Source: Paramacrobiotus metropolitanus
Taxonomy: Eukaryota > Tardigrada > Eutardigrada > Parachela > Macrobiotidae
DNA: 64,000 nucleotides
Direction: 5' to 3'
NCBI RefSeq assembly: GCF_019649055.1
Contig: NW_026570311.1
Span: 186,001-250,000, forward strand
Shown here: piece after piece, positions 1 to 64,000 of the stretch
Layout: each line of letters starts with the position of its first letter
How positions within the stretch are numbered: position 1 is the first letter of the stretch
The notes under the pieces: model-generated
Database searches by the model: none
The model's input: the letters and a program-made list of their open reading frames with translations, nothing else
Told to the model about the DNA's origin: nothing
Translations under genes and position numbers: made by a program

Positions 1-1559
1 AGCATTTTTTCGCAAGAAGTAACAGGCAAGCACAGAAGAGCTACGTCAGGCTTCTTATAGCACAAGTAAAGTGGGAACAATGCCGCGTGTGATTGCAAGA
101 AAGAGCAAAGCCAGTTGCCGTAAGCAATAAAATCTAGAAACGTTCAATATTGCTAGACTGTTCAAGCTTGAGTGCAGAATGGTCTTGCTGGGCATTGTGG
201 GCAACGTCCGGCAGCCAGCTGGTGCATAGAACGACGATAGACGGAACATGAGCTCTGATCCATCGGGAGCGAAAGAGTGTGATGCTGCGTTTGAGGAATG
301 ATAGCGGTCAGCGTGAGCGCCTAACCCGTGTGGGGGGCGAGCGCAGAACGCGTACGTACAAGTGGTGCAGAACGGCATGGGCGCATGGCGCTGAGTCGAC
401 AGGGCACAGTCGTGAGTTTAGTTTAGTTCACTTTCGAGCAGACAAACCCTAAGCCATTAAGAAACTATTTTCCGGAAGTAACATTACGGCGCAAACATTT
501 GTATGTTGTCGGCTTCCGCAAATATAATGTCATCTCTGTAAATTCTGCATTTTTATCGGTACCTCTTCCACGTAACCATGTTTAAGGCGCTTTACCGGCC
601 CAAAGGTCCATACGTTCGTTCAACTTCGTTGATAATAATAAAGATTTTTCTAGACTGCCATCTTCTGATTAACTCTTTACCAGCAGTTCTGTCTCTAATT
701 ATCTGGACATGGCCGTAATCGCATTAATACTGATTTCCGGGCTTCATCATGAATCTTCTTATTTTTCAGCATGCTGTGCTACTTCTAACAGAAATTACTA
801 TTAAGAAATGGACTTGGCGGAAAATAAAAAGTTGTCATCGCAATTATGATGCTCATTTGTTATAAATAAATATTCCCGGCACCCGATCCCGTTCGAATTT
901 GACCATAAAAACTGGGATTTGTCGATAAAATACTAGTAATACAATTAAAAAATCTTTTTTTTCAACATTTTGCTGGCCATAGGTCAGCTACAGCAGGGCA
1001 GTATCAATCTGACAACAAAGAGTTGCCTGATACGCATGACAAATTTAATTTCAATTACTACAGCTGTAATAAAAAGTATTCTGGTTAAAAAACGTTTTCC
1101 CTTTGACAGTTTTTAAAGGGCTGTTTATGAGCATCAGTATTGAGCATAATATTAGGGGCCGCCGAAATAACCACCGGTCAGCAATATAATAATATGTCTT
1201 TAACTGTGAAAATTCGTTTGGCTATACTGAAACTACTTTATACACAAAAATAATCAAAACCGCCTACGGGAATACTGGACACTGCCCAGTTAAGGCTGTG
1301 GGTCAACAGAAGAGCAGTCAAACTTCAAAAACCAACCAACGAAAAAAAATGCCAACCAATCCAAAAAATCTAAAAAACGAAAAAAACAGAATCCAAAAAT
1401 GTCAGCCAACGAAACGAAAAACGGTTAACAGGATGACGAAATCAAAAAACGAAAGTCAGTGTGACCTTAATACTACTTCAACACGGCCCCGTCGACCTGC
1501 GCAGTATTTTACATCCATTCAATGATTCGAAAACGTCCAATCTTAAGGGCTTTTGTTAG
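1..1559. other. Intergenic DNA, 3' flank of copy A
   Basis: I see no supportable gene here. The only minus-strand frame of note (55-378) has no recognisable domain and ordinary composition. The part from about 1300 onward, with several AACGAAA-rich stretches and a GTGACCTTAATACT block near 1461, is similar to 7855-7940 downstream of copy B, so it belongs to the duplicated unit of the gene family. Confidence 0.5.
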
Positions 1560-1625
1560 AATTTGAGAAATTGCCTCGCACGTGGACATAATCAAGATTG
1601 TTGAAGAATTTTCCAGCTTCATTCA

Positions 1626-4600
1626 TCATGTATCGGATGGCGGGTTCGACAGGGTAATGGCGACTGGTGCTGTATTGGCTTGTGAATGCGAAGGCGGTAC
1701 TTCCAAAATGGGCGGAGGGGATGCAACATGTTGCTGGTCCTGTACAGCATCATCGAGCACCGCCTGCCAACTTGTGGCATCCGGCGGCACAGCTAGTAGT
1801 GGCTCTAGTTGGACGTCGCCGCTTGTTGATGGCAGAACGATGGGTAGGCTGGGTAAGGTTCGTCGCCGGGCAGAGCGAACCATGAAAACTGCCGTAACGA
1901 TTATGGCAACAAATAAAACACATCCACAGACGATTCCCGCAATGGCACCGGAGCTCAAGCCTGGAAACAAAAGCTTATAACTGCCTAGAAAATATAGCTT
2001 AGTTCAGTTTCGTTATCTCCAGGTCGTACGAGTATATTTGTGAACAATAATAATTTGACACTGTTGAGCATTTAACGTCGTAGTACTGATTCCTCGTCTT
2101 GGTCAATGCTGTCAATTAGTGCTCCTGCACAAAGTACTTATATCAAGTTGATTTTGAACAACAGCCTTAGTGCGAACCCACCACTACTTGTTTCCAGGAT
2201 ATTTTCAACGAAGTGTACCATAGCAAATAAGCGAATTGTGTGAAGTGTACCTGGTGCGTCTTGGGCGTTCAGATAATCATCTATTGGTTGATGGTTCGCG
2301 AAACTCGGCTGGGACTTGAAAATGCATGTTTGCCTTTTCAAGGCTGGATTCACTGCATACACGTCGGCAGTGAAGCTGTCCGGACAGTTGACGCGATCAT
2401 TGATGCCGTCTGTGTGACAGATGAAATAATCGTCCACAAACCCCGACAAAGCAGTGCAGGACGCACTCAATACATCCGTACTCTCTAGGATAACGACAAA
2501 ATATGGCATAATTCGATCACGTCACTGATTAACCGAATAATGTCTGCATTCAGCTTAGAGGAGACATATTTTCTTACTATCAACAATAATAAAATCGATG
2601 TTGGCCTGATGCGACTCCGTAGAGGGTGATGTGCCGCGGAAATATTCGAAAGTAAAGGAGGGTTGTTTAACGTAGGATGTCAGAGCTTGCGCGACCGACG
2701 CAGGATTGGACCGCGCGGAGTGGGAACCGTTCAACTCTTTGAGAAGGATGCGCGGTGCCAGTCGGTTAGTTTGATAGATTCGAAAACGGTCGGTGGACGG
2801 TAGAAGAAACTTCCTGTAATTCATCAAAAAAGCATTACGACCACATGAATTGTATGATATCCCTTTTACGCACCGGATGTTGAAATAGACGGCGAAAAAG
2901 TCGCTCGATGCCCCGCAGTCAGGTGGCAGTGTCACATTAAAGTAGCAAAGTCCCGGGGACAGGTCGGATATGTAGTCATAGTGGAATGTTCCGGCTCGTC
3001 CAGTGAACGAAAACGGACACTCTAATTCCACGCTCTGATTGCATGTCTTTTCCAAATCTGTATCTGTGGATCCATAATTATGTTTTTCAATTTATAATAC
3101 ATTTTCATGACAGCTGAATCGTTCTGCAAGGGGTTTGTTTAGCTGCAGATTTTTACCAAAATTTTTACCATTTTTTTCCATTTTTACTGCTGCCTTTCAA
3201 CTGTTAGCTAAATACTTGCGCATAACACATGCGAACATGTTTTCTACCTTGGGGGAAACCTTAATTTTTTCAAACATTTATAAGAGGTGAAAATTTTGCG
3301 TATGAAATTAATTAGTGCGATGGAATTTAATAGAATGAAAATAATAGTTGTATGAAATTTATTAGTTTTTTTAATTTACTAATTTTATTAGTACTCGTAC
3401 TTTATTAGTACTCGTTTTATTAGTACTCGTACTCGTTAATCGCTAAATTTTACTATTTTTTAAATTTATTAGTACTCGTATTTCGCAGTTTTTCAGCAAC
3501 TGGTCACTTGTACTGTAATATAAACAACTGGGTAATTATGCTGGGTAACCGCTGAACGCATTGGATGATACAACCACATCGGTGTGCGGCTATTTCCGGT
3601 GCGAAACTGAATGAGAAAAGCGGCCAAGGTGAAAAAAGTGTGGAATATATGAAAAAACGAATGAATGTGGAAGAAATAAGTTTTTAGTAAAAAGAGGAAA
3701 CTAGAAATTTTTAAAGGAAGGAATGTCTTGTAGCCAGAAAGAGAGAGAAGCTTTTTATGGTAAAAAAGCCGAATCTTTTATAAGAAGTATTATCGAGCGA
3801 AGCGTACTAGCGTTTGAAGAATTATTTGTGGCGCGGTGTATGGAATATTTTCAATATTCAGAAGCATCCCTAATTTTCAGAAAATGTTACCTTGAAATTG
3901 TTCACAAATAATAGGTAAAGTTTATAGGAATTAAACCATGGTTAGAAGGCTTTAAAATAAATTTCTCAACACGCAGAAATGCGTAATTGGCTAAATCACG
4001 CCTCCCAGAAAGTTATCCGACCACAGAAATTTCCTGTACTTTTTTGTTTAAAAAATTCCCTCCTTGGTTTTGACTGTAAGAATTTCCTCCTTCAAAAATT
4101 CTCTAGCTCTTTTGAATAATTAAACGTTTCTTCCTTTTTTTATTCCTTCTTGTTTTTGAACTTGGCCGGAAAGCACAGACAGCTTAGGCGCGATTCAAGT
4201 ATTACGTAACGCGATTTTTCGTGATTTCGGACCACCCTCCACCCCTTGTAACACTGCATAACAAAATTTTCGACCCCCTAACTGCATACGTAACAGAGAG
4301 CCCGACCACCCCCCTATTAAATTTCAATTAAAATATATGAATTTTTTTCGTTTTTTTATGGGGTGTCGGCCCGCACGTAACAAAAATTTTTGGACCCCCT
4401 ACCCAATGTAACACGGCGTAACAAAAACCCATGACCACCCCCCACCCCTTTGCGTTACGTAATACTTGAATCGCGCCTTACAGAAATTTTAAGAGCATTC
4501 CAAAAGTAATTTTTTCTAATTTGTATCTCCCGTCGGCCGCCAGAAACCCGTTCAGCCACTATTCGTCATATCATTAAAATCTTCCTACGTTATGCAAAGC

Positions 4601-5871
4601 AGAAGATAAATAACTTTAATTAAATTACAACACAATGAGGAAAACTTGTCAAAAAAACTGTTGATGGCCTTTGGTGGTGCTTCTTCCCTAATCAGTTTTT
4701 TAAATTTGTCGATCTTTCGTTTTCGTAGCTGTTTTTGCAGAATACAAAAGCTATGAGATTGAGGAATTCTTCCTTCGTGTAAGAAAATTTGTGAAAAGAA
4801 CAACTTGTTTAGACCGCTTTTTTAGGAAAATAAAAACTGTTAGGGAGTAGCCTAGTAGGTACAAAAACAGAAAGTTTTTGAGCAACCGTAATTTTAAAAA
4901 ATAAAAATTCGTGAATAAAATTTATCAGTCGGTGAAATTTAAACTTTTTTTCTCTAAGGTACGCTGGGGACTCCATAAAACGCCTTTTTTTATTCACAAA
5001 AGCGAGGAGCCTGAAAATAGAGAAATTTTGGCATCCTATTAAAAAAATGCTTTAATACGAGTATACGAGTTTTTCAAAACGATCTGCCAACACAATAAAG
5101 TAAAAATAGCAGTATTTTGCAGTTGATAATAAGTAAGTAATCGTCGAATCAACTTAAAAGGCGGTACTGCCGTTCTGACATTAAAAAAGGGTTCAGAAAA
5201 GGGCCATGAAAAAACTGTAAAAGTGCATATAGGTTTGAGATTTTTCGCTTTCACTGTTCTTCTCCGAAAATTTTAATTAGCATGTCCTTAAATGGCTTAC
5301 GTAATGGCATAGGCAAAAAAAATAATATATCATTGGTGTGTAAATATTACTTCAAATGACACTTATGACAGTAAGGTAAATTGGGAAAGTTGCTTTTGAG
5401 TGTGCTTCGTAGTACGGCCGTCGACCATCAAAAACACAGTGAAAGCGCTGGCACGCTGATTCACAGTTCAACTTTGAAACATTAAAAAAACAACCAGAAT
5501 CATTATCCTACCAATTCTCTAATACTGGAGTGTTTAACAAAGCCGTAGCGCTTCGCGTAATGACGGCCAGGTGCTTAAGAAAATTACAAGAACCCGCTCA
5601 GCGAAAGTTCCGGTGCTTGAAATTTCGCAGTTCGCACAACGTCGGGCAAAAACACCATGTTTCAAAGCACAAAGGATAGAAAAGGTACTGTATTCAGTTG
5701 CTTACAATGATCAGCTAAAAGCGAGCAACTGTTGAAAATAATATATATACGGAGCAGCAGTTTAATTATGCCAGATCACTTACAGTAGCGATAATACTGA
5801 GCATTCACATTGCAGATACAGGAAAGAAATCCCAGACCAAGGATAATGAAGAACTGGCTTCCGGTACCCAT
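1626..5871 (-). CDS. Copy A: CUB-like single-pass membrane protein
   Basis: Tandem family gene on the minus strand. Exon 1 is 5784-5871 (88 bp): ATG, then a signal peptide beginning MGTGSQFFII and ending near NAQYYR, followed by a GTAAGT donor. Exon 2 is 2578-3063: an ectodomain with CNQS, CPF, GTFHYD, LCYFNVTLPPDCG and YFNIRC landmarks, which I read as CUB-like from its length and Cys pattern. Exon 3 is about 2150-2511, another Cys-rich block with a CHTDG motif. Exon 4 is 1626-1960: a transmembrane helix (GIVCGCVLFVAIIVTAVFMV) followed by RSARRRT and a Pro-rich tail. The exon 2 donor and exon 4 acceptor are clear, but I could not find a canonical acceptor for exon 3. The tail of this copy has lost the PPxY motifs seen in copies C and D. 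I infer a cell-surface protein; its ligand is unknown. Confidence 0.6.
3064..5783 (-). other. Long intron 1 of copy A
   Basis: This intron is about 2.7 kb, whereas intron 1 is about 0.65 kb in copy C and 1.0 kb in copy D. The excess is AT-rich DNA with several short open frames and no recognisable domain. It includes a tandem (TTATTAGTACTCGTA)-like stretch at 3360-3480 and an inverted-repeat element at 4187-4477. Copy A has therefore taken insertions in this intron since duplication. Confidence 0.5.
4187..4477. mobile_element. MITE with 26-bp perfect terminal inverted repeats
   Basis: The element starts GGCGCGATTCAAGTATTACG and ends with the reverse complement; the inverted repeats match perfectly for 26 bp. 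It is flanked by TTA on both sides (4184-4186 and 4478-4480), a likely 3-bp target duplication. The interior is made of GTAACA and ACCCCC-rich, partly palindromic sequence and has no coding capacity. A TTA duplication fits PIF/Harbinger-type transposition, but the superfamily is only a guess. Confidence 0.75.
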
Positions 5872-8080
5872 TTCAGAATATAGCTGTAAAACTGTAACAC
5901 GGTACACAAACAGTAACACGCTACACAATTGAAGACATAATAATTAGCCATAATTACAGCATTGCTCGTATTTTACAGTACACACTGTTATAGACACAAT
6001 TCAAACTGTGGAACTCTGCTGTGCGCAACTGGTAAGTACAGACTACAGACTACAGAGTAGGCTGTAAAAGGAAGTATGGCCAGCGCTGAAGCGCTGCGTC
6101 TGAGCGTGACTCCTAAAAGGCTGAGTCGGACTACTGACTTACGGCACCAGCCACGGCTAATTTAGATCAAATGTTCTCTGTAATTCGGCCGCCTGTTTCC
6201 GCTGTTTGTTAAATTCGTAATGTCATGTTCCTTTTGTGGATGTTACATTACTTTGTATTCGCTCGTCATTAAAATTAAGACTACTGACTAGCTGAGTCTG
6301 AGTACTTAGTACTTACTAAAAGTCTGCGTCTGACTACCAGTTATTAGTACGAGCATATGTCAAATGCTAAGGTTTTTTACATTATTTCATGAGTTTTCTG
6401 ACGTTTCTTTTGCAATTCTTTAATCTTATATCATTTCTTCTGTTATATCTTATGTTATTACTTCTTTTATTCTTTTGTTATGCCTCATGTGAAGTATTTC
6501 TATGTTCTTCTTAAGCCACTAACTTATTCATATTCTTATTGTTATGTTAAGAAAAGTTAGGTAATTTTTTACGTTATTTTTTATTTTTATTTCATAAGTT
6601 ATTTTTATGTTCCTCTTATTTAAATATATCAATGTAATGAAAACTTAAGAAACATAATATAAATAAGAATATTAAGAAACATTTGAAAACGTAAAAAACA
6701 CATGAAAGCGTAAGAGACATAAGAAAGACATAATAAACACAAAATGGACGTGAGAAACGTGATAAACATATGATGCCATAAGCAAATACTGATATCATAC
6801 CATAAAGCGACCGTTGTGTGCTAATGGAATACATTTTGAGACCTTTTTATAAAACATTAACTGAGTTCTTTTGCATACAAATTATACATCAAATTCTTTC
6901 CTAAGAATTTTTTATCTTTCTTTCAAGCAATAGCCCGCTCAATAAACTTCTACAGCTTGAAAATCCCTTAACATGGCGGCCAATGGAGCCTACGAGCCAT
7001 AAAGTATTGTGCGATGGCTGGCTTGCCTTGTCGTGAGGTAACACCGGAAGTAGGCGTGTCGTGCTTATCCTTTCTGTTTAGTACTTGGCTGTTGTAACAT
7101 TCATATCAGGTAGCAAAAACGCTGCTGTGCATCAGGCAGTGCGTTAAAATTAATGGACTTGCCATGGCTGTTTCGTGTAAGCCGAACAGCAGGAAAACGA
7201 ATTATATCTCTTTCCGCCATCAGCTACATGACTACATAACAGGCCTGCTCGACTAATGTGCGTGGAAACAGGAAAATGGCTGCTGCATTTGTGCGTCACT
7301 GCGTATAATGTTGGCTTTTGCGGCATATCCATCAGACGTATTACAAAAAGAACGATTTGATTGGTAAAACTACGATTTTACACTCGGAATCATTTTCTTG
7401 CACTTTCCATAATTAAATTTCACTCTTCGAATCATCCATCGGTTCAAGAAGTCAACAATTTCATTCGGCAAAAGGTAGTTGTTGTAACAATCGATTTACG
7501 TCGGAGGGCAGCCGGTGAATGCCCCCTATATTTAGTTTTTGGCGGAAGTTGGCATTGTTCAGCATGCTAGTCTACGGTACGTGAAAGCAGAGAAAGTGGA
7601 TGATGCAACTGCAGGTAAAGCGTCTGCGGTTAGAGGGCGGTACTTCAACAGATGGTATCGCTCAGAAACGGCGGTAAAAATATAATAATGCTCATCCGCT
7701 GGTTTTATAAAAAATTGTAAGCAAATTCGAATTGCTTTACCATTGATCTGCAGTGATTAGACAGTCGCACTAGAACGGAACTAGAATTTAAACAAGGTGA
7801 CTTGCTTGCAAATAATGAATCAAATATTTTACGCTTATTAGTGTTCCGGCAACAGCCAACGAAACCGCTTAACCTGAGAAAATTAATAAAATAACGAAAC
7901 CAAATAACGAATTGTGGTGACCTTAATACTCTTGATTACCGCCTGACCTGCGCAGTATTTTATAGTCATTCGATATGCGGAAAGTGGAAACGCGAAAAAG
8001 TGCAATCTTTACGGCTGCTTATTAGGATGCGAGAAATTCCCTCCCACGCGGACATATCAAGATGCACCAGCTTTTCCCCA
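5872..8080. other. Spacer between copies A and B
   Basis: No gene is seen. At 6350-6840 lies a T-rich then A-rich low-complexity block in which variants of TTATGTTCTTCTTA on the left mirror AAGAAACATAA variants on the right, forming an imperfect large inverted repeat. At about 7080-7620 is the upstream block shared by all family copies (recognisable by ATCAGGTAGCAAAAACGCTG and CCATGG...TATCTCT). The 3'-flank block of copy B starts near 7840. Confidence 0.5.
7080..7620 (-). repeat. Family promoter-side block, copy A
   Basis: This block is similar to 34740-35330, 40200-40830 and 63430-64000. Each lies just upstream (to the right, for minus-strand genes) of a signal-peptide exon. It is the 5' flank of the duplicated gene unit and probably contains the shared promoter. 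I cannot assign individual factor sites. Confidence 0.55.
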
Positions 8081-8088
8081 GTTTCAAG

Positions 8089-9508
8089 CTATGTGCTTGA
8101 TTTAAAGGATGCCGGGTGCGACAGAGAAATGTCGACTAGTGTTGGTGCTGCAGTGACTTGTGAATACGAAGACGGTTCGCCCGCAAAGAGCGGAAGGGGT
8201 GCAACATGTTGTTGGTCCTGTCCAGGATTTCCCCACGGGCAATCGTGCGGCATAACTCGTAGCGGCTCTATTTGCATATTATCGTTTGTTGATGGTTGAA
8301 CGATGGATCCGGTGGGTGATGTAGGTCGCCGGGCATCGCGGACAATAAGAAACACGATAAGGGTGATGACAACAAATAAAATACATAAAAATACAATTCC
8401 CATAATGTTAGCGCTATCCTGCCAACTCAAGCCACTGCCTGAAAAAAAAAGCGCAGTTAAGTTTCGCTCGTCTAGATTTTATGCACCGGCTTCCCAATTA
8501 TGTGAGAACAGAGAGCTCCAAGAGCTGAATGTTCGAATTAATGTCCGCCAAATTTCCGTCAAAAGATGTGGCTGGTCACAAATGAGTGAGTATTTACGGT
8601 AATTAATGCCGTAGTAATGGCACTGCAGGTACGGATACTTGCTCATCGCAATCGCACTTGTTGCAATTTCTTTTTCAACAACAGTCTGGTGTGACCCCAG
8701 CCCCACTTGTTACCTAATAGAACCAATAAGCAAAATCGCAATTTTTTGGTACCTGGTGCGCCCTGTGTCTTCATGTAGTCGGTTAATGGTAGAGGGTTCC
8801 AGCGACTCGGTGGGGTCTTGAAAGGGCATGGCTGTCTCAGGCAGGCTGGATCACAGCATGCACGTCGGCAGTAAAGCTGTGCGGGCAGTTGACGCGATCA
8901 TAGATTCCATCCGTATGACAGATGAAATAAACGTCCACATACCCCGATAAAGCGGGACAGTGTGAACTGATTGATCTCGGACTATCTAGTAGAACCACAA
9001 AATACGGCATAGAATATTTTTACTGCAGTTAGCAGTACACGAGTCGTATCTTCTAACCTTCAACGATAATAAAATCGATGTAAGCCTGATGCGATTCCGT
9101 AGAGGGCGATGTACCGCGGAAAAATTCGAAAGTAAAGGATGGTTGTTTAACGTAGGATGTCAGAGCTTGCGAGACCGAAGAAGGATTGGACCGGGCGGCC
9201 GCCCGGTCATTCTCAAAGAGTTGACCGGTTCCCACCCCGCGGGGTGGGAACCGGTCAACTCTTTGAGAAGGATGCGCGGCAACAATTCGTTGGTTTGATA
9301 GATTCGAACATGGTCAGTCGCCGGTAGAAGAAATTTTCTGCAGTTGATTACAAAAGTATCAAGGCTACACTGACGAAATGTATGACATTCTTTTTACGCA
9401 CCGAATGTTGAAATAAAAGGCAAAGAGCGTCCTCGATGGCCCGCAGTCGGGTGGCAGTGTCACATTAAAGTAGCACAGTCCCGGGGACAGGTCGGGTATG
9501 TATTGTAC
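8089..9508 (-). pseudogene. Copy B, 3' part (exons 4, 3 and part of 2), disrupted
   Basis: Exon 4 is 8089-about 8430: a transmembrane helix near GIVFLCILFVVITLIVFLIV and a tail ending near SHPASFKSST. Exon 3 is about 8690-9012. The left part of exon 2 is 9058-9508, which is cut exactly where the large LTR element begins. Exon 2 is also broken by two abutting perfect palindromes (9189-9208 and 9210-9269) that replace the normal single GGTCAACTCTTTGAGAAGG segment with an inverted duplication. The rest of the gene is at 33310-34635. Two independent lesions make it a pseudogene in this haplotype. Confidence 0.8.
9189..9269. repeat. Two adjacent perfect palindromes in copy B exon 2
   Basis: Positions 9189-9208 are a 20-bp palindrome centred on GCGGCCGC. 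Positions 9210-9269 are a 60-bp perfect palindrome with 30-bp arms centred on CCCCGCGGGG. The arms are the normal exon 2 sequence (compare 38969-38998 in copy C), so a segment has been inverted and duplicated in place. Confidence 0.9.
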
Positions 9509-9860
9509 TGTGAGACGAGGCCTCACTAGCGTTCACGCCCGTGGCGCTAGGCGCTACGCCTTAGGATTACGTGTCTGTGTTGTGTCTCGCCGCTGATTGG
9601 CTTGTGTTTTGTTAGTGGGCGCGGCATAGCACGTGCTGCACAGCGCCGCACGCTGTTGAATTGGCTCTACGATTTACGATCGAGCTGCGCCGATCGGTTG
9701 TTGATTTTCTGTGCTCCAGACTTTCAATATTAAAAAGTCAGCGATTACGGTGCGACGTTTTGTGTTTCCGCATAGTTCGCGAACCATATCGTTTCGCTCA
9801 CTCCACAGGATAGATTCTGTTTCTGTCTCTGTCCCTGGATCCATTCTGGATCTAGCATTA
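9509..9860 (+). repeat. 5' LTR
   Basis: 352 bp, starting TGTGAGACGAGG and ending near TCTAGCATTA. It matches the 3' LTR by eye apart from one A in an A-run (5 versus 4 As) and the last two bases. It contains ATTGG/CCAAT-type and CACGTG boxes but no evident TATA box or AATAAA. Confidence 0.93.
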
Positions 9861-9862
9861 GA

Positions 9863-9873
9863 TGGTAGCAGAG
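9863..9873 (+). promoter_or_regulatory. Primer binding site, initiator-Met tRNA type
   Basis: TGGTAGCAGAG lies 2 nt after the LTR and is complementary to the CTCTGCTACCA 3' end of animal initiator tRNA-Met. Complementarity stops after 11 nt rather than the usual 18. Confidence 0.8.
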
Positions 9874-10041
9874 CCGACAGCGGTTCTCTGATTGGATTTG
9901 AATTGTGTCAGGCAAAGTTGGCCTGTTATCCGACGTGTTTCCCGTGACCAGTAAGGCACAGGTCAGTCCCACAGCAAAGCGCACACCACAAGCGGTGCAA
10001 TTTCCTCAACCGAACGCGGATTTCCAGCTTTGGTTTTCGGT

Positions 10042-10184
10042 ACAGTGTCTTCAGCGAAGACCTGTGCTGTTTCCTCAGCTGTGCAAGAGTACAAGAGTTC
10101 AGTCGTCAGCGTTCCTCGGTGTAGAGTCTTCAGCGAAGACCTACACTGGTGTCGCTGATACTCGGCAAGGATTCAGCGAATCCT
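10042..10184 (+). other. Three leader hairpins with TTCAGCGAA apex
   Basis: Hairpins at 10042-10065, 10119-10146 and 10168-10184 share an AGC triloop closed by TTC/GAA. The first two have GTCTTC/GAAGAC inner stems, then a one-base bulge, then different outer stems (ACAG/CTGT and GTGTAG/CTACAC). The third has AGGATTC/GAATCCT. The stems change while pairing is kept, which argues for conserved RNA structure. Their position between PBS and gag suits a packaging or dimerisation signal; that role is inference. Confidence 0.75.
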
Positions 10185-10270
10185 AAGCCGTGGGCCACAA
10201 GCGGCGAAGCGCCAAAAGGGGCGCACGGGACAAGATCAGCTCAGACTCCTCCAAACTGGAGTAGAGCATT

Positions 10271-10298
10271 ACTGTTGCTACGGCACAGCCGGCACAGT
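10271..10298 (+). other. Leader hairpin of the CGGYA...GCCGG class
   Basis: The stem ACTGT(T)GC / GCACAGT encloses TACGGCACAGCCG. The loop core is the same as in the hairpin array at 31556-32165 near the 3' end, so both ends of the transcript carry this structure. A 15-nt motif GCCACAAGCGGCGAA at 10194-10208 is also shared with the 3' region. Confidence 0.6.
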
Positions 10299-10756
10299 AT
10301 CAGCCTAATAGCGCGAGGCACGCTACGGAACAGCGGCGACGCGGGAGCGGAGTTGGAAGAAGAATCGGATCATCTGGATCATTCCCCCCGTGGAACGGAC
10401 GGACGTGGAACGGACGGACGGTTAACAGGTAGAAAAACCGTTATTAATTACGGGATTGGCTAGCTGGTAAAATTCGCAAATTTTATTGGTCCGCACTGAG
10501 CTGAGCGTAAAAATAGGCGGAGTTTTGCACACGGTGCGCATGTCCGGCCGTTGACCGTGACGTCAGGCAGATATAAATTTTCAGAGGAGCAACGTGATTG
10601 GTCAGTTATCTGAGCTGTGATTGGTTGAAATTTGAACCGAATAATTTGAGCTAGCTGACCAATAGGAAAGAGGTAAACAACCCGAATGGGGATTTTCCGC
10701 TGAACTCTAACTGTAATGAGAAATTTGATTTGAGATAAGATAATTGAGACGAAAAG

Positions 10757-11274
10757 TGACCTTTTGAGTTGAGACAAAGGAAAAGTGACCTTTGATCGAA
10801 TTGAGCTTAAAAGTGACCTTTAACTGGAATTGAGCGGAAAGTGACCTTTTAACAGAAATCGAACTGGAAAGTGACCCTTTGAGTTGAGTTGAGTCGGGAA
10901 GTGACCTTTGAGACCAGAAGTTGACTTTTGACTTTGAAAAGTGACCTTTACCAAAAAGTTGGAATTGATCAAATTGACCTAATTTTAGTGACCTTTATGA
11001 TCTGAAAGTGATCAACAGGTGACCTTTAACGAAGTTGGAATTGAGTTGATTAATAGCACAGCGATATCAGTAGCTGTAGGATTCCATTCGCTAACGTATT
11101 CTGAGCTGTAAAAGCGGTTTCGAAGTTTTGTCCGAAAGTGACCTTTTAGGGCAAATCTCTCGAACTTTTTACCGAAAAAGTGACCTTTACAAAGGACTTA
11201 GTCGAAATTTTTCAGTCGAAAAGTGACCTTTAATAAGGACTTAGAAAAAATTTTCGAGGCACAAAGTGACCTTT
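10757..11274 (+). repeat. Leader cluster of TGACCTTT octamers
   Basis: By hand I count 12 exact TGACCTTT copies (10757, 10786, 10814, 10842, 10902, 10942, 10989, 11020, 11139, 11181, 11224, 11267) plus a TGACCCTTT variant at 10872. Most read AAAGTGACCTTT. All are in the same orientation, spaced about 28-45 bp in the denser part. On the opposite strand each is AAAGGTCA, the NBRE-type monomeric nuclear-receptor site. Confidence 0.9.
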
Positions 11275-11349
11275 AGGACAATCGAATAAACCATACGATA
11301 ACGTTTGTGTGAGAACAATTGGCAGGAGCGTCCAAGTTATCCGATCAAC

Positions 11350-14300
11350 ATGGACAAAGAAGAACCAACATCCACCAGCAGTCAGGGAAGCAGGAGCTCC
11401 CGAGGATCACCAACAGCCCCAGTTGATCCTTATAAGAAGGAATATAAGTCGCTCGCGCGTCCAGTCGGACATGACAGACAGACCCGAGCGGCTGTGACCT
11501 TGCAAGAAAAGACAGCAAAGGCAGTGACAATACATACTCAAGTGGCGGAAACCCGCCTCTTCGACCTGGAGCAGCAACAGGGTGACCTTCAAAGTGCCGC
11601 AGATGGTTGGAAAGTGAAATATGAAAGACAGAAGGAACTGGCCGATGAATATTTGAAAATGGCAGATGACAGAGAAATGGAAGGTCATCTTGCAGTTAGT
11701 GACCTTAATGAGCATGTCAGAAGAATCAGCTGAAAAGTCACGGCACTTAGCCAATTGAAGGATGAATGTGACTCACTGAAACTTAAGGTCACCGAAGCGG
11801 AAGCCAAGCGAGATGAATACGCGGCCAAACTCGTCGACGCTACTCAACGATTGACATACACCAATGAGGTGTTTAAGCTGAGAAACGAATTGAAGTTACG
11901 GGACGAGAACATCGGAACCCTTCAAAAAGAATCACAGGATCATCAGAGGAGAGCCGACGACGCTGTCAAAGTGGCTAAGGACCTGAGGGAGCTTACAGCC
12001 ACTGAAGGCGTGCGGTTGAAGAACGAAATTAAGCAGGTGATGGAAGAGAACAAGTCGTTGAAAGAAGATGTTCAAAAGGTCACCGAAGAGAATACCGAGT
12101 TGAAAAAGACTGCTAAGACAATTGCCGAGCAAGGCCAAAGATGGGAGCACGAAGCAGATCTCCTAGACACAAAGGTCACCGCACTTGAGTTGAAGGACAA
12201 AGAGTGGCAACAAATGGTTCACCAGAAGACACAGGAGATCATCAGACTCAACACGGAGTTGATTGATATGACCCAAACGGCAATGACAAGAGAAGATGAG
12301 GTCAATCAGACAAAAAACCAGCTGAAAGCAGCAGCCGAAGAATACATGACGTTGGAAAGGGATGTGACCCAGTTGGCGGAACACATCAGAAAAGTGGAAA
12401 ATGATACTGAAAAGGTCATTAAAGACAAAACGCTTCAACTGCATCAGCAGATGTTGAAGGTCAACCAAGAGAATCAGAACCTGAAGAATGAGAAAGACCA
12501 ATCCGATTTAAGGATTAAGCGCCTTGAAGATGAGAATAAAGCTCTTCAAATGTCCAACAAACACAAAGATGAACAGCTCCTACAACACGGAGTCAGAACA
12601 GCAACGGTGGAATCGCCCCCGCCCAGTTACAGCAAGGCGCACGAAACGGGCACGGGCAAAAGCTTCCACTTTGATATGCCGCTACGAACCGGTACTGGCA
12701 GAGGAAGTGTCAAAAACGAAAAGGACGGGGAAAAGGTCAAGGATGACAAGGAGCCACCATCGGAAACTTATTCCCATTCGAATCGTGGTGATCCCACCAA
12801 TTTCATCCACATATTGAAACGAAAATCTTCATTGATGAAAGGAAACAGGATAGACCGTCTAGCCGGCAAGAACGCCAAGGAAGTCCCTTACGGAAAAGCG
12901 AAGCGAAATAAGGACGATGACGATAGTGACTCCAGTACGGCAGAAGACAATGATGCGACACAGAGATTAGTGAACACTCCAATCGATGGGGCGCAAGACA
13001 AACTAGTGACCTTTGATGGAAGTCGCGACGCAGTGAATGGCTGGACACAACTGGTTAGAGATACCCAGCGAACGTACCACCTCACCGACGACCAGATATT
13101 AATTGAGATAGCCAGCGCGGTGAAAGGACCAGCGAAAACCTGGTTCGAAGGAGAGAGAGAGATCGCACTCCAGGAGGAAACAGAATATACAATAACGGAA
13201 TGGCTGGCCAAATTCAAAGATGAATATGGAGATCGTGATGAAGAAGTCCTCGGATTACGAGAAGCCATGGCACGAAAATTTGACCTTGGAAAAGAATCGC
13301 TTGATCAATTCTATCAAGCGATTATGAAATACAAGGCGAAGAGGATCATAACTGAAAAGCAGGCAGTCGGTTTCTTGATCGAAGGATGTAGAGTGGACGG
13401 TGACCTTTATAAGGCACTACGCACGCAACAGTGCAGGACCCCAACCGAAATCAAAGATTTCTTCCGTCACTGGTCAGCGGGAGAAGATAAATATAAAGCG
13501 CCTAAAGGTCAACGTAACCAGGAATACGTGACCATCCGCCAAGGTCAAGTCGAAAACGTACCACAACAGAGGATGGTAGCTGCACCAGTCCAGCAGCCGG
13601 TTGAACACCGCAGGGAGGCCCCGGCGCAAGAGGTCACCAAAGAAGTGACCTTCATCGACAGCCAGACGGGACAGCCACTCACGTACGCCATGGTAGCTGC
13701 AATACAGGCGGCGGCTCAAGTGAAACCGATACCTCAGAATGTGGCTCCACCAGCTCCACAGAACGTGGCCCCAATGAACGTTGGAATACCACAACAAGGA
13801 GCGGGGAACGGAAATTTTGGTGGAAATGGATACGGATATGGAAATGCAAACTGGAACGGAGGACAAGGTCAAGGTCAAGGCAACTTCCAGCCAAACAGAG
13901 GAAACCAGAACAAACAGCAAAATCAAGGGTCACGAACCGAATTCAAGTTCCAGATGATCGATGGATGGGTGGCGAACAACGTGCAGATGTGTCAGTACTG
14001 CATGTACGGCAACCACCAGACCCAGGGATGCAAATTCGCTAACACACCACCAGACCAGAACCCGAACCTGTTTGCCTTCAACGAGTGGCAACGACTGCGC
14101 GGGCTCGGTGGTTGGCGCCCAGCGGTCGCAAACGGATATGACCTCATCACCCAATGGTACCAACATAAGGCAAATTTCCAAAACCAACAAGGGAATGGAA
14201 ACGGTAACTATGGAAATGGAAATGGCGGTGGCCAGAACGGTGGCTACGGCCGTGGTGGCTTCGGCCGCGGCGGCTTCAGAGGAAGGAACAGAGGCTATGG

Positions 14301-14490
14301 CCGCGGAAACTTCAGAGGAGGCCAGAACAATGGCGGCGGCCAAGGAAACTACCAGCAGGGTGGTGGCCAATATAATAACGGTGGCGGACAGAATCCTAAC
14401 CCGGCAAATGATATCGGACAACAACAAGGAAATGTGCAGGGCGCGCAACAAGGTGGAGCGCCGGTTCAGGGAAACGGGCAAGATCAGTAG
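11350..14490 (+). CDS. gag: Gag-like protein with one in-frame TGA
   Basis: The ATG at 11350 opens a frame of 1046 residues interrupted once, by TGA at 11731-11733 (codon 128); the coding character continues in the same frame on both sides. Codons about 60-390 form a long heptad-rich coiled coil. A retrotransposon Gag core follows from about codon 552 (VTFDGSRDAVNGW ... KTWFEG ... FLIEGC). A Gln/Gly-rich C-terminus carries a perfect CX2CX4HX4C zinc knuckle starting at C881 and an RGG/RGR-rich tail, both expected to bind RNA. The expected role is capsid assembly and genome packaging. The long N-terminal coiled coil is unusual for Ty3 Gags. Whether the TGA is read through or is a mutation cannot be told from one copy. 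Confidence 0.88.
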
Positions 14491-14568
14491 GCACCGGTGA
14501 GCCTACTGATCGACCCGACCTAAACCACCGGATAAAGGGAAAGGTCACCACTGCAGAATGGTACTGCA
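14491..14568 (+). other. Gag-protease junction
   Basis: After the gag TAG (14488-14490), the same frame has TAA at 14521 and 14533 before the next open frame. A hairpin CACTGCAG/CTGCAGTG with a 7-nt loop lies at 14549-14571, and an AAAGGTCA at 14540. Expression of the next ORF must involve reinitiation, recoding past several stops, or a separate transcript. Confidence 0.5.
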
Positions 14569-16584
14569 GTGAATGTGACCACTGCAACGGCTATATGGAT
14601 GCCGTCAGCGAAAAAGCAAAGTGGACCGGCTATATGGATGCCGCAACCACAAGAAACGGCTAGATGGATGCCGCCACAGCAAAGAGATACGGCTATATGG
14701 ATGCCGTCATCACAAAAAGGAAATGGAACGGTTATAGGGATACCGTCACAAAGTGAAAGGTCACCGCAGAATGGTACTGCGAGTGGAAATTGTCGTGACG
14801 GTAGCGCGACACTGCAAAAAGTGCAGCAAAACGAAAGGTCACCGTACTGCAGCGAAGAAGTGCTGGCGCAACGACGCGCACAACGAAACGCAAAGATTAA
14901 ACAGGCGCTGCTGAATCAGAAGAAACCGCAGAACGTTACTGCGCAAGAGGAAAACGAACAACACGAGAAATTCCGGAAATATTTGGCGGAAAATGAGAAC
15001 GAGGAGCGGAATATCGCTATCACCAGTAAAGACGAAAGGTCACCTTCTGTTGGAAAAGTCCAAGTGAAAGGTCAAGGAGCAAGTGCGAACGCTAAAAGCC
15101 ACGGCGACAGCGTCGTGTTGAAAGGTCAAGAAACAGACTTGACACTGCGAACAGCGCAGAAAAAGAATAGCGAACAGGCACAACCGGACTCTGCTGACTC
15201 ACTTGTGGATGCAATAACGTTGCAACGGAAGGAAATATGGCGAAAAGTGGCCTACCGACCCAATGGGAACCACGGGATGTGGACACCCGTGACACCAAAA
15301 GCGAAACGAAAAGGGGGAATGTCGCAAGAAGATTACTGGGACATGCAACAGTTGCGAACGCAATGTGAAAGAAATCGATTAGAGGAGTTAGTTACCGGGA
15401 AACTAACGCAAAGGTCACTGAAACCTGCCCCAGTGTTCAACGCAACTGACTATAAGAACGCACAAGCTGACCTCAATAACCCGCGAAATGCCCCACCAGA
15501 AGGGAAACCGTTGAACTATGGTGAAAAAGTTCCCATACAAAAGTCGTCAAACGGCGGATTTGTCATAAAGCGTAACGAAAGGTCACAGGACTTAGCGCAA
15601 AATGAACAGAAAGGATGGTCAAAAGAAATGCCACAAACGCGACAGAGTAGTGCAGTTGAAAGGTCACGGGACTTATCGGAGGCGCTGAAAAAGGATGCCA
15701 ATGACAAGTCACCAGCCCGAACAGACGGAATGTCTTCACAAATTGATCAGACGAAAACGAACAATGAAGTCTCCGCGAAGGTGATCGAATGGATGACCGA
15801 AAAAGGATATGACATGGTTACATATGAAAGGTCACCAGATGAGATGAAAGATAGCGAAGAAGACGAATTGAAGCGAGCTGACCAAATAACAAGCGAAGTC
15901 ATTCAGAAGCTGAGAGTTAAGCGAAATGAAAACTGTAAAGAGGAATTGATCCATCAGACGATAAATGAAGTGACTAAAGGTCACATGGATGGCACAAAAG
16001 CAAATGAGCAAGTGCAGAAGGTGGAAAAGGTCACCGGTGATAAAATGGCTACAGAGAAGCGAACAGATAAAGAAAAGCCGCGAAAATATTACGATGTTTG
16101 GACTAACGTTCCACACAGGATTGATAAGTTGAGCGAGATACTGAAAGGTCATAGCACTCCAGCAAAAGGACAAGTGCTTCCCGATATGGATCCAGGACCA
16201 GTATCGCTCATTCCTGTGAAATGTAAGATTCATACACTGAAGATTCAAAACGGAAAATTGCCTAAGAGAATTGAAGCATACACACATGAAGTGAAAGTGG
16301 GAGACATAAAGGTCAACGCAATGTTGGACACCGGCGCTGAGACGTCGCTGATCAGCAAACCGTTTTGCGAGAAGAATGGACTTCATATGCTCCCATTGCC
16401 ACCAGATAGATTGGTGAAGATTAACGGAATTAGCGGAACGTCAGGATTCCTGGTGACGCACTACTGTGTAGCACCAGTGACCTTAAGGAAGAAGACAAGC
16501 GAACATTCATTTTACGTCCGACCGAAGTGTGACGACGTACAAGTGTTATTGGATTTGACTTCTTGGAAAAGAAATTCGTATTAA
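14569..16584 (+). CDS. Protease ORF with long repetitive N-terminus
   Basis: 671-codon open frame in the same frame as gag but separated by stops. It begins without an ATG; the first in-frame ATG is within the WMP repeats at about 14599. Roughly residues 1-560 are hydrophilic, low complexity and rich in K, E, Q and ERS/KGQ/KVT tripeptides encoded by the AAAGGTCA octamer. A retropepsin-like aspartic protease domain follows, with the catalytic MLDTGAETSLIS motif (D587). The expected conserved end of the protease fold falls exactly where the frame breaks into the next ORF (16563-16584), so protease and RT are probably one polyprotein joined by a -1 shift, or a single base has been lost here. Confidence 0.85.
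   Translation: MNVTTATAIWMPSAKKQSGPAIWMPQPQETARWMPPQQRDTAIWMPSSQKGNGTVIGIPSQSERSPQNGTASGNCRDGSATLQKVQQNERSPYCSEEVLAQRRAQRNAKIKQALLNQKKPQNVTAQEENEQHEKFRKYLAENENEERNIAITSKDERSPSVGKVQVKGQGASANAKSHGDSVVLKGQETDLTLRTAQKKNSEQAQPDSADSLVDAITLQRKEIWRKVAYRPNGNHGMWTPVTPKAKRKGGMSQEDYWDMQQLRTQCERNRLEELVTGKLTQRSLKPAPVFNATDYKNAQADLNNPRNAPPEGKPLNYGEKVPIQKSSNGGFVIKRNERSQDLAQNEQKGWSKEMPQTRQSSAVERSRDLSEALKKDANDKSPARTDGMSSQIDQTKTNNEVSAKVIEWMTEKGYDMVTYERSPDEMKDSEEDELKRADQITSEVIQKLRVKRNENCKEELIHQTINEVTKGHMDGTKANEQVQKVEKVTGDKMATEKRTDKEKPRKYYDVWTNVPHRIDKLSEILKGHSTPAKGQVLPDMDPGPVSLIPVKCKIHTLKIQNGKLPKRIEAYTHEVKVGDIKVNAMLDTGAETSLISKPFCEKNGLHMLPLPPDRLVKINGISGTSGFLVTHYCVAPVTLRKKTSEHSFYVRPKCDDVQVLLDLTSWKRNSY
14587..14748 (+). 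repeat. Five-copy CGGC-TATATGGAT-GCCG hairpin array
   Basis: Five copies of a 17-nt hairpin, near 14589, 14630, 14657, 14692 and 14731, stand at 27-41 bp spacing. Four have CGGC/GCCG stems. The fifth has CGGT/ACCG, a paired change that keeps the stem. The peptide reads AIWMP, AIWMP, ARWMP, AIWMP, VIGIP. Confidence 0.75.
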
Positions 16585-19500
16585 TGGACAATGAAGGTGA
16601 AGAAGAAAAGGAAGATGACCCGAAACCAGTTGCCAAAGTACAAGTCGGAAAGGTCACCGAACTTGCAAAACAGGAAAAGGCTCAAACTGTTAATAAAGCG
16701 CTAATCCCAGTACCAGAGGCACCGGGAAACGAAAAGGAAAAGATGACGCGAAAAGAATTGTCACCATTTGAGCAGTTGCAAGTAATCCAGCAGGAGATCG
16801 AAAAGACATTAAATCGGACTTTGCTGACACAGAAGGGAAGAGAAAAGGTCATCCCAGTACCAGAGGCACCGGGAATGACAAAAGTGCAGCAGGAAGAAAT
16901 TATCCCAGTACCAGAGGCACTGGAAACGAAAAAAGAAAATGGAAATGTCGAAAAAGTTATCCCAGTACCAGAGGCACTGGGAAAGGAAGACAAAAGGTCA
17001 CCAGCAACTGAGAACTTGGAACGAGAGCGTAATTCGAACCTTTTCGAACCACGATCTGCTATCCAAAATGAAAGGCTACCAGATGAAGCCAAAGAGGAAG
17101 TAACAGAACGTGATTCTCAAAAGGAACCCTTTTTCGAACCACGACCTGCTACCGAAAGGTCACCAACACTTGAAGAGATAATTGCCACACAGAAAGGAGC
17201 GGCAGTTGCAGCGAAACAATCGCTTGTGCCAGACATGGAGTGGGCAAAGTCTATCCCAGTACCAGAGGCACTGGAAATAAAGACGGCTAAAGTGGGGAAG
17301 GATAAAAAGAGTGAAAGGTTACGAGTTTTGAAACGAATAGCTGAAGAGGAACAGATGTTTACAAGCGAAATCCGCGACAAGGCACTTGAACAATTGAAAG
17401 GTCACCAAACAGAAAAAGAACCAGAGGTCATTGAAATATCCTCTGAGGATAAAAGCGTGACTCCAATCGAATGTGAGGAAGATACCACAGCACAGGAACA
17501 AGTCAAAACTGAAGCGAGTCAGAGGACATTAACTCCAGAAGAACGAGCCGGGAGTTGTCACCACGGTTACTTTGAGGATCCGTGCAGAGTGCAACCACAA
17601 TGGGAATGCGCGGAGTGTTGTGTAAATGCCTCTCAAGATGACCCTTCAGAATGGCCAAGATGTAATGCCGCATTAGCAGACCTTAAAGGTCATGCCCAAA
17701 AGAAAGCGAAAAGCATCATGCGGACAAACGAAATGTGGAAACCACACATCGAACGGTATCATTGGAATAGATATCGAACGTGGTTGTCATGTGTAGAAAG
17801 TTTTATAATTGGAAGAGGCAGATGGCTAAACCATTGGCTGCAACGTGTCGAGAAAGGAATCCAAGATCCTCTCGATCCGGTAGCAACAGAAAGGAGATTT
17901 GAACGAGAGATAGAAGAAATGACCGAGGAAGGAGAAATGTGGGAAGAAGCGAGAGTTGACCTTTTTTGGGACTTCCGTGTGAACCACATGTATAAAGGTG
18001 AAGGGAGAACGATCATCTTCCCGGCAGGACTTGGTACACCTGTCTACGAATCACTGGAAGTGTACTACAACGCGCTAAAAGAGGGAAACGAAAAAGCATT
18101 CGAGAAATACTGGGATAAATTTGAAAGAGAAATTCCCACATTTGATGTCAAAGACATGAGAGAATTACAAGTAACCCGGAGAAGAAGATTACCGGGATTA
18201 ATGCAAAAGAAAAAGGTGACCTTTGCACCAGATCCAGATGGAGTGGATTACCCAGAACGAGGTGGTGATACATGGTGCATGTATGAAACGATTCCGAATG
18301 ATGAATGGGTCACCGAAGAACTGATGGCAAATTGCATCTTCGTTGGTCCTAAACGACCTAAAGGTTACGAAACAATTCAACGGGATGAAGCCAATAAAGG
18401 GACTGTCAAAGAAGCAGAGAAAGAGGAACCAGTTCAAGAGATAGCCGAAGGACAATCGAATGAAACGGAAGAAAGTTCAAAGTCGGCTTTCGACATTGCA
18501 CAGATGTTAACGGACAGGGGCGAAATGTGGAAGAAGTTTAAAGAAGAAGTTGAACGAATATCCAATGAACAGCAAAACCCAGTAACTGAGGCAAAAAACG
18601 GGGAAAGGTCACTCGATAACGGTGAGGAATGTCCGCCGGTCGAGTTGACCGAAAAGCCATTAACGAGCCGCGAAGAAATAAATGAACTGGAAAAGTCAAA
18701 ATCGGACGAAGAAAGGTCAAACTCCGACCAATCAGAAAGGTCACCAACGAGAATTCGGGTAGCAAGGAGTCACCCGAGAGTAGCCGCACGAAACGGGCGA
18801 AAGGCAAAAGAAGGGGACAAACCCCTGCTCAAAAATTCGAAAGCGAAAAAACTTAGCGATTCGCAAGAAAACGAAAGTGACCTTTCATCAGAAGATGAAG
18901 GAGTTGATGAGCGCCCACTTGAAAAGATTGACAAAGGTCAAGCTACCGCACAAGAATATGAGAGCAGTAACTCCGACTCCGAGTGGACGAGTTCAAGCGA
19001 TAACTCAACAACTTCGGAAGATTCAGGTGTAAGTGACCTTTCGGAGCAAGAGGATTTAATGGACTTGGATGAAGATGACGAAGTAGATGAGGAAAAAGAA
19101 AAGGATATTAAAGTCAGAAGATTGAAAGTGGAAAAAGCTAGAATGTCGAAGGACGTGATCAAAGTTTACAGCGATCAGCGAATCAAATTGAAACCGTCAA
19201 ACTGCACACGTGTAAAGGTCAAGATGGGAAAATATGCACCGGCTCAAAACAAGTTGATGTTTACACCAGTCCCACAAGTGGAAACTGAAGTGCAACCGTT
19301 GGCAGGAGTGACGGACCATAGAGGAAAATATTTCGAAATTGTCATTGCAAATCATAGCAGCAAATACCGAGTCGTGAAGAAAAATCAGCTTCTCGGATAC
19401 GTTGAACCGTACGAACATATGGAAAACGTAAAGGTCAATGCTGGGACAGTAAAGAACGTACTCGAAGACCCTGAGGTGGATGAGACAACGAAAGCTGAAC

Positions 19501-21173
19501 TTAAAAAGATAATCGAAAACCTGAAATTGGGACCTGACCTTACCCAAGAGCAGAAAAACGACGTGTACAACGCGTTTTGGGAATTCTGGAAGGTTTTACC
19601 CACATCAAAGAAACCATATGGAGATGTGAAAGGGGTCACTCACGTAATCGATACGGGAGACGCGAAGCCAGTTAAATGTAACCCGGCCAGAACGAGTTGG
19701 ACAGGCCGTGAGTTCATAACAAAACATATTGAAGAAATGTTGGCACAAGATGTAATCGAGCCGTCGGACGCCGAGTGGAGTTTCCCAGTCGTGCTGGCAG
19801 TAAAGAAAAATGGCGACGGAACAATGGGAACGAGATTTTGTGTCAATTACATCATGCTGAACAAGCTAACGAGAAAGAATAACTATCCGCTACCAAACCC
19901 AGATGAGTTGCTTGACGCGTGTGCAGGCAACAAATATTACGGGAAAATGGACTTGCAAAGTGGATTCTGGCAGATCCCAATGGATCCAGCGTCAATCAAT
20001 AAGACGACCTTTGTCACGCAAGATGGAATGTATCGGTTTAAACGTATGCCGTTTGGAGTTTGCAATGGGCCAGCAACATTCCAACTGTGCATGGACAAAG
20101 TATTGTCGAAAGCGAAAAGAAAGGGTTGCGTTTTCGGGTACATCGATGACGTCATCTTCGCCGGAAAAACTTGGGCGATTTTCATGCAAAACTTGAGAAA
20201 CGTCTTAATGAGTTTAGTTGAAGCGGGATTCACGATTAAACCGACGAAATGTGAATTTGGAATGAGACAGATGGGATTCCTAGGTCATATACTCAGCGAA
20301 GACGGAGTTCGAATGGATCCTGAAAAGGTCACCGCAGTTAAAGAATTCAAACGACCGCAAACAGAAAGGCAATTGAGGTCATTCCTCGGACTGGCGAATT
20401 ATTACCGCAAGTTCATAATGGGATATGCACAGAAGACTTGCCATTTGTACGAACTGCTGAGACAGGATAAACATGTAAAGAAAGACTGGACGAAGGTACA
20501 CGAAGATGAATTTAACAGTCTGAAACAGCTGTTATGCGAAGGACCTGTATTAGCAAAGTTTGACCCGACGAAGCCGACCGTAATCGAATGCGACGCGAGT
20601 AAAGAAGGAATCGGTGCTGTCCTATCTCAAGAAGGTCACCCGATCGCGTACGCCAGCCGCGTCTTACACGGAGCAGAGAGAAATTACGGCGTAACGGAAT
20701 GGGAATGTCTGGCAGTGGTGTTCGCTGTCAGAAAATTCAAGCCATTCATCGATTATGCGGAATTCACCGTACGAACGGATCACCAGGCACTGACCAACTT
20801 GTTAAGGTCAGAGACGAATAAAGTCGGCATGAACCCGCGTTTGACAAGATGGGCGATGGCACTGCAAGGTCACCAATTCAAAATTGAATATAAACCGGGA
20901 AAGTATTGTGACAACGCAGATGCACTGTCAAGAGCACCAATTGAAGGCCCTACATGCCAAGAAGAGGAATTTGACGAGATTCCGAACTTCGAAGATTACA
21001 AGAAAGAATTTGATACGAAAGAACCGGCAATTGAAATTGGACAGCTGTTCTTACAGATGGTGGAGCAGAGAGAAAAACGTTTAAAGGTCACCTCAGCTAC
21101 GGCGAATGAGTCGGCTGAATCAGAAGTGCAAGTGAACCGTGTAAAAGCTGGTTGCCAAAAGTTAGTGACTTAA
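16563..21173 (+). CDS. pol: Pol: reverse transcriptase and RNase H
   Basis: 1536 codons. The first 900 or so residues are an acidic, disordered spacer with five IPVPEA repeats, two FEPR repeats and many ERSP tripeptides, and no recognised domain; a Cys-containing patch (CHHGYF ... CAECC) is near residues 340-360. RT follows from about residue 1050, with FPVVLAVKK, KMDLQSGFWQI, MPFGVCNGPATFQ and the catalytic YIDD at 1193-1196. The connection then leads to RNase H (ECDASKEGIGAVL, catalytic D1344; TDHQAL; DNADALSR). The order and motifs are typical of Ty3/gypsy. The ORF ends at 21173 and overlaps the integrase frame by 22 bp. Confidence 0.93.
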   Translation: MEKKFVLMDNEGEEEKEDDPKPVAKVQVGKVTELAKQEKAQTVNKALIPVPEAPGNEKEKMTRKELSPFEQLQVIQQEIEKTLNRTLLTQKGREKVIPVPEAPGMTKVQQEEIIPVPEALETKKENGNVEKVIPVPEALGKEDKRSPATENLERERNSNLFEPRSAIQNERLPDEAKEEVTERDSQKEPFFEPRPATERSPTLEEIIATQKGAAVAAKQSLVPDMEWAKSIPVPEALEIKTAKVGKDKKSERLRVLKRIAEEEQMFTSEIRDKALEQLKGHQTEKEPEVIEISSEDKSVTPIECEEDTTAQEQVKTEASQRTLTPEERAGSCHHGYFEDPCRVQPQWECAECCVNASQDDPSEWPRCNAALADLKGHAQKKAKSIMRTNEMWKPHIERYHWNRYRTWLSCVESFIIGRGRWLNHWLQRVEKGIQDPLDPVATERRFEREIEEMTEEGEMWEEARVDLFWDFRVNHMYKGEGRTIIFPAGLGTPVYESLEVYYNALKEGNEKAFEKYWDKFEREIPTFDVKDMRELQVTRRRRLPGLMQKKKVTFAPDPDGVDYPERGGDTWCMYETIPNDEWVTEELMANCIFVGPKRPKGYETIQRDEANKGTVKEAEKEEPVQEIAEGQSNETEESSKSAFDIAQMLTDRGEMWKKFKEEVERISNEQQNPVTEAKNGERSLDNGEECPPVELTEKPLTSREEINELEKSKSDEERSNSDQSERSPTRIRVARSHPRVAARNGRKAKEGDKPLLKNSKAKKLSDSQENESDLSSEDEGVDERPLEKIDKGQATAQEYESSNSDSEWTSSSDNSTTSEDSGVSDLSEQEDLMDLDEDDEVDEEKEKDIKVRRLKVEKARMSKDVIKVYSDQRIKLKPSNCTRVKVKMGKYAPAQNKLMFTPVPQVETEVQPLAGVTDHRGKYFEIVIANHSSKYRVVKKNQLLGYVEPYEHMENVKVNAGTVKNVLEDPEVDETTKAELKKIIENLKLGPDLTQEQKNDVYNAFWEFWKVLPTSKKPYGDVKGVTHVIDTGDAKPVKCNPARTSWTGREFITKHIEEMLAQDVIEPSDAEWSFPVVLAVKKNGDGTMGTRFCVNYIMLNKLTRKNNYPLPNPDELLDACAGNKYYGKMDLQSGFWQIPMDPASINKTTFVTQDGMYRFKRMPFGVCNGPATFQLCMDKVLSKAKRKGCVFGYIDDVIFAGKTWAIFMQNLRNVLMSLVEAGFTIKPTKCEFGMRQMGFLGHILSEDGVRMDPEKVTAVKEFKRPQTERQLRSFLGLANYYRKFIMGYAQKTCHLYELLRQDKHVKKDWTKVHEDEFNSLKQLLCEGPVLAKFDPTKPTVIECDASKEGIGAVLSQEGHPIAYASRVLHGAERNYGVTEWECLAVVFAVRKFKPFIDYAEFTVRTDHQALTNLLRSETNKVGMNPRLTRWAMALQGHQFKIEYKPGKYCDNADALSRAPIEGPTCQEEEFDEIPNFEDYKKEFDTKEPAIEIGQLFLQMVEQREKRLKVTSATANESAESEVQVNRVKAGCQKLVT
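16703..17275 (+). repeat. Five-copy CCCAGTACCAGAGGCA repeat (IPVPEA)
   Basis: Copies begin near 16705, 16851, 16902, 16961 and 17253. All five read ATCCCAGTACCAGAGGCAC, with no synonymous variation across IPVPEA although the intervening sequence is unrelated. This suggests either recent spread or selection on the nucleotide sequence. Confidence 0.8.
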
Positions 21174-23487
21174 AGGTCACCGGACTGGAAGCGGAATTTG
21201 AAGTTCCCAATGGAAAGGTCATCGGACTTAATGAAGCGACCGAGAATAGAGATGACCTTTGGGAAACGGATAAAGTGACACAAGCACTGAACGAATGCCC
21301 GATCAAGCTGTTGAGATTCCCAAAACAGATGAAAAAGAGATATAAGCCATTACCGCGATGCAAGGTCATCAAGGATTGGAACGAACTGAGTACGGCGACA
21401 GTCCGTATCGTCAACTTACAAGGTGATGAGGAAGAAGAAGATGACTCAAACTTGCAGTTGCGAAACAAACAGCTGAAAGATCCTCATCTGGCGATGATAA
21501 TAGACGAGCTGGAACATCTACCAGACGCCGAAACGAGATCCAAATTTGAAGTGCATTACCAGTTGTGGAACGGCATACTGTACCGAGTAAAGGATAAAAA
21601 TGGGAGACTTGAAAGGTCATATGTGGTACCGTTGTCAATGCGAAGAGCGATAATCCACGCATTGCACGACGAGAAAGCAGCAGGCCATTTGGGATTTGAA
21701 AAGACTCTGTCAGCAATAAGATTGCGCTACTATTGGGACAGAATGAGCACTGACGTGAAGAATTACATACTCGCCTGTCAAGGATGCCAGTTCCGTAAAA
21801 CACCGAGGAAATGTCCACCTGGAAAACTGCAAGAGATTAAAGTGGGACATCCGTTCTTCCGAGTGTACGCTGATCTGAAAGGACCGTTGTTACCGACGAA
21901 GAAACGTGGATACAAGTACATAGCGGTATTCATCGACCAAACTGACGAAATATGTGATTGCGGTACCAATGAAAACGGCAACGGCCAAAGAATTCGCTAA
22001 AGTGTTCGTGAAGCACGTAATATTGGTACACGGAGCACCGCACATCCTGCATACGGATCGCGGACGACACTTTACAGCTGAAGTATTGGCAAAGGTCACC
22101 AATGTGTTTAAGATTAAGCACACATTTGGAACCGCATATCACCCAGAAGGTCAAGGCCAAGTTGAAAGGCAGATGCAGACAATTGCGGATGGCTTGGCAC
22201 AATACCTGGAAGCGGGAAATGAAAGAAAATTTAACAAGTACCTCCCATATGTTATTTCGGCGATGAACAGGGTCGTACACGCCACAACCGGATATTCAGC
22301 ATACTATATGCTACACGGCAGAGAAATGACAATGCCGGAAGATGTGGTTACAAAAACGAATATACCCGATGATTATGGGACTCCAGACGAATGGGTGGAG
22401 ACCATGAAGAAGAACTTGACCTTTGCAGAAGAAGTGGCACGGTGTAATATTAAAGACGCTTATGAGAAGAATGCGGAGATTTACAACAAGAAGAAGTCTG
22501 AGCCGAACTTCAAAGTGGGAGACTTCGTATTGATACGGCTACCAAAGGATACGAAACAAGGAAAGAAAGAAAACCAATCGGACTTTAAATCGAAGTACGA
22601 TAAAGTTTGGAAGATTCTCAGTTTCCCGCGACCAAATGAAGCCGAGGTCATTGAACAGAACCCGAAGAAAGAAGCAGACCTAAAAGTAGTTTCCATTGAT
22701 CGCTTGAAACCATGGCATCCGCCATTACCCGACGAGAAAAATTCGCAACGAACGATGAACGAAAAGGAACGAAAGAAGCTGAGCATGCTTCGAAAAATGG
22801 TACCAATCAATTTTTCGAACCACCTCTGCTACCTGAAATGGAGAATGTTAGTGGAAAAGAAGACGAACCAGAGCGGAGTCCGAAAAATGACTCAGTCACG
22901 CAACAGAAGCCATTTTTCGAACCACCTCTGCTACATGAAGTTAATGAAGAGACCAAAAGTCACCAAGACGGACAGAATCCAAATAAGAAGAGAGGAAGAA
23001 AAAGGAAAGAAGATAAGGACTTCGAAACCGCAGTCACAATTAAGTTGAACGCGGAGGCTGGTAATTTGGCAGAAAGGTCACTGGAAAAAGATACCGAAAC
23101 TAGCACCAAAGTACCAGAGCGTTCCTCCAAAAGGACTTGCAACAATCCTTTTTCGAACTACACACTGCTACCGCAGATAAAGATGACCTTTTGAAACAGC
23201 GAACGGACGCTGAGATATCAGAGCGTGACCCAAATTTTTTCGAACCACGCACTGCTACAGGCAACGAGAATGACCTCATAGAAAAGCGGAAAGAGGAAAT
23301 AGAGGCGGTCAAATCAAAAGCTGAACAATTGGGCCGCGATATAGCGAAAGCGATTAACGAGCGGAAGGTTAAACAGAAGAAGAAGAAACCAACTCCTACG
23401 GACTTATTGACCCAGAAAGGCGAACCTGAGGACGCAGCCGAGAAAGAACTCCTTGATCGGATAACTAAAGGACGAGAGAACAAATAA
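21152..23487 (+). CDS. Integrase region, frame-broken
   Basis: The first open frame, 21152-22000, carries the H2C2 zinc-binding domain (HDEKAAGHLGF ... CQGCQF) and the first catalytic Asp (YADLKGP, near 21869). A one-base frame break at about 21936-21945 moves the reading into 21954-about 22730, with HTDRG (second Asp) and GQGQVERQ (Glu), spaced D-35-E. An SH3-like C-terminal region (FKVGDFVLIRLP) follows. The tail from about 22730 continues in two more frames (to about 23150 and then to 23487), with four FFE(P/L) repeats. No chromodomain is seen. All catalytic residues are present, but the breaks make this copy unlikely to give active integrase. Confidence 0.88.
22811..23258 (+). repeat. TTTTTCGAACCAC...CTGCTAC repeats resembling tRNA-iMet 3' end
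   Basis: Copies lie at 22811-22833, 22913-22934, 23149-23172 and 23236-23258, with two more at 17041-17063 and 17130-17152. The best two contain TCGAACCACCTCTGCTAC, which matches the T-arm/acceptor 3' end of animal initiator tRNA-Met apart from two single-base gaps. They encode FFEP(P/R) motifs. The CTCTGCTACC part is complementary to the element's PBS at 9863. Confidence 0.7.
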
Positions 23488-23614
23488 CCACATAGACATA
23501 AATAAGGGGTCACAATAATTTAAAAATAGGAGTTGAAAAGGAAAAAGAAAGGTCACCACTGTGCAAAAAAAGTTAACCTTAATTGTTTCATTTTATAGAA
23601 GGTAAGCACAGTTA
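23488..23614 (+). other. Spacer before accessory ORF 4
   Basis: Noncoding spacer with one AAAGGTCACC at 23549. A TTTCATTTTATAG|AAGG sequence at about 23587 could be a splice acceptor for a subgenomic mRNA. This is inference. Confidence 0.3.
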
Positions 23615-25879
23615 ATGGAAAGATTGGAACGGCAAAACTCGGATAATTCAGACTCGGAGAGTATTGGAAACCCACTAAAAGCATCAACACCTATAAGAAT
23701 GGAAGGTGAATATGGCTATGACACTTCATATGGTGAAGGATCGACGTCATCAGCGGGAACGGCCCAGAATGAACCCGGAACAGTTCAAGGAGGCTACTAC
23801 GGCAATCCAGGGTATTATGTGTATCACGATCCAGGACAGCAGACGAGCTACCAGGATACGGTTAACTGGGTGCACCACGGCTCACCTGCCGGAACCCAGT
23901 ATTCGGGACAAGCAACGGTCGCCGCCCCCTATCAACCGTATCCAGGATCATATACTCCACCGATGGGACCGCCACAAGCGATGATGGGACCGGCCAGAAT
24001 GTTGATGCCGCCACCGCAACAGACCACACCGAGTCGACTTATGGGACATGGTGGATTCAGCGGAACTCCACCGCGATCACAAAGGTCATCTCCGATACTA
24101 CCGCCTTTTCCGGAGACCGGAGGCTTGGCACTATCGGACATAGGAGCGCCTCGTATGAGGACACCGCAGCAACTGGGTGTGCAGCGTCTACACCGCAATT
24201 CGCCAAACAGAGGAAATAGGCGACCGAGAGGAATTCTACCGTCACTGGGGCCTAACTTGGACGAGACTGGACCAGACGGATTACGGCTTACGCCCCCAGG
24301 TGAACCGTCGATACATGCATACGCACCGAAGCTTCCTTTGGATCTGAGAGAGGACGATGCACGCTTAAATATCATTCCGGATAAGAACGACGAACTGACA
24401 GAAAAGGATTTAGAAGCTATCCGGGAATTAAACCGAAAATGCCGTGAACTTTACCGAGTTCATATGCGAGTTGAAGATGAACACGCATGGTATGGAAAGC
24501 TGATTAGCCTGGAAGCTGTCATCAAACCATGTCATATCGCGCTGAAGGAAAAGACGAAACTGATCGAAAAAGAGCGCAGGGAATACGCGATAAAAGTTGC
24601 ATCGATGTGGCAATACCATCCGTCGCTAAACGGTAGACCATGGCCTTCTACTATCGAAAAGATTCTTAGGTACCTTAAAGTGTTCCCGGAAGCGAGACAG
24701 ATGCCGACTACCAGCGCCGAGGGACCATCTAAATCCATGGTTGAAAAAGACGCCCCAGTCGACGAAATGACAGACGAGGACCTTTTGGCAACAAAGAGAA
24801 AGATAGAAGCTGAATTAACTGAACGAGCAGAAAGGTCACGGGCCAGCTGGGTTGCAGGATCAGGACGTGGACGCACTAGTTCGGTCACAGAACCATCCAG
24901 TGGCACCACGAAGAGTGGAAAAAGAGTGAGATCACCGACGACAAGTCCAAAAGAAACTGATAAGAAAGGGCAGCGAACAAAGAAGCCCACAGAAAGCAAA
25001 GCAACACCAGCTGAGCCGGTAAAGCCACAGGCCCCGATTCCAGTGGGTAGAAAGAGTGTACCACCCACGCTGAAAGGAACGGAAGGTCAGATTCGATTCC
25101 CGAAGTGTAGAAGTTTCACGGCCAAGTACACTGGGGAAGATCATAGAGAACGAAAGGTCACTGCACGAATAGTCGATAAGAAAACGAACAAAGAGATTGA
25201 CTCGTATAATCCCCTCGCGGATAGGTCAGTCAAGGATGCCACTGGAAAAGAGTCAAAAACGATAGTCAATGACGCGCTACAGTTTATTCCCCCAGAAGAA
25301 CGTCATAACCCAAGAGTTATCGTTCAGATGATGAAGCACGTGGTATCTAAAGTCGCAACCGAAGAGGATGCATGGATCCGTATCAAAGTGGGCACAGATG
25401 ATGACCACTTGGCATATACATATACAACGGATGGCAAACTGCTGATCAAAGAGAGAACTCGCTCAAAACCGACGGCGGATCCAGACCCGAAGAAACGATC
25501 GTCAGACGATTATGAGTCGGTCCTGAGATATACAGATGCGACAAGCAGAAAGGTCACCCTCAGACTTTTCGGTGGTAATGGAGAAGCTGTGGAAACCATA
25601 ACTGCAGTGATAGTCGATCCAATAACAGGAGACCCGGTTCCATATGCCCCATGGGATTTGTCAGAAGAGAGCGCCCGAAATGCGAATCAGGCAGCCATCG
25701 AGCAGTTATGGGATCTGATACCCGAAAGTGACCGGACAGATGCCGTGGTCCAAGCGAGTACACTGATCAGCATGATGCGGCATCGAGCGGAAATCGATGG
25801 AGCACATTTCCGACTCACAAGACGAATGGAAGACGGATCGTACAAAACGGTATTTTACGATGCTATTTTACGATGCTAA
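23615..25879 (+). CDS. Accessory ORF 4, unknown function, duplicated domain
   Basis: 754 codons from the ATG at 23615. Residues 1-250 are Pro/Gly/Tyr-rich and disordered. About 250-360 is a helical, charged block, followed by a basic Ser/Thr/Pro linker. The C-terminal third holds two copies of one domain of about 110 residues: copy 1 runs from FTAKYTGE through ARIVDKKTNKEI and PPEERHNPRVIVQMMKH, and copy 2 from VLRYTDATSRKVT through AVIVDPITGDPV and IPESDRTDAVVQASTLISMMRH. I recognise no known family. The frame ends just after a tandem 13-bp duplication of TATTTTACGATGC (about 25851-25876), which shifts the frame; without it the reading would go on only to a TGA near 25917. Confidence 0.8.
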   Translation: MERLERQNSDNSDSESIGNPLKASTPIRMEGEYGYDTSYGEGSTSSAGTAQNEPGTVQGGYYGNPGYYVYHDPGQQTSYQDTVNWVHHGSPAGTQYSGQATVAAPYQPYPGSYTPPMGPPQAMMGPARMLMPPPQQTTPSRLMGHGGFSGTPPRSQRSSPILPPFPETGGLALSDIGAPRMRTPQQLGVQRLHRNSPNRGNRRPRGILPSLGPNLDETGPDGLRLTPPGEPSIHAYAPKLPLDLREDDARLNIIPDKNDELTEKDLEAIRELNRKCRELYRVHMRVEDEHAWYGKLISLEAVIKPCHIALKEKTKLIEKERREYAIKVASMWQYHPSLNGRPWPSTIEKILRYLKVFPEARQMPTTSAEGPSKSMVEKDAPVDEMTDEDLLATKRKIEAELTERAERSRASWVAGSGRGRTSSVTEPSSGTTKSGKRVRSPTTSPKETDKKGQRTKKPTESKATPAEPVKPQAPIPVGRKSVPPTLKGTEGQIRFPKCRSFTAKYTGEDHRERKVTARIVDKKTNKEIDSYNPLADRSVKDATGKESKTIVNDALQFIPPEERHNPRVIVQMMKHVVSKVATEEDAWIRIKVGTDDDHLAYTYTTDGKLLIKERTRSKPTADPDPKKRSSDDYESVLRYTDATSRKVTLRLFGGNGEAVETITAVIVDPITGDPVPYAPWDLSEESARNANQAAIEQLWDLIPESDRTDAVVQASTLISMMRHRAEIDGAHFRLTRRMEDGSYKTVFYDAILRC

Positions 25880-26805
25880 ATTCATCCCCGAAGAACCCGG
25901 CGTCGGCAAATCTAACTGAAACCGGAGGGGCAAGACGTTCTCTACAAAGAGTTTAGAGATTGCCCAGGAAGTCATGAGCACCTTCAGTGTGATGAACAAA
26001 CTGTGGCTATTGTAATCCACCTGGTGACGACGAACCAGAGTCGGAAGACGAGGACCCACCTGAGGAAGAAGGCTCAGACGAAGAAACGGCCGACAAGCAT
26101 AAAAAGCCCTTAAAGGTCAAGCCCTCAAAAGTCAAACCGAGAAAAGCGCCCAGATTGGAAGAGGCCATGAACCGCGACAAGGTTAAGAAAGGCGATTTTC
26201 TCAAGAAACGACGGAGGAAGAAGATAAGAAGAAACAACAGGAGGAAGAAGAAAAGAAGAAAAGAGCGGTGATGAAAGCGATAGCACAAGCACCGGAAAGA
26301 AGAAAAAAGATGAACCAGTGTCTCATGATGTCGAGATATTGGACGAGTCAGTTGGCGAAGTTGAAGAAAGGTCATCGACACCTACGAAGTCAAAGAAAGT
26401 CATCTAATCAGCTACATCAAAAGCAAAGGTCACTGAGCCCGAGTCGCCAAAACCCAGAGCAAAGGTCATCGCAGTGGAACAAGCTGTCCCCATTGTAATG
26501 TCCGCATCCACGATAAAAGAGCGTAAGGCCAAACAAGGTCGTGAGCAAGCGAAACGGGAGACGTCGCTTGAATCGGAGGCATCGGAAGCGAGTCTACCGA
26601 GCACTTCGACAGTCAGTGCGAGGTCATATACGGATTCGAAGACAACCCGGTCAAGGACCACAGAACCAAGAAGCCTAGCGGAGGCCTTGGATAAAGGGCA
26701 AAAAGCAAAGAGCGAGCCCGTTAAGACGAAAGGAAAGGTCAAAACAGCCATGAAAGTTGATGCAATGGCAATGATCATTACGCTGAACCAGATGGAGAGA
26801 GTGAA
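25880..26805 (+). pseudogene. Frame-broken coding stretch between accessory ORFs 4 and 5
   Basis: Acidic and then Lys/Arg/Glu-rich coding character runs through this stretch but is scattered over three frames (for example PESEDEDPPEEEGSDEE near 26040, DEPVSHDVEILDE near 26311, STSTVSARSYTDSK near 26600). Four AAAGGTCA copies lie within it. It leads in frame into ORF 5 after about 26760. I read it as the N-terminal part of ORF 5 or a separate protein broken by several indels. Confidence 0.55.
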
Positions 26806-28440
26806 TTGGACTTTACAGAAGATGAGGAATTTGATGATTCGGACGATGACAGTTTGACCACGGTCGATGACATCATCAACGCGTATAATGGAGCTGAGAA
26901 AAATTTCACACGGATAAGAACAGCATCGGTGACATCGAAATTTAAAGCAGGCTTGAAGACATATCTCAAGAAACAGCGTCGTAGCTTTACTAAACAGAAG
27001 TTTGACGTCGTACTGGAATTCGCACGGAACGCAGGAAAACTTATCCAGAAGCACCCGAGTTTCTCGTATGAGGCCAAGTTGTTCAGACCAGCCAGTTCGG
27101 ATAAGGCGCTGACAACTCCGAATGAAGCGGTCCCAATGCGAGTGGAAAGGGCAATCGCGGGAATGACAAGCCCATTAGGATCAACGAGTCACCGGATTAG
27201 CCAATACATCAACGCAGTTTGGAACGACGGAAACGGAATGATAAAGGAGATCGACACGGCAACCGAGCGCGTATTGCCAAAGTTGATTAAACAGAACGTC
27301 CTTGCCACGACAAACGCACATAAGGGACACCCGATCCGATACACGAGAGTTGGTCTAATACCACCGGAAAGACAGATCCACTGTAATATGTCCGACAGTC
27401 AGGATATGGAAAAGGTCACAGTTTCATCGAAGACAAAAGGCCCAATGGACTCGGAATCGGGAAGTGATGACGATACTACAACAACGGCTCCTTCTGGACC
27501 TGCGACAGAAAAAGGCGAACAGCCGAAAGGTCAAGAGACATCTGGAACTACCGCAGAAGATCAACCGAAAGGTCATGAGACTTCAGATAAACGGGAGAAA
27601 GAAAAGGTCATGCTCCCGATGGATAAGGCAGCGGCAGAAGCTGAAGCGGATTCGGCGCGCCAGGTGTTTCACAAATCACTGTTCATACCATTAAAGGACG
27701 TCTTTGAGAAGGAACGATCGAAGTCGGTCGGCGATTTAAAAGGTCAAGAGACTTTGCCACAGGAGGAGAAGAAGACAGCCGAACCAAAATCGGCGGGGTC
27801 ATCATCAGGATCACTGGCAAAGCTGAGGATCGACGAGACAGCGACGGCTGACCCAACGGACTCGACATCCTCCCAGAAAAGTAGCGGTACACCGGCAAAG
27901 GAGGCTACAGATTACATGTTAGGGCCGGCATTGGACGTGAATAATCGTACATGGAACGAAGTCCAGAACGCACTCCAGATTATTCGGGAGAAAGAAATGC
28001 TTGGGACAGACCTGAAAAGACAAGTGGCGATAAATACGAACGGAAGGTCGTCACTTAATATGACTGAACGGGCTCTGAAACGAGCATATAAGGAAGGAAA
28101 GTTGGGATGTAAATACAACAAGGACAACAAAGTCGTCTACTACCTTCCGAAACAGGGCACGGAACGAACGCCCAGACTGAAAATGGAACTGGAGGCCTGG
28201 AAGATAGCCATCACAGATGTGGCTCTGGACGCCATTGGCGGTACCAATGGCGCGTCATGGAATGACCTTTCGAACTTCATGGCCGTCAATTATGAATTGG
28301 GAGAGCTGAATATTGAAAGCGATAAAGAGTGGATTAAGAATGCCGTCGAAGCCTTGATCGTAGATGAAGTGCTTCATGTTAAGCCAGATGGCCGAATCGA
28401 TTTCAAGCCGTATAAACCATCGACGAAAGAATCCGAGTGA
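26806..28440 (+). CDS. Accessory ORF 5, unknown function
   Basis: 544-codon frame; the coding reading probably starts upstream of the first ATG. It has an acidic start (TEDEEFDDSDDDS), a helical block, a disordered middle with KGQ/KGH repeats encoded by AAAGGTCA, and two similar C-terminal modules, each with a Trp-Asn start (TWNEVQNAL ... YKEGKLGCKY..YYLP and SWNDLSNFM ... DEVLHVKPDGRIDF). These look like small winged-helix folds, which would suggest nucleic-acid binding. That is inference from the pattern only. Confidence 0.75.
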   Translation: MDFTEDEEFDDSDDDSLTTVDDIINAYNGAEKNFTRIRTASVTSKFKAGLKTYLKKQRRSFTKQKFDVVLEFARNAGKLIQKHPSFSYEAKLFRPASSDKALTTPNEAVPMRVERAIAGMTSPLGSTSHRISQYINAVWNDGNGMIKEIDTATERVLPKLIKQNVLATTNAHKGHPIRYTRVGLIPPERQIHCNMSDSQDMEKVTVSSKTKGPMDSESGSDDDTTTTAPSGPATEKGEQPKGQETSGTTAEDQPKGHETSDKREKEKVMLPMDKAAAEAEADSARQVFHKSLFIPLKDVFEKERSKSVGDLKGQETLPQEEKKTAEPKSAGSSSGSLAKLRIDETATADPTDSTSSQKSSGTPAKEATDYMLGPALDVNNRTWNEVQNALQIIREKEMLGTDLKRQVAINTNGRSSLNMTERALKRAYKEGKLGCKYNKDNKVVYYLPKQGTERTPRLKMELEAWKIAITDVALDAIGGTNGASWNDLSNFMAVNYELGELNIESDKEWIKNAVEALIVDEVLHVKPDGRIDFKPYKPSTKESE

Positions 28441-28780
28441 ACTAATCGGGTGTAATATGCAGCGAGTAATGAACCCTGCATATTACAGAAAAAGCATAAA
28501 ATAATTTAAAACGAAAGAGAAAAGTGTTACGAAAGGTCAACTGAAAGCAGTACTAGGACTAATAGAAAAGGTCACAGTAGTCAGAGAGTACTGATAACGT
28601 GAGAAAGGTCACCACGTTACAGTGATAGAAAAGGCAGCAGGAGCTAGGAAAGTCTCAGCTCAGTAACGGAATAGGCGTAAAAATGATAGAAAAGCCTTGA
28701 TATGGATAGGAAATGGAAAGGATTAACGTGGAGAAGTTAATATGACGGATTGTTTTATAATTACAGATTGAAGCGGAAAA
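28441..28780 (+). other. Spacer between accessory ORFs 5 and 6
   Basis: 340 bp without a gene. It contains AAAGGTCA at 28532, 28568 and 28604 and a repeated GTAATATGCAG / CTGCATATTAC pair (28450-28490) that can form a hairpin. Confidence 0.5.
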
Positions 28781-31525
28781 ATGGCACAGAAAGGTCAAGC
28801 CACTCCTAAACGTACGGGAACGGCGGCAGACATAGATCAGTTTACGGGCTATAATCCGAAATGTCCGGACTGCTTAAGGAACAACAAAAAGGTTAATAAG
28901 AAATTCCCTTGCTACACCTGTATTCACAAGCTGGAAGACCCACATACCGTCACGCTTGTTGGGATCATGGAAGCCAAACGTGGGAACTTGGACGTTTTTC
29001 GAAATCTCATAAGCGCAAGAAATTACGGCAGCATCCCTGTAGAAGAGCGAATGCTATTCGAGGATCGCTACCGGGAAGCGATCCGGAACAACGAACCTGG
29101 TTGGGATGACACCTTGGAGCCGTTGAAGTGTCCACAGACAGACGCGTATCGGAAGAAATTCGAAGAGGACCAGGAGAAGATGCGAGTTCAGCAAATGGAA
29201 GACGAACTCCGCGCGAAAATTAATGCGGAAAATAAGAGGGCAAGCGAACAGGCCGCACGAGAGGCGTTGCCCAGTACGTCGGGTTTAGCTCCACCCACGG
29301 GCATGGCCAGCCTTAATGAAGACGAAATACAACTCGTACGACAGTCGCTTATCATTCAAATTGAAACGTTAACGAAAGATCCAGCTGCCATGTCAGACGA
29401 GATATTCAAAATGCTGTTGCGGGAGAAGAAACGACTTCAAGATGGGTTCGCGCCGGCACCATACATAAGGAAGGAAGTCGAAAGACGTATGGATGACCTA
29501 CGCAAATCTCGCCGAACCGAAAGCGATGTGCTGCAAGCACTCAGAAGCTTCAAACGGGATGAAGGCTTCATACGGCCACGGTCGCCCCCGCATAGAGAAA
29601 GGTCACGCGGACATTCACGTGAACATGAACGGACTTCTGAAAGACGGAGCGAAAGGTCACGTGAACACTCTCGCGAAAGGACACGTGAGTACCGAACTGA
29701 AAGGTCACGCGAACGTTCTCGCGATCGAGATTACCGCGGCGGACGAGGATGGGTGCGCCATGGAGACGAAGTTACAGAAATGAGTATTCAAAGGAAAATC
29801 GATACGGCAAAGATCTTGGCAGCCACAAGAGGACGTGAAGAGAAACGGCGTGCGGAGACATTCCGTACAGAACCTGAGAAGGAAGGGCATCAGGTGCCGA
29901 TGGGAGTTGCATTCCGGAATCGCAATGTCAGAATGTCAACACCTGAAAGGTCATGGGACAAAAGACGCGAACAAACGCGGAATCGAACACCCGACCGACA
30001 GGATAAAAGATGGCAACAGAGAGCTGCATTTTATGCGACCTTTGACTCGGGCGCAAGCAAAAGGTCATCAAGCACTGAACGGGAAGATTCACCTCCAAAG
30101 TATCAGCGGGTGGAGTCAGTGGTTCACGTAGTGGAACCAATTGTGAGCGTCGTACAAGAAGACGATGCGATGGAAGGGACCAGCTCAGTTGTCGAAACCA
30201 CGTCTCGAGAGAATGTGACTCACCGACGAAATGTGATCCTGGATAGTGACCTTCAACCGGCTTCATCGACGAGTAATGAACCGTCGCAGCCAGCATCAGC
30301 AGACCGACGTGAACCGGAAGGTCAAGGCGAACAGGATAATCGTCGCCAAGGCGATCAGCGATTACACTCCAGATTTAATAACCGACAACCAGAAAGTATT
30401 GACATGGAATACAAGACGACTGATATTGATGAGCAAACGGTCGAAATTTGTCGATACTTTGGACTTGAGCCGGATTCGGTTGAAGCCAATAAAATTGGCA
30501 CAATGCTGCGACAGCTGAGTCAATTCTTACTTGACTCGGGTTACGCGAAAGAAATTAAAGAGGGAGTGGAACAAGGATTTTTTCGCCGGTTATTCATCCA
30601 CCGCGACTCGGTACGGGATTGTTATCTCCCTATCCGACAGAATGGGCTACACAGCTTAGTGGATTTGAACTTATTGGATGTACCATTGGATACAACTGAC
30701 CCAATCGGAATGACACAGTTTTATTATCGCGATTATCCTGAACGACAGGAATATGTGGCTCAGTTTGTTCTACGCTACGTGAATCCGGCTTTCAAGTTGT
30801 TAGCTGCGAGAGCATCGATCGGATTACAGGTGGATCCGAAGGACCATGCCGCAAAAAGGATGGGGCAAAAGGTCTTCGCTGCGAGATTGGCACATTACAA
30901 GACACAGAATCAATTGGTGTCTAATACTATGAAGGACGACATTCCACCGTTCTTCCGGGCTCATGTCGCTAAATTGGGACAACCGTTGGAACACATTAGC
31001 ATAGCCCATAATGCTCGAAAGGCGCTGAAGAAATGTAAGACACGGATGGAAAAGGGCAACTTGACACAGCGCCATGCCTCCCAAGTTGAAGAGAGGATCA
31101 ATAAGATCAAAGATTCTCTAGGAAGTGACTATGTGGAACCGGTAGACGGAGTCGAGACTTACATTAATGACTTCTTGGTGAAGAAAAGTGACCGTCGTCC
31201 GGAACGTGCTCCTAACCAGATGGGACGACGCGGTATACGGAACCAGCAGCTTAGGGAGAATCTCGCTGATGTGCAACGTCGCCTAGCTAACGACCCCGAT
31301 AACCGAAGACTGCGACTAGAAGAAAATGACGCACGCCATCGACTTGAGGCGGTTAAGCGAAGTCGCCAAGGTAAAGGTCGTGGCCAACGAGAAGTCGACC
31401 CGACAAAGGTCATGGAAGTTGACTCGACGGAACCAGTTGACCGAACTTCCGACCGAAACCAACCGGAAAGCGCTAAGAAACGCCCGCCGAGAGATGGCGA
31501 GGGCGATTCAAATGAAATGGAATAG
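28781..31525 (+). CDS. Accessory ORF 6: zinc-ribbon, RS-domain protein
   Basis: 914 codons from the ATG at 28781. Near the N-terminus is a CPDC ... CYTC pair (about residues 27-47) that could bind zinc. Next come a charged helical region to about 260, then an RS-type domain at about 268-320 (RERSRGHSREHERTSERR and onward) in which the ERS units are encoded by GAAAGGTCACG. A disordered middle leads to a folded, mostly helical C-terminal region from about 545 (ICRYFGLEP ... YCLPIR-like ... HISIAHNARKALKKC). I recognise no family. RS domains usually mediate RNA or splicing-factor contacts, so a role in RNA export or splicing control of the long transcript is possible. It has no signal peptide or membrane segment, so it is not an envelope. 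Confidence 0.82.
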   Translation: MAQKGQATPKRTGTAADIDQFTGYNPKCPDCLRNNKKVNKKFPCYTCIHKLEDPHTVTLVGIMEAKRGNLDVFRNLISARNYGSIPVEERMLFEDRYREAIRNNEPGWDDTLEPLKCPQTDAYRKKFEEDQEKMRVQQMEDELRAKINAENKRASEQAAREALPSTSGLAPPTGMASLNEDEIQLVRQSLIIQIETLTKDPAAMSDEIFKMLLREKKRLQDGFAPAPYIRKEVERRMDDLRKSRRTESDVLQALRSFKRDEGFIRPRSPPHRERSRGHSREHERTSERRSERSREHSRERTREYRTERSRERSRDRDYRGGRGWVRHGDEVTEMSIQRKIDTAKILAATRGREEKRRAETFRTEPEKEGHQVPMGVAFRNRNVRMSTPERSWDKRREQTRNRTPDRQDKRWQQRAAFYATFDSGASKRSSSTEREDSPPKYQRVESVVHVVEPIVSVVQEDDAMEGTSSVVETTSRENVTHRRNVILDSDLQPASSTSNEPSQPASADRREPEGQGEQDNRRQGDQRLHSRFNNRQPESIDMEYKTTDIDEQTVEICRYFGLEPDSVEANKIGTMLRQLSQFLLDSGYAKEIKEGVEQGFFRRLFIHRDSVRDCYLPIRQNGLHSLVDLNLLDVPLDTTDPIGMTQFYYRDYPERQEYVAQFVLRYVNPAFKLLAARASIGLQVDPKDHAAKRMGQKVFAARLAHYKTQNQLVSNTMKDDIPPFFRAHVAKLGQPLEHISIAHNARKALKKCKTRMEKGNLTQRHASQVEERINKIKDSLGSDYVEPVDGVETYINDFLVKKSDRRPERAPNQMGRRGIRNQQLRENLADVQRRLANDPDNRRLRLEENDARHRLEAVKRSRQGKGRGQREVDPTKVMEVDSTEPVDRTSDRNQPESAKKRPPRDGEGDSNEME

Positions 31526-31555
31526 TGTTGACCTTTAGGATCACACTATTAAAAG

Positions 31556-32165
31556 GACGTCTACGGCACTTGTCGGTACGTCACAAAGATGAAAATGGTG
31601 TTGTATAAAGGACGTGACACGTGACATGTTAACATAAACTGTATTTGTGTATTTGTTGTTTGCAGCGTTTATAGCACAGAATTGCCTAAAAGAAATCATG
31701 TGGAATATCTATTGGGGTTGAAATTGATTCGGTCTATAAAGCCGGCCCCAAGGGAGCAGTTACGGCAGTTAGCCGGCTCTCCTCTCTAAGCGACTCAGTG
31801 TTATAAATGCACAAGAGAAACAACGGTAATCAAGCCGGATCTCTTGAATACGAAACGGGGCCACAAGCGGCGAAAAAGAGAAAGACAACAGGTGGAACAT
31901 TGATGAGGTTAACTTAATGCGGCAATCAGCCGGCCTCATTAGAGTTGTTACGGTAAACTGTGCCGGCACTCTTTTCAAGCGATTCAGTGTCAAAATTAAA
32001 ACGAGAAAACTACGGTAACCAAGCCGGATTTCTCGTAGTAATGGATGTTAGCCACAAGCGGCGAACAAGAATAAAAGATTTAAGGTGGAAATTTCATGGG
32101 GTAAACTCAATGCGGTAACTAGCCGGCCCCATCAGAGATGCTACGGTAAACTTGCCGGCACTCTG
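31556..32165 (+). other. Array of eight CGGYA...GCCGG hairpins
   Basis: Hairpins are at 31556-31582, 31751-31783, 31812-31846, 31903-31939, 31941-31972, 32001-32036, 32096-32132 and 32133-32165. Each has an outer stem enclosing a loop with (A/G)CGG(T/C)A, then 3-9 nt, then GCCGG (the first is TCGG). Outer stems differ but pair: GACGT/ACGTC, CAAGAGA/TCTCTTG, ATGAGG/CCTCAT, AGAGT/ACTCT, ACGAGAAA/TTTCTCGT, ATGGGG/CCCCAT, CAGAG/CTCTG. CGG and CCG can pair inside. GCCACAAGCGGCGAA occurs between them at about 31860 and 32051. Confidence 0.82.
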
Positions 32166-32281
32166 GCCGCTCGAGGCATACTGAAGTTGGATGTGCGACT
32201 ACAAGGTCAAACTACAAGTTTTACCAGGGAGGCAAGCGAAGAAGTGCTTGAAAGCCGCAGAAAATTGGCTAAGTTCCTCCA

Positions 32282-32695
32282 TGACCTTTAATGGAAGTTT
32301 GACGAAAAGTCGGATGACCTTTGGGATCATCAATTGCCCAACGGAGTCACCGTAATGGAATGAAAAGTCGCATGACCTTTGGGACCATTAACCCAAAACG
32401 AGTCGCACATCTCAACGGATCATCTCACCAAAGGATGACCTTTATTAGGGAGGAAGCGAACTACGCTTGTCTTCATTGACGTCCCTCCATGACCTTTATC
32501 GGATCTCATTCTGAAGTCGTACGAATGATACGCACCATATTCCAAAGATTGAAGCAGTATTCCTAAGTCGTACTTGATACGCACCTGATTCTCAAGCGGA
32601 TTGTGATGAAAAGTCGCACTACGGATGCGCGGACTTGCTCAACAGAGCGGAATGGGCCAAAGTGCGGAAAACGGTGGACAGGACCTGTGACCTTT
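32282..32695 (+). repeat. 3' cluster of TGACCTTT octamers
   Basis: Six exact copies lie at about 32282, 32314, 32373, 32436, 32490 and 32688, with another at 31530, all in the same orientation as the leader cluster. Several are preceded by GAAAAGTCG, giving a loose repeat of 55-65 bp. Confidence 0.88.
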
Positions 32696-32956
32696 ACGAG
32701 TCAGAAATGGAGGATCCTAGTCTACATTTGATTAATACTTTTGTTGATCTGTTTTGTGTTTAATTGATAGTATTTTTTTTTAATTGGATCTCTTTATTCA
32801 CATCGTATTAAATGGAATTGTGCCTTATGGAATTAATGTGATAAAATGGAATAAGAGAATTTGATGTTTTGAGCACGCACAGACACCGGCGACCGTCTTT
32901 TCGTGGATTCGGGAGTGTGTCCAGCCTCACAGGAGCTCGGCATCCCCCCAGAGGCA
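32696..32956 (+). other. AT-rich stretch before the 3' LTR; no clear PPT
   Basis: This region is noncoding. The bases immediately before the 3' LTR (CATCCCCCCAGAGGCA) are not a good polypurine tract, which is unusual for a Ty3-type element. CAGGAGC and CCAGAGG are the only purine runs close by. Confidence 0.5.
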
Positions 32957-33309
32957 TGTGAGACGAGGCCTCACTAGCGTTCACGCCCGTGGCGCTAGGC
33001 GCTACGCCTTAGGATTACGTGTCTGTGTTGTGTCTCGCCGCTGATTGGCTTGTGTTTTGTTAGTGGGCGCGGCATAGCACGTGCTGCACAGCGCCGCACG
33101 CTGTTGAATTGGCTCTACGATTTACGATCGAGCTGCGCCGATCGGTTGTTGATTTTCTGTGCTCCAGACTTTCAATATTAAAAGTCAGCGATTACGGTGC
33201 GACGTTTTGTGTTTCCGCATAGTTCGCGAACCATATCGTTTCGCTCACTCCACAGGATAGATTCTGTTTCTGTCTCTGTCCCTGGATCCATTCTGGATCT
33301 AGCATTAAG
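32957..33309 (+). repeat. 3' LTR
   Basis: TGTGAGACGAGG...AGCATTA (32957-33307), 351 bp plus two bases of uncertain assignment. It aligns with the 5' LTR with a single one-base length difference. It is followed by GTAC and resumed copy B exon 2 sequence. Confidence 0.93.
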
Positions 33310-34635
33310 GTACTGTAGTTATAGCGGAATGTCCCCGCTCGTCTGTCGAACGTGAACGGACAGTCTAATACCAGGCTCTGATTGCATGTCTTTTCCAGAT
33401 CTGGATCTGTTAAATTTATATTATGTTTTTCAACGTATTAAAATGCTTCATGATACAAGGTAGGTAAATCGATATCTAAGATAAGTAAGATATGTCGGAG
33501 TCTCAATAAACGCGTTTTTTATGACGCTTTGCTTATGTTTTGCCTTTCATTCACCGCAACTTTTAACTGTCATTTCTTTCGATTGTTTAAATAATGGTTT
33601 CTACAAGAAAAATGTATCATTTGTGTAGTACGCCTAACGAGAGGTTAAATAGGGAAAGCTACATTTTGAAAGTCTTTATAGCACGGCCGATGCGAATTAC
33701 TGCCCAGCAAGCGCTGATCACGGGTGACCAATTGTTTAAAAGAGATTTTGCAGAAAATAACCATCAGAATGAAAGCCGAACCACGGCCACATTAATTCAC
33801 AGCTTAACTTAAAAAACTTAAAAAAAGGTAGACTCCCTAACCACCCATTACTTCAAAAGTAAAAACATAGCCATAGCGTTTCCTTTACCGGTATAATGGG
33901 TATCACTCCCACTCGTCTGTGGCTTATTTAAATTTTACACGGGTTTTCTGGTGTGCCGCACGCGAAGTCAATGGAATCAATGGTTCTGTGTAGATCGACC
34001 TGATTTTCACAAAAAAATGTACATCGATTTTTTTTAACATTTTGAATTTAAGGATTTTTTGTTCTTGAAAGGGTAAGTTTTTGATTTCGCATACTGAAGT
34101 AGTGATTTCGAAAGAAGTGAGTACCTTGCAGAAATCCCCCCAGCTGATAAATCAAGCTGCCACACCAGGAGATCGCCATTTGCTCACCAACCGGAAGCAG
34201 TTAGAATTTGCAGTTTTCAAGTTTCCAGTTTAACTGTTTTTACAAAACGTTTAAACAGATTAGAAGTAAATAAATTTACGGAGGAATTCAGATTAGGTAG
34301 CGAGAAATCAACTGTCAGAGTAACGTTTTACGAATTTCTGATGGATTAAATGAGCCTCCAGGCACATATGGACGATGAATGGATGTTCCGGCGCATGAAA
34401 TTTCCCGGTTCGCTCAAAGCTGGGCAAAAACACCCCATGTTTCAAATACAAAGCATTGAAAAATTATCGGTTGCTTAGAATAAACAGCAAAAAGCGACCA
34501 ACTTTTAAGAAATACCGAAGGAGTTCTGCTAAATCAGCGTCACTTACAGTCACGATAATACTGGGCATCCACATTGTGGATACAAAAAAGAAATCCCAGA
34601 CCACGGATAATGCCGTCCGCGCCTCCAGCAGCCAT
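33310..34635 (-). pseudogene. Copy B, 5' part (start of exon 2 and exon 1)
   Basis: Exon 2 resumes at the element boundary and runs to 33406 (landmarks CNQS and CPFTF), with an acceptor at about 33407. Exon 1 is 34548-34635: ATG, then a degenerate signal peptide (MAAGGADGII) ending VDAQYYRD, and a GTAAGT donor. Together with 8089-9508 it makes one gene split by 23.8 kb. Confidence 0.8.
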
Positions 34636-36014
34636 TCTAACACACAGCTGTAAAACAGTAATACCGTAACGCTGCCGTACACACCTGTTATAATTTTGAA
34701 AACATAACTTTTTCAGCGCAAGCAGCTACTCTGATACAGCATAATTTGCATAACTACATATACTGAAAGGGACTGATCATTACGCAGGAGTTTAGTAACA
34801 GGAACCCATTTATGGTAGTACAGCCACTATCCGTTCTAACATCCAAAAAACCAACTACCCTATATCTGTGTACGTAATAAGCTAAAACACAGGCTTTGCC
34901 GGCTGCTGTGCGTAAAAACAAAAAACTGGTCACCGCAGTTATGCGTATATTCTTGGAGTATTCCTCGGCTTATCCAAAACTAAAATTTCAGTAAAGCTAC
35001 AATATTAAACTTCAGTACCGGAATATTGGTAAAGCTTCAATATTAAACTCCGAAAAATTACCTTGCACCTTCCTTATTAAATTGTTATTCTTGTAATCCA
35101 CCATTGGTACAAAAAAAGTTTTATTCGAAAAAGCCAGTTGTTATAGCGTTGATCTAGGATGGAGGGCAACGAAAGCATTAGTCAAACTACGGTTACTCAT
35201 TTGTGTCAGATTCTGTGCTGCGTGCATGCCCATCCAAGCCCGGTCACCTGGCATCACGCTGACAGCCCACTGCTTAATCGTCTCTTCCTGTATGACTCAT
35301 GCATTCCATCATGCCATGGTGGAATGTAGAGATGTCAGCGGCTGGCCGAGAGCCGGCTGAGGGTTTGCAAGCCATAGCCGACCGGAGGCCGGCTGCTTAA
35401 GCCGGCTGAGGGCTCTAGCCAGTTGTGGCTTAGGCGTCGACCGAGTCGGCTGAAGCGGCTTGAACGGCAGCATTGCGATGCAACTTTAGCGTCACTTCTG
35501 ACCCAACCATGCCCCTTGATGCTCCCGGAGCGCTCCCGGAGACTTCCGTGCGAGAGTCAGCTAAGGGGAGTAATTTATAGAATGAATCCGATTTGATGAA
35601 TGAATTCGATTTTCGAAACCACCTATTTTTTCTAAGCTGACTGTATATTTGATTCTCTGTTTGCAACAAGCTTGATATCGGATAATGTATGTGCTGTTTA
35701 ATTCTTATGAATTTTTTGCGAAAGCTGTCATAAAAGCTTACCACTGGCGCGGCTGACTATTCAACAGCGCACGATTAACTGCTTGTCTGTTTCCTGTCGA
35801 GTCAGACGAGCGGTGGCATTATCAGCTGGCCAACGGTCAGAGCTGACCGCAGCGGATGGTCAGTGTTATAGCACTATCGACAACCTCCTCTGTCTGTGAC
35901 TGTGTCTGCTCTATTAACAAACTACAAAATAATATGAGCAGTTTACAGCGCTTGCAAGTTGCTACAACTGCAGAATGTGACTCGTGCAGCATGAGCCACA
36001 TTCTTGTACTTGTA

Positions 36015-36065
36015 CATCAGAAGGAAGGGAAGAGCACGAGTCGTGCTCTTCCCTTTCTTCTGATG
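36015..36065. repeat. 51-bp near-perfect palindrome
   Basis: Arms of 25 bp with one mismatch surround a single central base; the inner arm is AAGGGAAGAGCACGA. It could form a cruciform or a strong RNA hairpin. No gene reads it. Confidence 0.85.
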
Positions 36066-36967
36066 CGCAAGTGTTCGCATAAAATTGTCGCCGACTTACT
36101 ACTGGTTTACTTCGAAGTAAGAGAGAAGCTAGCTCACAGAGTATTGCTACGACTAGATGGCACCCGCCCGGTGAGACCATAGCAGTCAACCGCCCACTGT
36201 AACGGCAGGTAGAGACAGCAGTTCCTGCCCACCGTTACGCCAGCCAGCAGCCGCTCACGAAGATAATGTTACCTGATTATGGCAAGCCGACTTTGAACAT
36301 ATGGCGAGCCGATATTAGGCGTATTCCTGCCATTTTCAGTAACTTATACTAATTTGCTTTTCAAGATAATGAATAAAATTTTGAAAAACTGCATGTTAAA
36401 ATATTAAATTCAAAATTCTAAGTAAAGATTTGTAAAATTAATAACTAAAGAGCAAAACATTAAAAACATGGTATATTTATCAAAAATTGTAGTTTTTCGA
36501 AAAAAGTTTAAAAAATTAAACTAAAAAATAAATGTTGTTTTTAAAAAAGATTTTTCATAATATCTAAACAAAAGATTGACGTGAGCGTTATTGGCAATTT
36601 ATTTGATATCCACACATTTGTTATAGTTGGTTATTGTGGGCTATAATCAGTTTTTCGCATTCATTTACAAATGTTGTTTCCTCGCTGGATTTCTACGCGA
36701 CCGGTCCTTTAAGTTCAAGTTTTAATCGTTTGACGTCTGCACACAGTCTTTGTTAGACCCAATTCAATTCAGCAGACACGTCATAGGAAAAAAAAACAGA
36801 AAAATATTCTTAAATCACCCCGGACAAACAAATTAACAAGCATTTACATTTCCAACAACAGTACGTACAGAAGTTTTAGCGATAATACTGTCTTCCACTC
36901 GACAAAATTTAAAGCTGCGCCAGAACTACCTGCGAAATCTACCGGGGACCGGGATCACAATAGCTCA

Positions 36968-37319
36968 AATATAGGGGGAAAATGTGTCTAGCCGAACCAG
37001 TCCCTTGTACTTCTGATGTAAGCCAGCTGGTGGTTTACGTTGTGGCTGCACAGCGTTTTATGTAAAGCGCTGCTATTAAGGCTGTGCGGCATTGACGGTA
37101 CATGTGGTAATAGCTGCACACAGGCAGGTCCGGGCTATAACACAGTTTTAGTCTGTTTACCTGCAGTTGTACGAGTGCTGCTTACCTGTTATCAGTACCT
37201 GCAATCTTAATGGCAGCGCTTTACATAAAACACTGTCGAGCCACAACGTAAACCACCAGCTGGCTTACATCAGAAGTACAAGGGATTGGTTCGGCTAGAC
37301 ACATTTTTCCCCCTATATT
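36968..37319. mobile_element. Foldback-type element with about 115-bp inverted repeats
   Basis: The left arm starts AATATAGGGGGAAAATGTGT and the right arm ends with its near complement. About 115 bp of arm match at roughly 94% by eye, around a spacer of about 120 bp. No coding capacity. I could not define a target duplication. Confidence 0.8.
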
Positions 37320-37910
37320 CATTTTAATGCAAGTGAAGACACTACTGTACTCTGCACATGCATTTCCAGATAAAAATATGAAAAAACGACAGTAATACCG
37401 TTTTTCATATATTTGTCTAGAAATGCATGTCTCACAGTTCACACCACATGCAACTCATGGTGCCCGTCGGTTACCGGTGTTACGTCTAATGATAAACTTT
37501 TCGCCTACCATTCAACCTAGCACCGGTAATCAGCAGCCGCAGTTTTTCAAACAACTTTGGATAATATTTTTCAACAACTGAAACAATATATTTCATTTAG
37601 CCGTAAGGAATACACTCGATCACACTTATGAGTTAAGAGCAATCCGCATACAGATAAATACAAGTAATCTACTTATGCTTACCTATAAGTCTCTCTTAAT
37701 CTAAAAGTCTAAGTTATCTTACGTAGCATTTCCTTTAACAGAAGCATAACTGAAACGCTGCTTGCACACCGCCGAGGAAAACCTTTATTTTTACAGCCAT
37801 TCGATATGTGCATACGCGAAAAAGTGTAATCTTGAGGGCTTTCTGTTAGAATCTGCCTCTCATGCGAACATTATCAAGATGTACGTACACGCCTTTCCCA
37901 TATTTCGAAG

Positions 37911-40060
37911 CTAAATACATGATTTATACGACGGCGGGTTGGACAAAGAAATGCTGACTAGTGCTGGTGCTGCTGTGAGTTGTGAATACGAAGGCGGTGC
38001 TCCCAGATAGGGCGGAGGGGGTGCAACCGGATCATCGAGCACCGCCGGCACTCTGTTGGCGCCCTGTGGCACAGTTACTAGCAGTGGCTCCAGTTGCACG
38101 GCGCCGCTGGTTCGTGGTAGAACGATTGGTCGGCTGGGCGGTGTACGTCGCCTGACAGAGCGGAGTCTCATATAAACCCCCGTAATGATGATGACAACAA
38201 ATAAAATACATCCAAATACAATTCCCGTAATGGCATCGGAGCTCAAGCTAGAAGACTGAGAACTGCCTGGAAAATTAGGCTTAGTTAAGGTCCGCTAACC
38301 TAGATCGCGTACTTACAGATAATTTGACAATCACCATTGAAAAGTTTTTACCGTAGTAACTGCACTGCAGTCACTGATTCTTGCCGATGGTCAGTGCAAG
38401 TGCTACCGCATAATTAAAATACTATTGCCAAGTTGATTTTGAACAACAGTTGGTGCGAACCCAGTGCTTCCATGATATGTTCGCCAAAGTGTGCCATTGC
38501 AAATAAGCAATTTGCCCGATGTGTACCTAGTATGCCATGCGTGTTCCAATACTCATATATTGGTTCATTGTTCCCGGCACTTGGTGGGGACCTGAAAGGG
38601 CATGATTGCCTCAGAGAGGCGGGATTCACCGCATACACGTCGGGCGTAAAGCTGTGCGGGCAGTTGACGCGACCATAAGTTCCGTCGGTATGACAGATGA
38701 AATACACGTCCACATACCCCGACAAAGCGGGGCAATATGCACTCCATAAACCCGGACTATCTAGTACAACAACAAAATATCGCATACAATTTTTTAGGCA
38801 CTTAGCAGTACAAGAGTGGTACTTTCTAACTTGTAACGATAATAAAATCGATGTAAGCCTGATTCGACTCCGTAGAGGGTGATGTGCCGCGGAAATATTC
38901 GAAAATAAAGGATGGTTGTTTAACGTAGGATGTCAGAGCTTGCGAGACCGACGAAGGATTGGACCGCGCGGAGTGGGAACCGGTCAACTCTTTGAGAAGA
39001 ATGCGCGGTGCCAGTCGGTTAGCTTGATAGATTCGGACATGGTCGGTAGGCGGTAGAAGAAATTTCCTGTAATTCATTAAAGAAGCATGAAAACTGTCTG
39101 CTTCATTGTTTGATATTCCTTTTACGCACCGAATGTTGATGTAAAAGGCGAAAAATCTGCTCGATATCCCGCAGTCGGGTGGCAATGTCACATTAAAGTA
39201 GCATAATCCCGGGGATAGGTCGGGTATGTTGTCATAGCGGAATGTTCCGGCTCGTCCATCGAACAAGAAGGGACAGTCTAATACCAGGCTTTGATTGCAT
39301 AACATTTCCAAATTTGGGTCTGTAAATTCATAATTATTATGTTTTCCACTTCATTAAACAGTTCTATGATAGCTAAATAAATCAGGCCAGGCCATTCTGC
39401 CGGGCAGTTCAGCTGCACTTTCAGCCATGTGTCTGCGTCTCGGATAATCTCTTGCACATGACATTGAGTCAATGGCAATAGAGGCGTACTTATATGTTTT
39501 CCCGTAGAGGACATATATATATATATATATTCCTTGGGGCAAACTTAAACTTACGCAAGTCTTTATTAAAGGGGATAATTTCGGATAAAATTTATGATGT
39601 AATAGATTTTCTCTGTTTCTCAACAACTGGTACTACAATTACAACTATAAATCTATAATTAAAGCTTCAGGTGGCGTATTATTGTGATAAACTGCTGATC
39701 GCACTGGATGTCACATCCACACCGGTTTTGCGGCTACATCCGATTGCGCAACTGAGAAAGAGAAGTAGAGAAGCAAACGGAAATAGTACGGCTGATGCGA
39801 TTTACTCCTCAATAAAGAAAAAAAATTCAACATATCGCTCAAAGCCGGGCAAAAACCCCCCATGTTTCAAGCACAAAGGACAGGTAAGTTATCGACTGTT
39901 CAAAACAAACAGCAAAAAGTGGCCAACTGTTGGGCAATATCGAAGGGGTTGTATTACGCCAGCGTCACTTACAGTTACGGTAATACTGCGCCATCACATT
40001 GCGGATGCAGGAGAGAAATCCCAGACCAAGGATAATGAAGAATTTGCTTCCGGTACCCAT
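37911..40060 (-). CDS. Copy C: CUB-like membrane protein, most intact
   Basis: Exon 1 is 39973-40060 (signal peptide beginning MGTGSKFFII, cleavage expected near MAQYYR; GTAAGT donor). Exon 2 is 38831-39319 (TTACAG acceptor), a CUB-like ectodomain with CNQS, GTFRYDNIPD, GLCYFNVTLPPDCG, INIRC and a conserved TESNQAYIDFIIV end. Exon 3 is about 38440-38790 (YCPALSGYVDVYFICHTDG). Exon 4 is 37911-38266 (TTTTCCAG acceptor): helix GIVFGCILFVVIIITGVYM, then a tail with PPPPY, PPSY and PPSY. PPxY motifs bind WW domains such as those of NEDD4 ligases, so endocytosis or ubiquitin control is plausible. This copy has no frame break that I can see, although the exon 3 acceptor is not canonical. Confidence 0.7.
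39511..39531. repeat. (AT)n microsatellite
   Basis: About ten AT repeats lie within intron 1 of copy C. Confidence 0.9.
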
Positions 40061-42092
40061 TAATTTTTAGCCCACAGCTCTGAAATAATAACACGGTATG
40101 TACAGGGTTTTTTGGCACACACGTGCTATAAACAAGCAGTTACTCTAACGCGATAATATTACGAACATAACTCACTTAGTGTAAGCAGAATTATCACGAA
40201 GGAGACAACAGGAACCCATATATCGCACTACAGCATCAAGGCTGCTGTACTGGGCATTTCAGGTAGCAACAATGCTGTTGTGCATTATTCAGGCAGTGCG
40301 TAAAGCGACTTTCCATGGATATCTATTGCTAGCCACTATCCGTATCGAACAGCAGGAAAAGAATTAATATCTGTTCCGATAATCAGCTGTAACACAGGCG
40401 TGGCCGGTTGATGTGCGCGAAAACAGAAAAATGGCTGATGCCGTTGTGCGTATGTGTAGGCTTCTGCGGCATATCCACAGACGTATTAAAAAAAGAATAG
40501 AATGCTTCTTTGGTAAAATTCCAAAATTAAACTCGGAACTACTTCCTTAAGCCTTGCTTATTAAATTTTACTCTATAATCATCCATCGGCTGCAGAAAAA
40601 TTTCATTCGGCAAAGCCCACTTGCTGTAACGACTGATCGATGAAGGACCGCTAGCGACAGTAATTATTAGTCACACCACTGTTAGTCAGCTATGCATGCC
40701 CCTCCTAGCCCGGTCAGTAGGAGTCATGGGGAATCACGCTGACGGCATATGTACTCAGTACGGCATAATCGCGCCTTCATACATGACTCATGTATTTCAT
40801 CATGCTCGTAAGTCGTAGCCACAGAAGCCGTCGCCAGTTAAACATAAAGGCTCGTACATTCAGCGCTCTTAAGACAGCATCCGCATTTCCGCTTGCATGA
40901 AACCGGTTTCTTGATTCACGAAAAAATGGTACATGAAATTTGTTGCCTCTGCAAAATATGCTAAGGTGCTAACCTCCACTTTCAAAATTACTCCCAAAAA
41001 ATTCCGAAACGGAGCACTTTACGAATCACCAAACTTTTCTAGCCTCTACGAAACTTTCGAGAGAGAGTTGATCAAAGCAGTTGACCAAAGCAACCTTTTT
41101 GATGCTTAGCGGATCACAAGCGTACGAAACAGCACACGTGTTTTATACCTCAAAACGTTGTGCATGACAGAACTTTATAATCTTAGAAAACTTTATAATT
41201 TTACGGAATTTTTGGAGGAAATAAACACAGGAGGTCACGACATGACGAAACCGGCTGGTCAAAATGCTAATACAGTATACTGAAGTAGGTATGGAATGAG
41301 AATACATATGTGGGTTATATTACTGTATTATTAACGCACAGAACGGCAAAGTAAGGCTGCAATCCGACTAACAACCTAAATATTTCCTTGGGCATATTCG
41401 TAAAATTGTACTCTTTATGAAAGCGGTATCTTTGAAGTGCGCGCAGACATCTTTGAAGTGGCCGCAGACGCGTGACAGGCCGTACGCAACTCGAGTATAC
41501 TCGCACAAAACGTACGTCACAATTACAAACGACCGTACAAAATTTAATTTCTGTTTAATAATTGCCGGTCGGTATACGGTACCCATACGTACATGAGTCA
41601 TGAGTACATACTGTACCTGATACGTTTAATGACGTTTGTAGCGGACAGCCTTTTCGAAACAGCCAGAATTATTTCCAGTAATTTCATTGGCTAGAAATAC
41701 GAATATTTCCAGGAACATTGGATGGATATAAAAAATGGGGGTAGTATTTATCCGTTAGCTTTACCCCAGTCTGCTCGGACCAATGGTGCAAAGATACTAG
41801 TACTCGTGTGTACATAAAGCAAATACGTACGCTAAAGACCATTTTAAACCGAAAACCATTTATTGCTCGATTCTCTGACAGACAAAACACTTTTTTACAG
41901 CGGCTGGGATCGTATCGCCTGTAGAGTGTCCGTAGACGTGATTTGATTTTTCTGTTTTCAAGTCGACCATTGAATTCTGTGGAAGATCCCAAACCGACAA
42001 CAGGTAAGGCTTGTTCCGGTAGCATTGTACCGATACCTAAATAAATCTGAACAATTGTTTTTAGACTTACTCACAGCAGGAGAGGCGGGACA
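40061..42092. other. Spacer between copy C and the F-box-like gene
   Basis: It holds the family upstream block at about 40200-40830. No gene is supportable between 40830 and 42092; the short frames there have no domain. Confidence 0.5.
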
Positions 42093-43380
42093 ATGGATTG
42101 GTCGACATTGGATACCCGAATCCACCCGTGGAACAGCGTGAACGTGTTGGGCGACGACGAGGTCTGGCGTTGTGGACGGGTCGTGGACGTAACGGACGAG
42201 GGTCTTTTCATTGACTTTCTGTGCTCCGGTCGCCGACGTGAATTATCCCCTTTCGATCGGGTCTTTCTCCATGAGGCCGGACCCGAAAATTAGCCACAGC
42301 CGCTGAGATAAAACGTGGCGCGATAGCCGAAGTCTTGATGCGTGACAGTGCATTGGGTGCGTGGACTTGGTTGCCAGTGGAACGCCATGGTCCGGTCCGC
42401 GGCCCTGGTGGTGACGACTATAAAGTGGTCGTCCTTCATCGCGGAACACCGCAGGAATGTGTGGATGTTGCTCGCAACACTCGCTTTCGCTGGAAAGCGG
42501 TCAAGGAGGGGCGGGTCCAGTGGGACATCGTTGACGATGCGTGGGAAATAGTTGAGAACCAATCATCAGTGGTGGATTCTCCCAAGAACTGCGTCAAGAA
42601 ACGGACCTTCGTCAAGCGCGCTATCCGGCTGCCGGAAGGTTATCCCGCGACACTGATTGCTGCAGCGCTGCAACAGCGTAGTACAGCAACGAACTACCGT
42701 CTTCTGAATTCTGCCCATGCGGTGTGCGTGGACGTCGTGGACGACTGTGTGATCTACATTCAGCGGCGGTCGGTCGGTGCTGAAGAGAAACCGGCACGAT
42801 GATTGTTCGAATGTATGTTGCGGTTCATGTTTATGATGACATTATCCATGCCGATATGTCGTGTTGTGACTTAGCAGACAAATCTCACCACATCTCACAA
42901 CGCGCTATTGAAATCCATCCAGTCCGAGCCGTTGGTCCAGAATTCCGGATTAAATGAATTCGCTGTAATGCCGACGGAATTGTTAAGGGAAGTCTTCTGG
43001 AATCTGGACGCTACAACGCAGACCCACTTGCGCTCGGTGTGCGGAGCATGGGACTTCCTTCTGACATGAGTTCAACGTCTTTGCGGGCCCACGTTGTTTT
43101 CGACACGGCGGCATTCAGTAGGGCCAATCTGGAAGAACACCCAATAAAAGCGTATTTTATGGCCTCCCTTCTCTTCCGTTGTCTCTCTTCGTCCACGAAA
43201 CACCTGGCTGTGGTTGATCGGCGACGCTCTCCATGGAAGAAGACGATGTTCTTGGGCTCTCTGTTCGACGATATCCGTTGATTGCGCAGCGCAATACGGA
43301 CATCCACTTAAAGGGCATCCATTTGGTCCAGAAGACGCAAGCGACTTTGTTCCAAGTCGCCAAATTATGCTCAGTGTTCG
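42093..43380 (+). pseudogene. F-box-like protein gene, frame-broken
   Basis: The ATG at 42093 opens an N-terminal module (WNSVNVLGDDEVWRCGRVVDV ... FIDFLCSGRRREL) that stops at 42291. The reading continues one frame over from about 42270 to 42802 (ALGAWTWLPVERHG ... LIAAALQQRS). After a gap that may be an intron (about 42803-42890), an F-box-like motif appears (MPTELLREVFWNLD ... LRSVCGAW, 42973-43050) and ends in a stop. The downstream part continues in further frames (VVFDTAAFSRANLEEHP, then NTDIHLKGIHLVQKTQATLF). The F-box suggests an SCF ubiquitin-ligase substrate adaptor. At least three frame breaks make it a probable pseudogene, unless small introns explain some of them. Confidence 0.6.
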
Positions 43381-44406
43381 GCCGCTCCTTTATAACTGTT
43401 ACGTAAAAAAAAGTGTTGCTTGCGTTATTGCAAAAATAATCAGCCTAACCCTAACATTCGTACACGCATACGTACAGTCACTATGCTGCATACACCCCAC
43501 CTTTCTCCTCTGTTTTAAAAACAAAGGTCAATATCCCGGTCTACCATTGAGCAGTACATCACACAGCGGTAGTTAGAGGCAATGCAGCGGTCGTTCTGGA
43601 AATTCGTAATACGGATCCTAAGGCCTAGAATAACGCTTTCGGTTGTTTATGAAACTTGGGGTCAAATCACACCGGATTGCCACGGTTAAATTAATGATAA
43701 CCTCTCCGTTCGCAACCTTTCGCAGAACCATTCACTCTGTGCACAAGCTTTTGGGACAACATTCTGTTCACAACCTTTTCGGCATTGCCTTTAAACCCAC
43801 TAACTGCGCTTATGGGCAATTGCGTTCCGGATCTGTTTTACCTTATTACTTAATGTCCGCCACACCCCTGCTGGAACGTTCAGTAAATAGCGCATAAAAT
43901 GCCACTTTTGTTGCCTCCACAAATCATTCTAGGGCATAGAAAATATCACAGTTAGCCACATAACAGGAAAAATTAAGAAGTAATCTACACTAATTTCAAA
44001 CTCACGGGCATGCAGCAGTATCGTTTGCTAATCTCAGGTTGTTTATATGTATTTTAACGTCAGCTGGAAACACTAACTGGAAAATCCTGTGGTTCGGTAA
44101 AGCAATATGCTAACTAATCGTCTTGGTATTAACAACTTCCGGATGATCTACGCACAACGTTATGAAAAATAATTCATTCACGTGAAGAACAAATTAGCGC
44201 ATCCCATGCCGTTGCCTTTATCGGATGTTGATGACATCATGCAATGTGCATCGTCTGCAGGAATAACCGGCTCCGTTACGTGAGCGCAGAGGTTAGCGTG
44301 TCACCAAAATACCATATTAGCCGATGTAGCCTGGCCAAACACGCGGTGCCAAACAGCATTATTACGCTTACATCATTTCTTGCCGTACGCTAATGAATAG
44401 TCAACA
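43381..44406. other. Intergenic region upstream of the GPCR
   Basis: No gene is seen. It includes an isolated AAAGGTCA at about 43524, one of only about three such octamers outside the large LTR element. Confidence 0.5.
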
Positions 44407-45828
44407 ATGTCTAATATAACTGCGTTGAACTCCTCCAATGTTACCGCTGCCTATGGGGCTACCTCCATCGGATGGCTGAATCATCTTCTGACCGCACTGG
44501 TCCCGCTGGCAACTGTCTATCTCATCGTGATTGTTACCGTCTTTCTCTCCAATAAACGCCTACAAACGCCCTTCAACATTTACCAAATCAACATGTGCCT
44601 TTGCTGGGTAGTGACGTTCCTGTTGAAATGCGCCACCCTGGTCAACGTACAGATTAACGGACCCTCGACAGGAACCAGTGTTGCATGGTGTGCCACGCGG
44701 ATATTATACCTGTGGATTGGTGATCCGCTGGGCGCCTCGGGACACTATCTGCTTTCGCTCAACCGCATCTGGGCAGTGACCTTTCCTGTTCACTATCGCG
44801 CTCGTCATACCAAACGGGTGGCGATTATCGCCTGCGTTGCTCAGCATGTTGTTCTGTATGCCACACGCCTGCCGCATTTTATCTTGACCATCAGCGAACG
44901 TGTTGGAGGTAACGGGAAACCCTGTATCATGCCGGTTAATATTTTTCCGAGGCTAGTGTCGTTTGTCCAAAATATTTCCCTGGTCGGGGTTGTGATCGTA
45001 TTTGGAGCAGTACCATACATCTTCGTCCTGCGAGTAATTAGGCGACGACATGTGGCTCCAGTCGACCACGGTGCGTTGTGTTATAAGACTGCCAATAACT
45101 TAATTTTCAGGTAATTTTTTGTTAGTTCTGTTGTGGTTCTCTTCAGCATGTTTATAATGATTGAAATGCTTCGTTATTTCAAAACTGTATAAATTCTCTT
45201 GATTTAATTTTGCTCGAGATCCTTTTTTTAAAACCATGCTGCTTTTACGCAGACTCGAACACGAAAGCGACTTTTGCGCACGATACTTGACTTAAAATTT
45301 TGCCACTTTTAGTTTGCCTTGCCTTATGTTGGTTTCCTAGCGTTGCCAACCGAAACGGTTTTCAGGACAGTGTGTACCAACCAAGAGTTTAAAATGAAAT
45401 CAAACAATATGACAACGCTTGTCAGAAAAAGTAAGCGATAGTTTCAATAAATATAAACGGAATCGAGACCAATTAAATGCGCTGCACTTTATTCAAAAAA
45501 ATATTGTCCGTTGCAGGACCGGAACCGGGGAGGACGGGCAAAGCACTGGCAGCCGGCACAAACACGGTGTTCCTGGCCTCTACGGCCATTACTTTTGTTG
45601 TCTGGACTTTTCTGTTTATTACGGTGAACATCTTCCCCAACTGGACGCTTCTAACGGATATCGGTCGATTATTTGGCAAACTGAACTGTGTACTGGACGC
45701 GACGGTATTTGTCTTCTGTGCTCCGGCGACGAGGAAAATTTTCTTAGCCAAGCTGGGGTGTGGCAATCGGAAAGAGGAGAATCTCAGTATCCAACTGAAA
45801 AGCACAGCGACACCGCGGGATATTTGAT
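44407..45828 (+). CDS. Rhodopsin-like G protein-coupled receptor
   Basis: Two exons. Exon 1 runs from 44407 to about 45070 (donor GTGCGT gives the correct phase; an alternative at 45112 does not). Exon 2 is 45517-45828, after a GTTGCAG acceptor. The N-terminus has three N-glycosylation sites (NIT, NSS, NVT). Exon 1 encodes TM1-5 and exon 2 encodes TM6 (FLASTAITFVVWTFLFITV) and TM7. The DRY position reads NRIW (SLNRIWAVTFPVHY). A Cys at the start of TM3 (AWCATRIL) and one in the second extracellular loop (GKPCIMP) could form the usual disulphide. NPxxY in TM7 is not standard. It is an orphan family A-like receptor, probably lineage-specific; I cannot name a ligand. Confidence 0.8.
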
Positions 45829-46430
45829 TGATGTTATTAGAAGAACATGACATGATTATTAAAGATTCAATTACGCGATCGGTCTTTTTGTACTGGTAAA
45901 ACCCCACATAACATTCTACTTTACTTTCCAAGAAAAACGCCTATTAGCAGGTTATAATTGAAAATGTAATAGTAGAAGTCTATATGCTATGATTTGCCAG
46001 AAGCGCCATGTGTCACAAGGAAGATATAACAGCCCCTTGTAAATGTGGATAAATGAGCATTAGCGAAGTGTCTCCGGGCAACGGTTTTTCTTGGAAATGT
46101 AATTCGTTAATGGAAGTCCTAATTAATGGAATTTAAATTTGTTAAGGGATTATTTAACCGTAAACTGCATAGTAAAGGTTGTTTTTTTTTACCTTTCCTG
46201 AAATATTTATGGCCCCCTGGGGGTCGGGGGCGTCTTCACTATAGTTAAGCGTAGTTTGAAATTTCGCTAAAAATCAATGGTAAAATAATTCTTGTCAATA
46301 AATTTTATATGTGCACTGGAGGCTGCTATCGCTTTTCCAGCAAATGAAAGTGTTGCCATGAAACAATAATAAAGGTCAGTCGGATATTACGAAATTATTG
46401 ACAGATTATATAGCCACACTCCGTGTAGCT
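45829..46430. other. Intergenic region
   Basis: No gene is seen. There is a short GC-rich palindromic run (CCCCCTGGGGGTCGGGGGCG) at about 46212 in otherwise AT-rich DNA. Confidence 0.4.
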
Positions 46431-46433
46431 AAA

Positions 46434-46972
46434 TGGATGGATCTTCGGATTTTGAAAGATAGTCTACATCGAGCGCGGTTTGGATTTGGATGGGTGACCA
46501 CTGTGAGTTCAGGCTGCGAGTGCATGGCCCGCAAGGCTGTGTGCGACATGGTTAGTCGGCATCCGCGCTGACCGTACTGAGTGGCGTGTGCGCTTCTTCG
46601 ACGCCTGGGCTTAAACGGATCCTCCATGGTTCAACTCGCTCGTCGCATCAGGATAAAGCACCGGCGCTCCATTCCTCATTCAACTACGGATACGGCCGAA
46701 CGATACGGATCTTGGTGTCTATAGCGTTTAGTCTGCGTGCTTTATACACGTTTATGTCAATGCTTAGCCACTGTCAAGTGTGCCAGTGTATGGGTCTAAT
46801 AATGCTTACAATTCTGAGCTGTGTTGTATCATATGCCTTCTGTAGCGGAGTTTGATAATGAGCGTGTGTTGTGTTGGGCCAGGTTTAAATTCCCATGCTG
46901 TGTATGCAAAATACAGCAGGTTAATGGGTTACCTGCTACCGAGATGAAACTATTAAACTATTAAACTATTGA
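46434..46972 (+). mobile_element. SINE candidate with 5S rRNA-like head
   Basis: Around 46470-46500 the sequence GAGCGCGGTTTGGATTTGG followed by ATGGGTGACC resembles the 3' half of 5S rRNA (the internal control region end and GGATGGGTGACC). The unit ends in a short tandem tail of AAACTATT (three copies, about 46947-46970). A 5S-like head and a simple-repeat tail together suggest a 5S-derived (SINE3-like) retroposon. The 5' half of 5S is not recognisable, so confidence is limited. Confidence 0.4.
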
Positions 46973-47037
46973 AGTAGCGTAAGTTCAGTATATTGATGTC
47001 AACAATAATCAAAGCTAAAGTCAGCAAAAGATGAAAA

Positions 47038-48702
47038 ATGTTGAAAGTCGGTGACACTTTTGACGATTACGAAAGCGCTATAAATTCTTTAAAAGAGTAC
47101 GAAAAAGCGACTTTCTTGGTATTCGTAAAAAGTCGAAATTTTGAAAGGCTTTCAATAAATCATCCGTGTCACAACGACTTAAAATTTAGCTGGATAAAGT
47201 TTGTATGTAAACGTCATGAGAAGTGGCGCAGTCATCGGAAAGACTGCAGTTGAATGCAGGAAGGTTCAAACAACGGTAAAACTTGACTGTCCGGCATTTG
47301 TCAAGTTCAAGCTAATCAAGAATGTCATCCACGCAGTAACCGTTGCTGGGGCATCGGATCACAATCATGCAGTCGAAGAATCTGTGTGGAATTTTTATCC
47401 GGAAAACAGAAAGCTAGCGGACGAAGAGAAAAAAGAGATAGATGGTCTTCTCAACTGTGGTGTCCAACGGGCGACTGCTTGCAAAAAAAATAAATGAACA
47501 GCGTTGGAAGTCTGGTGTAAGCGGCCAGTTGAGAACAAAAGATATTCATAATTATGCTGCAGTAACGCAAAGGAAAGTGAAAGGTAACAAACCGGAAGGG
47601 CAAATACTGGAAGAATATCTCCAAAAAGTTGTGGAAGAGAATCCCCATACCGACATCTTGACAGTTACTCATCAAACAAATTCCACTGACCGGACTTTGG
47701 ACATTCTCTACATTCAAACTGGTGGAATGAAGAAGGTTTTCTGCAAGCTCGGTCAAGCTCTTTTCATGGATAGCACCTACTGGCTCAATTGTGAGCTTTT
47801 TTGTTTGTATTGGAAGTCTCCTTCCACTTTTACAGTTGCACATACCAATATACCATTGTCTTAATTTGGAAAGTCTAGTACAGAGTGTACAGAGTTCGGG
47901 CACAATTTTGTACTTATTTCTGTAAACATAACATGTGGGAGTACTGTATGCGACCGTGTATATGACAGACCCAACATACCAGGTTCAGACTTTTCTCAAA
48001 AACTAATAATGGCAACTGGGTATTTACTTTTCTGGGTATTCACCTAAATGATAGAAACACGTAAAATGTGCAGTAGTGCGAATTACAGGAACGGCGGCAA
48101 CAGTAGAAGATTTCATTTCTATTTCAAAACATTTTATATAACTCCCGATTTTCTATTTCTTACAAGTTTGGCTACCGTTGTATGTTTCAGTATACTGGTG
48201 GAAGACGAAAACGGTTACGGGCAGCCTGTAGCGATGGCACTTCTACGCGATGAAAAGAAAAACACGTTGGAAGGGCTGTTCGAAATATTCAAGGAAAGAA
48301 ATAATGACAGTGTCGAGGGTATTCAATGTATCTTTGTGGTTAAAGACTTTGCACAAATTGCCGCCCTGGAAAAATCGTTTCCTGCAGCGCCTGTATTATT
48401 GCGTGCTTTTCACACCATGAAAGCTTGGAAGACAAAAATAGCAACGCAAAAACTGTCTCAGACCGAGAAAAAGGAGCTACTCGCTTAATTTAAGCGTGTG
48501 CTGCATGCCGACAGCATGAACCGGTTGGAGGAAGAAGAACGCGAATTGGAGATACTCCTGCCGGACGCAATGGCAGAATATTACTCAAAACACTGGAAGT
48601 CTAGGATAAACATGTGGGCATTTGCTTATCAAAAAAGTATTTTGGCTTTTGGTAACCGTACAACGAATCGCATCGAGCGCTTTTTCCTCATGGTTAAGTC
48701 AG
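47038..48702 (+). pseudogene. MULE/ZSWIM-type transposase, N-terminal and catalytic part
   Basis: It begins with a domain like the ZSWIM N-terminus (LKVGDTFDDYESAINSLKEY), then a FLYWCH-like patch (CPAFVKFK ... DHNH) one frame over, then a long frame to the MULE core (LFMDSTYW). An intron of about 390 bp (GTGAGC donor about 47801, TTTCAG acceptor about 48191) seems to split the core. Beyond it come VEDENGYGQPVAMALLRDE, a VKDFAQIAALEKSF block and a FHTMKAW helix. TAA at 48486-48488 interrupts the same frame. The gene is then cut at 48702 by an LTR element and resumes at 53009. Several frame breaks and the stop show decay. The parent was a Mutator-like DDE transposase or a domesticated relative. 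Confidence 0.7.
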
Positions 48703-48887
48703 TGTAACGGGGGATTCCTGTCTCATGTATTAGTATGCACCAGTATGCGCTTGGTTGTCCCGCATCTTGTGTTTCCTGTTCCTGTACGAACGGTTCAGTA
48801 TATATAGCGTTGAATTTTTTGTGGTACCTTCAGTCGTTGGGTTTGCAATATTTCGAGCAGTATCAGCTGGTTCCGTTGCCCGTTATA
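48703..48887 (+). repeat. 5' LTR of element 2
   Basis: 185 bp, with TATATATAG near position 88 as a possible TATA box. Confidence 0.9.
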
Positions 48888-49180
48888 TTGGAGTCGCATA
48901 TCGAGAACGAAATCTTTTTCCAAGTCGACAGTTTCAGTGCCCTTTTAACTTTTACCACCGCTACCCCTCCGCCTCCCTGTTCCAACAGCCAACAGGTATG
49001 TCCCTATGTATCACGTCCAATTTTTCTCCAAAAACAATTTTGACTGCTACAGAATTGCATTTTCGAAATCCATAACGCGCTCTTTTTAGAAGTAATTTAT
49101 CCAGCGATTTCCTAGCCAACTTTACGCAGTTAACAGGCTAATTGTAATTGATAATTACTAATTACCAGCAAGTCAGTATC

Positions 49181-50389
49181 ATGGCTCTAGACCCCCAAGC
49201 ACTGCAGAATATTCTGAACTCCGTTAATGCCGCTGCTGCTCAGCAGAATGCCGTATACAGCAAAGTCTGCAGAATAACGCTATTTCAAATCAGAATTTAC
49301 TAAATTTTTTGAATAATCAAAATGCCGGCGCAGTCACCCGTATGACATCTCTCGAATTAGGTTATTTGTCGAAGTTTGGTGGTTTTTCCTATGAAGATGG
49401 CCCATGACTTCTTAACACAGTTTGAGACAATGGCCGTTGCTAATAATTTCACAGCAGCTGACAGAACCCGACATTTTGCGCTCTGTTTGCTGAATAACGC
49501 TCTCCGCTGGTACACCGCAGAACCAGCAGGTATCGCATGGCCAGACCTTCGATCTAATTTTTTAACAGCTATCGGAAAAACTCGTTTCAAACTTGATCTT
49601 ATGAATGAAAGTTGCCGTACATTAGCATTTACAGATCCTCGTACTTTTGTCCATCGTGTTCTTGATTACGTGGACGCCAGTAATCCGGCAGCTACCGAAG
49701 CAGAAAAAACAGTTCGTCTCTTTGAAGCCTTGCCCCCTGAATTTAGACCAGCATTCGTGACTAACAGCCCCAGAACAGTAACCGACTTTGTTAATCGTTT
49801 ACTTGATGTGTCCGTTAAACAGCAATACAAGCTCGCTCTGCAGAATGGAAATTCGCCATATCCACTGTTTAACAATGTCGCAGGTCAGTCAAATCTCTTG
49901 TCGCCACACAGCTCGCCGACAGCGCCCAGGTCTAATCAGATAGAGATTGTCGCTCATAACCTAATGAAAGGTTTGGATGACAGAATGAAGCATCTTGCTG
50001 AACAAATAAAGTGTTCACAGGAAAATAACGAATCAGAGGGCAGTTATGTTCTTTCTCAGAACTACTTAACGGGTAATGCGAACCGGTCAACCCTTCGACT
50101 CGCCGATGCGCCGCCAGGCCAGGTTAATGGATCTTTTAATTGCGGTAACTACGATCATCTTTCGTATGCTTGCCCGTTTGGAGGTGGCCACTCTATCCAG
50201 GCACAGTATGCACAGGCAGAACAAGATTCTGAAGATCGTTATCCGATGTCATTCGGTGTAGCACAGCATCCGCCAACGACACAGCAACTTTCACCCGGTA
50301 AATTACCATCTCAGGCGCAACAGTTTAGGTCTGCAAAATCTCAGGACACCGGTAGTGCACAATCGGCGTATTCGAGATGGCAGATTTAA
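49181..50389 (+). pseudogene. gag of element 2, decayed
   Basis: The ATG at 49181 opens MALDPQALQNILNSV, which soon stops (about 49301). Coding continues in a second frame (MTSLELGYLSKFGGFSYEDG, about 49341-49405) and then in a long frame to 50389 holding a retrotransposon Gag core (HDFLTQFETMAVANNF ... ALRWYTAEP ... FRPAFV). A zinc-knuckle-like motif CGNYDHLSYAC near 50136-50172 lacks its first Cys, which is replaced by Ser. The product is therefore probably non-functional. Confidence 0.78.
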
Positions 50390-52823
50390 TATTTCGGTTC
50401 TGAGTGTTGTTTGTATTTTGATGTTTGGTTTTGTAAACTAATGTGCTTTTGAAAATTTTATACGTAATTTAGTATTGGGTTTAATAATTATTGATGCCTG
50501 CCCGTTGATTTTGAAGGCTGCAGCAGTATTTATTGTTATTGAGGAGAGGGCAGATGAGTGAGAAAATTTCTTAAGTTGACAGCGCTGATTCGCTGAATAT
50601 TTGATTTGTTTGATGATGGCCAGATGTGAAAATCCTCGCGATGGTAACGGTAATGGTTATTGTCAATTTAATGCGCAGAAATGGATTTTGAGATATATTT
50701 AAATTGTTATTGCACATGCCCAGCTCAGCTTAAATCTTATCTATCATTAATTCCCGCCGCTGGTTCGGCTAATGACATAAAATGCCAGATGTTATCGTCT
50801 CGTTCTGGGCAGTGAGAGATCGTTAATGTCAACTTAAATTATAAAATTTTGAATAAAATCGTCAAATTCCAGATGTGCTGCCATTAAAAGTTAAAAATAA
50901 ATTCCAGCTTTTCGATTCCAGCGAAAATAAGATCATAAATTTTAATGTCAGCGTTCACAACACATGGCGGCATACTTGGCGCAAAAATATAAATACATAT
51001 ACTGATATACTTATCCAAAATTCCACTTAACGGGTACGGTACTGTTTGCAACGGCAATATGCGCATTGATTTTGGGTAATAAACAATTATAAATGTTCGC
51101 ATCGACTGTAAATAAATTAATTGACTGGTTCAATTTTAAGGTTATGCAAAGGTTATGGTAACAATAGTGCGCGCAATAATTTAAATAATAATTCCGTCGA
51201 ACAGAAGCCGCAGCTTGGTCACCCTTGTATACCACGGCAGCTCAGGTAAGTATTTGGGCTGAATTGATTAACGCTAATCACATAAAATGAAATTGAAGAA
51301 GATCAGCAACAATTTATGAAAAAGACTTTGCACGAGCATCAACCTATTTATAATCGCTCATAAACGGGAGCGTGCTATAAACGCCCACCCTTGTTTTGTC
51401 GCGTGGTAATCTTATGCTAGATCATACAGACGGGCCACAGCTATAAACGCTTGCCCTTGTCCGTGCCCTCTGTCTTTATTGTAATTGTAGTGTCATCCAG
51501 GTGCGCCTATAAACGGTCCCTGTTGGTCTGATTACAGTAAATTATAGCCCTCAAAATCCTAGTTTTTTAATGAGTGACATGTCAACAAGTCATGCAACTC
51601 GAGAAAATAAAACAATCGCTCCATGCAGAACAATAAACAGCTGCTGGGATTTTCGAGTTCGCCTGTTGGTAGTCTACCATCATCACCGCTGCACAGTGCT
51701 TCTGACGGTAAGTATTTTGTTTATTTTAAAACGTAAAATTTGTTTTTAAAAAAAAAATTGTATGGTTCGTGCGCATATCGCGGTATTGGAAAGATGGGCG
51801 TCCCTTCCATAGTTCGGGCATAACAAAGTTTTGTTCTGAAGTTATGCATTGTCAGATGTTGTTCTGCTGATATTTTTGGGCTTGACTTTGACTCTGCAGA
51901 TAAATTTTCATAAAGCCGCAGATGGCAACAGTATCATTATCGACTCGCTTTTTAAAGTTTTTTGTACTTGTCTCGTCAATGTATATGTCATAGTTTAAAA
52001 GCGGAAATGATTTACAGTAACTGCAGAACAGCAATTTTTACAGAGAGTAGTGCCCTTTCCGTAATATTAACGGTCTGCATCTTTTGGTATGTCCTGCCAC
52101 TCATAATATTATTAGCAGCCACACGCCTGTCACATCTTGTCCCGCCTTTGTCTCTCACTTTTCCATCCGCATTGTCACCTTATCTCGCTCCAGCTATTGT
52201 ACATTAATGAGTCATCCTCGCATTATTACGCCATACAATGTTATGCACTTTATTGCCCGAAAGATTTTCGCGAAGTTTTTTTTTTGAGATTTTTTTTCTG
52301 GATTCGTGCAATTTGAATATTCAGTTTTGTATTTGCGGCAATTTTCAACGATTAAATGCTTAATTTAAATTAACGCGTTAATTAAAAATTTCAAAAATAT
52401 GTGTAAACATAAGTAGGGTTGCGTCAATGTGTGTTCACGTTTTCAGAACCAGAAGTGTGTAACGTTTTGCTACTGTTGTACCGACGTCATGCACATCGAT
52501 ATTGCACTTACTTTCCCAAGACCAGCATGAACTCGGATGTCGCATATCTGTGTGGAATAAGTGGTCATTCTTCAACGTTGGATGGATTGACTTTACCGGG
52601 CGAATACAACAACCAAGTACCTACGTGGAACGCTTCGGATTTTACCTGCCATATTTAATCCTAATTTGATAATAATGTTTCGCACTAAATCTACGTTTTG
52701 TACTCCCAAAAAAATCTGATTGTGATTTCTCTTATGTTTTTGCAAGCTTTGAATTTTCTTTTGTTTATGTTTTTTGCTTGTTTTTCCTGAAAACATTCTG
52801 TTTTCAGTTTGGTAAGAGGGGAG
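50390..52823. other. Noncoding 3' part of element 2
   Basis: 2.4 kb without pol or any recognised ORF. Three GCTATAAACG-type motifs with GC-rich followers occur at about 51374, 51442 and 51508. The end is the purine tract and 3' LTR. Confidence 0.55.
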
Positions 52824-53008
52824 TGTAACGGGGGATTCCTGTCTCATGTATTAGTATGTACGAGTATGTGCTTGGTTGTACCGCCTTTTGTGTTTCCTGT
52901 TCCTGTACGAGCGGTTCAGTATATATAGCGTTGTATTTCCTGTGGTATCTTCAGTCGTTGGGTTAGCAATATTTCGAGCAGTATCAGCCGGTTCCGTTGC
53001 CCGTTATA
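52824..53008 (+). repeat. 3' LTR of element 2
   Basis: 185 bp, directly preceded by AAGAGGGGAG (polypurine tract) and followed by the TCAG target duplication. Confidence 0.9.
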
Positions 53009-53479
53009 TCAGCGTTTCGGAATACCGGAAGATCGGTGTGGACGCGCTACCATTTAAAAGATTGTGTGGAGATTATTCTATGAGTAGTCTCGCATAAACT
53101 TGAAGTTGCCAAGTGCGAAGGATATGTGAACAAGGAAAAGGCCCTTGTGTTGCATGGTTTTCCTTCGATTCAGTATGCCGAAAGCGTTAGGCGTTCGCTT
53201 ACTAAAATTGCAGCCCTTATCGTGCAAAAGCAATTCACGCTAATGGGAGCCGAGACGTACGAAGTCTTGCCGAGTACTGTCGATAAGTGGAGTGTTACAA
53301 ACACTACCAGGATAGAGCATCGTACATACGAACTAATAAAGTACGAACGAAAGGTATACGTGCTCGTGTTATACAAAATGCAAATTTGGTTTGCCTTGCC
53401 GGCATATTCTTTATTTACGAAAGGTCGGCCAAATGAGGGAGGCCGGTTTAAAACGTTTAACAAAAAGAACCTGAAGTGA
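53009..53479 (+). pseudogene. MULE/ZSWIM transposase, C-terminal part
   Basis: Transposase sequence resumes after the TCAG duplication. The frame 53126-53479 holds a helical block and then a stretch (YKMQIWFALPAYSLF) laid out like a SWIM zinc finger but without the expected Cys and His residues. It belongs with 47038-48702. Confidence 0.5.
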
Positions 53480-54559
53480 ATGCAAAAAACTGGGAGTACT
53501 GCAATGTCGAGTAGATTGGATTCTAGATATTTTAATTTTCCCGTACTCTGGATATTCCGATGCTAAATTAACAATAAAACTACGTCAATTTCGCGCAAAG
53601 CAAGATTTGCCTATGTCGGGGCTGTTTTGTTTGCTGGAATGATGGTCGCTCAAAGTGGCCACCGTTAATTAAGAATTTTACGACCGATTTTTTTCTGGTT
53701 GTTTTCTGTACTTAGTTCAGCATAACGAACTCTATACGAAATACTGGGAATTTTTAATACTGGTACGTATACATAGTACTTAGTATGTACTAGTACGTAG
53801 TAAACAACATAAGCATTAATTAACGTCACTTAAAAGGAGGTTACAGTAAAAGTATTTCCTCAATTCTTATGTTTCTTGGTATTGCATTGCTTTTTTAAAT
53901 CTAAACATGTAAAAGCTGTTCTTAAGGTTACAGACTGCATTCACAAAACAGGAGACAAAAGTTTTCTGAGAACGGATTCGGAATTATTGAGTCCGATTTA
54001 CCTAATAAAAATAGTTTAAAAGCGAAAACTTGATTCCCCCTTGAATTTGAATACGACTGCTTGAGTGCTGAGAACGGCGGGTCCATTTTACTTTACCACG
54101 TCTCGCTTTTTTAAAAGTCACAAAGTTCTTAACTAATTACAAAACCTATTTTTCAAAAGTTGAGAACGCTAGTAGTTCATTTATGTTTAAAAAGCCAGTC
54201 AAACAAAAAAGTGAAAGAAAAACTCATTGGCGACGCGGGAAATTACTCGGAATATTGCCTTATTACTGAACATACTGTCCCACTTTTCTGCCTTTGCGAG
54301 TAGTAATCGTAAGTTAGTATGTAAAATAAAAATTGGAGAACACAGTAATGTGGAAGAAAATAAAACATAGAAAACATAATAAAAAAAAGGTATGAGAGTT
54401 GTCACTCGAACAAACAAGGGGTGGCCGAATGCTACCCGAAGAAAATAAATGTAGCCCAAATCTAACGCAGTCAAAGTAATCAACAGAGTAACTGTTTTGC
54501 TGCGTATGAAAGTGTGTAATTAATATTACTTACAATACTGCACGATATAATGAGAAAAA
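53480..54559. other. Intergenic, upstream of the primase
   Basis: AT-rich DNA with no supported gene. A palindromic GTACTTAGTATGTACTAGTAC stretch lies near 53775. Confidence 0.4.
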
Positions 54560-55564
54560 ATGGCAAAATGGTTCCTCAAACTTGACGAAGCTTTACAATA
54601 CTGCGTGTCAGAGCGTTCCAACACGTTAAGAGTCTTCTCTTTTGAACAGTCTGAATCGGGGTCACGAAAGTTTATTGTGGCAAAATGCGAGCAAATTTGG
54701 CGGCTTGTAAATTTTGATTATAAACAGCGCCCGTATTTTTTTGTGGTGGTTCCGGAGAGTTGGAAACAAAAGTTATATTTTGACTTAGAATGGAAAATGC
54801 ACTCAGTTTTCCCAGCGACAAATCTGATATCAAAATTTAGCAGTTTTGCTTTGGCTGGACTAAATACTGAAGAAATTATTGTTTTGGACTGCTCTCGAAA
54901 TGGAAAGTGCAGTTTTCACGTGGTATTTCCGGGAGTCGTTTCTGGCAGTCTGAAGCACCTTAAAGCAACTGTAGTAAAGATCTCGCAGAAATTCCATCAA
55001 CTAGAAACGGTTCCTTTGGTTGATCTTACACCTTACACTAGGAACCAGCAATTCCGAATGTACCGATGCGCGAAATTTGGACAAAGTGTGGTTTTCGAAA
55101 AATATTCACTAACAAATGTCCACACTTCAAGCGAGTACAATTTTTTCCTTCTAACGTTGGTGCACTGCCGTGAAAAACTGAATGATAATTTTACACCCGT
55201 CTCTTTAGCACGCAGCAACGTTTACCCTGCCCGCCTGACTTTGACTTGTTCGGTTATTAAAAATTTACTTAGCCGGTGTTTTAGTTTTACCTTAAGCAAC
55301 ACGTCTTTTTTTGCCAAAGTGGAGAATGATATTGCTATTTTTTACGGCTCGAAGCTGACCTTCTGCAAAATTGTTAATCGCTTTCACCGCTCTAACAACG
55401 TATACTTTGTGCATGCTTTGGGATCATCGATTATGCAACAACGTTGCAACTCTGTCGCATGCAAAACTACCAACTACCCAGAACTTAATGTGCTGCCTGC
55501 AGAAGCTGCCGCGCTCAGAGCACTAGTCGAACGTATGCGATGTTGCCAAGGAACCTGTAAATAA
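54560..55564 (+). CDS. PRIMPOL: PrimPol-like DNA primase-polymerase, compact and intronless
   Basis: 334 residues in one uninterrupted frame from the ATG at 54560. The archaeo-eukaryotic primase signature is complete: motif I LYFDLE (D75, E77), motif II with S118 and H120 (KCSFHVVFPG), and motif III VDLTPYTRNQQFRMY (D155). An EYNFFLLTLV helix follows. The C-terminal region keeps a Cys, His, Cys, Cys zinc-binding arrangement (FCKIVNRFHRSNN ... RCNSVACK) as in eukaryotic PrimPol, ending near LNVLPAE. Human PrimPol is about 560 residues; this version lacks the insert between motifs II and III and the RPA-binding tail. It would reprime stalled forks in nucleus or mitochondria. No intron raises the chance of a retrocopy or mobile-element origin, but the frame is intact. 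Confidence 0.85.
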   Translation: MAKWFLKLDEALQYCVSERSNTLRVFSFEQSESGSRKFIVAKCEQIWRLVNFDYKQRPYFFVVVPESWKQKLYFDLEWKMHSVFPATNLISKFSSFALAGLNTEEIIVLDCSRNGKCSFHVVFPGVVSGSLKHLKATVVKISQKFHQLETVPLVDLTPYTRNQQFRMYRCAKFGQSVVFEKYSLTNVHTSSEYNFFLLTLVHCREKLNDNFTPVSLARSNVYPARLTLTCSVIKNLLSRCFSFTLSNTSFFAKVENDIAIFYGSKLTFCKIVNRFHRSNNVYFVHALGSSIMQQRCNSVACKTTNYPELNVLPAEAAALRALVERMRCCQGTCK

Positions 55565-55739
55565 TTTAACACGCGGCGAGCCGGCTTAAAGTGCAGGCTT
55601 TGCAAAGTCTATTTAGATTTGATGAGTTTCGTAGTTTCGGTCAAAAGACTTAATTAAGTATCTATATATATTTAAATCAATCCAAGTTTCTCATTTATCC
55701 AGTCACATTCACTCTTTTATTTATTTTCATTAAAAAAAA

Positions 55740-56006
55740 ATGAATACTGGAAAGGCTGAAAAGAAAACACGTGGTAATAGAAGAAACACCAAAGTTGTGC
55801 AGCTGGACACTTCTGATGCATCCGAAAACGAGCAGTCAGCTGACCTTCCTGCGTCTACTATCACGAAAGTTACCGTAACTAAACCAAACCAGGAAGACGA
55901 ACTGGACCATCTTGACAAAACTTTCGCTGTTCCCGTTTTGCAGGCAAGTCCAGTGATGCAGAAAAAACAAGAATATAAAATCAAATTGATTTCCCTAATT
56001 AACTAA
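55740..56006 (+). CDS. Small hypothetical protein
   Basis: 88 codons starting MNTGKAEKKTRGNRRNTK, preceded by an A-run and, about 75 bp upstream, a TATATATATTTAAATC box. The composition is hydrophilic with an acidic Ser/Asp/Glu centre. I recognise no domain. It could be real because of the upstream TATA box and clean start, or it could be chance. Confidence 0.35.
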   Translation: MNTGKAEKKTRGNRRNTKVVQLDTSDASENEQSADLPASTITKVTVTKPNQEDELDHLDKTFAVPVLQASPVMQKKQEYKIKLISLIN

Positions 56007-56398
56007 TAATTAATATTTAATTAGTTAACTAAATTTTTTATTTTCCTGACGTATAACTAGTCCTTAATATTACTAAACCAAAACAAGTGTGGGAAAACGT
56101 TTGGTAATGTAGGTAAACGCGCACGCATCCAAAATACCGCCTATTGGCGCATACGAGATAAAAGTCTTCCCTCAGTATTAAGCGCTAACCTGCCAGTAAC
56201 AGTAGTCACGTTACCGAGAAAAAAAAAACTTCAAACCATACGGCAACTAGCGTCGAAAAATTGGTTTGTCGTCTAAAAAGATCGGCATTTTTAATGTGCA
56301 CGCGCTTACATCACCAAACATTCTCCCTTACATACTAAGCTCAGCATTATAAAAAAAATTTAACGGAAAATTTATGATTTATTATAAATACTATACGG

Positions 56399-56480
56399 GG
56401 AAGGCTCCGCACACCACGTTTCACCACCAAAGTCTCCGCAAACCACGGAGCACCACCGCCAGGCTCCGCACACCACGTTT
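56399..56480. repeat. GGCTCCGCACACCACGTTT repeats
   Basis: Two near-identical copies (about 56401 and 56463) flank a related GTCTCCGCAAACCACGG unit, and a fourth weaker unit lies at about 56560. This is short tandem decay with no other feature. Confidence 0.6.
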
Positions 56481-56803
56481 TGTTATTTTTCAATTTTTTT
56501 GAAAAAACCACCTAAACCTTCTAACAACACCAGGAGCGTAGTGCTCACCACCAGAGTCTCTGCACACCACTATTTTGGAAAAAAATTAAGCAGTTGTTAT
56601 TACGGGCGGAAAAACGACAGCTCTTTCGTCTCGCGGTCTGGCTCCTCTTTTTTGATACCACTCGCTGGCCTCCGTTTCCGTTATAGTTAGCGATTTTTTT
56701 CGGTTTTACTCGCTCGGCCGCCCTGCCAGGACGGTGTTTGAGTTTTTGCACACGCTTAGCTTCGAAGGCGTTTCCAGAAAAGGATCAATTACACAGAAAA
56801 GGG

Positions 56804-57215
56804 TCAATCCTGTGGGTCAATTCCATTGAGCAGCTTGTGCGCAAACGCTAAAGCGTAAAGGGGACAATCGATTCCGTTTCCTTGGTTTTGGACAGCCTTG
56901 TGGCTAACCGTAATCTGCTTTTCCGGCAGTGACGTCCCATAAAGCAGCCATATTTGTTCTTTAACATGCCAGTTAAGCTCCATCGCCAAACTATCATACA
57001 CCAGGTCACGCAACAGCAAACACATGGCATCCGTAATGTTCGGGGAAACGGTCTGGTTGTTTCGCAATCAGTCGACCCGATCTTCGGTGTCCCCTTCTCA
57101 AAGTGTCCCCGCAGCGGACACTTTTCCGCCTGACTGACCGGTAAACACGGTCCAGCCTCGACTCGAAACAACGTTCGCTATATCCGGAATAGATCGACAC
57201 TTTGGACACGTCCAA
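56804..57215 (-). pseudogene. C48 (Ulp1-like) peptidase fragment
   Basis: The minus-strand frame 56804-57067 ends with VQNQGNGIDCPLYALAFAH, which matches the Gln and nucleophile-Cys block of Ulp1-like C48 proteases, including those carried by transposons. The upstream part (to 57215) is open only in other frames and the His/Asp part of the site is not found. I read it as a decayed fragment. Confidence 0.45.
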
Positions 57216-58005
57216 AAAATAAGAGACATTGGCCTTCCATACTTACAACCAAAAACATTGCCTGCTGTTTACTTACTTATTTTACTGCTGTTTGCTGCTC
57301 CGCTCCGCTTGCCTAATAAAATAATTTACAGTTTATGCTGTATAAATAACTTACAGTATATTTTGCCCATTAAAATAATATACAGTATATGCTGCCAGAA
57401 AGGCTTGTGTATATTTTTAAAATAATTATTAGCTTGGTATAATTATTTGCCTATTAAATAATTTTGTATTAATAGAAACAGGCGGAGTGAAACGAGTTTA
57501 AATTTCCGCTGCCAAGAAACATTTGCATTTACTTAAAAAATAATTATTCGCTTTATTAATTTGCCCATTAAAAGTGTCTGTAAGTACTCGTAGAAACAGC
57601 CGAACTACATTTAATCCTCGCCTTTCTTTAAATAGTCATAAATAAAATGATCGTATCACAGTTCCGTTTTTTTCTTTAAGGTTTGATTCAGACGTTTGTT
57701 CCATTTTAAAAGGTTTCAATTCACTACTATAATACTATAATGCACTACCATATTAATTAGTAAGTACGAGTATGTTACAAATAGCTGTTTATCTGTAAGA
57801 TAGACATGTTACGTAATATCAGAAGGCCGCCATGCTCCACCATAGGCTAAAACAGTAGATTACTGTACCACCAGTACAATGGTAGGCCGAAGCCTTCACT
57901 CTATAGCCTAAAGAACATAAAAAGCATGGACGATGTGAAACTGAGCGTCATCATAATAAAGACGTTATAAAACCTTTGATATGAACCTCAACAACCTAAC
58001 CATAA
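57216..58005. other. AT-rich intergenic DNA
   Basis: No gene. It has short dispersed repeats of AATATACAGTATATGCTG and TTGCCCATTAAAA at 57310-57570. Confidence 0.4.
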
Positions 58006-58400
58006 TAATATTTTAGTGACGTAACTTAAGTAGGCGGGGCTGTCACTGTCACCAAATTCGACCACAAAGGAAAATAATAATTTTTAAATAAATTTAAAGA
58101 ATTATTATTTTAATGACGTAACTGAGGTAGGCGGAGCTGTCACGCTGTCACCAAAATTCGACCACAAAAGGAAAATAATAATTTTTAAATAAATCTAAAA
58201 AATTATTATTTTAATGACGTAACTTAAGTAGGCGGGGCTGTCACACTGTCACCAAAATTCGACCACAAAAGCAAAATAATAATTTTTATATAAATTTAAC
58301 AAATTATTATTTTAATGACGTAACTGAAGTAGGCGGGGCTGTCACACTGTCACCGAAATTCGGCCACAAATGGAAAATAATAACTTTGAAATAAATCTTG
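58006..58400. repeat. 101-bp minisatellite, about four copies
   Basis: The block TGACGTAACTTAAGTAGGCG...CTGTCACC...CGACCACAAA...AATAATTTTTAAATAAAT recurs at 58017, 58114, 58215 and 58316. Each unit contains a TGACGTAA (CRE-like) box and an AT-rich inverted repeat AATAATTTTT / AATTATTATT. Confidence 0.92.
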
Positions 58401-58776
58401 AAATTAGTGAATTCAATGACGAAATAATTCATAAATAAAATCAATTACTTAATAAAACACAATAATTAAAAATATCCAGTTCCTTTAAACCGTGTTCCAT
58501 TTACAATAAAAACATTTGCCCAGAGACTTGAGCATAAATCAGGGGGTGAAAGAACACGTGTCTCTCACAAAGGAAGAGTTTATTGGATGAAACACAACCA
58601 ACGAAACTCAAGCAAGAATGATCCAAGTATCATTTCCATAGGAACTGCATAAATTCTGTCCTAGCAGCCGTCGATGTGCAGAGTAGCAGGATGTTTTGCA
58701 CATGGAGCACAAACCGTGAGAATATGCATTTGGGTTTTCTGTACCGGATATATTTAAAGTAAATTGCAAAACGATC

Positions 58777-58971
58777 CTAACCGGTCCCGCAGTTGGGAGC
58801 CAGAGTAACGTTGAAGAAGCACAGTTGCGCTGCTATCCTTGTAATATGTATATTAGTAAAGCGAAATGTACCGGTTCTACAGCTGCTTGACAGATGCCCG
58901 TATACCAGCTTGCCGGTAATTTCGGGGAGTCCTAGAAGAAGCTGCAAAAAAATGGTTTGCAGACTCCTCAA
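58777..58971 (-). pseudogene. Diverged relic of the CUB-like exon 2
   Basis: The minus-strand frame has GTFRFTNIHITRIAAQLCFFN followed by VTLAPNCG, matching the GTFRYDNIPD...GLCYFNVTLPPDCG block of the family. The rest of the exon is lost. Confidence 0.5.
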
Positions 58972-59029
58972 ACTTTAGATAAAGGAAAAGACGGGCGAGA
59001 GCAAATCCACGGCATTTCTTAAACGGCGG

Positions 59030-60115
59030 ATTACTTTGGCATTTTTGAAGGGAAATGCCGCAGAAGCTTTAGGCACTTTGTTATACGTATTTCTTCGCTA
59101 AATTTTTGCTGATTTTTATTTTTGCTGTTGGTTTTAAAGTTTAGTTTCCGGTCAACGATTATTCCCAGGGGTAGGTGTTTAACATGTTCACATTTCGGTA
59201 CTGGAACGTTGTTGATGCTGTACTGATATGCGAGTTCAGGGGAAGTTCGTTTGAAAAAATAAACATGGGCGGACTCTGCAGCGTAAAGAGTCACTGTTTT
59301 GTCACTAAACCATTAATCAAGATGCGTTAAGTCTTCCTGTAACAGCCGACTGTCGGATGCATCGATAACTGGGCGAAACACAACCATGTTATCCACAAAA
59401 ACGAAAACGGCACTTCCGTTTTTCAAATTTCAGCGGATGTGGCTGGCAGAAAGGTGGACGGGTGGATGGTAGATGTTCAATGAAATCGCTTCCACCAATC
59501 TACCGACCTTCGGCTGAAAAGTGGATGTGATCTGGCAGAAAGGTGGACGACTCATCCACTGCCGAAGGTCAGCAGATTGGTGGATGCGATTTCATTGAAC
59601 ATCCACCATCCACCCGTCCATCTTTCTGCCGGACAAGCGCACGTATGAGGAAACTGAGAACCCATGAAACAACAAAGGCCCTAAAACAGAACCTTGAGGC
59701 ACACCATTGTGTTCACGAAACGAAGTCGAAATTTTTTTTTCAACTGTACATAAACAAAAACCAAATTTTTAAATAATCAGAAATTAGATGCACTATTTGA
59801 CTTGGAAGGTTCATCTGAATTAGTGCGTTGATAATTGATTCACGAGAAAACTTAGCAAATACGTTTGAGCAGTCTAGAACACGGCATCTGCTGCGTTGCC
59901 ATTTGTAACAAAATCGTTAACAAATATCACAGAAAGAAAGAGCTGTGGTTCAGTGGATCGTTTTTGCCGGTAAGCAAATTGGTAATCAAAAAGGGTTTTG
60001 TTTTTACTTAAATGATCACGTATTAACTGGGCAAGACAACGTTCAAAAAATTACGATACAGGATTTAGCATTACAACTGCGCGGTAACTGCCAGGTAGCC
60101 GGTGATTTTGACAAA
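59030..60115 (-). pseudogene. Non-LTR (LINE) reverse transcriptase relic
   Basis: Read on the minus strand, the order is a block like FDYQFAYRQKRSTE (about 59970-60010), GVPQGSVLGPLLF (about 59662-59712), a corrupted catalytic block FVDNMVVFRPV in the FADD position (about 59370-59400), and a thumb-like segment (59031-59294, ending near RHFPSKMPK). Frames are broken by stops and by an inverted-repeat element at 59445-59630 inserted between GVPQGS and the catalytic block. The motifs suggest a Jockey-like clade. No endonuclease domain is present in the window. Confidence 0.75.
59445..59630. mobile_element. Inverted-repeat element inside the LINE relic
   Basis: Arms of about 69 bp start GGCAGAAAGGTGGACGGGTG and match at about 90% around a spacer of about 48 bp; the spacer itself contains another GGCAGAAAGGTGGACG. 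Noncoding MITE or foldback element. Confidence 0.8.
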
Positions 60116-60322
60116 CTGTATTGAGTACTTCGGCTTTCTCACGATCTGCTTCTTAATCCGCACATAATAAGTATAAATATTCTGTTCACGTAGCGTTTTC
60201 TTTAACAATAGCCAAACTAAAACGCTGCTTGCACACCGCTGAAGAAGACCCGGGAAGTGTTATTGTCATTCGATATGTAGAACCGCGAAAACGTGCAATC
60301 TTGCGGGCTTTCTACTAGAATT

Positions 60323-63207
60323 TCAGAAATCTCCTTTCACGCGGACATTATCCAGATACACACGCTTTTCGGAATACTGGTGCTGTGTGCGTGATTTATA
60401 AGACGGCGGGTTGGACACAGAAATGCCGACTAGTTCTGGTGCTGCAGTGGCTTGGGAATACGAAGGCGGAGCTCCCATAAAAGGCGGAGGGGGAATGCCG
60501 CCTAGGACTGGTGCTGCAGTGACTTGGGAATACGAAGGCGGTGCTCCCGTAAATGGCGGAGGGGGTGCAACAGGATCATCGAGCACCGCCGGCCAATTTG
60601 TGGCATCATGTTGCATAGCTGCTAGTAGTGGCGCTAGTTGCATGGTGCAATTTGTTGATGGAACGATGGGTCGGCTGGGTGATGTACGTCGCCGGGCAGA
60701 GCGGACCACGTAAACCGCAGCAATGATCATGAGAACACATAAAACACATCCAAAGGCAATTCCCGTAATGATAGCGAAGTTCAGGCTGGAAGACTTAGAA
60801 CTGCCTGAAAACTGAGACTTAGTAAGGTTCGCTGACCTCGATCGTCTTTTTGCAGATAATTTAACAATTACAAAAAATCGGCAAACTAGGATTCTTCCGG
60901 AAGCGATTATCAATCAAAATGCAACGCGGAAACGCGATGTGCGTTTTTGGCACGGCTCCGTATCAAGAAAGCATTAATTAAGTGTTTTTGTTGTAATTTG
61001 GTGTTTTCAGCGCTAGTTTAAGTGAAATTACAGCACAAGACAGAACTGGTAGTTAAAATGAAGTTATCAAACAATTGAACAGCTAAATCAGTTATGATTT
61101 ATTACCGTATAAACTGCATTGAAATGGTCAGTGCAATAAGTGCCACCGCATAAAATACTTTTACCAAGATGATTTTGAACAACAGTCTGGTACGTTTGAA
61201 CTACGAACCTGGGACCACTAAGCCTTGTTTCCATGATATACACCGAAATGAACCGTATCATTGCAAATGAGCAAACTGGCAGATGTTACCTGGTATGCCA
61301 TAAGTGTTCCAATACTCATATATTGGTTCATTGTTCTCGAAACTCGGCGGAGACTTAAAAGGGCAGGGTTGCCTCAGATAGGCGGGATTCAACGCATACA
61401 CGTCGGCAGCAAAGTTGTGCGGGCAGTTGACGCGATCATAACTTCCGTCCGTATGACAGAAGAAATAATCGTCCACATACCCCGACAAAGCGGGGCAATA
61501 TGCATTCCATAAACCCGGACTACCTAGTACAACCCAGAACTATGGCATAGGATTCTTTAATCGATTTAAAACTGCATTGGGCAGTAAAAGAGTGGTACTT
61601 TCTTACTTTCAACGACAACAAAATCGATGCCAGCCTGATGCAATTCCGTAGAAGGTGATGTACCGCGGAAATACTCGAAAGTAAAGGAGGGTTGTTTAAC
61701 GTAGGATGTCAGAGCTTGCGCGACCGACGAAGGATTGGACCGCGCGGAGTGGGAACCGGTCAACTCTTTGAGAAGGATGCGCGATGCCAGTCGGTCAGTT
61801 TGATAGATTCTGACACGGTCGGTGGACGGCAGAAGAAATTTTCTGTGATTTATTACAGACGCAGTAAGATTACACGAACATATTGTATGATATTTCTTTT
61901 ATGCACCGAATGTTGAAATAGACGGCGAAGGAGTCGGTTGATATCCCGCAGTCGGCTGGCAGTGTCACATTAAAGTAGCACAATCCCGGGGACATGTTGG
62001 GTATGTTGTCATAGCGGAAGATTCCGGCTCGTGCGTACATAAAGGGACAGTCTAATAGCAGGCTCTGATTGCACATTCTGTCCATATAAGGATCTGTAAA
62101 TTCATAATTATTATGTTCTTCAACGCATCAAGCAGCTTCATGATAACTAAATCGTTCTAACTCATGCTACATTATACTAGAGGCTTATCCCAACATATTT
62201 ACTCCATTAATGGAGCCAAACCTTAAGTTATATCGAGAAAATTTATAAAAAATGTAAAGCTACTGGTAGGGGATATTAGACAGGCTAAACCGTTAAAGCT
62301 ACAAGTATGAACTGCAAATTATGACGTTAGAATTATAATTGTATCGGCAAATCGTTGTGAAAAGCTCAGATATTAAAGTGAACTGTTTTGTTTCACAAGA
62401 CATCACATTTCTCTGATTTCAGCCATCTCGCTTTCGTGAGTGCACCATTACCCCTATTTGCATTATAATAAAACGCATCTCATGGAGGTACTTACTCCAG
62501 CGCATCTTGAATGCCGGGAAAGTTTACATTCCACCGACAGCAATAAATTTCTAACAATTTTTTTCATTTTTTATCGTACGATTGCAAAAAGGGAAAAGCT
62601 GTCTGTTTTTAGAACCTAATCCCTGACAGTTCTCATTTTCCTGGAGAAGCGGTTCGAACACGTTCTTCTTTTCACAGATGTTTCTTTGCAAGAGGAAGAA
62701 TTCCTAACCATAACACATTTTTTGTTTACGAAAACTGGGTAAAAAGATTGAGAAACAATAACAAATGAAAGAAATAAAAACAACGATAACAATAAAATAA
62801 AATACTGTACTAAGTAAATACAGTAAAAAATAACGATTATTAAAAAAAAACGATGTCCAAAAAGAGCTATTACACACAGCCGTAGTTTTTCCCTTAATGA
62901 CAGCCAGAGTGATACGTCGCTTAGCAAAAGCAGTAGAACGCGATTCGTGGCGAACGTTCCGGCTCATAAAATTCACTATTTCGCTTCAAATCGGGCAGAA
63001 ACACCCCCACATTTCAAGCGCAAAGGATAGATACGGTACCCATGGTTTAAAATGAACAGCAAAAAGCGATCGACCGTTGAGGCGTAACGACGCACTTTTA
63101 TTAAATTAGCGCCACTTACAGTAACGATAATACTGAGCAGCCACATTGCGACTGCAGAAAAGAAATCCCAGACGAATGATGATGAAGAACGCGCTTCCGC
63201 TACCCAT
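60323..63207 (-). CDS. Copy D: CUB-like membrane protein, possibly degenerate
   Basis: Exon 1 is 63120-63207 (signal peptide MGSGSAFFII, cleavage near VAAQYYR; GTAAGT donor). Exon 2 is 61606-62093 (TTACAG acceptor): CNQS, YARAGIFRYDNIPN, GLCYFNVTLPADCG, YFNIRC. Exon 3 is about 61180-61545, but its expected first codons read CCA TAG, a premature stop unless splicing starts later. Exon 4 is 60323-60804: transmembrane helix GIAFGCVLCVLMIIAAVYVV and a longer tail in which a segment of about 80 bp is tandemly duplicated, giving two GAPPSYSQ motifs plus NPPSY. The tail also extends past the normal end of the family. It may be a diverged functional copy or an early pseudogene. Confidence 0.6.
60435..60570 (-). 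repeat. Tandem duplication in the copy D tail exon
   Basis: Two units of about 75-80 bp, each with CTGGTGCTGCAGTG and GGGAATACGAAGGCGG, duplicate the PPSY-coding segment. Copy C has one unit. Confidence 0.8.
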
Positions 63208-64000
63208 TTTAGCACACAATTGTGAAACACGGTAGAACTCTGCCGCATACACCTGGTACAGACATAATCAATTTTACAGCGCAGGCAGACTGTATTACGA
63301 TTTTTTTTATTTACTAGGCATCAACCAATACACACAGCGATACGCCAGGGCAAATTTACACTAACTAAAACGATTAAATACGGTATTATTTATCATAGCT
63401 TACTTACTGAAAAGCCCTGTTATCTCGCATGACGATAACAAAAACCTGTTGTGACGTTCATATCAGGTTGCAAAAATACTGTTGTGCAATATGCAATGCG
63501 TTAACTGGGGTTTGCCATGGATATCTACTGTAAGCGGCTATCTCTATCAAGAAAACGAATTACGGCTGTTGCCGTTATCAGCTTATAAAAGGCAGGTGTG
63601 GCCGGTAAGTGTCCGAGAAAACAGAAAAACGGCTGCTGCAGCTGTGCGGATTTTGTAGGCTTCTAGCAGCATATCCAACAGACGTGTTACAGAAAAGAAT
63701 GACTTGGTTAGTAAAACCCTTCATATTAAACTCGGAACACTAATCTTGCACCTTACTTAATACTTAGTAAATTTTGCTCTTTGAATCATCCACCGATTCA
63801 TTCGGCAAAGGCCACTTGGGCCACTTCCTGCGACAATTGATCAAAGCTGGATGGCAATGACAGCATCAGTCACACCACCATTAATCACCTACGCATGCGC
63901 ATTCGAGCCCGGCCATCCGGCAATTTGACGGCATACTGCAGAATCGTGCCGTCATCAGATTCATACATCCCGTCATGCTCGTCGCCACACCAGCCGTCGC
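63208..64000 (-). repeat. Family promoter-side block, copy D
   Basis: Similar to 7080-7620, 34740-35330 and 40200-40830 (for example CATATCAGGTTGCAAAAATA, and GAGCCCGGCC near 63906). The window ends inside it. Confidence 0.55.

Follow-up and report, generated by a model that had tools for sequence, protein, structure and literature searches.

The leader of the Drosophila gypsy retrotransposon carries about a dozen sites for Su(Hw), a host DNA-binding protein, and there the sites are confined to the leader. In Arabidopsis, the VANC21 motif YAGTATTAY is dense in one VANDAL transposon family and sporadic elsewhere; these motifs of plant transposons reportedly lie mainly in noncoding DNA, have spread by tandem repeats, and are recognised by an element-encoded binder that has been tested (PMC5735166, PMC10398659). 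In C. elegans, noncoding periodic A/T clusters (PATC) can prevent germline silencing, as tested with transgenes; this too is an anti-silencing DNA signal, but one without an octamer (PMC7725773). Sites for nuclear receptors have been reported in retroelements, for repeats such as Alu, and no report of a word saturating coding DNA was noticed in the available portions of these papers (PMC3252374, PMC1785376). Judged by titles and abstract openings, the open-licence literature yielded no description of an octamer-saturated retrotransposon, and Paramacrobiotus is not mentioned in the available text of a paper on tardigrade LTR elements (PMC11071193).

The window analysed here, a stretch of 64,000 nucleotides from the tardigrade Paramacrobiotus metropolitanus, contains a Ty3-like LTR retrotransposon of 23.8 kb at 9509-33307. 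The preliminary description had placed the element at 10757-32695; this is indeed the region filled with the octamer, although the element extends beyond it on both sides. The two LTRs differ by one base of a homopolymer run and are otherwise identical, which suggests a recent insertion. In common with Ty3/Gypsy elements, it possesses two LTRs and encodes protease, reverse transcriptase, RNase H and integrase in this order (rve below the cut-off), and the database matches listed for its reverse transcriptase are polyproteins with RVT_1 and RT_RNaseH domains. It differs from them in its length, in three additional ORFs in which no known domain is recognised with confidence and in 92 copies of an octamer, AAAGGTCA in forward and TGACCTTT in reverse orientation. 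The features are as follows.

9509..9860, forward strand: 5' LTR, direct repeat of 32957-33307; no octamer
10757..11274, reverse strand: leader array, 12 octamers, all TGACCTTT; 8 of 11 steps measure 28-43 nt
11755..14490, forward strand: gag-like ORF with a C-x2-C-x4-H-x4-C knuckle recognised by eye, without a Pfam match; 7 octamers
14569..16584, forward strand: protease ORF, Asp_protease_2 above the Pfam cut-off; 13 octamers in three frames
16563..21173, forward strand: reverse transcriptase/RNase H ORF, RVT_1, RT_RNaseH and RT_RNaseH_2 above cut-offs; 18 octamers
21152..23048, forward strand: integrase, Integrase_H2C2 above the cut-off and a partial rve below it; 6 octamers
23615..25879, forward strand: extra ORF6, 754 aa, without a Pfam match; 4 octamers
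26806..28440, forward strand: extra ORF7, 544 aa; 6 octamers
28781..31525, forward strand: extra ORF8, 914 aa, with an N-terminal C-x2-C-x11-C-x2-C module; 7 octamers
31529..32695, reverse strand: 3' region, 7 octamers, all TGACCTTT
32957..33307, forward strand: 3' LTR, direct repeat of 9509-9860; no octamer

In the window copy, a stop separates the gag-like ORF from an open frame upstream of it (11302-11730), and the integrase frame is broken, being split over the overlapping ORFs 21152-22000 and 21954-23048. Residues 473-523 of ORF7 form a weak linker-histone-like stretch below the Pfam cut-off, and the relative P0134 also covers 25328-26776 in several frames. No envelope family matched ORF6, ORF7 or ORF8 in a profile search.

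Recounting gave exactly the numbers reported before, i.e. 63 AAAGGTCA and 29 TGACCTTT in 10757-32695 and three octamers in the window outside the element (43523 and 46371, forward; 44777, reverse). Counted on both strands together, AAAGGTCA is the most frequent 8-mer of 10757-32695; the 92 copies, about 3.9 per kb of the element, compare with 1.8 expected from a second-order Markov model of the element. Unlike the mainly noncoding VANDAL motifs, 61 of the 92 (52 forward, 9 reverse) lie inside the eight main ORFs. The codon-preserving shuffle that had been proposed as a control leaves this excess standing (61 against 4.7): over 1000 synonymous-codon shuffles the means were 4.4 forward (maximum 12) and 0.30 reverse (maximum 2), and over 1000 codon-order shuffles 0.85 (maximum 5) and 0.10 (maximum 2). 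Together with the Markov expectation, these shuffles rule out chance and codon usage. The octamer occupies all three reading frames, as had been described, and its forward copies use at least two of them in seven of the eight ORFs (4, 7 and 2 by frame in the protease ORF; 3, 5 and 6 in the reverse transcriptase ORF).

The claim that the octamer continues through noncoding DNA holds for the leader and the 3' region; the supposed spacer at 25877-26805 matches the annotated protein P0134 in several frames and is thus coding in origin, and the notion that the octamer fills internal noncoding spacers was dropped. Orientation is split by region. The leader and the 3' region, which are the most surely noncoding parts, carry 12 and 7 reverse octamers and no forward ones (19/19), although base composition would favour the forward orientation 4.0 and 2.3 to 1 in these two ends, whereas forward copies prevail in the ORFs. 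At 32202 in the 3' region, the window copy has CAAGGTCA where the C36 and C7 copies have a forward AAAGGTCA. Beyond the LTRs, the first 0.9 kb past the 5' LTR and the last 0.26 kb ahead of the 3' LTR are also free of octamers. No spacing rule emerged for the window-copy body, where the coefficient of variation is 0.96 and simulation gives 0.98, and helical phasing looks weak (0.12 at 10.5 bp, a value given without a null comparison).

Four elements carry between 87 and 107 octamers each. Octamer sites were kept more often than control 8-mers in the C36 element (63/77; control 27.8%), in the C7 element (59/69; control 32.2%) and in a 71%-identical relative on C1 (23/39 aligned; control 7.2%). 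The three also have sites of their own (15, 15 and 13, respectively), with gain and loss between copies unpolarised; in 15 of these 43 the facing sequence is an ungapped octamer with one mismatch, and some of these cases recur at one position in two or three comparisons. Many of the others lie opposite gaps or badly aligned sequence and do not count as clean gains. In the C36 and C7 copies the leader arrays run in the same direction as in the window copy and advance in tandem 29-nt steps. Of 103 close pairs in the C1 relative, 83 have a spacing that is a multiple of three, which indicates in-frame repeat expansion, so that not every site arose alone. The C7 copy lacks ORF6-8 and yet holds 107 octamers in 17.1 kb; its array region recurs, with 17 other rows matching at least 1000 of 1301 bases at 72-100%, suggesting that whatever serves the site can act in trans.

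Outside this family the octamer is absent or rare in the reverse transcriptase loci sampled, and the sites turn over between relatives. There is none in 7.6 kb of two related-family loci (P0008 and a 70% relative of P0008), and 30 other reverse transcriptase loci, a lower bound (30 examined of 150 scored of 1953 candidates), contain 18 in about 108 kb, a density about twice that of the reversed octamer; the family count is likewise a lower bound, with 40 scored of 389 candidates. Genome-wide there are 42,562 octamers, unsorted by family of origin, against 15,522 for the reversed octamer, which is an imperfect control for composition, and 2732 close same-strand pairs against 52. Among the first 100 pairs listed, each of them on C1, 80 fall within 24 kb of one of six loci that have an ORF8 homologue or a C7-type array and that together cover no more than 10% of the stretch; the other 20 lie away from them, some in other repeats. 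A genome-wide host code is unsupported, the octamer being sparse in the 30 other reverse transcriptase loci.

The preliminary description had proposed comparing synonymous sites between copies, and in an alignment of 30 copies (window 18360-22200, covering 15 of the 92 sites) the octamer positions proved conserved rather than freely varying. Fourfold sites inside octamers have a diversity of 0.027 and 14 of 17 are invariant, against 0.291 and 14% of 450 outside. The 15 octamers are exact in a mean of 26.1 of the 29 other copies, compared with 10.4 for local phase-matched octamers, and none of 10000 resamplings of the latter reached this conservation. At the eight octamer positions, third-position diversity stays within 0.00-0.07; it rises to 0.22 and 0.40 at two and three bases before the octamer and 0.27 two bases after it; each adjoining base is represented by one third position (0.067), which limits the resolution of the edge to about two bases. 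The constrained stretch in these 15 sites is about 8 bp. Frame independence and synonymous constraint rule out protein-level selection alone; the synonymous shuffles, the fourfold constraint and the retention of sites in relatives bear out the earlier contention that selection acts on the nucleic acid and not on the protein only.

The base following the octamer obeys a rule of its own. It is G in 0/92, 0/99 and 0/107 sites of three copies, in 2/87 sites of a relative and in 2/406 intact octamers of the 30-copy alignment, and G is nearly excluded in both orientations. In ORF frame 1, where this base opens the next codon, G was found in 0/20 cases, though it is the first base of 34% of codons in six ORFs. 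Octamer and next-base rule are common to the two orientations, which differ in their further flanks. Enrichment in both, together with the near absence of G at the next base in both, favours recognition of double-stranded DNA over an RNA code.

We propose, with about an even chance of being right, that the octamer is a site on double-stranded DNA to which a protein binds many times over the length of the element, most likely keeping it expressible. A sequence-specific DNA-binding protein would recognise AAAGGTCA together with a following A, C or T as one unit, preferring AAAGGTCAC over AAAGGTCAG. The element would have gathered about four sites per kb wherever coding constraint permitted, in addition to the leader arrays, and the protein would decorate the integrated element along its body. 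Most likely the benefit would be that a 24-kb multi-gene element stays transcribable or escapes germ-line silencing, as VANC provides for VANDAL; the binding protein, its identity and this benefit are inferred. Random spacing in the window-copy body and the same specificity in both orientations agree with this proposal. So does the identity, already pointed out in the preliminary description, of AAAGGTCA with NBRE, the monomer site of NR4A nuclear receptors (PMC4777543). This exact match makes a host nuclear receptor that binds as a monomer, of the NR4A, ERR or FTZ-F1 kind, the likeliest candidate for the binder. A profile search of the genome gave 63 places with a zf-C4 match. The next candidate would be a protein of the element, e.g. 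ORF8 with its C4 module. Less comfortably for our proposal, the LTRs, the expected place for a classical enhancer, are free of octamers; the uniformly reverse noncoding ends are not predicted by a strand-blind DNA code, although few founders that were duplicated in tandem may explain them; and a word seen in this family only suits an element-specific factor better than a host factor.

A different role for the site, which we consider unlikely, is that a protein of the element, ORF8 in the first place and ORF7 in the second, binds the cDNA or integrated DNA for compaction, nuclear import or integration rather than expression. The octamers lie in the internal region, which RNA and cDNA carry, and the C4 module of ORF8 is conserved in those relatives that reach it, the 11 relatives found in the database all belonging to P. 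metropolitanus. The N-terminal part of ORF8 is present in the 71%-identical relative, where ORF6 and ORF7 were undetected, and a listed ORF8 homologue lies within 20 kb of 15/40 family reverse transcriptase places and 0/35 P0008-type places, a co-occurrence that is confounded by shared descent and rests on 78 of 500 candidate places scored. Such a role would make the NBRE identity a coincidence; ORF8 has neither a Pfam nor a PDB sequence match, no ORF7 was detected in the 71% relative, and there is no ORF8 in the C7 copy. Somewhat more doubtful still is a role in RNA, in which UGACCUUU of the leader and 3' region would pair with AAAGGUCA of the body in folding or packaging the 24-kb RNA, or an RNA-binding protein would read the word. 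The orientation split does place complementary octamers on one RNA, and they are internal rather than in the LTRs. However, complementarity does not continue outward, given the differing further flanks, the exclusion of G is not expected from pairing, and the ORFs contain 9 reverse sites where 0.3 are expected.

Of the sponge, hormone platform and RNA code suggested in the preliminary description, the sponge appears the weakest: the idea that host development or hormone response is altered because the element titrates away a host nuclear receptor is very improbable. The genome-wide excess over the reversed octamer would suit it, but a benefit common to all copies should imply weak per-copy selection, whereas the constraint is strong in the 15 sites compared, and titration needs no sites within coding DNA. 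Least probable of all is a functionless octamer copied by mutation or recombination. The 29-nt tandem units and the in-frame repeats in the C1 relative are what such a process would leave, yet synonymous constraint falls away within about two bases of the octamer, the window-copy body has random spacing and dissimilar flanks, and sites are kept at 71% identity.

The VANC/VANDAL anti-silencing motif, a comparison absent from the preliminary description, is the closest precedent. Both have a short word, a density unique to one transposon family (here 87-107 per element against the sparse other reverse transcriptase loci), sporadic occurrence elsewhere in the genome, arrays in one orientation, and arrays that are gained or lost between copies (PMC5735166, PMC10398659). 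The tardigrade element is instead an animal LTR retrotransposon with a putative binder, and its word runs through ORFs; its leader arrays show tandem steps and the C1 relative in-frame repeats, with random spacing in the window-copy body. The leader array resembles the gypsy Su(Hw) array, except that here the sites run on through the coding body and the 3' region. We tentatively regard the octamer as a frame-independent second code, a DNA address word at about four per kb over 22 kb by which a protein coats and licenses the element, although we would put this at somewhat below an even chance. Should the binder act in the germ line, the element would be an animal counterpart of the VANC system, and we know of no earlier one that runs through coding sequence. 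It offers a directly testable handle on how far selection can bend protein sequence (K-V-T, K-G-H/Q, E-R-S) for a DNA word, on how very long retroelements remain active and on what reads tardigrade transposon bodies. If true, the address-word reading would amount to a cis code that runs along the whole body of an animal transposon, giving it an identity or protection from silencing, and that may have been taken over from a hormone-receptor site.

The octamer counts given in the preliminary description agree with our recount, which places 92 exact sites in the element, AAAGGTCA in the forward and TGACCTTT in the reverse orientation, and neither a synonymous-codon shuffle nor a codon-order shuffle reproduces them. 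Against these 92 sites, one-mismatch neighbours are scarce; the excesses that stand out most are at octamer positions 1 (8 C, 9 G and 5 T, with 0.8-1.8 expected) and 4 (7 A, with 2.1 expected). The base that follows the octamer is C at 52 sites, T at 22, A at 18 and G at none, and this rule holds for the forward copies (C 34, T 14, A 15) and for the reverse copies (C 18, T 8, A 3). Avoidance of G after AGGTCA may be a general trait of nuclear receptors. Contig C91 of the host assembly (169.8 Mb, 533 contigs) contains the window, for which the top protein matches come from the tardigrade Paramacrobiotus metropolitanus, the inferred host. The element that carries the sites is as follows:

9509-33307, Ty3-like LTR retrotransposon with LTRs at both ends, differing by one base of a homopolymer run

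Since the LTRs otherwise match, the insertion is probably recent. The element encodes a gag-like ORF, a protease, reverse transcriptase (RT), RNase H and an integrase. Three further ORFs lie 3' of the integrase (ORF6, ORF7 and ORF8), and for these a Pfam search gave nothing over the cut-off; the integrase reading frame is disrupted in the window copy. An 841-base piece of the RT has at least 40 matches at 87-100% identity, the window copy included, among the 40 scored of 389 candidates. Directly 3' of the 5' LTR, at 9863-9873, lies TGGTAGCAGAG, a candidate primer-binding site for initiator Met tRNA. To the left of this LTR is a loopless, almost perfect palindrome whose arms are 33 nt long (9207-9272). 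Towards its N-terminus, the RT ORF contains five copies of a 51-nt unit with ATCCCAGTACCAGAGGCAC (peptide I-P-V-P-E-A; 16678-17277). Another repeat, TTTTTCGAACCAC...CTGCTA, is about 30 nt long and dispersed over several places in the RT ORF and the end of the integrase part (17035-17154, 22805-22939 and 23144-23260).

Constraint on the octamer was seen in an alignment of 30 copies (the window and loci L002-L030) across window 18360-22200. At fourfold sites, diversity within octamers is about 10 times lower than outside, and at twofold third positions it is 0.058 within against 0.262 outside; the contrast is smaller at first codon positions (0.026 against 0.071) and almost absent at second positions (0.032 against 0.039). 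Each of 15 octamers is exact in 23 to 28 of the 29 other copies. The third-position constraint spans the octamer and is lost 2-3 bases before it and 2 bases after it, in a profile that holds 1-7 positions per offset and one third position for each immediate flanking base. One locus, L014 (79% identical), has 7 octamers in 3.8 kb, compared with 10 to 16 in the other 29 loci, as would be expected if copies decay following insertion.

More distant relatives share the octamer with turnover of its sites. A relative on C1 (200000-219800; 71% identity) carries 87 octamers in 19.8 kb and has 23 of 39 aligned window sites in common, compared with 7.2% for control 8-mers; 16 sites are found in the window only and 13 in the relative only. 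The copy on C36 has 99 octamers in 23.9 kb and that on C7, which is without ORF6-8, has 107 in 17.1 kb. In the C7 copy, the place of the absent ORFs (L067 4158-5545) is taken by roughly 30 irregularly arrayed AAAGGTCA, which enclose a short ORF7-like piece. For the C7 array region, 17 other sequences match at least 1000 of 1301 bases at 72-100%, and among the related arrays listed one, on C370, shows 100% identity. The related RT family locus P0008 (56% identity in the RT part) and a locus 70% identical to P0008 have no octamers in 7.6 kb, no listed close octamer pair lies within 15 kb of the four P0008-type places on C1, and 30 other RT loci hold 18 octamers altogether (0 to 3 per locus).

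The whole genome contains 42,562 octamers. AAAGGTCAC occurs at 19,414 places compared with 3,461 for its reversed control, and AAAGGTCAG at 4,042 compared with 2,427. Among the first 100 close octamer pairs listed, all on C1, 80 lie at six family loci and 20 elsewhere. Outside these six loci, a local repeat of AAAGGTCATCCACCTTT units (C1:565258-567723) accounts for at least five listed pairs. A tandem satellite with a period of about 91 bp (C1:2537724-2538368; at least eight hits) contains in its unit AAAGGTCAG, the form avoided by the element.

Orientation differs along the element. The ORFs hold 52 AAAGGTCA and 9 TGACCTTT, a bias that follows coding composition, since the synonymous null is itself already about 15:1 forward. 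The leader (12 sites) and the 3' region (7 sites) contain TGACCTTT alone; base composition there would favour the forward form, and the reverse form therefore needs another cause. As the leader is partly tandem, this cause may be the duplication of a small number of founders. In the 3' region, a single forward site occurs in each of the C36 and C7 copies, where the window has its site at 32202.

The octamer is identical to the NBRE, the NR4A nuclear receptor site, as given in an excerpt of PMC4777543. Octamer spacing is random in the body of the window copy and the flanks are dissimilar; because, in addition, both orientations are enriched under the same next-base rule and constraint covers about 8 bp, the pattern is what a monomeric DNA-binding protein, as yet putative, would leave. 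The nearest working precedent is the Arabidopsis VANC/VANDAL transposon anti-silencing system (PMC5735166, PMC10398659), which differs from the element in some features. ORF6 and ORF7 were not detected in the 71% relative; the N-terminal part of ORF8 is found there. ORF8 has a C4 module, and for this reason it is possible that the element itself encodes the protein that would bind its octamers.
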